This document shows positions 1-64,000 of a stretch of 64,000 bases of DNA, piece by piece. Within the stretch, counting starts at the first letter, position 1; each line of letters starts with the position of its first letter. The stretch lies in the NCBI GenBank assembly GCA_038501195.1, contig JBBPUQ010000003.1, positions 2,930,501 to 2,994,500 on the forward strand, in the 5' to 3' direction. Under the pieces are notes generated by a model. It saw only the letters and a program-made list of their open reading frames with translations, made no database searches and had not been told where the DNA came from. The stretch comes from Nemania diffusa (lineage: Eukaryota; Ascomycota; Sordariomycetes; Xylariales; Xylariaceae). The translations under genes and the position numbers were made by a program.

Positions 1-1718
1 GGAGAGAGAGCGGCTCCTATTGGAGCAGAGGGTAGAGCTGATGTCGACCGGCGATGGATCAATAAACAAATTCATCGTATTAGGACCTCTCCTGACATGG
101 CCCCCTACAATGACCGCTATATAACTAGGGACGAGGGCGGGCGCCTGGCATGTCCCCTGTAACCTCTTTTAGCTTGAGTGAGTGACATGTCAATATTTTT
201 GTGTTTTTACACCTTTTATTTAGAGGGTGCTATAGAGCTACTCAAAAATAATAAACTATTGTGTTGATATATGATGCCATAACTAAATCGAGAGTTGATA
301 TTAATATAATGTCGAAGATTTGTGTTAATAACGGAGAGGTTAACCTTTAATAGCCCAAGGGATGTGTAGTATAGATTAGGTACTCTATGTCATAATTTTA
401 CGGGGTCGAAGTTGTACAGTGTAGGTGATTAAACGTTTGGGGGTTTCCCCCTATTATATACATTAGGTACATACACCTTCTAGTATTAACCTGGCGGGCA
501 AGTCCTCGCATTCCAAATTGATTGTTTTCTCCGTAATTTTCAAAAAGTGTCTTGAAGTGTTGTAGTTAGGTGGACTAGACTAGTACTCCCAAGAATGCGA
601 TGATATTGACCTCTTGACTTACACATCTGAGTAGGCCACCTGATTCCGCTTGGCCTGGCCTACAATTTTAGGCTGCGACTTAGGGCTCTGCTGTGTATGG
701 CAGCTGCAGCTAGCTGGAATGCTAGGTGGTTGGGCAGGCGGCTTCGCAAGTCCTTTGGCAGGTATATAATCTATCGTGGCTTGAATATGGCACAAGAGGA
801 GCCAACGAACAGTACGAGCATATATGACAAGTGAATGAAGTGAACGATATCGGGGTGATTTAAGGAGGTCTAGGGGACTTAGCGAACTAGAAAATAAGGC
901 TGGGTAGCTAGATTATGAGTGACACACGGGGAATATAACAGTAGACAACCTCGGAATGGGGAATTTAGGCCTAGTAACGAGGAAGAAACAGTAGCAGACC
1001 GATAGAGTAATTGCCCACTTTGGCCAAAAGAAAGAGCTAGTACTCATAATATAAGTATAATTTATCTGTATATACGCACGATAGCTTTTAGCGGCGTGCA
1101 TGAAGTTAAAACTCCAATCGTCCAAAGCCGCCATTGCCACGGATATATACTTTCGTTGCGAGTATAATTAGAGGTATTGACATCATTTTTTTTACCTGTT
1201 GATTTGAAAATAGAGAACTTGTACTCAGTTTTGTAACATTATAGCATAGCTTCGAGCACTTATTAACTAGCAATATTGCAGGCGAGCCGTAACATGAAAG
1301 CGCTCAAGCCATAAAAATATAAAGAAGCGCATCCTAGCCTAGGTCATCATATCTATCCTGTTTTCAACACGTGCACTAAAAGCCTATAGGATTAGGATGT
1401 AGGGCATGGTTCGGAATATTAAGGTACAATAGAATAAATACTATTGTTTAATTTAAGTGGGAAGAAACCTGTCCCTTTTAATACCGGTTTAAAACTTCGA
1501 GAACGAAGGAAATGACAAATTATAATTATTGATAATGACTTACTATAGGTAGATATACATTTTGTGATTCTTTTAACCTCCTCTGCTGTCATCTCAACAG
1601 ATCGCAAACCGCCGCACGATTATCTGGTCTTTGATATCCTCCAAGCCATCACTTCACTTGTTTATAATACAAACATTCTCAAATATAAAAATGATTACCA
1701 CGCCAGATATTCAAGCCA
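1..1718. other. Gene-free stretch at left edge
   Basis: No reading frame here has coding character, a credible start or splice sites that extend it. The sequence is moderately AT-rich and carries frequent stops in all frames. It lies 3' of the minus-strand PAP2 gene, so the part next to 1719 is probably that gene's terminator region. I see no repeat or RNA gene. Confidence 0.5.
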
Positions 1719-2834
1719 TTAGACTAGAGCCTCATTGGTGGCCAACCTGTCGGCCGCATAGTTGGGACTCCCAATTCCGGCAAAAAATGCTCTGCTTTTG
1801 CTCCTAGGTCCCCATGCCCATCCAGCTCCCCTCCCAATGGGAAGATGATAATATCGGAAGGAAAAGTATGCGAACAATGTACCCAGTATAAAACTAACTA
1901 AGATGTCGAAACCATGATGTTGAAAGTCGTACCATCGAGATGTTGCAATAAAGACCGCCGTGCCGGCAGGCAATAACGTTATGATGATTAGGTATAGAGG
2001 GGGGGTTGCGGCCTGGGTTCGAGTAGCAATAACGTTTTCCCCTTGTAGCGTGCGACCGTACCCAGTTCCATTTTCGTGTGACTGGGGTGCGTGGGAGGTC
2101 TCGAGGGGGATCGGAGAGGAAATATTCTGATAATCTGTCCTAGAAGGGAACGCAGAGGTGTGGGTTTCGTCCTCGGTGAACTTCCGAGGATGCAGGAAGG
2201 GGATCCCGGCGCCTAGCTTACTCGCCAGAAGTAGTGTCAGGTAGATGAGTCCAGCGGCCGAGATAGTGGTGTGGCCGGATGGGAAGCTTCGAAACCCTTC
2301 ATCGACGACGGCCTTGTCTGTGTTTGTGCAAATGGCAGACGTGACGAGCCGGCCGTCGCTTACAGCCGTCAAGACACCGCCAACGACGTAAGCGGCTATG
2401 TTTTCGGCATCGGGATGGCAGCGGGATAACATGTTAGGGCGGGGCTTGCCAAATAGTTGCTTCAAGCTGTTTGTCGTGAACCAGGCGGCAGCGAGCGAGG
2501 CGGCGAGGCCAAGCCAACTCGCGTGAAGCTCCCATAGGCGGCGTTTCCATACCAGGGACTTGGGCGTTCCATTTGGTACTGTTGGGCCCGGGACGAATAC
2601 TAAAGTGATGATGAAGATAATGACGACGGGAGCGACACCAGCAACAAGAGCGGCGGTGCCTATAGAGACTGTATCGCTATGAAACGGGTACGAGATGGAC
2701 GGGTCAACAACACTGAACGCATGGTGATTTGGTGATAAGTTGTTGACAACGTAGCCCAGCACAGCAAGGACAACGAGAAGCGCCCAGTCGAATGCGTACG
2801 AGGCAACGAGTATAAAAGATGAACCACGAGCCAT
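1719..2834 (-). CDS. PAP2-family lipid phosphate phosphatase
   Basis: Single exon, 371 aa. All three PAP2 (type 2 phosphatidic acid phosphatase) signature blocks are present: KQLFGKPRP at about residues 125-133 (KxxxxxxRP), PSGH at 185-188, and SR at 299-300 followed by H306 and D310 (SRxxxxxHxxxD). About six hydrophobic segments flank these blocks, as expected for an ER or vacuolar membrane enzyme with the catalytic site at the membrane face. Known members dephosphorylate phosphatidate, lysophosphatidate or diacylglycerol pyrophosphate to make diacylglycerol. A loop of roughly 70 residues between PSGH and the third block is longer than the minimal fold and looks disordered. Substrate cannot be told from sequence. 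It has no clear link to the cluster further right. Confidence 0.93.
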   Translation of the reverse strand: MARGSSFILVASYAFDWALLVVLAVLGYVVNNLSPNHHAFSVVDPSISYPFHSDTVSIGTAALVAGVAPVVIIFIITLVFVPGPTVPNGTPKSLVWKRRLWELHASWLGLAASLAAAWFTTNSLKQLFGKPRPNMLSRCHPDAENIAAYVVGGVLTAVSDGRLVTSAICTNTDKAVVDEGFRSFPSGHTTISAAGLIYLTLLLASKLGAGIPFLHPRKFTEDETHTSAFPSRTDYQNISSPIPLETSHAPQSHENGTGYGRTLQGENVIATRTQAATPPLYLIIITLLPAGTAVFIATSRWYDFQHHGFDILVSFILGTLFAYFSFRYYHLPIGRGAGWAWGPRSKSRAFFAGIGSPNYAADRLATNEALV

Positions 2835-5800
2835 AGTTGAGAGGGGTCACAGAGAGAGAGCAGCGAAGTAAAAGTTAAAAATTAAAGATATTGGTCAGGA
2901 ATTGCTAGAAAGGTGTATTAACGACAGGTTGAAGTAATGCAAGTGCTCTCCTTTGACATCAAAGTTGATATTGACGTGCTAATACTAACTCAGACCTAGA
3001 TACTTCTGCCGTGACAAGGAGAGAAGCTGGGAATAAGCTTCACGACACGATGACTCGCGTACGTAATACGAGAATGTGCTATACATAGTCTAATGGTCAC
3101 TTATTACATTCAGCCAAAGAGCTTGGTTTCTTTAGCCACACGCTTTAATGCCCGAGACCGCACCCATGGGACTAGAATATTGGTACTAGGACGAAACACC
3201 AACGTATTGCCAGTCATAGCTAGGCTGAGCTAGCAATGGCTACTTACAACGGAAAGATTTTAGACGAGCCAGTCTTGTTGTCTTGGAAGAGGTGGACATC
3301 ATGCCGGGGGCTGTGAGGAAACGGATCAAAACGAGGGACGACGTACTGTAAGAACACAGGTGAGGGTCAAAGGCGAAGCAACCATGCGGAGAGACTTGGC
3401 AATGGAGGCATTAGCCAACTCTTGACATAGATCCGCGCCCAAAGGGATGATCTGTCGGGTACCATCCCTGTTATTTTCACATTGACGATGTTTAATCCAT
3501 TATTCTGCCTTGTAGGCTCGGAGTAAGCCCCATAGACCCGGAATAAGGCTCGGAGGACTCGGACTTCCGAGCTACAGCACCTGGGTCTGTTGTCTCTATC
3601 CTGAAACTCGTGTCAAGTAGTGCAAATAGCCCGAGCTGGGGAAAGTACAGTGCATAGATATCCGTAAGGCAGATATCAAAGACGCACAGTCTTTCGGCGT
3701 TGTTTTCGGTGTTGTCAACAAACGAGCAGGTAGTTCAACAAGACGTGCACCATGATGCCAACAATCCCGAACACATGTGTCTTAGGAATAAGTAGAGTAT
3801 ATTGTGGTTAAAGCACTAGAGCCTTGAGCTACTGTCCGTTTTATCCAAGCATCGATTCACCTATGTATGAGCTTAGAGCTTAGAATCACGAACCCACTAT
3901 TTCGGAAAGGGTTTTGAGACAGTGAGAACTGGACCGCCAAGCCTCAGGATGAACATTATCTCAGATGCCTACTATTGACTTCCCTAATCAGGGAATGGAT
4001 CTAGACTTCTCGGATGGCCCCAGAGATAGGGCAAGAGCACATACATAAAATTGGCTACCGGTGGATGCTAAAATGGCAAAGGCATGCATGGAGTGGCAGC
4101 ACTCAGTACTCTTAGCTAGCATGGTAGTCTAGGATAAAGAAGGAGAAATTAGGGAAAATTAAGCTCAATGGTACTCTTGGCTGCTTAGAGTTATCCGAGT
4201 TCTCACTTAGTATTATTGGCCAACCCTTGAAAATAAACAATGTTGCTGTCGTAGAAGTATAATTCGAGCTACTGTCTATATCGGGCCCCCCTAGCCCCGC
4301 TTTTAAAGTACTGCATCTTTATATAAGTCCAAGTTAGGCAACATACATCAAGCCTATGAACCCCGATGAAAGCGTAGACCCTGCGGGGACGATAGAGCGA
4401 TTGGTGCCATATGAATTCGGTTAAACTATGTCTTTAGGGCTAAATTGTTGAGCATATCAAGCTTTCTATCAAGCTGGTGACAGACACAGCAATTGTCTCA
4501 TCTTACTAATATGCGTAATATTTCTAGTACTGAGCGCTCAACTATTAGTAGTGGCCCCATTCTATTAGGCATCACTTTGGAGGAAGCAAACTGGCTGTAT
4601 AGATGGTGGAGGCTGTAATATAGACATTCTACACCTTCCCCCTTTCCTCCTCCGAGTAATCTTGCATACACTCTTGGCACGATAACTAGAGATCTACTTC
4701 GTGGGGCATCTCTCGTATCATACTTATATGCACGTTGTCTGTCATAGAACGCCACGAGATAAACCCTAGGAGACGATAGTAATGAGTACTAGACCTTGGT
4801 TCGCGTATACATACTAGTACACTAATATTCTATGCGGTGGGGGTTATTTCTTAAAAGTATCAATAGGTAGTAGAACGACTAGCAGTTTGAAATGTGATAT
4901 TACCCTGCACACCTATAAATTCTCGTTCTACTTACCTACCTACTCTGATTGTCTTGGCCGTTTCGTTGTTGCATGGCATTTTACTCCTACGCATTATGTA
5001 GTACCTCCGCTACTGTCCTCCAGAGGTTATGATACTATCAAGATCAAGTAGGTAGTAGTCGTGGGCTATAGTAAAGCTGGAATAAGTATTCGCGGCGAGG
5101 TTTCAGGAAAGGGAGTAGGTTTTACTTTGTAGGCTATTAATATATACTATTCTGAATTTTAGACGAGGTGGCTTAGATAAAGGTTAAGTTCCAGCCGGTT
5201 GAAACAGGCTCGCTTTGGGTATTTAGAGGTATAGAGGTATCTGACCGACGTAATGTTAGGTAGTGCCGATCTTAGTAGACTAAGTAGTAACCGACAGGAG
5301 GAGGCGCAGACTAGGGTACAAATCCCGGTAAATTTGGGTCACATACAATATATCGTAGCATATAGATCGATGATGAATAATAATATGAATCACCGTAAGA
5401 CAAGAATTACTTTCCTGTACGACGAGATTATGTTTGCGATCAACTCAGCTTATTTCGATTTTGCTCGCGATTAACTTAGCTTATTTACTTTGCTTTGGTA
5501 GAAGTTTTAAACTAAGCGGTAATATACTAGTTTCAGTAGGTATCTTTTCATTTTTCACTTCAACCACCCGGCAAGCGAGACTTACTAATTAACTAGTGAT
5601 GCAGCCAACCACCTAATCAGTCGGCAAATGCATTAATGCTTGCGAAGATCCAATAAACAAGTGCTTGCTTTTATATGGAGAATGATTGGCCATTTACGTG
5701 CCAGCCGATTACCCCTTGAGTAGAAGCGGGCTAGATTCCGATCGTGCCTGGGGTGGCATCCGGCCTGCGACATCCGAGCTTGATAGATGATTGATCGAGG

Positions 5801-6790
5801 ATTTGATCGCAGTGCATTCGATGCCAGCGTAGCATAGACCACATGTTGATAAGTAGATAAACTTTATGTTTATTCACTGTCTTGCTTCTACGAATGGTCC
5901 AAGTATCTAGAAGCTGATGAAGATCAAGTAATAATAATAGCTTACTGGCCCCTGTGGTCTCGGTGTCGCTACACGTTAAGTCATCTAAGAAGGAGAATAT
6001 AATCACCCTTCAAGTGGAGATATAGCTGCCACCGCCGCGTTATCAAGGAAGCCATAAATAACTATCAACAGGGAAGATAGCTAGCCCTAGTACATATCAA
6101 TGCCGATCGAAACCCACGGTGAATTAGATAAACAGTACCGGCGTCTACAAGACACAAAGGCCCGTGTGTAAACATCATTGGGCATGGATCTACTCTTAGA
6201 CATCTAACTTGACCGGTTCATGAAACACGGAAAGCCCTTCGCCCGTCTGAGCATAGCTTTTGTGATTGCGTACACCAGGCAATATTGTTTGAGAATGTGG
6301 AATCGCTCTACCTCCTGTTTGTCAGGAGATATAGGGTGATACCTAAGGCGCAACGACGAGCAGCTATCTATCCCTTAACGATGTGTACTTAGACCTCAAC
6401 TAGCTATTAAATACTATTATAAATAGGTAGTACTACCTTCCGACTTTGTTGTTGTTGCCTTTCACTTGTGGCTTACTGTGGAAGCCCAAGGTCCACCAAA
6501 TTGTAACTCAAGGAAAAAAAAAACCCAGAAAAAAAAACACGTACGACGGCCAGGACCGCTGCGGATTCCACGTCGATACTGCAAGGAGTGCTACACAATT
6601 TACAGCAAATACCGAGAGTTATCTTTTCCCGGCCCTTCCCCATAATAATATTTGATTTCGAAAGCGAGTGAAAATGATATAAGCCCAACGAAAGCGTCCA
6701 GGTAGGCCCCCGGAGGGAATACCATCTTTCGAATACAGGAAAAGCAGCCTATCTTCATTACACCATTTGTAATTTCTTACATGATTCACC
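2835..6790. other. 4 kb intergenic spacer, no supported gene
   Basis: Short ORFs occur on both strands (for example near 4498-4755 and 5731-6006), but none shows a domain, a codon pattern or splice sites that build a longer protein. AT-rich runs and scattered taggtag/tacctac microsatellite pieces are visible. The right end should hold the promoter of the MFS gene that starts at 6791, including A-rich tracts near 6510-6540. Confidence 0.45.
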
Positions 6791-8608
6791 ATGTTTTTTA
6801 GCAGAGCACCGCAAAGTCTTGGAGATTCTTCCCAATACTCCCAGGGAGACGAGGGGCCCCCTTCTCCTTCTCCTGATAAAACAGAATCGCTGGAATGCAT
6901 CGAGCCGCAAGAATGTTACCACGTTTTCACCCCAAGGCAGAAGTGGAATCTGATCTTCGTCATCGGGGCAGCCGGCCTATTCTCTGGGTTGTCGTCCAAC
7001 ATTTATTTCCCAGCCGAAGACCAAATCGCTCATGTATGTCAATCCCAATTACAACCAAGCCATGGCCTTACTAATGAGTCGATAGGACCTTGTTGTCAGC
7101 TTGAGTTTGGTATCTTTTACCATCACCTCGTATCTGATCATTCAAGGGATCGCTCCGGTGTTTTGGGGTGCCCTCGCGGACACTATCGGACGTCGACCCA
7201 TCTATATTGCCTCATTCACAGTCTATATCATATCGAACATTGTTCTCAGCTTTTCGCCTAATTATGCCGTGTTACTGGTGTTTCGAGGCTTACAGTCGGC
7301 AGGCAGCGCCTCCACTGTTAGCATCGGTGAGACGCCAGAAGATTAAACCCAACTTGTTAATTTGTTTCTAACGATATTCAAAGGAAATGGCGTCATCCAA
7401 GACATCACGCCTTTAGGCGAGAGAGGCGGGTTCATTAGCTTCTATCAAGCGAGTACGTGTCTAGTATGCCATCTTGTCCGTGAGGTTTCTGTATAGTCGC
7501 TAATTGCTCTTACCATATAATAGTACGCAACTTCAGCATTGCTATAGGACCCGTATTAGGCGGTGGCCTGTCAAACAAGCTTGGTTTTAGGTCTATCTTT
7601 ATTTTTTTACTAATTATTTCTGTCGTGGTATTGGCTGTCATTGTTTTTATTCTGCCAGAAACCTTGCGGTCAATCGCCGGCAACGGATCGTACCGACTAG
7701 CTGGGATTTATCAGCCACTTATTCGATATTGCACGAAGGAGCGGGAATACATGCAAGACCCGCCTCCAGGTCAAGTCCGCAAGAAGATCAACGCGCACAC
7801 ATTTATTGATCCTCTGAAGTTGCTAGCTGAGAAGGATATACTGTTGCAGCTGGTCTTTGGTGGAGTTGTCTACACGATATGGAGTATGGTAACATCTACT
7901 ACTACTGGACTGTTCAAAGCGTCTTTCGGACTCAATGAATTCCTCATTGGCCTCTGCTTCTTAGCCAATGGTAAGTTGCACTCGTATAACACTTAGCGCG
8001 TGACTTCCTATTTCTGACAATGCCTCTTTGATGTAGGGTCAGGGACAATTGTCGGCTCAGCCATTGTCGGAAAGCTGATGATGCGAGACTTCAAGAGCGC
8101 CGAGGAGGACTACAAGACGTGGAAAGGACTTCCTACCGACTACGAAATACCTACGAAGGACTTGCCAATCGACTTCAGCATAGAGCGCGCACGTCTTCGC
8201 CATCTTCCGTGGATAACAGTGCTCTTTATAGTGTCGGTCGGACTATACGGCCTCAGCGTGGAGCCGTCTCCTCTAATCTCCAAGTCGGGCTGGATAGCGG
8301 TGCCACTCTTGCTGCAGTTCCTCATTGCGGCCACAAGCAATGCCGTGTTTGCAATGAACCAGACTATCATCTCGGATCTGTGCCCTGGGAAGGGAGCAGG
8401 TGCTACAGCCATCAACAATTTGGTCAGATGCGAGCTGGGGGCCGTCGGCGTCAGCGTGGCCCAGATTCTCATTGACAGGGTTGGTCCGGCCTGGACTTTT
8501 CTCGGCCTGGCCCTGTTCACCGTGGCGAGTACGCCGACGGCAATCCTCACTTGGATCTATGGGCCGAGATGGAGAGCCGCAAGAATGAGGCGGCAGGGTA
8601 AAGCATGA
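6791..8608 (+). CDS. MFS transporter, DHA1/QDR-like
   Basis: Five exons: 6791-7033, 7086-7326, 7384-7452, 7524-7970, 8037-8608, giving 523 aa. All four introns are GT-AG, and the spliced frame restores the family pattern across each junction. Membrane segments are spread over the whole length as in a 12-helix drug:H+ antiporter. The cytoplasmic-loop signature WGALADTIGRRP follows helix 2, and GSASTVSIGNGVIQDI with GERGG and GPVLGGGL match fungal DHA1 members of the quinidine-resistance (QDR) type. The N-terminus (about 55 aa, Ser/Pro/Glu-rich) is cytoplasmic. It lies 8 kb left of the diterpenoid cluster, with unrelated genes between, so a role in product export is possible but unsupported. 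An acceptor at 7099 was rejected because it breaks frame; 7085 restores the conserved helix. Confidence 0.9.
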
Positions 8609-9076
8609 GGGGGGCCAAAAGTGATGTGATGCAGTAGAGTCGCAGGTTACACTGCATGTTTATGGAAAAAGGACAAGTGAATATTGATTGCTCGTTAAAA
8701 GCATAAATATAAAGGAATCGCAGTTTTAGGAGGTTTATAGATATGTAGACTATTGGATACATACATGTATTAGCTAAAATAACCCTCTTTTAAGTAAAAA
8801 ATTACCTAAATAATCATCTCTGCGCTAGCCACTAGGGTTCACTATGGGTGGGGGTTTTAGCCTATTGTAGATTTGTTGTGGCGCTTTCGCAGATCTACCC
8901 CTGCTTCACAAAAAGAAACGCAACATAACGGGTCAGGTCAGCAACGCTCCCGCCCAAGCGAGAGGCGATGACAGCGTAGACGATGGAAGTAGGCTGCGCG
9001 GGAGTTAATAGCGTTGTTAACGAATAAACTTGCTAGATGTCAGCTAACGAAATCCCTTCTCGGCTCCGTGACTTAC

Positions 9077-9203
9077 AAGTGGAGTAATGGGGTTTCTTGC
9101 ATATGAGATATACCTACCAATACCTAAAGTACCTACATAATCCGAGACAAATATTATTGTTTTATCAAGTGTATTGGTTATGCAAGAAACCGTTACTCCA
9201 CTT
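9077..9203. repeat. 127 bp inverted repeat (possible small MITE)
   Basis: The two ends are inverted copies of about 25 bp: AAGTGGAGTAAYGG followed closely by TTTCTTGCATA, with one substitution and a 2 bp indel between arms. The centre is AT-rich and contains tacctac-type microsatellite. The arms could form a long hairpin. A clean target-site duplication cannot be assigned, so a transposon origin is likely but not shown. Confidence 0.6.
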
Positions 9204-9448
9204 ATTAGTCATGAGAGGTATTAGAAGACCCTTACGCAAACACAAAACTCCGTGTCCCCATTAGGTACTTCTAATACACGCTTCTAGTTCTTTGATCGGT
9301 AATTACACGATACATAACTGCTGATACCCTAAGAACTCAACACGTAAGGTTCAAAGCTTGTTGAATTATATGTCGTCAGACCAAATCCCAAATATACATA
9401 TAGGCCCTCGTCCAAAATTCCGAACCTCTGCGCCAAACAACTCATTTA

Positions 9449-9632
9449 TCCCTTTGGGTGCCGACTCGGCACAGTGACTTAAAAGGTGCATAGTGGGGCC
9501 GAACTTATTTATATATACCCAATAAGAGTATAAAATCATGCTCGGATAATAGTTTTATTGGGTATATGCAAATAAAGTTTGGTCCCGCCACCCCACTTTT
9601 AAGTCGCTGTGCCGAGTCGGCACCCAAAGGGA
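9449..9632. mobile_element. TA-flanked MITE, Tc1/mariner-like
   Basis: A 184 bp element bounded by inverted arms that start TCCCTTTGGGTGCCGACTCG and stay recognisably paired for about 75 bp per side, with the first 26 bp identical. Both ends are flanked by TA (9447-9448 and 9633-9634), the target-site duplication typical of Tc1/mariner/Fot1-type DNA transposons. It has no coding capacity, so it is a non-autonomous element that would need a transposase in trans. Nearly identical arms suggest fairly recent insertion or strong hairpin conservation. Confidence 0.85.
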
Positions 9633-9771
9633 TACAGTGCCCGTGCTCAACCCCCTAGTGTACACAGCACATACCTGGTATACCTAGTATACATACCTGA
9701 TATGTTCCTATCCTCTTGAATATACCCTTTTAGAGCCCCTATCAAGTCTACTTAGCCTCTTACGGCTTTAA

Positions 9772-10293
9772 GTGGTCAACGACGGATATAGGGTCGTCGA
9801 TAATACCTCATATAGCTTCAAGCTCGACGCCTTCGAGGACGTCAATCTCAAGCAGCTCGGGGGCAAAAATCGCCACAGCCGCAGTTATAACGGCAGTGAT
9901 ATCTTCGCATAGGAACCCGTCATCAATTTTATCGAGTGTTACACCAATGTTGAGGCGATTTGCATACAGATCCCCTCCGTCTGCCATGACAACAGCTAAA
10001 GTAACCGATCAGCCCTCGATTCAAACCACGAACACAGTCAAGTTGGACTTACTAATTTCATTCGGTGCACTGAATATCCGGGCTCCGTAGTGACAGGTCA
10101 ACGGTCGGCCACAGTCGTCGAGACAGCGTTCTACGAGCCTATTCTCTTCGGTTACCAGCCTGCTTCGTTCCCAAAGGACTACGCCATCAACTTGGCGGAC
10201 TTTTCTTCAGAGGCGGCTAGTTTGAGTAGGACCTTTGCCGCAGCTATGTCCCGTCTCGTCTGCTTCGGCTTCATATGTAACATTTTTGCATAG
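9772..10293 (+). pseudogene. Decayed ORF of unknown family
   Basis: One frame stays open from 9772 to 10293 except for TAG at 9910 and TAA at 9997. The translated pieces look protein-like: a segment containing SYSFKLDAFEDVNLKQLGG before the first stop, and one containing VETAFYEPILFGYQPASFPK near the end. Both stops are one C-to-T change away from glutamine codons (CAG, CAA), the CpA-to-TpA change made by repeat-induced point mutation. There is no clear start codon and I do not recognise the family. An untranslated stretch with chance openness is the alternative. Confidence 0.35.
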
Positions 10294-11073
10294 CGTCAAG
10301 GTAGGATCGTTGAGAGCGGAGACCGTATGGAGGATACTAAACTATAAAGATTTCAGGCTTCATTTACCCCTTTAATATGATGATTTCCAGATAAGCTAGC
10401 TGATGCCATTATCTCGAACTCTTGAGGAAACTTTTGCAATTTTCTGATGAAGAAACCCCATCCAGTATGATTATTAACCCTATAGTATAAATCACTACTT
10501 CATATGTAAATCCCGGCATTAAACAATGCAGTGTGTGTAATTAACCCCTGACCTAAGACTAGATTGACAAAAATCACCAACAACGAAATCAACTAACAGT
10601 GAAATCGACCAACAATTAGGTGATCAATAAGCGGCGTTCATTCCTAAAGGATCTCAGAACAGTTAGTTGATGCGTACATGCGAAATTACTAACAAGAGGA
10701 GACTCTGGCTGTTCATTGGTGTACAACATAACATATCAACTAGGACCTGAGACACATTGGGGGGGTATCCACATACATACAAAGTGGTTGTGCTAATTAT
10801 AACATAGGTACCTAACTGCAGCAACCAACCCTGTTCCAATCCTAATCCCTCTCTACACAAAAGGAGGCCGCCACATCGTGTTGTCTAGGCTGAAAGGACC
10901 AATTGAACAAAACAACCAACCACCTCACCTATCCCATAAACAAGATATTCGGTAATCAGGTTGGGTCTCCGTCTCTCTCACCATCGTCACCATTATTACC
11001 ATCGCCAGGATTCAAAACTAGCAGTTCAACGTGAGAGGACGTTTTCCCTAGTATCCGAGCCCTACCAACAGCC

Positions 11074-12534
11074 ATGGCCACCCCAACCCTCATGGGTTTG
11101 CCAACCGAAATTTTGGACGAAATTGTCCAGCATGCCTTGCCAGAAGGGTTCGAGAGCCTGGCATTGACTTGCAAGGAATTCTACGCAATCTGTACACCGT
11201 ATATCGAACATCACAACCAGCTCAGCTTTGAATTTCGGTATTTTGTATACAGACCACATGGGTACCAAGGGAAAAGGATAATCCCGTCCATTTACCTAGC
11301 GTTTGAGCTCATTATGCGCATCGCTATGGAACCCCGCGTGGCACGTTATATTGTACACGCAGACTTGAGGCATGATGACTGGCCTCATCGTCCCAGGCTC
11401 CCTCTAGACGCAATACCAGATGTGGATGATGATGGGCCACTAGTCGCATTATTTGCCCAGTCTCCATACCTGGCGCAAGCAGGTTTGGACTGGAAGGAAT
11501 TCTATGCGCAGATTAGAGAAGATTATGAACCATACACCCGTTATTCACAATACGCTGCTGCTTTTCTCCTGACACTCTTACACAACACCAAAATTCTCAA
11601 GCTACCCGTAAACTGGGAACCGGAGGAAAAAACCAACAAGCTTCTCGAAGTCATTGTTCGTAAAGCAAAGCAGCCGGATTTCCTATGGAGTGAGCATAGC
11701 CTAGCCCAAGTCACTGAGTTTGAGCCATATTGTAGGCAGGGCATGGGATCTCCACCAGTTGATTTGAACGAAGCGGTCCCCTTCCTGGCGCTGCCCAATG
11801 TACGGTCATTTTGTGGCCGTAGTTGCTTAGGAACAGGCGGTACCTCTATGCTAATCGTACCCAAAGACCCCTACCTCCACTATGGCGACGCGCTGGAAAC
11901 GGCTAATTTCGAACGGTGTTGTTTCGATGATGTGGTCATTGCCGAATTCCTCAGGCATACTCCGCGTCTTAAGGTATTCCAGTACTCTCACACGTCAAAA
12001 GAGGATGGCGATCACCAAGACTGGGATATCTGCAAATTTGTCACGGCAATCGAGCGCGAGGTAGGACACCAGCTCGAGGAGCTGTCTATCGCTATACGCG
12101 AACTGCATGGCTCAACTCATCCCGGCAAGGCATCGATGGGTGGGTTTCAACGTTTGCAGAAGCTCAAACTCCCCCTCGAGTTTGTAGAATGCAATCCTCA
12201 AGCGGGCGAATTTCAGAACGCCGAAGTAAACGATATTAGTTTCAGGGAGAGCGAAAAGGAGCTACTCATTTGCGATCTAGTGCCTTCTTCAGTTTCCAAG
12301 TTAACATTTGAATCAAGTGGAAGGGACCGGCATGGAATGACCCTCAAGGCTATATTCCATGATCTCGCAGCTATCAAGGAGTCCAAGTTGCCTTCTCTCA
12401 AGCAAATCCACATTTCCTGCATTGGAGATCTTAAGCCGGAGGATGGGTACCGAAGGGAGTGTGAAAGACTAGCTATGGAGATTGAGAAGGTGGGTGTCCA
12501 TTACAGCTTTGGCCACGGCTCCATAGTAATATAG
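11074..12534 (+). CDS. F-box domain protein
   Basis: Single exon, 486 aa. The N-terminus reads MGLPTEILDEIVQHALPEGFESLALTCKEFY, the L-P-x-E-I-L start and CKxF end of a fungal F-box-like domain (about residues 7-40). The remaining 440 residues have a leucine-spaced, mildly repetitive make-up, probably LRR-like, typical of orphan fungal F-box proteins. By family, it would link a substrate to Skp1 in an SCF ubiquitin ligase; the substrate is unknown. The ATG at 11074 sits directly ahead of the domain and no upstream splice is needed. Lineage-specific F-box genes of this type are abundant in ascomycete genomes. Confidence 0.85.
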   Translation: MATPTLMGLPTEILDEIVQHALPEGFESLALTCKEFYAICTPYIEHHNQLSFEFRYFVYRPHGYQGKRIIPSIYLAFELIMRIAMEPRVARYIVHADLRHDDWPHRPRLPLDAIPDVDDDGPLVALFAQSPYLAQAGLDWKEFYAQIREDYEPYTRYSQYAAAFLLTLLHNTKILKLPVNWEPEEKTNKLLEVIVRKAKQPDFLWSEHSLAQVTEFEPYCRQGMGSPPVDLNEAVPFLALPNVRSFCGRSCLGTGGTSMLIVPKDPYLHYGDALETANFERCCFDDVVIAEFLRHTPRLKVFQYSHTSKEDGDHQDWDICKFVTAIEREVGHQLEELSIAIRELHGSTHPGKASMGGFQRLQKLKLPLEFVECNPQAGEFQNAEVNDISFRESEKELLICDLVPSSVSKLTFESSGRDRHGMTLKAIFHDLAAIKESKLPSLKQIHISCIGDLKPEDGYRRECERLAMEIEKVGVHYSFGHGSIVI

Positions 12535-12884
12535 CCATTCAATAAGGCGGTTGATATGGGCCATGGGACCACGGTACTTGGTATAACTTAATAGACAAAG
12601 CACGTCTTCGAACATGTTGTCGCCAAAAGGAAGTTTCGTTTCCTTATACTGTTCAAGGCCGAAAAAAATCACATCATGCCACGCCCCACTCTATTTGGGA
12701 TTCTCTACAGAGCAGGGAGCGGGACGGAGAGGGGTACAGGTGGGGCGGTTACCTAATACGGACCAAGCGTGGGAATACGAGTCTTTCCCCGCGTCCCAAC
12801 ACTTGAGCTAGAGAGCTACCTAACCAACCAGACTTTGCCTTCGTTACAGAATAGGTAGTCCAGTCTACTTGGCTAGCATTCGAG
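12535..12884. other. Short intergenic region
   Basis: 350 bp between two same-strand genes. It should hold the terminator of the F-box gene and the promoter of the next. Nothing else is evident. Confidence 0.4.
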
Positions 12885-13607
12885 ATGCCCGATACAGCCG
12901 AGACCCCAGCAAGCTTTGCCAGTCTACCTAGCGAACTTCGAAACGAGATATATGAGTTAATCTTATTGCACGAAGAGCCTCTTCATCCTGCGATTGCTTT
13001 CGATTGCTTCCGACCACGAAAAGGTCTCACGCCTGGGCTACTCCGTGTGAGCAAGGCCGTCCACCGCGAAGCCAGCTCGCTATTCTACGGCAATAATCAT
13101 TTCAATCTTTCCTATGGCCTCCCCCGGCAAGCAATCTTCTTTCTCAAGAGGATTGGTAGCAACGCAGCTTATATTCGGCATCTCGCAATCACCTATCCGG
13201 ACTTCTTCTGTCTAGACCCTGGCGATGTCACACTCGACAAGGACAGCGTTAGCGTCCTGGCCACCATTAAGCGCCGCTGCACCAACCTGAACTCACTCAC
13301 GACGGCCCTATATCGGACAACTAACATAGATCACAGAATCGACTGGCCAGACAGCCACAAGATTGCCGACGAGCCATTGGAGCTAGTCGATGCCCACTTT
13401 AGAGCCATCACGTCCCTGCAGGAGATCAATCTTGGAGTATATGAGGACCTCCAAAGCGATCAGTTAAGACAGATAACGAAGTGCCACGGATGGACGATCA
13501 GCACACTGCAACCTGTGGAAGAGGATCGTGGCTGGCGCTTCCGTAACTTTATTGACAGAGGAGACTTCGGCGATAATAATTATGATGACTACGGTCATAA
13601 TGATTGA
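12885..13607 (+). CDS. Small LPxELRNxIY-type protein
   Basis: Single exon, 240 aa. Begins with SLPSELRNEIYELIL (about residues 13-27), followed by LLRVSKAVHREASSLFYGNNHF (about 54-75). This is the F-box-like module common in fungal 2EXR/DUF-type hypothetical proteins, where a short helical motif leads into an LRVS(K/R)xxxxEAxxxFY motif. Function is unknown. The tail is rich in Asp, Asn, Tyr and Gly. The frame continues past the TGA stop with the same low-complexity composition for nine more codons, to TAG at 13635, so the annotated stop may be a recent nonsense change close to the natural end. Confidence 0.85.
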   Translation: MPDTAETPASFASLPSELRNEIYELILLHEEPLHPAIAFDCFRPRKGLTPGLLRVSKAVHREASSLFYGNNHFNLSYGLPRQAIFFLKRIGSNAAYIRHLAITYPDFFCLDPGDVTLDKDSVSVLATIKRRCTNLNSLTTALYRTTNIDHRIDWPDSHKIADEPLELVDAHFRAITSLQEINLGVYEDLQSDQLRQITKCHGWTISTLQPVEEDRGWRFRNFIDRGDFGDNNYDDYGHND

Positions 13608-14331
13608 GACGATTATGGCAATGATAGTGACTTCTAGAGGAGAGCGGCGGACTGAGAAGAAACTTCTAACGCTGGTAGATTTGTTTCCAAATCTGCGCAT
13701 TTTTTATATATTGGTTACCTCATCCCTTTAATCACCTATTGATGGGCTTTTTCAGGGTCGTTCGGGGGAGCTAAGTTTTATAGATGCCTGCAATTGCTGT
13801 AATAAGCTAGCAGATAGGCCACCAAAACTATCTAGTCTAGGCTTAAGTTACAAGAGGCCATGGTGGCATTATACGTCTTTAGCTATTCACTCTGACATCG
13901 ATTCCCATCAAGACCCCATTTTTATGTAAATCCTCCTTCCCCAAGAGACAATCTCAACTTTCAATTCCATGTATAAATCAAAAGTTTTATGCATGTGACT
14001 GGAATTTCCGCGGATTTTTCTTCGACCTCAATCATCAGTCAGATCAATTGTCACTGCTGGGCGCTTCGCTGCACGAGATTCATCCATATCTTCATCGACG
14101 TCCACAATCTCACTTATTTCTCTCTTTACAGCAGATTTATTGTGACTCTTCGCGTCTTGACCCGACTATTACATGCAGTTAGTGCCTGTCAGCAGAACCA
14201 CAGTGTTAGAGACGTACGTTTAGTTGATCGAGCTGCTCTTGCGCAACTAAAACGTCCGTTGTTAGTCAAAATTTAAAGTAAGCAAGGTTTGCGAGGCCAA
14301 TCGGCCTCGGTACTCAATGTGGGAGTCGCCG
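13608..14331. other. Convergent intergenic region
   Basis: About 720 bp between the 3' ends of a plus-strand and a minus-strand gene. A chance ORF near 13989-14276 has no supporting features. Both terminators should lie here; none can be pinned from sequence. Confidence 0.4.
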
Positions 14332-15325
14332 TTATTTAATATTTCCTCGCCAAGCTATAGATAGAGTCAGGTCTTGAGAGCACTCACGACGGTAGACCTC
14401 CTCCTTAGTCATGTTATAGACGGATTTTGTGATAATAGGGGCAACTAGCTCGGGTGACGGTGTTCGTGGAATAACAAGTTCCTGTTTCAATCCCTCTGCA
14501 TTTATGTGGTAAGTATATATATGTATGGCATTACAAGAGTTTTCTTACCTTGGGATCTATACATGAAACGGAAGATTCCGATCGGGCCATTGTCTCCAGC
14601 CACTGGACGATAGGTCGTCCACTTAAGCTCTCCAATGATCTCCTCCTTGCCAAATCTAAAACTATTAACGAAGGGCAAGAACATTATATGATGAGTAATT
14701 ACATACGATGTATAGTGGGTAGAAAAGTTTTTTTTGAGTGCCTTTTCTGCAACTCTGAGCTTATTGTTGTTGGCCTTATCTGGCTTTGCCTTCTCTGTGC
14801 GTCCCAAAACACATCGCTCGAGTGAGATCTGAATTATGCCGATATTCTTTAAGGTCTCTGTGTTTTCCTCGATCTGTGCGGTATTGTGGCTGTCATCTAA
14901 AAGAGAGATTAATATGAGCCGGTGTGTATATAACTGGAAGAATCTGTACCTTTGTTTATCATGGAGAATTTAAATCTCTGGCGACACCAGTTCTGGGACT
15001 CTTTTGAATATACAAATCTCTTTTTCATAGTCGTATATTTGGTGCCTGGGTCGATAAAACAACCTCTCATCCAACTGCCATCAATTTTCAGTTGAGCACA
15101 AAGGCTGTGCTCGATGTCATCCCACGCATATACATTGTTATCAATTGTCACTTTGACGGAGAACTTCGTATCGTCGATAGCTTCAATATACTTGGAGACA
15201 ACAGGGCGTTTAGGATTGGCCTCAGGGCTTGGGTCTGCTGTGCGGGGATCTTCATACTCGGTGACGTTCTGGCCATCTACCTGAATCGTCACCTTAACGC
15301 CAGGAACTTCGTTGAGAACCGCCAT
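14332..15325 (-). CDS. DUF7918-like hypothetical protein
   Basis: Four exons read on the minus strand: 15325-14950, 14896-14707, 14658-14549, 14495-14332, giving 279 aa. All three introns are 48-53 bp and GT-AG. The N-terminus MAVLNEVPGVKVTIQVDGQ, then VSKYIEAIDDTKFSVKVTIDNN and a central block with LGRTEKAKP and VAEKALKK, fit the DUF7918 family of fungal proteins as I remember it, including the small beta-sandwich start and the conserved VSEKALKG-like block. Function is not known. A 33 bp segment near the C-terminus has intron-like ends, but it is too short and in frame, so it was kept as coding. Confidence 0.72.
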
Positions 15326-16312
15326 TGCGGATGGCTAGGAAAGACCAAAATCGTCTTATCGAAGCAGTAGGCTGTAGATTGATTGATGATTGTAGAGGTC
15401 AAGGATTATACACCATGGAGGTTACCAACTAATAAAGTGCAATCAAAACGAGGATGTGAGTTGAAGCCAGCTGCATAAGAATTTGCAGAGGCAGAAGTAC
15501 CTACCTTGAATATATAGGTAGAGAGAGAGGGGGGGGATGGGGGGGATAGAGAGGAACCATAAGAGTTGTAGCTACCTCCCTAGGTGGGTACTTGCTGTAA
15601 ACCAAGTGAGGAGAGCCCTAGAGGGGGCTGCTACCTGCTAGATCCTTTCTCGAGCGTAACTAATGTTTTTAAAGGAAGTTACCATGTATCGGATAAGTAC
15701 TTAATGGAAGGCGCGTGATTAGAATAAGTGTGAATGGCAGGTGCTTATGACGGTCGAGAACCCTTATAAATCGTTGTCGACAAAACCGCCATACCATGTT
15801 CCTGAACTAGAATAATAGTTCTAGCATTATTGGGGGCTTCCTCCATTTGTAAAGCAGCTAATAGAGCTCATAAAGACTCTCTAGTGCCCTACTTAGTTAA
15901 CGGCCCCAGGTGATTAATTTTTTCAGTTTATCAGCCGCTGTGGTAGTAGACTTGGCTATAAAAGGAGTAGCATATGGATTAATATTATTAATTTAATAAA
16001 TATAATTTAAATCGATTCAATAAAATAATGATCAAAAATCAAAGATAAATAAAATAAACCCTTAAAAATATAAGTACTACAGAAAGCCTAGGGTAGTGCG
16101 GTTATAGTACTATATTAATGATGAAATATGCGATGTAGAAAGTACCTTATCTATCTAAATCAATACAGGTGGGTCGTGGGCCTACAGGCTGGCACCCCTT
16201 GCCAGTCTGTAGCAAATATTACTTTTTAATTTTTAATTAATAACTGAAAACTATATGACTAAATTCACAAGCCTGCCTGTTTGCACTAACAGGACAATGC
16301 TGCTTGGCTCGC
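15326..16312. other. Left boundary spacer of the cluster
   Basis: No gene is supported. A purine-rich simple repeat (gagagagagggggggg) lies near 15520-15555, and a strongly AT-rich block of A/T runs lies near 15965-16075. The AT-rich block may mark the left edge of the biosynthetic cluster; this is inference. The terminator of P450-A should lie near its right end. Confidence 0.4.
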
Positions 16313-18329
16313 TTAGTGAGTGCCTTCTTGACTGCGTCTCCGAATTAGGATCCTCGCTGTAGGGTCCGGATACACGTTCTCATCTGAACACATGTTGACA
16401 GGTCTGACCTGACCCTCGAGGAATCGAAAGTCAAACTGTAAAAGTAGGTGCCCTAGGATCAACTTAATCTGCTGACTAGCAAAGAAGCGCCCCGGACAAG
16501 CCAGCCTGCCGTGGCCAAAATGGAGGTTCTGACAGTCGGTCGCAGCAAACTGATACCGGTTCGCGTTTTCCGGGTGCGCTGCATCCTCGCGAAGGCGGAC
16601 CCAGCGAAAGGGGTCAAATATGGATGGGTCCCCACCCGGAAACAAGTCCGGGTCGTGGAGCACGGCATCTGATGCCATGCAGAAATGAGTGCCGGCCGGG
16701 ATACGCGTTCCGTCACTAAGCTCTATCGAGGTCCTAGCGATCCGATTAAATGCAACTGCGTTTCATAATGATTAGTTGCGGTTCTACCAATGTAGGGAAA
16801 GAGAGCATGCTGTACTAGAGAAATGAGATTGACGAGCGGGTGGTAATACGCTATCCATGCTTAGATGATGGACTTTTATACTTACTGAGAGCAGGAGGAT
16901 TCATTCGCTGGGATTCTTTGAGAAAACTGTCGAGTTTCTTGAATATTGGTATAATCGGTCGCTTCCATCCGCCATGATTGTCAAGAATATGACGCAACTC
17001 GCTTCTCAGAGGTTCAAAATAGTCGGGATGAGCACAGAGGTCGTAGATGGCATGTGTTATAGACATGGTCGTAGTATGAATCCCCGCTAGGCTTAGCATG
17101 AGCTGCCGGTGAGCTATCTTGTCCGGCTGCCCTTCAACGCTGTCCCCCATGTCCATCATCCACTGCAGAAAATCTTCGCCCTTGTCATAACATTCGGTTG
17201 CACTATTGGTCTGCTGGAGTCGGCGATACCGTATGATGGGAGAGATGATGCGTTTTGCCATGGCCACATTGTGGCGGACACGCCAGTACGAGGGTATCAG
17301 TGGCGCTACGATCGGATGGAGGTACGATGGGAGCATTCGTAGTGTCATGATGACACTGTAGGAATTCTCAGTGAAATTCATCGCCGTTAACAGCCATTCT
17401 TCGTTGCGACATGTCTCCGGCCCAACTAGTATTCGGGCTGACACTCGTGCAACTACCCGCAAGATGAGCTTGTAAATGGACACATTCGTCCATTGGTCTA
17501 CGAGATTGATCATGTTAGTATATGGCATAGTAGGTGTCAGTGGCGAGAAACATAGCAAGTACAGAAAGTGAAGGGTGAAAGGATACAGTACGATATGACG
17601 AAGTCCGAAACGATGACAAGAACAAGAGCGTGTTTTGGGTAAAGGCAGTGGGCAAAAGCAACGTACTCACCCTGGCAGTCCGGGAACTCTACACTAAGGG
17701 CGTACTCTAGCTCCTCTGTCATGAGAGGGGTCGCTATGGACAGACTTGGTGTAAGACGGTGCTGAATGACACGGCTTGGAAGGTCGCCTTCAAGAAGAAT
17801 ACTTCCCCCTGCATACTTGCCCGAGATATTCTTGATATGTGCGTCCATGGCACTGACTTGGTCCTCGGGCATGACTCGGAGTTCATCCAGGTGCCTATTT
17901 GGCACGACAAGAATATCACCATCGTTACGACGTATCCTGAAGGGCGCGTTTTTAAACTACAGACACAGTTATTAAGGGAATGCTTCTTGTGAGTGACTTC
18001 CTCTGCCTCCATCAACCAATGACGTGCCGCGTTTTCTTCTTTCCCTTTCATCATACATGTGACCTAAGATAGGTGCTTACCTTTTGATACCCCTCTTGGA
18101 TCATGGACTTGCTGCCGCTCCTGAAGCGCAGCCCTATGAGCCAGCCGGGCTCTAAGGCTGATCTTCGACCTACAAGCGGCTCTTGAGGACGAAAGAGGAT
18201 CGACCATACGCTTCGGATAACATGCACGCCAAGAAATATAAGAATGCCTGTTTGGTAAAGGGAAGCTTCACTCATGCCCTTTAGTGTATCGCCAAGAACG
18301 GAGGTCCTGAGGTTAGTCATGACATTCAT
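16313..18329 (-). CDS. Cytochrome P450-A, diterpene-oxidase-like
   Basis: Four exons on the minus strand: 18329-18081, 17956-17671, 17497-16886, 16755-16313, giving 529 aa. An N-terminal hydrophobic helix (about residues 25-42) anchors it in the ER membrane. P450 signatures: AGIHTT in the I-helix, ESQR for the K-helix ExxR, and the haem loop FGHGRLACPGR with Cys at about 469. This haem-loop style is typical of fungal P450s of the ent-kaurene oxidase/GA-cluster kind. Intron phases (0, 1, 1) match P450-B and P450-C, so the three are paralogues. Expected role is hydroxylation or multi-step oxidation of the diterpene skeleton. The start could also be the second Met at residue 4. Confidence 0.92.
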
Positions 18330-19159
18330 CTTGATCCTAGATGATATTAACGTGTAGCACAGACCAGTGAAATGCTACTCTCCTAGTGAAAATAGAACGC
18401 TGTCTTAGCGGGCCATCGAACTTATTTTCAGAGGCGCCTCATTCCCTATCCTTACTTATCACCGGGATATATAGAGGGCAATGCAACCTGAATCTGATTG
18501 TATGAGTTCAAGATTATTGCCACAACCTATAGCTGATAATTACAAGGCTAGGGGCGGGGGTTATGCTTTGAGCCTCATCCGCGGCAGCTGCTCCAAGGCA
18601 TCTCACCTGTATTCTCCTTGGTCGCGCGGAGTGAACGAAAGAGGAAGACCGCTTACCGCGCACCATATATATATGGTGGGTAACAGTATTGATAGGAAGA
18701 CAGGTTAAATACGGCGTACTGCCGGGTTGACAAATACGAACCAACTGGTGATACAGCAGGGTGGTAACGGTTGGCAAATGACGCAGACAAAGGATTCACG
18801 GCATATCACTTAGTGTGTCCGCTTCGTGGTGTGTTGCTACTCTGAATTCATTTCCTATTGGAAGCGCGGGGGTAGTTGGGGATGTGTTAGCTGCGCGGCC
18901 TCCCTGCTTATCAACCTGCACATTCACCACCTAAGTATGTCCGAGGCGAACTCGCGAACGTGGCCGTCAATCTGTAAGCAGTTCTATTCCCAGAGCCTTG
19001 GATCGACATGTATTTCGTGTTGGTCCTTACGAATGTCTCTTGCAGAGTATTTCTTGCACAGTATTCCATCTTCACCTAACCTTTCTGAGTCTAGAGTATC
19101 GATCAACCCATCAGCCCTCTCCATTGCTTGCAGTGTCCAGATCCGCAGCTCGTCCAAGT
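18330..19159. promoter_or_regulatory. Divergent promoter, P450-A / rhodopsin-like gene
   Basis: About 830 bp between divergent starts, so both promoters must lie here. A TATA-like run (accatatatatatggt, about 18662-18676) is visible. I could not pick out a convincing repeated operator. Confidence 0.4.
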
Positions 19160-20366
19160 ATGGATTCCGCACTAGACACCATACACCCGGGCGATCCTGG
19201 TCGGAAAATTGTCATTCTAGGCGTCTCGTGGACGCTAACACCGCTCTGCACCTTCTGTGTCCTTGCTCGTCTCCGCATCCGCAGCCGGCGGCCTAGTCAG
19301 CTTGGGTGGGACGACTACACAATTGTGATAGCTACGGTAGGCATTCAAGTCCCAGGCATTTTGTTGCATACGAGCGCGCTCTGGTGTCTGTGCCTTAACT
19401 GTGTGTTGACGTGACTCTCGCTAGGTCTTCCAAATATTCCACCAAGTAGCCGTTACCATTGCCTGTCACTATGGCGCCGGCATGCACGACCAAGATCTCA
19501 CTTCTGACCAGCTAGTGAACATAATCATGTGGTTCTGGATCTCCACTACCCCGTCTCTAGTCGTCTCTGTTGTCTCCAGGATATCCTCTGCCATCCTGTT
19601 GACCCGCATATTCAACAGTATCATATGGTTTAAACGGTTTCTCGTCGTCTGTACCGTCCTCCAGGGCATCGGTGGTGCGCTGGCTATCATCTCTGTCTAC
19701 ACTCAGGCGCGGCCAATCCAGAGTCTGTGGAACCCTATGGTTAAGCCCACGAGCACTGGCAACCGCCTATTCGAAAAGGTTGTTGCGAGTGGCTTTTCCC
19801 CAGGTTAGTTGACATCGAGCAACCTACAATACCCAGACTGACAGTGGGCGCGATACACAGCGGTTTTTGCGTTCACCGATCTGGCTTACGTCTTCATCCC
19901 TGTCACAATCGTATGGAGGCTTAACATGCCGCTGCGCCGGAAGATCGGTTTAATCATTGTATTGAGCTTATCCCTCGTCAGTGTTGTTGGTTCCATCATG
20001 AAGGCCGTTACCTCCGCATTCGCACTCGACGAGTTCGAGTCTAGCCTAGTTATACTGTGGGCCAATCTTGAGCAGACCATCAACCTAATAGTGAATTGCG
20101 TGCCGGCGCTGCGCACCATCATTTTGTCTGAGATTCCCATTGTGCGCTCGGTCGGCACATCACTTATTCGTCTGGTCACTAGGAGAGGCAGTGAATCTAG
20201 CCTGGGGTCAGGTCGGTCCCGTCAAAGCGCTAAGGGGTATCGCGATCTGGAAGGACAAGGTGCCATTCGTGGCTCTACCCATGAACAAGTAGAGAATCAA
20301 TCTCCCCAAGGCATCGAACTCAACACGTACAAGGCTCGGGTTCACTCGTCGAGTGAAATCGGTTAG
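19160..20366 (+). CDS. Fungal rhodopsin-like integral membrane protein
   Basis: Three exons: 19160-19336, 19425-19803, 19861-20366, giving 353 aa. Seven hydrophobic segments are present, and the motif LGWDDYTIVIA after helix 2 is the hallmark of the fungal rhodopsin-domain/SAT4-PTH11-like membrane family. The C-terminal 80 residues are polar and Ser-rich, presumably cytoplasmic. The first intron is 88 bp and the second 57 bp, both GT-AG; the frame is continuous across both. Biochemical function of the family is mostly unknown; members occur near secondary-metabolite genes and in PTH11-type signalling. It sits between P450-A and the regulator, so it may belong to the cluster, but nothing in the sequence proves this. 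Confidence 0.88.
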
Positions 20367-20519
20367 AGACACGAGGTTGGTGCTACATGGACGTACAGGA
20401 CAGAGCGCACCCAAATAGCACGAGAGCTCCAGATGTAGCAATGAAGCAGATACATATCGGATACTCAGATAGGATAGGTTCAAGTTTCATTCCCTGCGAG
20501 TATATTGTTCGAAAGAATA

Positions 20520-21924
20520 TCAAAATGCGTCGAGTGTAATGCACATGCGATCCCTCAGTTCCATCGCGATGGCCTTATGTACCGGCCATGGATGTCTGTC
20601 TATCACATCTTGAACTTTCTGGATCAAGGAAATGCACTTCCCGACACGGGCCATCAAAAGGCTGCGCAAGACGTGTATCTCGTCGTCATCATCGAGCTGC
20701 CAATGTCCGATCTTAAGATTTTGTGAATCTCGATGCTCACAGTCGTACCTTTCGCCACTACTTGTTCTCGATGATTCATGAGAGTCGGCTCTGTCATCGT
20801 TAGTGGGACTGCATATAGCTGAATCCAATTGCGACGATACCTGATGAGTCAACTCATCAGACGTAGTAGAATGCGACGAGCGGGCCTGTCTGTGAACACG
20901 CGCGCGTTTCTTGGCTCCTCCATTGGAGTGTTTGTCGGCAGACGCGCCCTCGAGGCTGCAGGCAATGTTTTTGCACATTGTCAGGATTAGCATTACGAAC
21001 TCGGACTTCGACTTGCAGGAGTGGCACTGCAAAAGTGCTTCGCAGCTAGTTAGGGCGGTCTTCAATCTTCGCAGTAGTTTGTCCATTGTGAGCGAGCCGC
21101 TTTGTAGCTCCCAGACGATGTCCGCTTCTATTGACTCATGAGATTGTAAGGCAAGATTGAGGCAGGAACATTGACTAGGACCGGAATTGAACACGAACAT
21201 TTGACGATAATCGGCGTTGAGAGTGTGCAATGGTTTGGCACCACCACTGCACTCGTCAAAGGTGATAGGCTGGCCGGACGAGTCTCTTGTAGATTCCAAT
21301 GGTAAGGATTCAAGAGGGCCACTCGTGGTGTCGCACTGAGAAACAAAGAACTGCTGAATGTCTGCCCCAGGACTTGAGCCAAAAGAAAAGTCGATGTCTG
21401 TGCCAAAAGGCAGCTCAATGTTGGCTGCTTCATCATTCCTGGCCATCACATCCACGGAGGGAGACCTCTGAGAAACTGCCCTTTTGGAGCAGGCCAACGA
21501 AGCGGCGGCGTGAGCACCAGCGTGTTGCATCCCGCTGGCTGTGGTCGCTACACCATTACGTTCTTTGGCAGGAGAGTAGGCAGTTGTGCTGGCCACCTTT
21601 GGGGCCCTTGTAGGATAGGCTTCCTTCGATGCCGTACTCTGAGATGCCTGAGAGCTAATATAGTGGCACTGAAGGCTTTTAGCCAGGCAGCGCCGGCAGC
21701 CATGCACCTCACCGGTGCACTTGGACTAGAACTCGAGATTAAACTATTGTCGCCCCTGCAGTGTTTGGGAACGCGCAACGGCAGCATACCTTCCTCGCAC
21801 GGCATGGTTCGCAAGCTTTATGGGCGGGTGGTGCGGCGCGCTTTTTCTCGAAGGGTGCATCGGTGGCTTCAAGAAGATAGGGCCCGTCGGATGATACGGT
21901 GTGCCTGAGCGTGCCAAACATCAT
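20520..21924 (-). CDS. Zn2Cys6 regulator, AflR type
   Basis: Two exons on the minus strand: 21924-21790 and 21725-20520, giving 446 aa. The binuclear zinc cluster is split by the 64 bp intron and is perfect after splicing: Cys38, 41, 48, 55, 58, 65 (CX2CX6CX6CX2CX6C). A Ser/Ala-rich linker follows, then a block around residues 220-300 (CSCLNLALQSHESIEAD, later CEALLQCHSCKSK) that matches the AflR-type regulatory domain of aflatoxin/sterigmatocystin regulators. Such proteins switch on the cluster that carries them. It is divergent from P450-D across a 1.1 kb shared promoter, consistent with being the pathway-specific activator. The DNA site is unknown; AflR-like proteins bind palindromes such as TCGN5CGA. 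Confidence 0.92.
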
Positions 21925-23031
21925 TCAGCCGCGATGAACTCGGTCAATCTTTATTTTCATTGTCTCCACCGTTTGTAGGGGCAAGGAGATATTCCAAGAC
22001 AAACACCTGAGCTGGCTGCGAGCCTACCAGGCTACTTAAAACGAGGCAGGCTGCTGTCGGCTGGCTCTCCTATATCAACAGTATGCAGCCAGCAGGTCCT
22101 CTGAAGGAGCTGTTGATGCCACCCTCCCACACCTAAAGTTGCATACCAACACGCTATACGACTGCATTATCATGGTGCTACTCCGTCAGCAAGGCCAGTG
22201 ACACTCCGTACATAGTTAACATATATAAGGCACCACCTTTTACCGCAGCAGTATTCCAGACCGCTGAGGCTCTACTCGCTTGCTCTAACAAGATCGCATA
22301 ACAAGACCGCATAAGTTGACGGCTGATCAATGCATGAATGACTATAGGAAAGATCCTCGAAAATATAAATAATAGGCCGATATCAGTATAGTCCAGAATA
22401 CTTAGGGGGTTTTTTTTTTTCTCTTGGCCATTCTTGTAGACTTCGGGATCGTAAACGGGAAATGAAATCTGTGTACTTTCTAGCAGCCGCCATCGTTAAT
22501 GATGGGACTACTGGCTCATGCGGAACACGCGGCAGGCTATGAGGTAGTAATTCCTTGCGTAGCAAATAACACTTGCAGCCGCCTTTTGATAAATTATCTT
22601 GTGCTCCCCGAGAGTTAACATGCTTGGTTCCAATATCGGTTGTCTCGCCCCCATGAGCACCCGCATAGGCACATGTGATTATAGGCCGTTATGTATGCCC
22701 ATAGGTTAGGTAGGTAGGTAGGTACTGTATATGGCACAGGTATGACAGGGGTAGTGGATTGAGTGGTGCAGCTCTGCATTTGGGGGGCCTTGCCTCATGT
22801 TAGAAGGGCAGACCTACCTAATGCAGTAAATTGTTATCTACTGTAAGAGAGGGAGGTCCTGACAGCACTAATTTCCACTGTGTCATCTGGGGGACTCTGG
22901 CCGCTTCCTTCTTCTACAACTCTTTACTGCTAATCTAAACATCAGACCTATTTCAATATTTTCCTGGGCGCTCAACCATATTAGACGTCACTCTCGTCTT
23001 TAGTAATTAATAATCGTCCTCTTCTGTCACC
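21925..23031. promoter_or_regulatory. Divergent promoter, regulator / P450-D
   Basis: About 1.1 kb between the divergent starts of the AflR-type regulator and P450-D. A TATA-like sequence (acatatataag) lies near 22219-22229. A taggtaggtaggtaggtac microsatellite lies near 22706-22725. No ORF in the interval is credible. Confidence 0.45.
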
Positions 23032-25017
23032 ATGAGCTACCACGCCGTCACTGGCGCCCCTCTCCTGTACGCGGCAATCAAATCAGTATTTGGTCTTTCA
23101 CTGATCTGGGTCGCGCAATTTTTATTCCATGGGGTTTTGAATCGCCTGCGTTTCCGCAGGATGAAAGCCCAGGGACTGGCGAGTTGAATTTCTGACCCTT
23201 CTGCTTTGATCAGGAGGTCATGTGCACGAGAAATAGTACGGCTGACTGGAGCATAGCCAGTTCCCGAGCCGCATTCGCTTTTGTTGGGCCACCTCCTTCT
23301 CATGAAGAGTCTTAGAAGGGATCTCCCAAAGGACGCTCACGACACATATGCACAGCAAAAGCTGGTCATGAACTGGCAAGAGTACTTCCCCAACCAGTCC
23401 AAGTGCCCGCCCATCATATATCTCGACCTGTGGCCGTTCATGTCGTACCCTCTCATTCAAGCCATAAGCCCCGAGGCATGCTACCAGATGACACAGCAGA
23501 AGCCTCAGCCTAGACACCCCATGTTCGGATGGGCCATCTCGCCCGTCACAGGGGGGCGCGATCTCATTGCTATGGATAGCTCCAGTCACCGCCTGTGGCG
23601 TTCGCGATTGAATCCCTGCTTCTCCTTGAGGAATTTGACTTGCCTTGTTCCGATTTTGATCGAAGAAATCGAAATCTTCGTTCGCAAGCTACGGGAAGAG
23701 GCTGGAACTGATGGGGCCTTTGGTGCTTTGTTCCCCTTATATCCGAAGACCGTCAATCTAAGTTTCGACATCATAATGCGAGCGGCGCTGTAAGTTCGTG
23801 GACCATCTCTATCTGCCGATGCCCTCAGAGATTCAAGTTTGCAGCTAACACAAGGTCAGAGATCTCCGAGCCCATGAGCAGACAGATGGCCCGGGACCTC
23901 TCTTAACGGCAATGCGACACTTGAATACTTATGTGAAGGGCGAAAATATCGTGGCTAGGCTGCAACGCATGATGCCGACATACAGACGTGACCTGGCCGT
24001 CCATACTGGCATTATTGACAATATCCTGCGCCCTTATATTTTATCGCGCACCCACGTAGTCAGCCAGGATACTAAGCCGAAGGTAGTTATCGATCTTGCA
24101 TTGGGCATAATACGAGGAGAGGATCCCCAGCAAGAATCCTCCCAGCTCTCATCAGAGCTTGTCGATATCGTCATCTCACAACTAAAGCTTTTTATCCTAG
24201 CCGGACACCATACTACCGCCCAAGCGATGTAAGTTGACCGCGATTTACTTATGCATCATGTTCAGATACGATAGCCTTTTCTCTCCTATCTTCCTTTATA
24301 CCTTATACTAAAGCACGTATATTATCTGTAGCTGTTGGGTCCTATATGAAGTCTATAGCAGGCCCGAAGTACTCGAGCAACTCAGGGCCGAGACTCTCCG
24401 GGTCCTTGGACCTGACGCCAGATCCCTCCTGAAAGAAAACCCGCATCTAATCAACGAGCTACGTTACGCGGCCGCCGTCATCAAGGAGACTCTGCGCCTT
24501 CACCCTCTCGCTTCAACTCACCGCCAAGGCAGCGATGAGTTTGATATTACAATCGACGGCTTGACATACCCGACTTTGAATTCCTTAATGGTCACAACTC
24601 CATCAGCTGTGCACTCTCGCTCCGATATATGGCCACGTGCTGCAGAGTTCTTGCCCGAACGATTTACGGTACCAGAACACGATCCGCTCCATGCTCCGAA
24701 GAATGCATGGCGTACGTTCGAGCTCGGCGCTACAAGGTGTATAGGCGAGGAACTAGCCATGATTGAAATGAAGCTGATCCTAACGTTCACAACTCACGAA
24801 TTTGACATTGAATTCGACTGGGTGGGATGGAAGAAGATGAGGTACGTAATATGCTTCTTATACTATAGTGTTACGTCATCCAAGACTAATTGGTCGTGAT
24901 TGATATAGAAACGATAGCATGCCACCTGAACGCATTAATGGTGAATTCATGTATCGTACTGGCAGTGGTATCGGATCAGTCAAGGATGACTTACCGACAC
25001 GCGTTCGGGTGAGATGA
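23032..25017 (+). CDS. Cytochrome P450-D
   Basis: Five exons: 23032-23178, 23257-23789, 23860-24228, 24332-24841, 24909-25017, giving 555 aa. An N-terminal hydrophobic anchor lies at about residues 8-35. P450 signatures: AGHHTT (I-helix), ETLR (ExxR), PERF, and haem loop FELGATRCIGEE with Cys at about 486. It resembles the sterigmatocystin/benzoate-type fungal P450s rather than the A/B/C group, so it came from a different family. Intron 1 uses a GC donor (GCGAGT at 23179) with a ctgac branch and an AG acceptor; only this splice joins QGL to PVPEPHSLLLGH in frame. Expected role is an oxidation distinct from those done by P450-A/B/C. Confidence 0.9.
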
Positions 25018-25745
25018 CGGACGTGAGATGCTAGCTGTATTCTAACAGATTCTTTATTGCTATGGCACCATTGCACCGAGACTGGTACGCCAGGACAGAT
25101 TAGCGTTGGGCATGTACCAGCTGAGAACTGCATTGGCTGTGCAGAGATAAACGATAAAGCAGGCTTACAGATATTTACTCGCTAAGGAGGAATTTAAAGG
25201 TACTTTGCGATATTGGCTGATGGAAAAGCTACAATGATCTCCGAGATAGCACTAATGACAAGGAGGGATTATGAATGAGTGACTGTGAAGATCATTTCAG
25301 GGGTTAGTACTTGATGGATACAACGGATATGAGGCTGTAACGACTCATGTCCACTATAAGTCGGGCACGTAGTAAAGGGGTATGTTCGACAAGAAGTTTA
25401 AGAACTATAATGAGCAATATGGATAGTCAAATAATCACAAAGTCGCCAGGAGGTTTCTGGCATTTAATTCTAGGAGGGTAGTGAATGCTTGGATTGATAA
25501 GTCCAGAGACGACTAGATACATCGGAGATGCCTTGCTTAATATACCTTTCCCTTCCCTCATCAATTCAACTGGCTCAAGGTATTTTCCCTTTTGAGCCCG
25601 TCACGTGATATATGCTTTGTTGCTGCATATTCCTATAACCGTTTTTTGAGTCCCTGTTGGTTTACAGTGTGAAAAACGTCTCCAAGCTCCCTGTATCTCA
25701 AGTAAAATCTTTCGTCTGCCATACTTAGATATTTACATCGGTCTT
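25018..25745. other. Convergent intergenic region
   Basis: About 730 bp between the 3' ends of P450-D and flavin oxidase 1. It should hold both terminators. No ORF, repeat or RNA gene is apparent. Confidence 0.45.
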
Positions 25746-27834
25746 TCACAAGAAAAATCCTCCGTTTCGCTGCTTCTGAAAGACACCAGTGGGGTCGTAT
25801 TTTGTAGCGACCGCTTTCATATACCTTCCATTTTCTGTACCATAGCTCTCGATAACCCTCTGTGAAGCTCCAGCATCGTTCATAAAGATATAGCCAAGCA
25901 GGTTATCTTCTTGGCCAGCCACTGACCGTATTGTATCGCCTAGAGACAATACATGCTGCTCAGACATGCTGTCCATGGACTCATGAAGCCATTCGCCAAG
26001 GCACGCCCACCCTTTGGACACGCTTTAGTCAATTCCATTCATCGTCACCCGGTGAATCTTAGAGTTTAGCTCACAGGTTTGTGACGTGCTGCTTAGCCCT
26101 AGGCTATTGCCGCCTCTACGTCCCTGACCAATTTCGGCCACATATCTAGGGATAGCTTGTATCGTATATGACAAGTCAGTTTGGAGGGTGTTGTTTCTCA
26201 GCAATGCGATATATCGTTTATGAACGTCTACGTAGAGTTGTGGGTCGACCTTAGTCGTTACTGCGTTTATTGCTCGCCTGGACGGTTAGATCTTGGTCAG
26301 CGTCATCCTCTGTGCCTTCGTGGGTCGGGACAAGAGGGCCACAATGAGAGATTGGCTTCGGACCTAGCTGGTAAAACAGTCTGGCCGACATGGTCTAGTA
26401 CAGGGACAAGGTCCAGAATTGGACCATCTGTCGTCCGCACAAGGGGTGCAATGAGGCTTTTCAGCTGAAAAAATTCCTCAAATGCAGGGGGCCGAGTCAG
26501 TTCTTGCCTGGCATTTAAAAGACCTGCGACCATAACACCAGCCCTGACGTTAAGAAAGAAGCCGATTCGCGGATCACTCTCCATCGCCAATTGCAGTCGC
26601 GCCGTCGCATGTAGAACGTTGAAATAATCAGTTGCATTGTATATGTTGATTGTATACTGAGCCGGTACTGGCGCGTATGTTTCAATGTCGAATCGGGTGA
26701 CCACGCCTAGGCATCTACACGTCAATCTTCTCGCGCACAGACACGGACAGATATGGGGATCGTGAGGTTATAGGATCACGAACCAAAATTACCGCTGCCG
26801 CCCTTCAGAGCTCGGTAAAGATCTGGGTTTTCTTGGGTGTTGGCATGGACGATCGTTGAGTTGGACAACACGACCTATATATGCAGTCAGTATAGCATTG
26901 GAAGTTCCAGGCTATGTAGGATGGGAGACCTCGAAGTTAACGACACTGTCAACAGCCATTCCGAAGAGGCTGGGGAAAAATGACAACCCCCCTTTATTTG
27001 AAACGAACATCATTAGTGTCTTTTCGCAACACGTAACAGCACAGCATTGAGTCGAGGTTCCGAGTAGGGGGCAAACCTCCTAAAAGTAAACCTGAGATGC
27101 CCACGGAGCCATGCCTCCCGCCGATGACATATCGGCCCCTCTCCTGGGCGAATTGATACGTTTGCTCCCATGTCTTCCCGGGGCCAACCCGCAATATGCC
27201 ATCGGCACTGAGTGCGATCGAATTGAGGCCTTGAAGGTCGACAAGGATGCCGGAATTATTGATGCTGGCAAAGTTGGCATTGGGGTTATGCCCTCCGGCT
27301 CTGATGGCGAATCTAGCACGGTGGGCTTTAATGACTCTGATGACTGCAGCGACCTCGAGGTGGTCGGTAGGGCGAACGAAACAAGCAGGCCGGAGGCATG
27401 CCGTTTGAGACCTGTGGGGAATGTAATAGATTTCTGTCAGCGCGACAGCCGACTTCATTAGGTAGGTACTCGGTAGTGATACAGGAAATCAATCATTTCA
27501 CTTTGTCTATCACCTTTACTATAGGGAAGGTATGGTGGGGGTTGGGGGGGCGGTACCAATTGAGTATCACATGTTTTTCGTATTGTGCGTCTCTCGGCAT
27601 AAGAACCTGTCCAGCAAACAGTTCAACAAGCAGCCCGCAGGCTATCTGAGCACCTGAACGGGATTTCAAGCCTTCATCTCGGCTACTGCTATTCCTCTCT
27701 GCGAAGCACTGGCCTCTCAAAGACATCCCAGGATAATCACCCAAATCCGGAAAGGCACAAGTTAACGCGCTAGCTGTATCTGCTACTACCTGGCCCACCC
27801 CGCCAAGTGTAAAGAGCACTAAGTAAGGCCACAT
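25746..27834 (-). CDS. BBE-like FAD-linked oxidase 1
   Basis: Seven exons on the minus strand: 27834-27557, 27411-27077, 26991-26930, 26874-26784, 26706-26364, 26277-26075, 26011-25746, giving 525 aa. A cleavable signal peptide (hydrophobic residues 2-18) sends it to the secretory pathway. The FAD-binding (PCMH) fold shows RAGGH with His at about 134, the usual site of covalent 8-alpha FAD linkage. The second attachment Cys of bicovalent BBE enzymes is missing: that loop reads GGRHGSVGISG. A C-terminal BBE segment is present but ends GGFFL. Exons 2, 3 and 4 are exactly as long as those of flavin oxidase 2, and all intron phases agree. Likely role is oxidation or dehydrogenation of a diterpenoid alcohol or ring. 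Confidence 0.9.
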
Positions 27835-29273
27835 CCCGCCGTCTGGGCTCGTCGATCGGTTGCTTATACCTCGGAGAGTCCAGCTATCAACAGATAATGT
27901 CGCTACGGATATGTCTCATCGGTAAAGTGTCACTGCGCCTTACGTCAACCAAGCTTATATCGATTATGTTTACTTATATATATTTACTCCCTGGTATTAG
28001 GCAAGGCTTGGAATAGTCTAATTTTAGTCCCGTTCCGATCACATACGCCATTTCATGCAGGCTTGCCAGGGAGTATCTAGAGGCGGCATACACTCCATGC
28101 TACCTATACTAAGTCAGCCAAGAACGTTTCTGTATATGCCGCCCGGCCCGTACCGCAGCGGGAAGATAGTGGGTCGAAACGCGGAGCTTCTAATTTAGTT
28201 CGGTGTGGGTGACCGCTGCGCCAACGGCGCACCGACCTGTACAATATTAGCTTATATTGTAGCCTTACCACCTACAGGTGCGACCTGCAGTCACGCTTCG
28301 ACTGCAGGGCGGTCGGATCGCGTACTTATGTAGATAGTACAGGGCCACCTGCCTCTTTACAGATTGGTGGTGTATCCTATTATAGAATGAGATAACTATG
28401 TGCTTTACGTAGGCCATAAGGGTACTCAACTGCCTACAGTAAGGTATCCATCTACATAGAGGGGGGCAGATGCAAGTGTGAAGAAGAAGGTGTGGGGGTA
28501 TTAAGACCACTACAGTTTTAGCAGCTTGTCTGTATGACTACAGTCCTTTATTTCCAATATAACATCCTTTTTTCCTTGTCAAGTCCTTTCTTGTAGAATC
28601 ATCCGAGCATAGCCATAAGTGGCCATGCTCACTAACCTTCGTACCACTTCCTTCACACCTCTCAGTACTTATAACTATATTACTAGTAGTGTTGGGTCGT
28701 TCCATGCGATATCTCGTGATCGCAAAATAACCGTAGTAGAATGCGTTGCAATTAATATTGATTGATGATGATTGATTAAGGTCGGGAAGGATCCCGTGCC
28801 TTGCTACATACCTATGCTAGTTATAGTGGTACCCTAGCCGTGTACTGCTTCCAGGTAACCCACAGTGAATAGGTAGTATCTCCTGAATATCAATCAAGAA
28901 ATACTCAGTAAAAAATATTTCAAAATAAATGCTAATAATCTAGGGCCTAGAAAAAGGTCTATTCAGCTAATAATTCTCTTTGGTCCCACGAGGTCCATGA
29001 TCCTTTTCTTCTTTTCATTTCAGAGGAATCAGTCCTACTTGTACCTGAAGGCTTTTAGACTGTATCTAGGGCGCGTATGCATATAGCCAGTTAATAGCTT
29101 CCTGTATGTACATGGCCTTGGCGTTCTTGGCCGTGTGACATTTATTATAACGATTAGTATATCGTTATACTATATATAGTTTTTCTTTTAAGCATGTTTC
29201 CTTGATTAAAGCTAGCATACATCGGCTTTTAATTAAAGCTGCTCTACTCTCGATTTAGTGTCTCTAAAGCGTA
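27835..29273. other. Spacer between oxidase 1 and diterpene synthase
   Basis: 1.4 kb holding the promoter of flavin oxidase 1 on the left and the terminator of the synthase on the right. A tRNA-like A-box/B-box pair lies at 28171-28223 (listed separately). No protein gene is supported. Confidence 0.45.
28171..28223 (-). repeat. tRNA-like A/B box pair (possible SINE relic)
   Basis: Read on the minus strand, TGGCGCAGCGGT matches the Pol III A box (TRGCNNAGYNGG) with one gap, and GTTTCGACCC about 35-40 bp later resembles the B box (GGTTCGANTCC). The flanking acceptor and T-stems do not pair, so it is not a working tRNA. A tRNA-derived short interspersed element or a decayed tRNA is the best guess. 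Confidence 0.3.
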
Positions 29274-32200
29274 TCACTTAATGCGAATCCCGACATCCTT
29301 TAAGATATAGATCTGACCAAATAGACATGTGACATTGATGAAAAAGCCTAACCCGCCTTCAAGGAGCTCTCGACATTCCACCGCGCTCTCTTCTAGCAGT
29401 GCCGCCAAGGCGATTTCAAGCCCCCGACGTTCGTACTGCGCTAACCACGTCAGCTCAGATTTCATCGTCTGCTCCCCACGCAAATCCCTGGTCGCAATTT
29501 CACAGACTGGTGCGAACTCTGGGAAGTTGAGAGAGTTGAGATTGCATTCTTCGAGGTCGCGGCGTAGAGAGCCGTAGTCATTTTCCAGGCGGCACAGGGT
29601 GGCGAGATGACGACATAAGTCTGCGGCGAGATATTTTGTGCGTGCAGAACCGAACATGTCGGTTCGATTGAGGTGTACAGAAGGGAGCGGAGAATGTGAG
29701 GAGGAGGATGAAGAGTAAAGAAGCGCATTGAAGAAGACGAACGAAAACGGGCAGGACGTGTGGTCGGCTGATGTGTTATGGACCCAGTGGAAAAACGTCT
29801 GGCCAGCGTCCTTGTACTCCAAGGGCTTTTGATTCGCGCCGTTACCACTGACGACGTCGACCTGGCTGGCAAATCTGTAGTTATCGGCGGCCTGAGCCAC
29901 ATGCGCCAACAGGAACGTTTTGAGCTCATATGCTAACCACTGTTGGTAGTACTGGGGGCTCTTGAGCACTGCCTGATGTCGTAGCACATACTTGACGACA
30001 TTAGTGAGCTGGTCTGCCATTCCTATCAGTCGACTGGTCCGCTGTAAGTCGACATTGTCCTCTACCTCAGTGAGTATGGCCGGCCGTGTTTCCTTCTCGA
30101 AAACATGATTGATCAGATGGGCGATAGCCTGAGTGTCGGGTGTTGTCCCACCGTCGGTGAGCCGCTCCATATACTCGTCCACCAAGAAATTGAGATCAGA
30201 CAAAAGCATCATTTCTCGAAGAAGAGAAAGAGTTATATGGTAGCCGGAACAGGTGGCCGCGCATACAGTGAATGCAAGCGCGATGATGAGTTTGTAGTTT
30301 CTATCCCCTTTGCCATTCTCAGGGAAAATTGTCTTGTGATGGTGCTGTGTGGACAATAGGTAGTAGCACGCCTGTAACTCCGAAATCTCGCGTACCGGCC
30401 GACTCAGTTTCCGCCCTGGGAGAGTCTGAGATACAAGGCAGCCCACCTTCTTCATTCTCTCTCGCAGGTTCTCGTGTATTTGGTAGAGACTAGTCGTGTG
30501 CAGATGAGAACCATCTACGGCATCACTGGGGATTTCTACCAGCGCGGCCGCGAGACAGTAGGCTTCCGAGAGTGTGTCAGAAGCATAGTTGACTTTTTCG
30601 ACCCATATATGCTGGCCGCGTGGCCAGTCGTTCCGGTTCTGGAGAAGAAATCGTTTACCTTGAGCAAAAACGTCCTCGACAGGAGTGTCGCGCAATTGAC
30701 GAATGACCGATAGGCTACTCAGGGCTGACAGCGTCATGATGGCATATGAGGTCGTTTCGCATCCTCCCCACGCGCCATGATGGTCCTGCTGGAGGATTAC
30801 TTTCTTCAGCAGGTGTAAGCAGACAATGGGTATATCGTGCTGAAGCTTTGGTGAGAGATGAAAGAGTCTGGAGACGATGTTTTCTCGCTGATATAGAAGC
30901 ATGTAGGCTTCTGCTAATAGCATGGTCCAATAGAATTCGGACCTATTCTGTGGGATATCAGCTGACGTCAAAAAGGCTTATTATGCCTTAGTTTCACACT
31001 TACCCACTTGTCTTGAACTTCACCTACGAACACACGTTCGGTCAGAAATAATGCCGCTTTACAGATCTGAGCAATGTGGCTTATGGCATTTTTCGATTTG
31101 AGAAGACAGATAAGCACATGACAGTTTGCTGTGAGGCTTGGATTGCGCTCTCGCGGATATGTCATGAAGTGGTTCTCGCTTTCGAAAGCCGAGAGCAGGC
31201 CATCGACGCTAGGTTGCTGACCTAGCCCATATAGTGAAATAATGACTTTAGCCGTGTCGTCAGCGTCGGGAAGGGAACCGGGAGCTACGCAAGTCACAAT
31301 AGTCAGTAGGCTGTTCGCATCTGGCCATGCGCTCGCTACAATGAGTACTCGCCAAAGCCAGCAGTTCCTTTCCCACCCCGTAACGTCTGCTGCAAGAAGT
31401 GAACTATCGGAGAAGAACTCGATTCTTCAACCTGAATGCCAGCACTGATGAGAGTCGCGACGACCTGCTCGAATTTGGTTGTTAGCGCTGCAGATGATTG
31501 TTGGCTGGCCAGATTTGGGCCTTTCGGAAAAAGGGAATGAATACGAACCCATGACAGCTCAAAGGTTGACGTGGGCCAGGCACATGGTACGCTTCCATCC
31601 CCCTGTCCGGGGCCGTTGTACACCACGTTTCTCAGGTAGGCTTCGGCTGACTCATCCCACGACGATGTGTTCATCAGATAGGCAGCTGTGGATGACGGAG
31701 AACTCATCATTGACCCGTTGGGCTCCAGCCAGCGAGATAGTCCGTTGAAGTCAACTTCACTGCCAACGAAGGCTTCTAGGGAGTGATGCAATGTAGATCG
31801 AATCTTGTGTAATGATCCTAGTGGTATTTTCGACAGCTTCTCCAGTCGTATTTGCTTCAACACGTCTAAGTTCGGAGCATTGACACAGACCCCTTCGTCG
31901 GCGAGAAGTTCTAGATGTTGTATGATAAGGATCTCGAACCCAACCTGGTCGACTGCGCTGATGTCGAGATCGTCAAGTAGCTCTGTCAGGGCAAGCCCTG
32001 CCGTTCTACTCCGCTCTGCCCAGTCTGAGTTGCCGGGATCCGCTCTCATGTGCTTTCGAAGAGCCAGCAGGGCAGCGGAGGTGTTCAAGATACCATCAAC
32101 CTGTGAGGCATACGAGCCCCAGGCTCCAGATGGTAGCTGGGATTTGAGTATGAAATCGAAGCATTCGGGAAAAAGCCATTGCGCATCCTCATCATGCTCG

Positions 32201-32355
32201 TATAGCTCACCGGCTTGCATTGGCCTTCGTACCATCGACAGCCAGGAAGTGTCGTAAATAGAGGATGACATGGACCCGAACGAGCCATCTCGCTGACACT
32301 GATTTGCCAGCTTGGCAAGGAGCGATTGCGCCTGCTGGTTGAATGAGGTACACAT
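29274..32355 (-). CDS. Bifunctional diterpene synthase (class II + class I)
   Basis: Three exons on the minus strand: 32355-31353, 31284-31004, 30947-29274, giving 985 aa, close to the ~950 aa of fungal CPS/KS-type enzymes. The class II (copalyl diphosphate synthase) domain carries PDADDTAK with the DxDD motif at about residues 341-344. The class I half carries the metal-binding DEYME at about 685-689 and NDYGSLRRD at about 884-892, followed by NLNSLNFPEF. Both sites look intact, so it should convert GGPP to a labdane-type diphosphate and then to a polycyclic diterpene. DEYME rather than DEFFE suggests a skeleton other than ent-kaurene, possibly aphidicolane-like; this is inference. Intron 1 uses a GC donor (GCGAGT), which alone gives frame through the DxDD region. 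Divergent from P450-B. Confidence 0.95.
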
Positions 32356-33227
32356 TGTACCAGAGCGTGGGGCTTAAAGCTGCAGTTGGGTTCTGTTTTC
32401 AAACATAAGCTTAAAGGCAAAGGGTATTCAGCACGTGCTAGATAATAATGGCAGGTCAGTTGATGTTGCGATGCAGGTATTAAGATGCTCTTCAAGCAAG
32501 CACATGTTAAATTAACAGGTCAGCAAAGACGAATGGAGGCTCTAGCAGGTGCCAACTCGAAAAGGTGGTATTGTGATTTCAGAATCGAAAGGATAAGCAG
32601 CTCGGCATTTCAGTTTCGGGACGCCTCGAGTCAGACATTCTTGACTTCTAGATACTAAGACTCCGCGCTCTGTCCACCTACATGAGGGTAGCGGGAGACC
32701 CCAAAAGAGGCACGATCTTGACGGGGCTGCATGATAGCGGAAGACCCCTAAACAGGTCTTGACGGTGTTGCATCATGACCGTTCCGGGTAGTGACGAGCT
32801 TCTCTATTCGGGCATGTTGCAATTATAGAAATTCGAGGCGGTCCAAACCGACAAAATCTCATCGCACATACACGGGTCAAAAGAACAACCGAAGAGTGCA
32901 GGGGCAACAATATTGCATGCGCTACGAACGCGATGTATACGTAGATGAATATTTCCTACTACCTCATTAATGATGACGCTATGATGGCTTAGAGGTTTAA
33001 TACAATGTGACAGGTAGTACCTTAGGTACATGTATCTATGTAGGTAGGTCGGAGAGTGTCATGCACGCCTCTGTTAGGTACACGTATCTCGTCAGCAACT
33101 GGGGCTGCGATGCTTGTAAAATCAGTTATTAGGCGCCCCTGTCACTAACACGCTCTGCCCAACATTTTCTCGATCACTACTGTTGTCACTTGTAATATGG
33201 GGAAGAAGCCTAGTATTAACTGCGATC
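32356..33227. promoter_or_regulatory. Divergent promoter, diterpene synthase / P450-B
   Basis: 872 bp between the divergent starts of the synthase and P450-B. It contains a tandem repeat of about 45 bp (32689-32778, listed separately) roughly midway between the two genes, a good place for shared operators of the AflR-type regulator. Confidence 0.55.
32689..32778. repeat. Two tandem ~45 bp repeats in divergent promoter
   Basis: Two adjacent imperfect copies. Both begin TAGCGGRAGACCCC, contain CTTGACGG and end TGCAT(C)ATGA; the second copy lacks 4 bp in the middle. Such repeats in a shared promoter of cluster genes are candidate regulator-binding sites, but no known site was matched. Confidence 0.6.
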
Positions 33228-35191
33228 ATGGACACTCTACGAGATTGGTCGTCAGCCCTTTTATTGCCTACGCATCAGAATCGATTGAATCACTTCGATC
33301 CTCTCTTAACGGTTTCTTGTATCGTCATTTTAGTCCTGCTCTGTTGGCTTATTGGTTCACGTGTAACATCACCTCCCCAGGCCCTTCGCGTGCCGATCCA
33401 CGGAGCTCGTTGGAGTCTTGAACCGTCATTGCTCACAAAGTCGAGATTCGTCTCTAACGCGAAATCTATCATATCAAGTGGATGCAAGAAGGTAGGCACC
33501 TAAATAATTTGATAATTACTTCAAAAAAAATCAAAAAAAAAACCAATCGAGCTTCTCGGTAACTTTCACTGAGATTTTGATGCAAAGTTCCCCGGTCAGC
33601 CATTCGTGGTGCGACGGTACGATGCCGATATCACGATACTCCCACACAGATATCTGCCCGAACTACGTTTGGTGCCGTCGGAGCAACTCAGCTCTGTGCA
33701 CGTACAGGCCAAGAATATGGTCCATAAGTACACGAACTCGACCTTCCTCATGACTTCAGATTTGCATTTTAGGGCGGTTCAGGACAAAATTGTACCAGAT
33801 ATGCCATTCTACATCGAAACAGCGATAGAAGAACTCGATCATGGACAGACTCTCGGAGCTACCATAGGTCATAGTAGGTCATTATCTCGTTCTTCTTCTT
33901 GATTGGCGTGATTCCAAAAGGGGCAAACAGACAGCGCGATGGATATGCTGACGAGGAGTGTAGACTGGGTTGATATAGATGTACAGTCTTCTGTTCGCAT
34001 GTTGGTTGCTCGCATCACCTCTATCATCATGATTGGGTCCCAGAGAGGTCGCAATATCGAATGGCTTAATCTGATCGTAGACTTTCCGGGAGACTTGTTG
34101 AGAGTTGCTTATACACTCCGCCGGTTCCCTCCCAGTTTGCATTGGTTGATTGCGCCATGTCTCCCGGCGACATACAGGCTGTCAAAAAGATATAAAGAAG
34201 CATTCGACTTCCTAATACCTTTGATTAAGCAGTGTTCTAAAGAAAACAACGGAGATAAATCGGCCGGCCGAGCCAGAATTCCCGACGGCGGAACAGTTCT
34301 ATCATGGATGATGAAGCATGGCGACATAGATGAGACAAAGGAGGAAGAGATGGCGGCTCGCCAAGTCCTTCTCACGCTTGCAAGTATCCACACGACCTCT
34401 ATGACAGTGACGAATGTGTTGTACGATCTCTGTGAGCACCAAGAGTGGATATCCATCCTCCGACAGGAGATCTCGAATGTCACCCAGCACTTTGGGACTC
34501 TTCGCCTAGATTCCACGAGCTGTAAGCCACTGCAATGGCTAAAGAAGTTGGAAAAAATGGATAGTTTCATTATCGAAACACTCCGACTTAGACCTGCGCT
34601 TCTCCGTAAGTAATAAAATTCAATTTTTACATGTCCTTCGACCCTTCTATTGACTCCTCGGAGAGTCATAGACCTATGGTAACGCGCCTCTCAGGCCATG
34701 TAGCTAACAAACTACCTACTTCTGCAGTTTCGCCACAGCGCGAAGTAATGGAAACATTTGTGCTCAAGGATGGCCTCCGCATTGCAAAAGGAACTAGAGT
34801 GTCATGGGCGGCCTGGGAACATATAAATTCTCCAGAAATCACACCAAATCCAGACATCTTCGACCCAATGAGAAGTTATCAGAAGCGCCAGAAATCTCAA
34901 GACGAGAAGAAAAGGCACACAGGGTTCCAGACAGATATCAATAATCTAACTTTTGGATACGGGAAGCTGGCGTGTCCGGGACGATCTTTCGCCATTGCTG
35001 AGGCTAAGATCATACTGGTAAAGCTCTTGAGTGAGTTTGATTTCCGGTTTCGTGACAGTGAGTGCAGACCGAAAGATATGTTCACTGACGAACAGATGTT
35101 TCCTGACCCGACAGCGAGGCTGATGGTGAGAAGGAGAAATTTTGATCAGCTATCTGTCAACAATGTGTCTTCCTTTAATGTAACTGTGTAG
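33228..35191 (+). CDS. Cytochrome P450-B, diterpene-oxidase-like
   Basis: Four exons: 33228-33491, 33588-33867, 33964-34605, 34728-35191, giving 549 aa. An N-terminal membrane helix lies at about residues 26-43. Signatures: ASIHTT (I-helix), ETLR (ExxR), and haem loop FGYGKLACPGRSFA with Cys at about 478. Same intron phases (0, 1, 1) as P450-A and P450-C and the same total length as P450-C. The donor of intron 2 (gtcata) is weak, but it is the one that gives the conserved D-W start of exon 3 in frame. Start chosen at ATG 33228, where the hydrophobic anchor follows at normal spacing. Divergent from the diterpene synthase and probably co-regulated with it. Confidence 0.92.
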
Positions 35192-35599
35192 AACAGTCGG
35201 TGGGTTTTGATACGCTTGGTAACTTGGAAGTCATCGTTAGTCTAATATTCCAAATAAACACTCTCCCTATACTTCTTCTCTTATCCAATAACCGCGTATC
35301 TCTCCTACAGAGTAAGCTGGTCGCTCGCTTGCTGAGTAGATGTCAACGTAAACACCAACCATATTCGTCCTTCCCGATAGCCAGATCGGCTAGAGTGTAT
35401 GTCAGACTGCCAGTGGTGAATGCAACATGAAGACTGCGCCTCTGTGCCCCAAGCTGCCGTAAGGATTTAGAACACCGTGTCTGTGATGCGGCAACACGAG
35501 AAGGAATCGCTCCAGGCTGACGATGCCAAAGTCTGACAACCAGAGGTATTTAATGCCAATCCAGTACCGGATCGATTCGTCACCTTCACCACCCTCGAC
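35192..35599. other. Short spacer
   Basis: About 400 bp between P450-B and flavin oxidase 2, same strand. It holds a terminator and a promoter. No distinct motif was recognised. Confidence 0.4.
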
Positions 35600-37615
35600 A
35601 TGCCAGTCATGGCCGCGCCAACTAAGATCTTGCTTCTTTTAGCCCTCATTTGGGCAGACTATGCAACTGCCCTACTCTCTGAAGAACTGGTCGATATCGT
35701 GGTCGGCACCTCTGGGCCGCAGGCACTGTTAGACAGCATAACCGAGTCAGCCAATCTTATCGACCATACTGCTAGCTTATCCTACACTATATCAGGTTCG
35801 GAAACAGAATGGAGGGCAGCCATTGCGTGTAAGGTTGTCGCTCTGGTTTTGGAAAGCCATCAGGTGTACCAGAGCCCGTCCGCTCAGCTCTACGAGGATG
35901 AAGAAGTCCTAAACTGGTGAGCCTTGGTAGCAGGCGGTGTCATCAAAGCCATTGTCTTACATTTTCAGGTCAACTACATGCTGGCTTGCTGCCAATTGCT
36001 TTATCCGCCCTCAAAATGCTGTTGAAGTTGCCCTCATATTGAGTATTGTGAAGACGACAGGAGCTAAGTTCGCCGTGCGTAGTGGAGGGCATAATCCCAA
36101 CCCTGGGTTTGCCAGTATCGAGAGTGATGGCGTGTTGATAGACTTACAAGACTTGAAACTCCTATCTATTGATCCAGAAGGGATACTATCCGCTGGTCCA
36201 GGTCACCGCTGGATTGAACTCTACAATTTTAGCGAGGACCATGGCCGGACCGTCAAAGGAGGTCGCACGGCCGACGTTGGCATTCCTGGGTTCCTCCTGG
36301 GAGGTGAGTGAAACAGCGGTGACTTCCACGACTTCAAATTATATAGCTAAAGCACGCTTGCAGGTGGAATGCCATACTTCCCTTCGATTCATGGTTTGGG
36401 TGCAGACAGCATCATCAACTACGAAGTATGCCCTACTCTCCATCGTGCCTTGTTGTATTCCTCAGACGGTCTATCATCGTTAAAGGTCTTGACTGACTGT
36501 TATTGTTATCCCAGCTAGTTCTTCCGAACTCGACGTTGATCCATGCCAATGCGCAGCAGAATCAGGATATATACAGTGCTCTCAAGGGTGGGGGCTCTAA
36601 TTTTGGTATGTGTTTGGGAAGCCCATACGCTTCTATCAGCACAAACTGACTAAGAATACTCAAGGGATCGTGACTAGATTTGATTTAGAGACATATCCAT
36701 TGCTCCGCGCTCAGTATGTTGTCAACCTCTACAACGCATCGGATTATGTCAACATATTCGCTGCCACCGTGAAGCTTCAACGCTTCATGGAACTAGACCC
36801 GAAGATCGACGCATATGTGACTATGACGCCTACGGTGGCTGTCGTAGGCATGTTCTACGCAGACTGGTTGGCTGAAAGACCCGCGGCGTTTGATGCATTT
36901 TACGAGCTAGGCAGCCTCATTGGGCCCATGGTGCCGCTGACAAATGGCACGGTCGCCAGCCTAGCTGCTGACCTGCAAGAACACACTCCGATGTACAATG
37001 CACGGTACGTGTCTTTCCGAATGCCGTGCCTCGGATGCGCGTGTAATGCTGACTTCAGGGGTTACAGGAGATACATCGCAGCAGCCACAACCTTGGTAGA
37101 CTCCGGACTCTATCTTGAGAACCATAGACACTTCTTACAGGTGCTAGAGAACAGCAAGACATCTCTCGCAGCTAACATGTCTTATACAATTCAACCCGTA
37201 GCATCAGCAACGGTGCGCCAAGGAAACGAGCAACGGGGAAACACACTAGGCCTCGAGGAAGTCCCACAAACATGTAAGTGCATCTGTTTCCCCTGATCTT
37301 TGCATGATAACACGTGGGCGCGCTGATATGAGTGATCTAGGGTGGTCGATGGTCGTGGAATGGGCAGAGCAGGTGGATGACGGCATGGCACACGACACGT
37401 TACATGGGTTGCTAGGCGCGCTCGACAGGCTAGCTGAGGATAGACATCTCCTAATGGAATTCCGCTTCATGAACGATGCCAACCTCGAGCAGGATGTTCT
37501 AGGCTCGTACGGAACGGCCAACCTAGGTCGGCTCCGCTCCGCCGCGGACGCATCCGATCCGGAAAGGTTGTTGCAAACCTTGCAGAACGATGGGTTCCTG
37601 TTGCGTGGCTTGTGA
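35600..37615 (+). CDS. BBE-like FAD-linked oxidase 2
   Basis: Seven exons: 35600-35916, 35969-36303, 36364-36425, 36515-36605, 36665-37004, 37059-37273, 37341-37615, giving 544 aa. Signal peptide in the first 25 residues (ILLLLALIWADYATA). RSGGH with His at about 147 is the covalent FAD site; the bicovalent Cys is replaced (GGRTADVGIPG), so attachment is probably single. The C-terminal region has FMNDANLEQDVLGSYG, matching FMNDAGASQRVIESYG of oxidase 1. Exons 2-4 (335, 62, 91 bp) are identical in length to those of oxidase 1, proving shared ancestry. The proteins have diverged strongly outside the FAD fold, so they may act at different steps. The start may be either Met1 or Met4. Confidence 0.9.
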
Positions 37616-38621
37616 CGGAATCTCCGGCACATGTATAGCATCACCGGATGTAACCGTCAACTCGTATTCATCATAGTTATGGGGGGTGGGATCTACCATT
37701 TTATCTATCGGCCACTTGTTAAAAGACCAATACGCCGTAATACCAAGATGTAGTCGATAGCCACTTTCGACAAAATCGTAGCTCAACATGCATCTTCTGT
37801 GACAGCCTTTGCGTGCAGACCATGACCCAAAGTACGGAGTACCTATATACATATATTACGGAATAAGGGGGGTATTACAAGATCATGATCAATTATGTGA
37901 TGGTCGTATCAAAATCGCCTGAGAGATTATGTCAGAAACTTAATATTATGAGACATAATCCCGAAAAGACCCCCTCCCCCTGCTATCTGAGCACTTCAGG
38001 TAAGCTTGTATTCAGCTACCGGCGGCTTGGAACCCCTGTCGGGACTGCCGCCGCCTGAGTTGGAGAGGAGTATTACATACGGTCCTGGTAATTAATCTCC
38101 ATTCCATTTTATTCCCATTGTACTCTACAAGGCATCTCCTTCAAACAGACAGGGGAGTTCAAAATATACTCCAAAAGTCTAAGGCTGCCGGTTTCTCTTT
38201 CTGCCCTTGCTGCCTAAAGTAGGCATCGTAGCGTGGCAGTGCTTAGGGGAAGCTTGAGGGGTTGGCAGACGGACGCAGCCTCATCTGGAAGCCGGCAAAG
38301 CACCTATCATGTCCATTCATCAGGCAGCGGGCACCACCAAACAAGACAGGCCGTCAGAGGTTGTGTCGCACCGGCGTACCAAACGCCGGGAGAGCCTACG
38401 AGTCCGTCCTTCTATTCGTTGGTCCCCGCCACCACGTCCTTGTTTTCCTTGTCCTTCTTTCTGCACGGCGAGTTCAGCCATGTTCGCAACCTTTGAAACG
38501 GAGACATACTTTTGAACACTTCATTCCTTGACGTGTCTCTGGTATTTTCAATCCAGAACCCCGTCCCATAACCACCACAACCACCACGATCAGAACAGGC
38601 CCCGCGCTTTTCAACTCCGAG
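37616..38621. other. 1 kb spacer
   Basis: Between flavin oxidase 2 and the AKR, same strand. Short overlapping ORFs near 38230-38530 lack coding features. It holds the terminator of the first gene and the promoter of the next. Confidence 0.4.
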
Positions 38622-39682
38622 ATGGCAACCCCACCCCGAATCATCGCAGGCAGTGGCACCTGGGGTCATAACGTGGACACCGACGAGGCTAAACAGCTGA
38701 TGAAAGATCTCGCGGCCATCGATGTCAATGAGATCGACACCGCTGCCATCTACCCATTCAGCAATCCGACCGTCTCAGAGCAGATCATTGGCGACAGCGG
38801 TCTGAGCCATCAGGGTTGTGTCATCGACACAAAGATCATGTGGTTTGATAATGGCAAGGGCACTCTTACAAAGGAGAATATTGCCAAATCCATCGATGAG
38901 TCCCTGGCTCGATTGAAAGTGGAAAGGGTACTTGCCCGTCGCAGTCATTGGAAACGACTCTGCCGGTGGTGTTCACTGACCCGTATGATATTAATGTATA
39001 GGTTCATATCCTTTATGCCATCGGCCCAGACTCTACAACCCCACTCGAAGAACAGGCCGCTGCATTCGATAGCGTTTATCGCCAGGGCAAATTCGAAAAG
39101 CTGGGCATCTGCAACTTCTCCCCTGAAATGTTAAAACAATTCGTCGAAATTGCAGAGCGCGAAGGCTTCGTGAAGCCGAGCGTGTACCAGGGCCAGTACA
39201 ACCTCTTGTGTCGCACATATGAGGACGTGCTTTTCCCCTTTATTCGGGAAAATGACATCGCCTTCATGGCCTTTTCGCCTCTCGCTCAAGGTATGCTCAC
39301 TGGCAAGCTCACATTCGCCGACAGCCCCGACCAGGATCTGAAGGGCACGCGCTTTGACACGGCCAAAGACAACATCTACGGGCTCAATGCCAGGCGCTGG
39401 TATGACAAGCCATCCTTTCACAGTGCCATTAGAGAGCTAAAGGCATTTTGCGAGCCTCATGGCATCGACACAATTGATGCCGCGATGCGGTGGCTCCGAC
39501 ACCATTCAATCCTGGACGGCACTAGAGGGGATGGAATCATCATTGGCACTAAGAACAAGCAGCAAGGCGACAAATGCATTTCAGGCGTCCAAGCTGGCCC
39601 GCTTCCCCTGGCTCTTGCTGAGCAGATCAACTCTTTATGGAGCGGAGTCGCAGAGGACGCTGCAAGCATCTTGTCTTATTAA
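38622..39682 (+). CDS. Aldo-keto reductase (aflatoxin-aldehyde-reductase-like)
   Basis: Two exons: 38622-38927 and 39002-39682, with a 74 bp GT-AG intron; 328 aa, the normal AKR size. Catalytic tetrad visible: Asp39 (EIDTAAIYP), Tyr44, Lys71 (DTKIMWF) and His104 (VHILYAIGPD). FSPLAQGMLTGKL and a C-terminal IIIGTKN segment, which normally contacts the 2'-phosphate of NADPH, agree with the AKR7/aflatoxin B1 aldehyde reductase group. It should reduce an aldehyde or ketone with NADPH in the cytosol. Lying between flavin oxidase 2 and P450-C on the same strand, it probably acts on an oxidised diterpenoid intermediate. Confidence 0.93.
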
Positions 39683-40329
39683 TTCCGCTAATCTACTTAT
39701 AATGCTGGCCCCGTATCGAGGGTAGTCTATTTATGACTGTATCTAACAATGTCCGCTAATGCAATGTAAAATCGCCTCGTGACATTTATGAGCTTAAGTC
39801 ATAGGCATGAGCAAGGTGAAGTGAAAGCATCAGGGCAATCGTAGGCTGGTTCTATAGTAATCATCAACTATAACTTGCCAAGTTAACTCTCACACTAGGC
39901 TTAGTATGCGCCTCTAGTTAGCTCTAGGCTGGGGAGTATGAGACGGTATGAAAAATTACTACCCTAAAGTAACAAATAGAGCTCGCATCTATTAACTGCC
40001 TGCCGTGCTTACGACCGTTGGTGTCTATGGATGTGCACGGCCTCAGTTGACCAGGTTGGTCGTCGGAGGGAACAAAAATGGAACGGAATCGGAGGCAGCA
40101 CAAGATGGAACCCCCCGAGAGTATCAGAGTATCTATCGAGGCGAGCAAGAAGCGAGATCGGTATCTGCTGGCTCCCCTCCTCAATCACTCGGAATGCTTT
40201 GGGCTCCCGTTTGTTTGTTCACAAGTCCGCAAAGGCTTAGCCGCAGAAGACATTCGTTGAGCTGCTACCTATGCTGTACCCCCTTTCGCACTGAGTTAAT
40301 ACTTTTTGCCCTAATACCATTCTGTTCTG
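39683..40329. other. Spacer between AKR and P450-C
   Basis: About 650 bp. It should hold the AKR terminator and the P450-C promoter. Three overlapping chance frames near 40005-40355 have no support. Confidence 0.4.
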
Positions 40330-42260
40330 ATGTCTTCTCTCCGGGATCACGATGATGGCTTCTTTTTGCCCAAGAGTATTGAGAGCTATTCTCTCTTTAA
40401 AGGAGAGTACTTTAGCTGGGACTCGCTTAGCCAGTTTCCCGGGATACAGATCACCGCCCTTTTAATTGGTTCCATCCTCATTTTACTCTCGCTGAAACAG
40501 AACGGTAAAAGGGTCCCCGGGGCGCCTATTCATGGACACCGGTACTGGTGGGAACCTACTATTTGGTCACAGATGAGATTCGTCTTTGGAGCCCAAGGTA
40601 TCGTTGCAAGTGGCTATAGAAAGGTGACATGACACACAACCGCCAACGAAGTGCCACTAGGGTCCAACAGCTAACCCTCGAATCACAGTTCAAGGACAGG
40701 CCCTTCGTAGTACAACGATACGATGTCGATATCACAGTCATGCCAAACAGGTATCTAGAGGAGCTGAGACTCATACCGCCTACCAAGCTTAGTGCGGTGA
40801 GAGCTCAAGTCGCGGTGAGAGGAAGCTCATTTGACGCTTGGAAGCGAGACAGCAGGCTAAAGAGACGTAGAATCTTTGCCATAAGTGGACCTATACGAAC
40901 GTCATGACCGAGTCGAACCTCCATTTCCGTGTTATACAGAATAAGCTCATTGCTGAGCTGTACAAATATCTCGATACGGCGAAGACCGAGCTAGATTACG
41001 CCTGGGATAAAGACGTACCTAGCTCCCAAGGTATTCACACGACTATCTCATCCTTCATGATCGAGGTTAGGAAAGCATTAATACAAAGGCTGACATCCAT
41101 TGCCAGACTGGCAGGAAGTTGATCTGCAGAACGTGATCCGCATGCTGGTAGCACGAATGTCGGCAAAGGTATTTCTCGGCAACCCTGTTTGTAGGGAAGA
41201 AGAGTGGCTCAGGCTATCTATCGAATTTTCGCTCGATGTATTTACTACTGCTTTCACCCTCCGCCGTTTCCCACCGTGGACTCATCCAGTCGTTGCGCAC
41301 TTGATACCGTCGCGCTACCGCGTCAAGAAGGACCTGGCGACCGCCGAGAGAATCCTTAGCCCCTTGATGAACAAGCACATTGATGCCGTTCAGAAGAGAT
41401 CTCAGGGTCAAAAGGTGGACGAGGAGGACACGCTTCTGAACTGGATGGTAGATCATGGTACGGCTGAAGAAAACAGAGTCGACAAGATGTCTGCTCGCCA
41501 AGCGATCCTGACTCTCGCTAGCATCCACACTACATCTATGGCCGTCGCTAACATCGTTTTCGACTTGTGCGCCCATCCAGAATGGTTCTCAGTTCTAAGA
41601 GATGAAATCGATGAGATTACCACCGACATAGGGCCAGTCTGCTCCTCTCCCGAAAGCGGTTCTAAGCATTGGCTGGCACGTCTAGAGAAGCTCGACAGTT
41701 TTTTTATCGAGAGCCAAAGGGTCAATCCCCCAATTCTTCGTAAGCGCCACAAATCACTCCATCACTACTTCCCTATTCACCCAAGCTACTTTAAGGAGAT
41801 AGGGGCTCAAACATGACTTATAGTTGGCCCTCAGAGAGTCGCAATGGAGCCGATCACGCTGAAAGACGGCACGCACATCCCGAAGGGGGCTAGGATCTCT
41901 TGGGCTGGGCACCATCATTTAAACGACCCCGCCGTCACCCACCAGCCCGACGTTTTCGACCCGATGCGGAGTTATCGCGCTCGCCATGCCTCACCGGACC
42001 AGATGAATAAACACCTTGCTGGGCAGACCAGCCCAGACAACCTAGCTTTCGGATACGGGAAGCTAGCGTGTCCGGGACGAGCCTTTTCGGTAGGCGAGAT
42101 CAAGCTGATCCTAGCCCGGCTGATTGTGGGTTACGATTTCCGCTTCCCCAACGGCAAAGGTCGACCAATCAACATGTTCGCCGACGAGAATGTGTTTCCA
42201 GATCCCGCCGCTAACATCATGATGAAGCGGCGGAGCGGTAAGGGCAGCCTGACCTCCTAG
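40330..42260 (+). CDS. Cytochrome P450-C, diterpene-oxidase-like
   Basis: Five exons: 40330-40623, 40689-40814, 40871-41030, 41107-41739, 41824-42260, giving 549 aa. Membrane anchor at about residues 39-56. Signatures: ASIHTT, ESQR, and haem loop FGYGKLACPGRAFS with Cys at about 487. Three introns coincide in place and phase with P450-A and -B. The extra 56 bp intron (40815-40870) is unique to this gene; without it the frame runs into a stop and the conserved helix is lost. It is closest to P450-B by eye (haem loop, TESNLHFRVIQNKL against TSDLHFRAVQDKI), so a duplication of B and C is likely. Last recognisable gene of the cluster. Confidence 0.92.
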
Positions 42261-43671
42261 GCATAGCTTACTTGACAAGTTTGGTATCCACGAAGTGGGA
42301 TTCTGCATGCGGGATCGTAGATATTCGTGTACAGGCGGGCCTTCAGAAAGGAGTGGACTATCGTAAATAGGATGAGTCTGATGAAGTCAACACTGGCCCA
42401 ATGGTTGACCACAAGAAATCTTGATCTAAGCTCTCCAATGTGCGGAAGCTTTAGGAAGTACTTGTGCCTATACTGTGATCCAACGTCTTGTTAAGATACC
42501 TCGTATTACGTGATCATATTAATACAACCCTCCTTATATTGCGAGAGCGTCCATCGGTGTTTTCTTATACCAATATTGAGGCACTTAGCTGAGAACGTGA
42601 TTCTACAAGTCAGTTAAGGCATATTATATCTCGATTTTTCTTTATTTGCGCTGGTCGAGATGTTTCTAAGAATCTCTATTGCACAATGAACGTACTTAGT
42701 AGAACCTCGCTTCGTGTTACCCGGCCTAATTACCAATGTTGTGAGTCAATGGCATTCGTTCAAGGAGCAACGCATTGTCAATCAAGACCTGATGTAATAC
42801 GACATGCAAGATTTTAGTTACTCGACTAAGCCCAGCAGCTGATCTAGTGTTTGAGTTTTACATCACTCACACCACCTCCTTTGGGATTCGATTTCGAGCA
42901 GTAAGGCAATCTACCTAAAAAGGTCACGCGGAGTCCATATCCTCTGCTTTACAGAAAAATTGCAGTTTAGGTGAGCTATCTGTCTACTTAGTAGGCATGT
43001 CTTCAATACTGCCTTTACGATTTGGAGGAGCTAAGTAGCTTGATCGGTGAACAATGGAAATGCTAAATTTGTGTTGACAGCCTCAGACTGAGTAACTATT
43101 CGAGGATGGGTGGTTATTAATCAAGGGTCTTGAGGCAGCACCACGGTCCCCAATGAGGCTTGGGCCTATCTAGTGTACTTATGAACATATATCTTCGTGC
43201 ACCTAGGTAGTATGCACACCTTTCAGCAGTGACACTTCAACAGCCAATTATACGTACTGGTCTTCCTAGGCCTGCAACTCGCTCTAATCCCAACGAATAA
43301 AACGTTCGATGAGTGGACTCGGCCGATTGGCTACTACGTCGCCGCCGTCGCCCAGTTCTGCTGCGGTAAGAGTATAATTCTTCGTGGCCGCCAATCATAT
43401 ATTACCTGATGCCATGCGGTCATCCAGGCGGAGCCGGCAGGCGCATATTGGACTACTCATTGGTTTCTCCTAGCCAGCGCCAAGTCCATTGGTTACCAAC
43501 ACTTGCCCCTCATAGTCTGCCTATTTATGCGTAAAAAGGCATATAAGTCGCCCGCCCTTCGTTGATGTCGCCTAGGTCTCTTGTCGCATCATCTTATCAT
43601 TTCACTCCGAATCCTCCCAAGCATCATATTGTCAGCCACATATAGTGTCTGCTATTAGGTGATTTGTGACT
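42261..43671. other. Right boundary spacer of the cluster
   Basis: 1.4 kb with no intact gene. AT-rich. A probable relic exon pair lies at 43233-43532 (listed separately). The change from tightly packed genes to decayed sequence suggests the cluster ends at P450-C. Confidence 0.45.
43233..43532 (+). pseudogene. Possible relic exon pair
   Basis: An open segment 43233-43365 reads as a hydrophobic, protein-like stretch (YVLVFLGLQLALIP, later GYYVAAVAQFCC). It ends at a GT donor whose 62 bp intron leads to an AG acceptor and a second open segment, 43428-43532, closed by TAA. There is no start codon upstream in frame. This may be the end of a decayed gene. Family not recognised. Confidence 0.25.
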
Positions 43672-43842
43672 ATGGCATCCGCTGCGGAACCAGTCCCGCA
43701 GGTGGACGTGCTGCCCCCGGCGGACAAAACGGTTCGCTGGCCTTCGCGGGTAGATTCCTAAAGGCCGCCGTCACCACGGTCGGACATTGAGTCGGAAGCG
43801 GAAGCGCCATTACACGATACCGATTCGATCTCTATTGACTGA
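43672..43842 (+). pseudogene. In-frame 5' extension with two nonsense codons
   Basis: Starting at ATG 43672, the frame of the following ORF is already protein-like (Ala/Pro/Asp-rich, with KTVRWPSRVDS) but is broken by TAA at 43759 and TGA at 43840, directly before ATG 43843. TAA would be CAA and TGA would be CGA before C-to-T change. This suggests the present 256-aa ORF is the remainder of a longer gene. Confidence 0.45.
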
Positions 43843-44613
43843 ATGCAGAGCATTCCAGACTTTACGGGGCGCAAGATGGTTGCGTTCGACGATGACCGCA
43901 CCACAACTGCCTATGAAGCTTGGGAGCTGGTTGGCATAGAAGATAGATACGCCCGCCAGTCTTGGAAGTCATTCTGTGGCCTCGATTTCGGTGCTAGATG
44001 GGTGAGCCACATGGATGGGTGCGTATTGGTTAACCCCCTCGTCTCATTCGATCAAGGGGAGCTCGCCGACATGCACGAGGAGGCGATCCGTTTACACAAG
44101 GTGAAGGATGGTGTTGGGAAAGGGAACGCCTATGCACAAGACCTAGCAAACCGAGCCTATAACCTTCCAAGCGATTTCTACGACAAGCTGCAGCATCTAC
44201 TTGAGGACAAGACCGTCGCAACCAACAGAACCCCATACCGACAACGAGAATGGCGTGTCGTGGTTCTGCAGCCTGGCGAGTTCCGGATGACGGACCTGTT
44301 ACCAGAACGCAAGCGGAAGGGCCTCTTCTCATGGATGAAGGCGAAGCAGGCTCCTGTAACCAGAACGTGGTTTGTTGTTATCCGGGGTCAAGAAGTTAAA
44401 GCGACCAAACAAGACGGTGGCTGGAAGGCGTACAACCGGCACTCTAATCCTTGGTGGAAATTCGACAACCGAGAGACAAAAGAAGGACGAGGTCAGCACA
44501 AGGACATAATGAAGAAATTCGATAAGGCTCGTTTTCAGCGTCATCGCTATCGCCCTCGCCCTCGACCGTCTTCCCTTGTTCCATCGAAACCTCGACCGCT
44601 AGCGGTTCAATGA
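43843..44613 (+). CDS. Hypothetical protein, possibly 5'-truncated
   Basis: Single open frame of 256 aa with coding-like composition, for example RQREWRVVVLQPGEFRMTDLLPE and SWMKAKQAPVTRTWFVVIRGQEVKA in the middle. The C-terminus is Arg/Pro-rich (HRYRPRPRPSS) and basic. No known domain is recognised. The frame extends 171 bp upstream through two nonsense codons to another ATG, so this ORF may be a degraded gene that still reads open from an internal Met. If translated, the product would be a soluble basic protein. The neighbours are relics and transposons, which supports decay. Confidence 0.5.
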   Translation: MQSIPDFTGRKMVAFDDDRTTTAYEAWELVGIEDRYARQSWKSFCGLDFGARWVSHMDGCVLVNPLVSFDQGELADMHEEAIRLHKVKDGVGKGNAYAQDLANRAYNLPSDFYDKLQHLLEDKTVATNRTPYRQREWRVVVLQPGEFRMTDLLPERKRKGLFSWMKAKQAPVTRTWFVVIRGQEVKATKQDGGWKAYNRHSNPWWKFDNRETKEGRGQHKDIMKKFDKARFQRHRYRPRPRPSSLVPSKPRPLAVQ

Positions 44614-45159
44614 GGAAGCCCGTTAACTGAACTAGGGTCAGCGTATAGCTAGATCTGAATTATTCGATATCTGCGCTTTCGCATCATTTTGAGCAACATA
44701 GGGGACGACTAAAGTTTATCAACCCGGTTTCAACACGGCTGCTGTCGTTTCTCCTACTAGATAGTGGTTTCATTTGTGACAGAGCTGAACGGTAGATTTG
44801 CAAACCTAGAGAGAGCCTGCATTCGGTTGAAGAAAGGGGCTGGTGGATGACGGATAGATTCTATACCAGAAGAGACCTTCTACTAGTATCTATTTTCTTG
44901 AGATGAATAACGAGGCGGAGCTTACGTGTGGTGATCTTTCGGGGATATATCGGAAAGGCGGCTGCTTGTTTAACGGTATACCTAACCTCCAGCGGGGATG
45001 GTTTATGACCTTGACGATTACGTGATTAGGTTTCTATATTTGAACCGAGTACCTGCTATTATTAACTATTATATATATCCCTACATGTGCAATAGTAATC
45101 TAAATCGACCCGGAGAGTCCAGACCGAATGCACTTGCCCTTGGCGATGGCTACAGTTAA

Positions 45160-45983
45160 TATCAACAAGGCGCTGGATTCGATGATGAGGCGGCACAGGA
45201 CTCGAGAGCCGGGGGTCGTCGGAGGTATATCAGACGGTTGTTATGTCGTAGTCAATATGAGAGCGGTCAAGATTGCATTCTTTGGCAGCGCTACCCACAG
45301 GTAAAGTCAGTCAAATAAACGGCTTTTGACGTATTTTATCTTGATTGATCGCAAAAAAAGCCTTGTTTAACTAACTTACCTAAATCTATTGACTTGATTA
45401 ATTGAGTTAATTGACCAAGTAACTTAAGCAATATATATAAAGTATATAGATTATAAAAAGTAAAATAAGTAAATAAAGTAGTAAATAAAGTAGTAAATAA
45501 AGTAGTAAATAAAGTAATTAATAAAGTAATTAGTAAAATAGTTAATAAATAAAATAATAAAATATAAACTAAATAAATATAAATAGCTAAATTAGTAGCT
45601 AAATAAATAGTTAAATAAGTAGTTGTATATATAGCTATATATATAGCTAAATAAGTAAGTTTAAAAATAAAGTATTATTTAGTTTACTTAAAAAAAAAAA
45701 ACTTCTTTTTTACTAAAAAAAAACAACAAAAATTATTTTAAAAAATAAGAAAATTAATTGAAAGTAATTAACAAGTAACAAGTCAAGTAAAGAATTATTA
45801 CTTTACTTGCAATCAATTTTAAACTGATTATTTGGACTGGATTGGGTCAATTAATTGACAATCAGTCAAAGTATTACTTTACCTGTGGGTAGCGCTGTTC
45901 TTTGGGCCGACATACAACGTCATGCAGCGGAATATCGTTCTCGGCTATCTAGAGAAAGACACTTTATAAAAGGGTGGAATTGA
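45160..45983 (+). pseudogene. Relic ORF interrupted by a hAT MITE
   Basis: Removing the 612 bp MITE and one copy of its 8 bp duplication joins the open frame 45160-45285 to 45906-45983 in phase, giving RSQYESGQDCILW then ADIQRHAAEYRSRLS and a stop at 45981. Upstream the frame is closed by TAA at 45157, itself one C-to-T change from CAA. No family is recognised. It could be chance openness, but the continuity across the insertion argues for an old coding region. Confidence 0.35.
45286..45897. mobile_element. hAT-type MITE, 612 bp
   Basis: Terminal inverted repeats begin CAGCGCTACCCACAGGTAAA and are identical for at least 22 bp. The element is flanked by a perfect 8 bp target-site duplication TTCTTTGG (45278-45285 and 45898-45905). 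An 8 bp duplication with ends starting CAG is diagnostic of the hAT superfamily. The interior is very AT-rich, with a run of taaagtagtaaa-type tandem units around 45465-45545 and no coding capacity, so it is non-autonomous. Confidence 0.92.
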
Positions 45984-46569
45984 TACTCTTTTTTTTTGAA
46001 TTTTTTTTGAATAGGTCTTCCAGTATCGAACGTGTGTAGTATATTATGTAGGTCTAATTACCTAGGTACATAGGTAGGTAGGTACTTACTCTGTCTAGTA
46101 CAGAGCAGTTCTAAGTGGATCTCGGACGTCTGAGCCGCTTAAGCTAGCTATAATAGGAAATACCTTTGTTATATATCCCTGTAATAGCACTAGGTACTTA
46201 TAACGCCTAGCGTAAATGGAATAAGTACAGGTCCCATCCCTGGACTCTAACCCTGTTATAGTGGGGTATTGTCTGGAAACCTGGAGACTGGGTACCTAAG
46301 TCCATGCCATGCCATAACCCCAATAGAAGTGTAGCAATTCGGGTAGCGCGCTTTATAAGTATATGTAGATACCAGTACGTATAAGCAAACCGAAAAATTC
46401 TCCATCACATATTGCTTCAAATAGTATGCTATAGACTAGGGAGGTAAGTTAAGGTGTGTACTAATGGTCGTCATCAATTTTGTAGGCAAGTAGGTGCAGT
46501 ATTGTGCTTCTTTCAACCTAGCTAGGTACTGTACCTAGCAACCTAAACCCCCTACCAACCCTTAGTCTA

Positions 46570-46837
46570 CAGGTCTCCAGGATCCTAAATGTTAGCGCAG
46601 CGCTAGTAGATCATTTAAACCGAAAAGATCGGTGTAAAGAGGTATGTACTTTGGTACTTGGGCTGGATTTTGCTTCCATATTGGGATCTAGGCCCACACT
46701 TAATATCCCAATACAGCTTAAAGTATCGGCTTTTATAGATAAAACAACTATTTAGGTACTGATTTACTACATATCTTGCTTAATTGCGTTAACCGATCTA
46801 CTAGCGCCGAGCTAACATTTAGGATCCTGGAGACCTG
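46570..46837. mobile_element. TA-flanked MITE, 268 bp
   Basis: Inverted arms of about 45 bp begin CAGGTCTCCAGGATCCTAAA and pair with two or three mismatches. Flanks are TA on both sides (46568-46569 and 46838-46839), the Tc1/mariner signature. The arm sequence is unrelated to the MITE at 9449, so it is a different family. No ORF. Confidence 0.85.
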
Positions 46838-48270
46838 TAGGTAGGATAGGGTACCTATCTATGGTAACCATTACCTGACTCGATTTCTTTTGGACGCATA
46901 TCATGGAGGTCAAAACACTTATGTAGGTAGGTAGGTATTTACTTATCGCGATCTGCAAGAGCAGTTCAAAGTCAGAGGTATTACCTACATAAGTACCTAA
47001 GGTACACCTATAAGTAGCTAGTGGATGAAACACGACTCAATCAGCAATCAGCAATCAAGATTTGTGTTTTTTTTTGTTCGTTTTTTTTTCCCTCCCATTT
47101 TACCCCTACTTTTCTACCTCTGTACTATATAGTTGCCTGTGCGTTGACTACTCTACTTTGTCTGGTGCGCTTGACTTTGACTTTGTAGTACTCTGTGCTC
47201 TGTCTTTAGGTATTACCGTGACGAACTGTTTGCTGTGAAGAGTGGTTGTGTTTCCCTCCTGCAAGTCAGACGAACATTGCAACCTTGCAACCTTGGATCA
47301 CGGGCTTCACCGATAAACAACCCACTCTCGCCCTACGCAGTATACATAACATCAGACTACTGTCTGTGTTGCATAGATAATAACCACATACACAGCATAC
47401 ACATATCTACGCTCGGTACCTATCTACATATACAAATCTCCATCAGCAGCAACAGCGCACAGGTAATAGACAGGCCTAAATAGTACCTATTCACTCCCTC
47501 GCTCCATTACTGCACTACACTAGATTAGGTAAGTAGATTGGAACCTCTCTATTGTTGCTACAAGATAGGTAGTGACTACTACTGCGTACCTACCTACCTT
47601 AAGTAAGTTGCAGTTACAGTTACACGCACCTCCCTTAGCTACCTACTCCATACTCTGTACCTCCCCCAGTTTCCATCGCATCAGTCATTTCAACCCAACC
47701 TTATTTTGCTCTAGCTGAAGTCTCGTCCCGGCCATCCGTTTTCATTGTTCCCTGCAGCTGAGAGTTTGAGCCCTGAGTCCTGACTCGTCTGACTCAGGGA
47801 TCATATATAAAGTACCGACGCACATACGCACACACGCACCGCACATTCTCAAGAGAGCAAGCAGCAAGCAGGAGACAGACAGACAAACCGACAGACAGTG
47901 GAGAGGAGGAAACATTGAAAACAGGACATACAGAATAGTCACAGCTGAACGACACCAACACCAACGAGAACAAACCCTCCTTTGACAGCGTTGTGCGTCA
48001 CCCTCAGCTGACAAAACTGGCGATTTGATAGGTGGACAGACAACATTGATTTTTCTTCTTTTTTTTGTGTGTACGCCTGGCATTCGACTGCGCAGTACCT
48101 CGTGGGCTCTCATTCTATCACGCCTAATAACTCGTCCGTACCTCCATCGAAGAGCCACCACTCCCTACGATTGATTGCCGGCCATCGCTTTCTTCTCGCC
48201 CGCCCTCGTTCCTCGTTCCTCGATCGATCCGGTGCCGGCCACTCTCTACGCTCGCTTCCTATCGCGTGCC

Positions 48271-48305
48271 ACTCCCTGGCTCTCCCTGGCTCTCCCTGGC
48301 TCTCC
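48271..48305 (+). repeat. 10 bp tandem repeat in 5' UTR
   Basis: Three and a half copies of a 10 bp unit (CTCCCTGGCT) within the pyrimidine-rich leader just upstream of the F-box/WD40 start. Confidence 0.8.
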
Positions 48306-48373
48306 TCGTCTCCGGCAGAACCAACAGCCCAATTGCTTCTCAATCTTTTGCTAAACATAGCTGACACGACACC

Positions 48374-50565
48374 ATGGGCCCAATGACAGCCGAGGGGCCG
48401 TTGCCCACATTGCCCATCGGCGGCGTGTATCATGAACCCTCCATGTCCGGTGCAAGTTCATACTCCAACGACCCTCGAACAGAGCTAGACGACCGCCGTG
48501 GAGAAGCCCGCAGACCTTCAACAGCGAATCCGATCCGAGTCAGTCGCAGCGCCAGTACCTGTCTTCCCTGGCGGCGCCCACAAAAGGATAACTTCCTAGG
48601 CGATAACAACCTCCCCCAAGACTTGAGCGAGCTGGCGATCGAGGAAGAGAAGCGAGAGCCGGAAAGTGGCGTGGCAGAAAGTGGCGCGTCTAATAAAAAT
48701 GGCACATCGTTAAAACGGAAACTCCGCAGGGCATCTTTGACTCTGATGAAGGGCATAGTACGCAGTGATCGTAGGAGCTCGGAGACGGCTGTGGACTACC
48801 ATGACTGCCGGCCAAGTACGGCACACGCGGCTTGGAATCGAATACGCCAGGCCACGACTTTCCGGAATCCCAAGACGTCACATGGCGAGCGGACCATCCT
48901 CGAGACCATCCATTCGCCTTTCAAATCCACCTTTCCAGAGCTACCCGTCCCCGGCCACGGATTTGCGCCGCCCATCATCCCACAGCATACCGGTGCTGCG
49001 GCGAAAGCTTCTGCTGCAATGCAGAACGAGTATCTAGCGTTTACAAAGCAACATTATCTTTCAACCGACGAGTTTAATGATCGGGAGAGTGGGATTGGAA
49101 TTGCAGTGACTACCGCTGAGGCACGAGATGATGCCACGACGAAGGAAGATTCAGCCGTTACCAGAGTCGACTTCATTAGTGAACTGCCTCTGGAACTGTC
49201 GATTCAAATACTTGCCTACCTCGACGCAGCCCAGCTGGGAACCGCCAGCCAGGTGTCTAGGCTCTGGAGCCGGGTTATTGGAGATCCATATATCTGGCGG
49301 CAGTCATTCTTGAGGGAGAAAACGCACACATATGCCACCAGTCTTCCTGTTCAACCGGGAGTTGGAGCTGGCGTGCCTACCCTTCGTCCTGGAAACGACT
49401 GGCAGAAGATATATAGGGCCAAAGAAGCACTGGACCGTCAGTGGAAGATTGGGACACAGGCTCGCGCAGTTTACTTGAACGGGCACTTGGACAGTATTTA
49501 CTGCCTGCAATTTGACGAGTAAGCCTTCCCAACTTTCTAGCACCTTCAATTCAGCTTACTGACCATGATAGAAATAAAATCATAACTGGCTCGCGAGATA
49601 AGACCATCCGAATATGGGATATGCGCACTCTGCAATGCCGCCTTGTCATTGGACCGCCCGAAGTTGTTAACGAAACTTCCATCCTTTTCGACCCAAACGG
49701 CAAACCCATTCATTACGCCTCATCGGTCGACAATCGTCGCTCCAATCCATCGGTACCAGTTACCGTCTCATTTCCGGTGCACCACAAGGCTTCTATTCTC
49801 TGCCTGCAATATGACGATGACATCCTCGTGACCGGGTCCTCAGACTCTACCTGCATTATTTATAGCGTCAAGTCGGGCTATCGCCCCGTGCGGCGGCTTC
49901 AATGTCATACCGCGGCTGTTCTTGATCTAGCTTTCGATGACAAGCACATCGTCACTTGTTCGAAAGACATCACGATCTGCGTGTGGGATCGTGAGACGGG
50001 CGCTCTGCTCAAGCAGTTACGGGGCCATACGGGGCCTGTGAACTCGGTGCAGTTGCGTGGGAATACAATTGTGTCGTGCTCTGGAGATTTCTCCGTGAGA
50101 CTCTGGAATATTGACAGTGCGAAGACGATCCGAGAGTTTGCAGGTCACACTAAAGGTCTTGCTTGCAGTCAATTCTCAGAGGACGGGAGGTTTATCGCTT
50201 CTGCTGGCAGTGATAAGGTTATTCGCATCTGGGACGCTAACACTGGTGAATGTCTCCGCGAGATACCAGCTCACGATAGTCTCGTGCGCAGCCTACATCT
50301 TGATAGCATTAGCGGTCGTCTAATTAGTGGGAGCTATGACACCGACATCAAGGTCTTCGACATGGAGAGTGGAGAGCAGCTACTCAACTTTCCTAGATGG
50401 CACGCTAGCTGGGTGCTGAGTGCTAAGTGTGATTACAGGCGGATCATCAGTACTGGCCAAGACCCTAAAATCCTCATCATGGACTTCGGTACTGATATCC
50501 AAGAAATCCATCTGCTTGAGAGCGCGCGGAAGTACGAGGTTGCTTGTGATGCTGGATTCATCTAA
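48374..50565 (+). CDS. F-box/WD40-repeat protein
   Basis: Two exons: 48374-49518 and 49572-50565, joined by a 53 bp intron with frame restored at FDENKIITGS; 712 aa. A long disordered N-terminal region (about 260 aa, Ser/Arg-rich) precedes an F-box at about 265-315 (ISELPLELSIQILAYLDAAQ, then VSRLWSRV and WRQSF). WD40 repeats follow to the end, with GSRDKTIRIWD, GSSDSTCIIY, CSKDITICVWD, CSGDFSVRLWN, AGSDKVIRIWD and GSYDTDIKVFD, forming a seven- or eight-blade propeller. By family it is a substrate receptor of an SCF ubiquitin ligase recognising phosphodegrons, related in build to Cdc4, Pof1 and sulfur-controller proteins. Which of these it is cannot be said. Confidence 0.93.
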
Positions 50566-51556
50566 GCGACGACACATACAAATCGTTCTCGGCTAAATAA
50601 ACGGAATACAATACATCTTAATAGCGGGTAATTACGTACGATCTTCTACGACCTATTTAACCTTACCTTCGCCGAGCATCGACCTAATAACGCCAGTTAC
50701 AAAATCAATCGATGCCTTTACGAATCTCATTTGTTGTTACGATCATTTACGGTGAATAGAAAGCCTTCATCGGCCTAGTTTCCAGGTGGAGACTAGTAGA
50801 GGAGAACTTCGCATCTGTTGCTTCATTATATAATACGGCGCATCATCATTGCACGGCTAGTCTTTCACATTCATATTGTCGGTCAGATGCTCCAAGGAGC
50901 GGACAGGTTGACAGGTATCGGCATCTCATCATTCGGTGTTTAGTTTTCTTTCTGGGTTATCCAATTTGCCATTACATACTTGGGGACTTCGGTGCCGTAA
51001 ACCGCCGAGCGCGGGCTTCTGGATCCGGCGTTATGTTCTTTTGAGTCCTCATTTACCACGACGAGCGTGTGCTGCATCTACAGCGTTGCTTCACTTTTCT
51101 CTTGTCAGATTGGTTTTAGAGCATGCAGCATATCGTAGATTGGTTAGCGTCATCATAGCAAATCAATTATCCTGCAGTAATATAAATTAAATTACACCGG
51201 GGATTCTTCGAGTGTCCTTCAATTGCGGACGCTAACAAACATATAATATATGTAATGTTCTTAATTTCTATAGTGTATAATATGAGTAGTCCAAGCCCGA
51301 AATCTATCTAGTATCGTCGTGGCATCGTTTGCTGTAAATAGAAAGTAGAAAGAACAGAGCATCTTAGCTCCAATAACGCAGTATCTATGTCCTAGAGGTG
51401 GCCGGTTGATGCCCCTTTTTAACGCGTATATATACAGAGAAAAAAGAGAAACAAACCTCCCTAAACAGTTGTCTCCTGTCAGGATTGCAAGAGGAGTCGG
51501 GGTTCTCTAATATAGCCAGAACAATGCGATATATCTATTCGAACGATTCTATAAGC
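50566..51556. other. Convergent intergenic region
   Basis: About 990 bp between the 3' ends of the F-box/WD40 gene and the Zn2Cys6-type regulator. No ORF with support, no repeat. It should hold both terminators. Confidence 0.45.
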
Positions 51557-54208
51557 TTAATATTGCCCATCGAACAGGTATTTCTCGTCCGTAAAGGATA
51601 ATAGGAAGCGCGCGAGTAGGCGCCCGGTGTAATCGAGCGTGATATCGCGCGGGTAGGGGTGTGCCTCTGCCTGCGAGAGGATCGGGTCTGCGGCGAGGAA
51701 GTCGAGCTCGTGCCCTAGATAAGGAGAGGTGGTCAGTGGATTGTTTGTGTGAGTTGTAAATTTTTTTTTTCGGTGGGTTTATAGACCCTGCCTTCAGAGC
51801 GCCTTTGATTGCGAAGTTGGGAATTGCGGGGAATATTGTCACAAAAGAAAAAGAGGAGGGCAAGGTAAAGGAAACACGGAGACTCACAGCTGTCGTCGTC
51901 ATCCAACAGGCCCCGTAGCGAAGCAGCCATCTCGGCGGCGGCGGGCTCGAGGTCAATGTCTAACTTCTGGTCCACGAGGGGATTGAACGTGCTCTCCCCG
52001 CCCTTCCCGCTGCCCGCCTTGGTCCCGACGCCGGGCTCGCGCGTGTGGTGCGTCTGGTAGACGGCGTGGAACCGGTACGCGACCTGGCGGAAGGGGAGGT
52101 TGTCGATCTCGCGGCACACGTCGAGCGCGAGCCTACGTCCACCGACGGCGAACCCGCCGCCGCCGCCGACCATGTTCTCGTCGGGCGCGCCGGCGGCGAA
52201 GGTGCTCCGGCGGCGCGTGCGCAGCGCGATCTCGGCCTCGGACACGACGAAAGTGTCGGCCGCGGCCTCGACGCTCTCGAACAGCAGGCAGAGCACGAGG
52301 AAGGACGCGAGGCACGGCGCCCACTCGGCGCGGGAGCGCAGCTTCAGCGAGGCCCCGAACGCGCCGAAGAGGGCCTCCGTCTCCTTGAGCAGGTGCTCGT
52401 CCAGCACGGCCTTGATCTGCCTGTTGAGGATCCGCGCCGTCGTCGCCGCTGCTGCATGTCCGCCGCCGGCACCAGCGGCGGCGCCCGTGTTCGCCGCCGA
52501 CAGGAAGGGCACGGCCTGCGGCTGCGTCTGCTGCAGGTGGTCGAGGCGCGCGAGGGTGGCGGGCGTCAGGCAGAGCTGGCGCGTGAGGGTGTAGTGCGTG
52601 ACGTAGACGGCGAGGGCGCGCTTGACCATGGCGGACTGCGAGCGCAGCGCGAAGCGCTGGGCGATGGCGAGCACGCGGCGCGGCAGCGCCGTGCCGCGGT
52701 GGGCGTCGGTCACCTGCTCGGCGTAGCGCGGCTCGGCGACGAGGTGGTGCACGTACTCGCGCGCGCGCCGCCGCAGCGCCTCGCGTTGGTCGCGGTCCGC
52801 GGGGTCCACGCCCACGGGCACCGCGGCGCGCGCGTGCAGGTCAAGCTGGTGCGCGCCGACGCCCATGTGCCAGTGCTGCAGCACCTCGGCGCTCCGCGGT
52901 GCGAAGAAGGACGCCGGGATCGTCAGCGTCGACAGGAAGCGCGCGCCCGACGACAGCTCGATGAGGTACGGCTCTGCGGCCGATGCGGAGGGGGGCCGGT
53001 AGAACTCGGATACGTTGTCCGAGATGAAGCGTGCCATCACCTCCTTCTTAAAGTGACCCCTGATAAAGCTGGGGAACAGCACGGGTAAGAAGTCGGAGAA
53101 TTTCCAGCACATGATCTGTGGTACCTGTGCTGCGATCTTCTTGCAATTCTTACAAGGCCGCTCTTCCTGACAACTGACTTTTCGACTATTTGTATATAAA
53201 ACGAAGATCAGTACAGTACTGGTAGTAGTAGTGAGTGGTAAGGGGGCAATTGGAGCGCAGTACCTATGGCAGCAGAAGCAAGCACCGCTCCTCCGAATAT
53301 TCAAGGCCTTCACAGCGGCCTTGTCAGCTAGGGGCCCCTTTCGTCCGCGATGTATACCCCTCGCCTCCTCGCCATACTCGAAAGGATTCGGCTTGCCGGA
53401 TTGTTGATGGATGGTGTTTGGTGTGAGGACGACAAAGTTATCCCGGGGAGCAGCCTGTTTCCTCTTTTCGACTCTATTACCCCCCTTCACCTTCTTGATC
53501 GAATTGGTGCTCTTGGCTTGTTTGGATTTAGCACAAGGAATGCCTGGGCTTGAGTGATGAGAATGTGTCTCGACGGACCTCTGAGAGGAAGTGCGTGACA
53601 TCTGAGCGCTGACGCTGGCGTTTGCCATTGGAAGAAACATCAAGTCATCAATGGGTGCCCATGGCGCAACATTGCTGTCGTCTTGGAATTGTATGGGGAT
53701 ATCTAAGTCGATAGGCTGAGCTTGCATATTCATCCCTTCGAAGCTCGGTATATCACCCAAGCTTCCTGCTTGAAGACCTGATTGAGAGGAGCTCATGTCC
53801 ATTGTGCCTGGGTTGTTAGTCCCTATATGCATCGTCGGCAGAAGTACACGTACTATCTAAGAAGCCGGAAAACAAGAACTCATGCCTCGCCATGAACTCC
53901 TGGTTATCCAAAAAGGATAGAAGCTGATTACCGGTATCGTCTGCCGTCGTATTTGCCGTGCCTTGTTGGGTTGGGTGAGATGTTGGGGGAGGTAGCGGTG
54001 ACATAGCTGTTGGTGATGCTCCCAGGTGATTTGGGTAGCCGATGATGCCCCATCCATTAAAGCTGCTGGAACTTGGGCTGGGAATATAGCCAGTGGGCGA
54101 TGAATTGGTTTCTACATACTGCCAGGAGTCCGTATCTTCAGTTGAGTTAGCACAAAAGAAGCCTTGTCCTGACGGCGAAGCAGAGGCGACTGAAGCCATA
54201 CTTTGCAC
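51557..54208 (-). CDS. Zn2Cys6-type transcription regulator
   Basis: Four exons on the minus strand: 54208-53854, 53807-53264, 53185-51888, 51714-51557, giving 784 aa. The N-terminal 290 residues are Ser/Pro/Gln-rich. A variant binuclear zinc cluster, split by an intron, lies at about residues 295-326: CFCCHSRKVSC, then CQEERPCKNCKK and a last Cys in QIMCWKF (spacing CX2CX6CX5CX2CX11C). This cluster, preceded by a basic RRSGACF stretch, resembles a family of sordariomycete regulators with a large helical C-terminal region. The large exon 51888-53185 is very GC-rich, with long G/C runs. Intron 1 was set at 46 bp with a gactaac branch; a nearer acceptor would make an improbable 31 bp intron. 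The target is unknown. It may regulate its own neighbours; nothing ties it to the diterpenoid cluster. Confidence 0.85.
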
Positions 54209-55600
54209 TGCGAGGAGAAGGCTGCGAGGTAGTAGGTTGTAATATACAAAAGAGGTTATGGGTTGCGTCGACTCAAGTCTCCGGGATAGTGGTGAGCTGA
54301 CACTCTTATGTAAACCATTCAGTGTCTTGAATAGCTGCTAGTGATAGAAATCGAGAAGAGGTCCAACAGCGGCAATCCCATCAATATACCATAGCGTCAC
54401 TTATTCTAAATGCTCGTTCTAAGGGACATTTGCTTCGTTTCACAACATAGATATGAGCGCAATAACTTTTGAGATGAACAGTTCGTTTTACTTGATCTTG
54501 TTGAACAGCTAGATACTTAACCCCCTCAGTTCAGCTGGCAGGGCGTATGACCGTCAAGGTCGCTCAGCCACAAGAGACTAAACTGAAAGGGTCACCGAGC
54601 GCGAGGGTGCTTGGCGTCTAACTTATTTAGGATCTCGGTATCTGCTGCGCAACACATCACATTTGCTCTGGGCGTTGTCACACAGCCTCAGCCATGATGA
54701 ATGGCGAGCAAACCATCCGAGAAGGGCGTCACCATCAAACACCTAATTTCTGCGGCTTGAATCGACCGGTTGCCTCTCCCCCGAGACGAGATGAGACAAG
54801 ACTGGGATGCCACAATCGATCTCGCAGGGGTAGTCGCAAAGCTGCCCAAGACAACAAAAACTCGACAGAGAGTTCTCCAGGTGCTTCCGTAGGTATACAA
54901 ATGCACCTCAACAATAATATGCGTATGTCTCTCATGCGCATGTCGCGTAATGAGATGCTGGATCGTGATTTCAATCGTGCATCGAGAACGTACAATGCCG
55001 GTTTGGCTTTCATGCCCAACACGTTGCCCAAGGTCGCAGCCTAAGAGGGAGGAGGAGTGGGGACCTGAGTCTTGTGCATGCGATTTCTAGTGTGCTAAGA
55101 AATGCAACGTGGGGAGATCTAGGACGCGACGGTTTGTTTGGCGCACTGCCAGCGTCGTAAAATTGAAAACAAAAAGGGTGGAAGGACAAAAGAGAGGAAG
55201 AAACTTGTGTCTCGTACAACGCATTCAGGTGAAAATAGATTGATCTGCATGCCCCTAGCACCAATAGCTGCCTACATGTGGAAAACCATATCAAGGGCCT
55301 TCCCGCTCGCCAGCGCACATTCATCTTACACCCATGATTCAAGGCTTCTTCTCCAACTATTTTCAAGATATAAAAAGAGAGAAAGGGAGAGAAATTCGTA
55401 ACTCATTCCGTGCCGCAATCAGTGGCCGAATTATTTTTTAACATAATATTATGCGACGAGCCCACCAGCAGTTCTGCTCTACTGAGAGACAGGATAAACG
55501 TTAAATAGATATGGGGATGTGGTCAACGGAACCGCGCCGCCGACGCTGCCGCTCGGTCTTGGATCTGTTGTTCAGTTGAAACGTACTACAACGATCAGCA
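54209..55600. other. Spacer between regulator and MGCC protein gene
   Basis: 1.4 kb, promoter of the minus-strand regulator on the left and terminator of the next minus-strand gene on the right. Chance ORFs near 54694-55044 on both strands overlap each other and show no domain; they are probably leader or promoter sequence. Confidence 0.45.
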
Positions 55601-56817
55601 TCATAACTCAGCTTCGACCCAAAGGCCATTGAAGTATACGGCGTTTGAAAAGCCCTCGGGGTTCGGCTGGATGAAGGGTTGCCGCCGTCATTGGACTAAA
55701 GAGAAGGCGTTGCGCGTCAGGGTACAACTTACAAGACTGTCTAAATAATCCATAGCTGCTGCATCCTTTAGGATCTTAGCAACTTGGATGCCAGCGCTAA
55801 TTAGTTGTAAGATGTTGCGATCATCTTTCAATGGCCGCGACTGATGCTTTGCGGCATGGCGCATCTCAAGAGAGTTTTCTAGAATTGTGACGAATTGCTT
55901 GATTTGTCCATTATAAAGAACTCTCGCTGGTATCCGCCTCTTCGTTGCGAGGCGCTTTAGTAAGTACACCCACTCTGTCCATTCTCGATCTTCGGGTCGC
56001 TCGACGGGGCGCATGCTGGACAAGAAAAGTCGTTAGTCACAGAACGTTCAGAGAGGGGCTTTGTCTCTAAGCTTGAAGTTCTCAAGACCTGAGGGCGAAG
56101 GAATATTCTCGAAACGCTTTTCGATTAAAAGAGAGTTGGCACATACTCCTGAGTGAGGGGTATCGGAAATTGATACTTTGCAACGAAATCGAATGCGCAC
56201 CGCGACAATCGATCATTAACCGCCGCCAGGACACTGTCTTGCTCAGACACCAGAAGATTAGTAGGGAGATGCGGCATCTCCCTTTCCTGCCTAGCGATAT
56301 AATCAGACGAAGGTCGCGCAAGGAATTGTACCTGCGGTCCGTCAAACTCGTCTCTGTTTGAAGATTTTCTTTGTGGTCGACCTCCAGCGCTTCTGCTTAG
56401 CCCGGGTGGTGGGGAGGTGCTTGCAAGACTGTCACGGCCGTAATCTAGCACGTTGGATATTTCATCCGCGGAATCCACAGGCGAATATTTACCCTGGACT
56501 GGCCAACTTTGGGATCCCGAACCGGTATAGGATCCGTATGCTGGACTCGAGATTGTGTGGGATACCGACGCCGGGATCGAAACGTAAGAGGCCGCAGGAG
56601 GAAGGGGAGGCTCAAGTCTCATGACTGAACTGCTTGGCCCCGCTGCTGATGTTGACGTTGCAGCGCCATATATCGGCATTGCTGCGGATGGGAACCTCGC
56701 CATTCTTTTGACATAAATGTTATTATTCCCCGGCTGCTGAAGAGAGGGAGATGGCGTGTGTGCCTTACCTGGAGGGCTGGTAACCGGCATGATTGGGGCC
56801 TCCCGGCAGCAACCCAT
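55601..56817 (-). CDS. Conserved fungal protein with MGCC N-terminus
   Basis: Three exons on the minus strand: 56817-56147, 56015-55733, 55666-55601, giving 339 aa. The start MGCCREAP has Gly2 with Cys3/Cys4, a pattern for N-myristoylation plus palmitoylation, so it is likely tethered to a membrane. The N-terminal 170 residues are Ser/Pro-rich and disordered. The C-terminal half (from RLSRCAFDFVAKYQFPIPL through RPVERPEDREWTEWVYLLKRLATKRRIP to the final GFSNAVYFNGLWVEAEL) is compact, looks conserved and helix-rich. I recognise no named domain. The 131 bp and 66 bp introns were chosen because they join phases and give a sensible C-terminus. Function unknown. Confidence 0.78.
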
Positions 56818-59800
56818 CGCTATAGATTACACTTGAGAGAGTCAGCTTGACCTGTCGGTACCCGCGAGGAAGGTTTCATCGAGTCGTCGCACCTGCGAGA
56901 AGAGGGCCAATACTCTTGAGACATGATAGGCGTTATAGAAAGTCCCGAGGTCTAAGATGGCTTGCCGTGAATCTCTAATGAACAGAATCGACGAAAAGAA
57001 ACAGAAAAAGGTAGACAAGACAAAATGATCCTGGGGCTCTTCCGGTCCTGGCAAAAATAATCCGGGAAATCTCTGGCTGTACGGGCAAAAGAAACGAAGT
57101 CCGGTGCGTTCCTGGCCACTGGGCTATGATATCCTTGGGTTCAACTGTCTGTGATGCGCCTTATCCTGGACGCATCAGCTGTTCTCTGTCAAAGGAGAGA
57201 AAACAGGGCTAGTCGTCGACTAGGACCAACTAGCAAGTCGTAGTATTTTTGGCGAACGAACACAACTCCGAAGATCATCGAGTATTCCTTTACACTGGAA
57301 CGGTGTATTTGGTCGCTCACCTCTGAACAAATTCTACTTCTGGGAGCGAAACTGTGACTTCGAAGCTATTGAGTCGGTCCGGGCCATTTTATGTCGCGAT
57401 GCTTACAGGAGAGTTTTGCCACCATGACCAGGTAGCATCCTAGACAGGCAAGTCGTGCAGATTTTCTCTCATACGCGGGGACGCTACCTCACCCACATTC
57501 GTTAGCTGTCTAGGTACTAGGCAGGACGGCAGCGAGCTTGTTAACGGCGGCCCAGGCAAGATGGGCTATCAGGCGTGGCTACGAGATGAACGGCTTCATC
57601 TGTTCCCCTACGGCCGGTGAATCTCGCCGCTCCAGTTCCGGCGAAGATCTGCCAAATGATCTGGCTCCCAAGCTGCATAACCTTGGTATGGAGCGTACCA
57701 CTCCCAGCAGCCGCTGGGAATGACCCTGCATTAAACTATGCCAACGTGTACACGTACCGAGGCGAACACCTTACGAGTTAGGCCCATGGGCAGCTTCCAC
57801 AGCCTGAGCGAGATCTTGTGGAGCCATGCGGGCATTCGTTCATTGGGCACCACGCGGATGGACGACGAGCCGACCTTGGATTAGTAGGGCACCATTAGGC
57901 ACTGAGAGTCCCGAACGGGAATGCTCAACCCTCGTCCAAGGTGGGTATGTAGGGCCAGGAGGGACGGATTTGCAGCGCAGCGCGACGAGCTGCAGTTGAG
58001 ATGCAAGAAGATCAATGCCCTACCTGGTCCTTGACTGGACCAAGAAGCGGTGGCGCGCATCGCTGGCTGCTGGGCTGCTGGGCTGCTGGGGGAGCTACTC
58101 TATTTCTGGGTGTGGGCCTTGGATTGGGCACGAAGAAAAGATGGTTGAGACAACGCCCAACCACTCCCTAGGCGAGGCTGGATTGAGACGACTTGCGAGG
58201 ATGGCCCTATGAGGGTGTTTGATAGATAACAAGGCAGTCAATGGCCGGCTATTCTAGAAGGATAAGCCCTCTATCTCGCTTCTGAGTTCTGATCAACCAT
58301 TTTGGCAGGAGCCAGCGAGCTGGGACGCTTGTGGTTATGACATCACTGCTTGCTACGCGTTCCACGCTTTGTATCGGCAAAACGCAGATCAGAGACTAGA
58401 TCAGACAACCAGATTGATGACAAGGTGGGCGGAACTTACCCTGGGCCCTAGGTATGCACAGTACGTTATACAGAGGTATGCAGGTAGGTAGGTAGGCACC
58501 TAGCCTACCTAACACCCGCTACTCCACTGGACAGACCCGGTAAGTTAGGTGGTATTCTGTACGTGTAAGTGAGCACAGTGCTAGACAGGTAGAGTACAGT
58601 GTCCTACAGCACTCTACAGCACCTCGCAGCACTGTACGAAAGGCCAATTGGTTCGGCATGTCTAATGTCTGAATGCCGGCATTTGCTCTGATGAGCATTC
58701 GTGCGCCACCCGCCCGCTTCCAGTGTGCCATCCATTGTCAATTGATGACGAGCCGAGACAAAGTGCACAGGAAACGCGCAAGCCGATGACCGACATACAG
58801 CAGAAGTATTGCAGCGACATGGAATAAGGATCTTCGGGTGGTTGGAAGTTGGAGTGAGGACTTGGAGCAAACGACTTGGAGCGAAGAACTTGGTCACCGC
58901 CTCGTCTTGAGATGGGACTAGACAGCACGTTGATGCTCGATGATGAAGGAGGCTTTCGTAACGATGGGTACCTACAGGATATAGATAGAAATGCTTAAGT
59001 ATATGTTCGGCACTTACACAGGTAGGTAGGACAGAGAAGCAGGGCGACAAGAATTGTGGTCGATGCGGTCGATGCGGTCGATGTCAGTCTGCAGGGACCT
59101 CTGCTCATAATCATATCATCCTTGCGCCACCCGGCGACACGCTGTAATTATGTAAGGGAGAAGTGTTTAAAAGGTCTGTTTTGCGGCTCTTAGCTAGCTT
59201 TGCTTAATTGTATACTGTTGCCTACATGTAGTACTTATGTTTATGTAGGTACCCTAGTTCGGCCTTTGTCTTACTTATACGGTACTCGGATAGCTACTAT
59301 TTTCCGGCGAAGACTCCTGGAGTTAATGCATAGCTCTGTCGACCAATTGTAGAGCGCTACCTACCTATTGTAAGAGGTAAAGTAACTCGTAGATTGGGTG
59401 GTAGTATTTGACCTGCTAGACTAGGGCTTAGTCTAAATAACGAAACAAGGATTACTGTCAAATCAGCTCTAGGATTGTGTGTAGCGTGCATGCTTAAATA
59501 GATGCCTAATTTAAGGATTATGTAAACATCTAGGTTCAGTTATCGATTGAAGTGGCCTGCTGAACACGCTCACAAGAATATGCCATTCATTCATTGACTC
59601 TATCGAATGTATATTCTTCTAGCTCCAGCTCTAGATACTGACTAATAGATAGATAGAGACGCGCGTGAGTGAGTGAATGCCTATGCAGTAGGTCATGATT
59701 GTATCCTCCTACCTCTTCCTTCATGGGTTCGGTTGAGTTGGATGAGCTGTGCCGCATGCTTACCTGATAGGTGTTTAGTAGTGGGCGCTAGTGTCAATAA

Positions 59801-61414
59801 ATAGCTACGATTCTGCTACGATAAATGAATTATGCGCAGGTTAAATTCACCTAGGAGTATAAGTAAGTCATAGACCATCAAACGTCTTATGCGTACGGTT
59901 CAGGCTTCGGTAGTCTAGGTAAGTAGTTTAGGTAAGTAGGTACCTATGTAAATGCATAACCACATGATAGATAATTTAAAGTTTGGTACTTGTGCATGGT
60001 ATATAATAATAGCGCCCCGAGTCTTTCGGCTTATATAATAGGTTGGTAGTCAAATAACCTACAGCCGGATAGATGTATGTAGGGCTGAGAACCTCAACTT
60101 GACGCATTTCAATAACTTCTACTGTAAATACCTAGATCGGTTGATCTAGGGCAGGAGGTGGTATTTCGGTAAGTCTGTCAAGTCTGACTCAGCACTAGGT
60201 ACTCAGGAATTGATTTCAATCTACAGTAGTCTCCTCCGTTTTCTAATCCTGGGGATATATCGGCCGAGGAAGCGAGACTCCACCCCGACCACCTATATTA
60301 GAAAGTTGAGTCCCTTGGCACTTCTGCCGTCCTCGGTACGGGCAACCCTAAGATCAGTACAGATAAGAAGCGGAATATTCCATCTCATTACAGTCATAGT
60401 CAGGCCTTGTACGGCACAGGAAGCTGTCCACCACAACGCGCCCAAAATATCTGCTCCTTCGTGGAAGCAATGCATTGTTCCATTGGTTCCACTGGCATGT
60501 CAGAACCAAACCACGACACTGGGCTTACATTGAAGGGGAGATGGGCTCTTGGCAGGTCAACCGTTATAGCACAAAGCCGTGATGATCATCATGCAGCCCT
60601 GCGAGATGACAAAAAAGGTTGCCACTCCTATCGAAAAGCCCTGACTCCGCCGCCGCTTGCCTCGAGATCGTCTTTCTTGCACACTCCTTCATTGCTATCT
60701 TTCGATTTGCTGAGGTAGTTGCATCGAAGAGTCGTAGTCTGCACCAGAGAGATAGGTAGCGAACTAAGTATAATTGAGTAGGACTGAGGAGGACAAGGTC
60801 TACAGCACTTCATACAAGTGATGCGACCGGAATTTCAAGAGTATGGGCTTGATGTGTCAGCAAATCTCAAATCCGAAGCCCCCGATTGGAAACCCGTTAG
60901 ACAAGGTACCTATACTCTATATGTATGCCTAGTGTAGAGTCCCTAACCAGGTAGGTACTAGAGTTTCTGGGGTCTTACTATTATTATCAACATTAGTCCC
61001 CGCCCACCCCTCGCCTTCGCTCTGAGCACTACCTCCGCCAGGTATTATGGCCCGTTAATTAATTGGACGGCTGTCGGAATAAGTTGTCTGAAATGTCCAG
61101 TCGTTTTTGTTGGGGTTGACCCCTTTCAATTCGTCTCCTGAAAACTGCTCGTGTCTCTGAAACGGTTGTATTAGTTGGCGCTGAAGGATCAGGATCAGGA
61201 TATCGTCGGTGCCTAGCTCCCGGCTTAGAATCAGATGAAAGATCATTCTTGCTACAGCATACCTCCTTTTAAAGAGTTTCTGGGGGTCGCTTGCATAGTC
61301 TCTATCCCGCGTTGCGACGTCGGAACATAAAAAAACAACGACGAAGCTGTATCCGCCCTGCTGACCAAGCCCCTCCGTGCCAAGTATCGCGTCTTTCGCT
61401 CTGTTTAATCAACC
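56818..61414. other. 4.6 kb spacer, no supported gene
   Basis: Many short ORFs occur on both strands, none with splice sites or motifs that build a protein. Simple repeats include gctgctgggctgctggg near 58067-58089 and a caggtaggtaggtaggc microsatellite near 58480-58497. The left end should contain the promoter of the MGCC-protein gene, and the right end the promoter of the Zn2Cys6 factor. Confidence 0.45.
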
Positions 61415-63402
61415 ATGGCGACTGAAGAGTCGATGACCGCGTTGCAACGGCAACGCCAGAGGAGATTTCATCGCAGATCCCGAAATGGCTGCGTGACAGT
61501 AAGTGAAATATTAATTCGCCCTATTTCTCTCTCCATCATTTGCGGAGTCGCTGCAGGCTTCCGAATTTCGCTCAAAACCGTAAGTCGCCTGTACTAACGA
61601 GATGTTCCAGTGCAAAGCCAAACATATTCGCTGCGATGAGAGGAAACCGCTTTGGTAAGGACCCCCTAAGACTGTATCGGTGGCATGCCTTCGTATAACT
61701 TCACCCGCCCAAGAACGCCTAACTTCCGATCCCGGGCTCTTCCGAGCCCTCGAATTTCTTGTTCTCATGTCTAGCCCATTCACATACTACCGTATGCGAA
61801 TGTCTTCGACTTCTTAGCTTACACCGCTGCAGCACATTCTGTCTTCGACATGGTGGATCTTGTCAATACCAGACCGACGGTAGCTCAAGCTCTACAAACA
61901 CGGCCAGCCACAAAACAGTCTCCACAACCGAAGAGTCCCAAGATCCAGCCGCAGCAGGGAGCTTAGATCCGATTCATATCCGTGATGTCTCGGTAGACCC
62001 TTTCCTCGGCACTCAATATGAGATGCCGTATAAATCGCGATCTCTTTTTTACCTATGTAAGCTCCACCTACTAAATGTATATCTATAGCCAAGGAAGCTA
62101 ACCTATTCCAACTAGTTGCGAGTACTCGCGTGTTATATAGATCTCGGGTAGAAAGGGATCATGATTCATTCCTGTAAAGGCCTATGTTGATCATTCATGT
62201 TTTCAACCATCATTACTGACTGAAGTCTGTAGTGTACATCGAGCGTTGTCGCACCCTGGATTTCTCCACGCGGCTCTGCTCTTGACCACGTTACATTGGG
62301 CCTGGCATACAGGGGATGTCGAGCAATTTCGAGTCCCTTATCTCTATCACAAAGTTCAAGCCATACGATTCGTCAATGAGCAATTGCAGGACCTAGAAAC
62401 TGCTGCTAGCGATGGTACCATTGCTGTCGTGGCAAGTCTTGCGGTTATGGAGGTATGATATATGTCCGAAATATGCTTCCGACTGCTAATTCGCTTGAAG
62501 AATTCGCTCGGGTCTACCGAAGCTGTATCCTCGCATTTGCAGGGCCTTGCAAGAATTAAAGGACTGCAGAGCGAGGAAAGGCGTCCCAAAAACATGGGTC
62601 TCCTTCAACGCATGATAGCTATGTAAGCACAGTATATCATTCTGTCGGAGTATCACTATACCTAACAACGCATCATAGGGCAGCTCGGAGCGTGTCAAGT
62701 CGCCCAGTATGGGATATGCTAAATATCAGCCGCACGGATGATGTGCACCAATCCGTTATCATCTCACTTCTGCGAGTAGCATTGCGGCCAATCTACAGCA
62801 TGCCTACTCTCAGTGGCGCTGATGACCCCGAGGAACCCTTGGCCGAGGTTTTGGCGAAGAAGACACCGCATCCTCGCACGACCGACATCCACACGCTACC
62901 GTCACATAGGACAGTGGACACTAGTCGATCAGAATTCATCGCTTGCTACTTCTACCTCTATATGATTCTCCGCGAAAATGATGTAGACTCATTCCTGGTA
63001 GAATGGTTTATAGAGCAGTTGCTAGCCGATGTGTGTCGTACTGAGGCGCTTATGCAGAAGGGGCAGTATAGTCAGTCACTCTGGTTCTGGACTGTCATAT
63101 TTGGGGCTTGTGCGGCCAATGCGACCAAGGCCTACTCAACAACGGAGGAGGCTCACATGAAGATGTTGAAAGATATATACTTCGATAAGATCAATCTAGT
63201 CAGCCAGCTCTTGCGAATTAGGAATTGGGAGGGGGCGAAGACGATTCTGCGGCTCTTTGCTTGGGAGGATAACTTCGACGGCGAGTCGGAGATACAAGCA
63301 ATATGGGAAGAAGCGGTGTGGGGAGGTAATAGGAAACGACCACAAACGAAGTACTTGGATTATATAGCCTTGCGCCCTGCTGACGTGGGTATTACGTCTT
63401 AA
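61415..63402 (+). CDS. Zn2Cys6 transcription factor
   Basis: Seven exons: 61415-61498, 61611-61654, 61833-62056, 62116-62173, 62233-62452, 62501-62622, 62679-63402, giving 491 aa. The zinc cluster spans two introns and is perfect after splicing: Cys26, 29, 36, 43, 46, 53 (CX2CX6CX6CX2CX6C), preceded by Arg-rich RFHRRSRNG. A fungal-specific C-terminal domain follows, recognisable from SHPGFLHAALLLTTLHWAW and the helix-rich region to the end, as in the sterol-uptake (Upc2-like) and related regulators. The 44 bp exon 2 and the 58 bp exon 4 are needed for frame. The fourth-exon donor (ctgtaaagg) gives the only phase that reaches the conserved SHPGF. Target genes are unknown. Confidence 0.88.
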
Positions 63403-64000
63403 AGTACGGCCAAAGTTGAGGCAAGAACTGCGAAACAAGGCAATATGTGACATGGGGACCCACGGTGATATTGGTGCCTTTCAGCCTATGCTCTATGTTG
63501 AGCGAGGCATTCTGCTAGGTCAACCACGGCTATCGGGACAAGCCGTCGCAAAGTGCGATAAGCCGTACTGCTTGTTCATCATATGCTAAGTGCTTCAGCA
63601 TAATAGTTTTACCGGTCGACAAACGTGACTAATCTCGTCCGTCGCCTGTGCCGAGCTATCAGTATGCGTTGTCCATCCCATCAGCCGCTGCAAGCCAAAC
63701 TGCTGTCACTTCTTGAGATGGAGGGCAAGACAACACACATGACAGTGGTAGCAGAACTTGACATCGACGGCAATGCCGGCAGAATATACAAAAAGATGCA
63801 TGACAAAAGCCAGCCGTCGCGAATTACTCACCAATTCATTAACACACACCGTCGTGTCCCGCCGTTGCCAGCAAAGCATGACACTACTGAACTAAGTAGG
63901 TAACCAATATGATCAGGTAGACTAGCATCAATGACGAGATGAACATTAACATCTACCAACAACATCGTAGGATGGATGGTTTAACAATAGGTAGGTGAAA
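63403..64000. other. Right-edge sequence, no supported gene
   Basis: About 600 bp after the transcription factor. A 92-codon ORF near 63625-63903 lacks any recognisable feature; I do not annotate it. The terminator of the factor should be here, and the start of an upstream region for whatever follows. Confidence 0.4.

What the first reader, a model, noticed from the sequence alone, without database searches (positions are those of the whole stretch)
16313..42260. Candidate undescribed diterpenoid gene cluster
Seen: a two-domain diterpene synthase, four P450s, two BBE-like flavin oxidases, an AKR and an AflR-type regulator in 26 kb. Known: DxDD plus class I motif enzymes make labdane-derived diterpenes in fungi. 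Inferred: a heavily oxidised diterpenoid made by a synthase, three paralogous P450s, one unrelated P450, two secretory flavin oxidases and an AKR. The combination with two BBE-like oxidases is not one I recognise from gibberellin or aphidicolin clusters.
Basis: partly seen in the sequence, partly recalled or inferred. Interest (0 to 1): 0.88.

Follow-up and report, generated by a model that had tools for sequence, protein, structure and literature searches.

The report
Uncharacterised diterpenoid cluster in Nemania diffusa
A wood-inhabiting fungus carries a compact set of genes that looks built to make and heavily oxidise a diterpenoid, a class of natural product that includes hormones and antibiotics; the product is unknown, but similar oxidising genes recur beside different diterpene-making enzymes in other fungi.

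Summary
Assembly statistics identify the genome as Nemania diffusa YAFEF818. Motifs, homologs and a predicted fold support a class II plus class I labdane-type synthase. It is one of five found in the genome, and the only one with a BBE match within 20 kb, the next at 20.4 kb. No GGPP synthase match lies in the window.

Corrections: no AflR domain detected; the AKR has Ile for the catalytic His; BBE1 is open only if weak-donor introns are spliced.

The combination is not unique. Seven open-literature searches for such clusters found no characterised match. Best reading: an uncharacterised, probably functional cluster for an oxidised labdane-related diterpenoid, mosaic in origin; skeleton undetermined.

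The parts
16313..18329 (-). P450A, 529 aa, 4 exons (18081-18329, 17671-17956, 16886-17497, 16313-16755); paralog of P450C and P450D
   Evidence: (draft model); AGIHTT, ESQR, FGHGRLACPG motifs; 45-64% by exon to a P450 beside another diterpene synthase at C3:4.78 Mb, the closest in the eight stretches fetched
   Evidence: model; PF20684 E 2.6e-30
20520..21921 (-). Zn2Cys6 transcription regulator, 445 aa, 2 exons
   Evidence: model; PF00172 E 4.2e-5; no family at E up to 1 on the long exon
23032..25017 (+). P450B, 555 aa, 5 exons with a GC-AG first intron; not close to A or D
   Evidence: PF00067 E 1.5e-49 on the draft model; final model
25746..27834 (-). BBE1, BBE-like FAD oxidase, 525 aa, 7 exons; introns placed by analogy with BBE2, several weak donor sites
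   Evidence: 65% to P0172 of Xylariaceae sp. FL1272
29274..32355 (-). bifunctional diterpene synthase, 949 aa, 4 exons (31549-32355, 31377-31464, 31004-31284, 29274-30947); DADD305, DEYME649, NDYGS848
   Evidence: 99.4% to N. diffusa P0001
33228..35191 (+). P450C, 551 aa, 4 exons
   Evidence: (draft model); best-match relative P0351 (66%) in Xylariaceae sp. FL1272
35600..37615 (+). BBE2, BBE-like FAD oxidase, 541 aa, 7 exons, hydrophobic N-terminus, RSGGHN motif
   Evidence: PF01565 E 5.8e-20; 99% to N. diffusa P0121
38622..39682 (+). aldo-keto reductase, AKR7-like, 328 aa, 2 exons; Ile where AKRs have the catalytic His
   Evidence: model; PF00248 E 1.4e-44; alignment to 1gve and 2clp
40330..42260 (+). 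P450D, 549 aa, 5 exons
   Evidence: 75% and 82% relatives in Monosporascus sp. GIB2 and Xylariaceae sp. FL0255 (draft model); 99.8% over 434 aa to P0241

Best explanation
A biosynthetic gene cluster of Nemania diffusa for an oxidised labdane-related diterpenoid. Inferred route: GGPP, supplied by a synthase encoded elsewhere, is protonated and cyclised to a copalyl diphosphate by the class II half (DADD), then ionised and cyclised further by the class I half (DEYME, NDYGS) of the same protein. P450D, P450C and P450A add oxygens to the hydrocarbon, probably in several steps each. The two BBE-like flavin oxidases turn resulting hydroxyl groups into carbonyls or trigger ring closure. The AKR-like protein and P450B act late or not at all. 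A Zn2Cys6 regulator in the cluster switches it on. Shown here: the genes, their families, catalytic motifs and the two-domain fold of a 99.4% identical relative. Inferred: every reaction, the order, co-regulation, and the product. A guess at the skeleton (about 0.35): a tricyclic isopimarane-type.
Against: No expression or product data. No shared promoter motif was found. No GGPP synthase match lies in the window. The AKR lacks its catalytic His and BBE1 has weak splice donors, so some members may be inactive. The isopimarane guess is weak: the genome has another synthase (C4:4.146 Mb) that is 79% identical to P0004, one of the seven Xylaria synthases in this clade, while the window synthase is 46-48% identical to those seven; the structural matches do not tell products apart; and the only diterpenoids named for Nemania in the passages I read are guanacastanes, a different skeleton, from Nemania sp. 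EL006872 (PMC11858462).
Confidence: 0.75

Rival explanations
1. Only the right-hand part (BBE1 or the synthase to P450D, about 25.7-42.3 kb) is the diterpenoid cluster; the left part (P450A, rhodopsin protein, regulator, P450B) is a neighbour or a second cluster.
For: P450A is the most divergent of the three paralogs (34-40%) and resembles a P450 at another diterpene synthase locus more (45-64% by exon); P450B is not close to the others; no shared promoter motif. None of the relatives' contigs that I compared tests the left-hand genes, since only synthase, BBE and P450D were used as database queries.
Confidence: 0.3
2. A silent or decaying cluster that no longer makes its end product.
For: AKR with Ile for the catalytic His; weak donors in BBE1.
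Against: All ten frames are open as modelled, and the synthase and BBE2 are 99% identical to proteins of a separate N. diffusa assembly, where both sit on a contig of the same length, 120,328.
Confidence: 0.15
3. A known pathway such as gibberellin or aphidicolin biosynthesis.
For: Same synthase architecture and several P450s.
Against: P0114 (named aphidicolan-16-beta-ol synthase) and P0084 (named pimaradiene synthase pbcA) fall outside the 59-sequence half (support 1.0) of a midpoint-rooted tree that holds this synthase; identity to each is 34%. No characterised gibberellin synthase sequence was compared. Gene content differs from those clusters as I recall them.
Confidence: 0.04

Closest known systems
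Bifunctional (class II plus class I) labdane-related diterpene gene clusters of fungi, such as those for gibberellins and aphidicolin (recalled; Phomopsis amygdali labdane clusters seen as a reference in PMC8403587)
   Same: One two-domain synthase with DxDD and a class I motif, surrounded by several P450s and other genes
   Different: Two BBE-like oxidases, an AKR-like protein, a rhodopsin-domain protein, and no GGPP synthase match in the window
labd cluster of Talaromyces sp. HDN151403 (PMC10744899, passages read)
   Same: Fungal labdane pathway with several oxidising P450s
   Different: Its synthase joins a class II cyclase to a prenyltransferase; it has a phosphatase, an SDR and an aldehyde dehydrogenase; the words berberine, FAD and aldo-keto do not occur in the text
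Putative cluster of Monosporascus sp. GIB2 (DL765_004607 to _004609; uncharacterised)
   Same: P450D relative (78%) and BBE1-like oxidase (50%) with consecutive locus tags beside a bifunctional synthase
   Different: Its synthase is only 34% identical and in a different clade, with P0105

Membership tests
Fungal bifunctional labdane-related diterpene synthase | Class II DxDD motif | tested here: met
   DADD at 305; D-x-D-D in at least 102 of 109 aligned sequences
Fungal bifunctional labdane-related diterpene synthase | Class I metal-binding motifs | tested here: met
   DEYME at 649, DExxE in at least 93 of 109; NDYGS at 848, N, D and S invariant in 39 sequences
Fungal bifunctional labdane-related diterpene synthase | Class II and class I folds in one chain | tested here: met
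Fungal bifunctional labdane-related diterpene synthase | Converts GGPP to a cyclic diterpene | not testable with these tools
   Needs expression and GC-MS
BBE-like FAD oxidase | FAD-binding PCMH-type domain and a flavin-linking His | tested here: met
   BBE2 PF01565; BBE1 43% to BBE2 over 475 aa; GGHN motif in both. That this His links FAD is recalled for the family and not shown
Aldo-keto reductase, AKR7-like | Catalytic tetrad Asp, Tyr, Lys, His | tested here: not met
   Asp, Tyr and Lys present; His replaced by Ile in the alignment to 1gve and 2clp; the tetrad is recalled. The overall family match is strong (PF00248 E 1.4e-44)
AflR-type regulator | Zn2Cys6 domain plus AflR domain | tested here: inconclusive
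   Zn_clus only; no Pfam match at E up to 1 on the 401-aa exon; a divergent domain could be missed
Cytochrome P450 | I-helix, ExxR and heme-Cys motifs | tested here: met
   I-helix and heme-Cys motifs printed for all four, K-helix ExxR for A and D; ETLR of B and C read by eye in the sequences

The most novel reading that the evidence does not exclude
A P450D-type P450 and a BBE-like oxidase form a portable two-step oxidation cassette that has moved as a unit between distant diterpene cyclases: it sits with one cyclase clade in Nemania and with another in Monosporascus, so the same functional group is installed on different skeletons.
Probability: 0.35. Interest if true: 0.6.

Novelty: new variant of a known kind. 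Interest (0 to 1): 0.42.

Why it matters
It gives a defined, testable gene set for an unknown diterpenoid in a public genome. The recurring P450 plus BBE pairing beside different cyclases offers a way to ask whether fungi diversify diterpenoids by recombining cyclases with ready-made oxidation modules, and to assign a function to BBE-like oxidases in labdane-type pathways, for which I found no worked example in the open papers searched.

Tried and rejected
BBE1 as a pseudogene: suggested by in-frame stops in tblastn and a poor automatic model; set aside when introns placed as in BBE2 gave one open frame. The 977-aa draft of the synthase kept an in-frame 84-nt intron; replaced by 949 aa, matching P0001. 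Searches used draft models.

Shared promoter motif: none above shuffles (best 8-mer in 4 of 10 promoters, reached by 24 of 60 shuffles; best 7-mer in 6, reached by 11 of 60; best gapped word in 9, reached by 25 of 60). TCGN5CGA sites, recalled as AflR's: none in the seven intergenic stretches scanned. A sigma-70 type promoter scan was uninformative for a fungus.

Rhodopsin proteins as dedicated partners of diterpene clusters: 4 of 5 synthases have a match within 12 kb, against 0.059 of random places, 14 of 90 P450 loci and 15 of 53 BBE loci (radius chosen after seeing the data, match lists capped). The window protein is not specially related to the others, so I dropped it.

Papers: ten searches, seven of them aimed at diterpenoid clusters, found no characterised cluster with this gene set; the library holds open-licence papers only. 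The SonI lead was searched by species name with no pathway paper in the listing. A review of Diatrypaceae (PMC11376284, section 17 read) names two candidate pimarane cyclases of Eutypella and that section describes no tailoring genes. Passages of PMC13293291 and PMC11611012 gave nothing to the point.

Limits: the homolog lists show the best 120 of 243, 341 and 194 proteins. Same-contig statements rest on equal contig lengths within a species, picked out by eye, or on neighbouring locus tags; I did not read those contigs, and best matches were not tested reciprocally. One row (P0169, named Madurella) shows the same length, 111550, as the FL1272 rows, so the FL1272 inference carries some doubt. 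The tree used 108 of the 120 listed synthases, those of 850-1100 aa, plus the window's.
Full report
Where it is. The window is G000:C3:2930501-2994500 of a 55,621,613-base fungal assembly in 16 contigs. Three contig lengths (7,158,893 for C1 and 3,935,343 for C10; 4,970,375 for C5) equal the maximum, N90 and N50 printed for Nemania diffusa YAFEF818, an endophyte from Artemisia argyi roots (PMC11320954, whole text read). The synthase is 99.4% identical over 949 aa to N. diffusa P0001. So the genome is that strain's assembly or a copy of it; the paper counts 19 scaffolds and 55,636,603 bases, the held copy 16 and 55,621,613, and the paper prints 39.9% GC where this window has 48%.

What is there. 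Ten gene models in 26 kb, from left to right: P450A (-), rhodopsin-domain membrane protein (+), Zn2Cys6 regulator (-), P450B (+), BBE1 (-), diterpene synthase (-), P450C (+), BBE2 (+), AKR (+), P450D (+). The models came from a home-made gene finder and were corrected by homology-guided splicing for P450A, C and D, by hand for P450B and BBE1 and by comparison with P0001 for the synthase. All are open from ATG to stop as modelled. Pfam, run on nine draft models (BBE1 not included), identifies P450, fungal rhodopsin, Zn_clus, FAD_binding_4 and aldo-keto reductase domains, and nothing for the synthase.

The two flavin oxidases. BBE1 and BBE2 are 43% identical over 475 aa. I first took BBE1 for a pseudogene because of in-frame stops. 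I then placed its six introns where BBE2 has them; each begins with GT and ends with AG, exons 2, 3 and 4 have the same lengths as in BBE2, and the result reads 525 aa without a stop. Among the proteins fetched, P0172 is 65% identical. Several of its donors are weak, so transcripts are needed. Both have a hydrophobic N-terminus by eye; no signal-peptide program was run.

The AKR. It is nearest among PDB chains to aflatoxin B1 aldehyde reductases (AKR7; 1gve, 6.2e-45), and aligns Ile where they have the catalytic His. It may be inactive or altered.

Is it a cluster, and is it unique? BBE plus a P450 of this family share a contig in 24 of the 40; synthase plus BBE in 9; synthase plus P450 in 15; all three in 4 (Monosporascus sp. 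GIB2, Penicillium angulare, Pseudoneurospora amorphoporcata, Sordaria brevicollis). Fifteen of the 40 contigs are over 1 Mb, where sharing is weak evidence. Neighbouring locus tags are stronger: DL765_004607/8/9 (synthase, P450, BBE), ACEQ8H_008085/6 (BBE, P450), RRF57_004582/7 (BBE, P450), BCON_0023g00290/310 (BBE, P450), N7456_007118/21 (P450, synthase), FOCG_18115/7 (synthase, P450). Closest to the window: Xylariaceae sp. FL1272 with BBE2 69%, BBE1 65% and P450C 66% on one contig length, and Xylaria acuta with BBE2 60%, BBE1 60% and P450D 77%; no synthase appears on those two contig lengths in the 120 listed. So the two-BBE composition seems to recur in the family.

Within the genome. Searches with P0093 and P0001 found five bifunctional synthases: this one, C4:1.459-1.462, C3:4.780-4.783, C4:4.146-4.149 and C5:4.513-4.516 Mb. 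P450s of the same family lie near each of the others. Only this one has a BBE match within 20 kb; for the others the nearest listed match is 20.4, 25.6, 90.9 and 1290 kb away (the BBE list is a lower bound). The synthase at C4:1.46 Mb has a polyprenyl synthase match 3.6 kb away; this cluster has none in the window.

Mosaic origin. The window synthase groups with P0001, P0002 and seven Xylaria synthases (support 1.0). The synthase at C4:4.146 Mb is 79% identical to P0004, one of those seven, while the window copy is 46-48% identical to them, so the window copy looks like a diverged duplicate. None of the seven Xylaria contig lengths appears among the 120 listed BBE or 120 listed P450 hits (by eye). 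In Monosporascus sp. GIB2 the P450D relative (78%) and a BBE1-like oxidase (50%) sit beside a synthase of another clade (34%; P0093 with P0105, support 0.997; tree distance 3.26 to the window synthase against 0.80 to P0105). P450A resembles a P450 at the C3:4.78 Mb locus (45-64% by exon). This fits a cluster assembled from parts, and possibly a P450D plus BBE pair that moves together. Against that: the P0093-like synthase of this genome (C4:1.46 Mb, 48-56%) has a P450 only 28-42% like P450D's Monosporascus relative and no BBE match within 20 kb, so the pair does not follow that clade everywhere; uneven evolutionary rates and incomplete hit lists could also give the pattern.

Mechanism. See Best explanation: GGPP to a copalyl diphosphate to a cyclic diterpene by one protein, oxidation by three related P450s, carbonyl formation or ring closure by BBE-like oxidases (a range of such chemistry is reviewed in PMC11375781, passages read), with roles of P450B, the AKR-like and the rhodopsin-domain proteins open. 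Isopimaranes and nor-isopimaranes are reported from Xylaria species (PMC9609704, passages read), which is my only reason to favour that skeleton.

Known or not. Ten full-text searches, seven of them aimed at diterpenoid clusters, found no characterised cluster with this gene set. The Hypoxylaceae survey PMC8403587 (passages read) reports that labdane clusters vary by species, with four in Hypoxylon rickii, so several such clusters in one xylarialean genome is not unusual. N. diffusa DSM 116299 yielded cytochalasins (PMC11858462, passages read); those passages report no diterpenoid from it, and name guanacastane diterpenoids from another Nemania. Verdict: a real, uncharacterised cluster; a variant of a known kind; moderate interest, mainly for the recurring oxidation pair.

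Noticed in passing
window 38622-39682: The AKR-like protein has Ile in place of the catalytic His of aldo-keto reductases (YAIGPD where AKR7 has YLHxPD); an inactive or altered enzyme.
   Followed up: partly
G000: C3:2.96, C4:1.46, C3:4.78, C4:4.15, C5:4.51 Mb: Five bifunctional diterpene synthases in one genome; four of five have a fungal-rhodopsin (PF20684) match within 12 kb, more than the P450 or BBE backgrounds, but the window's copy is not closely related to the others.
   Followed up: partly
window 40330-42260: P450D is 99.8% identical over 434 aa to a protein labelled Hypoxylon argillaceum (P0241): a misnamed genome, or a recent transfer.
   Followed up: no
window 28120-28320: A short repeat, tRNA-like by eye, between BBE1 and the synthase; seven other partial matches at six places in the genome; ARAGORN (bacterial settings) finds no tRNA in the window.
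   Followed up: partly
window 44001-47000: An AT-rich stretch (GC down to 0.35) just right of the cluster, a possible boundary.
   Followed up: no
window 6785-8605: Reading frames that look like an MFS transporter, only weakly matched in Pfam (E 0.065 on one exon), about 8 kb left of the cluster; not included as a member.
   Followed up: no
G000:C4:4313327-4315143: A paralog of P450D, 55-65% by exon to the Monosporascus P450 used as query, 165 kb from the nearest synthase match.
   Followed up: no
rows P0122, P0169, P0172, P0351: A Madurella-named protein is listed with the same longest contig, 111550 bases, as three Xylariaceae sp. FL1272 proteins: chance or a labelling fault in the source.
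   Followed up: no
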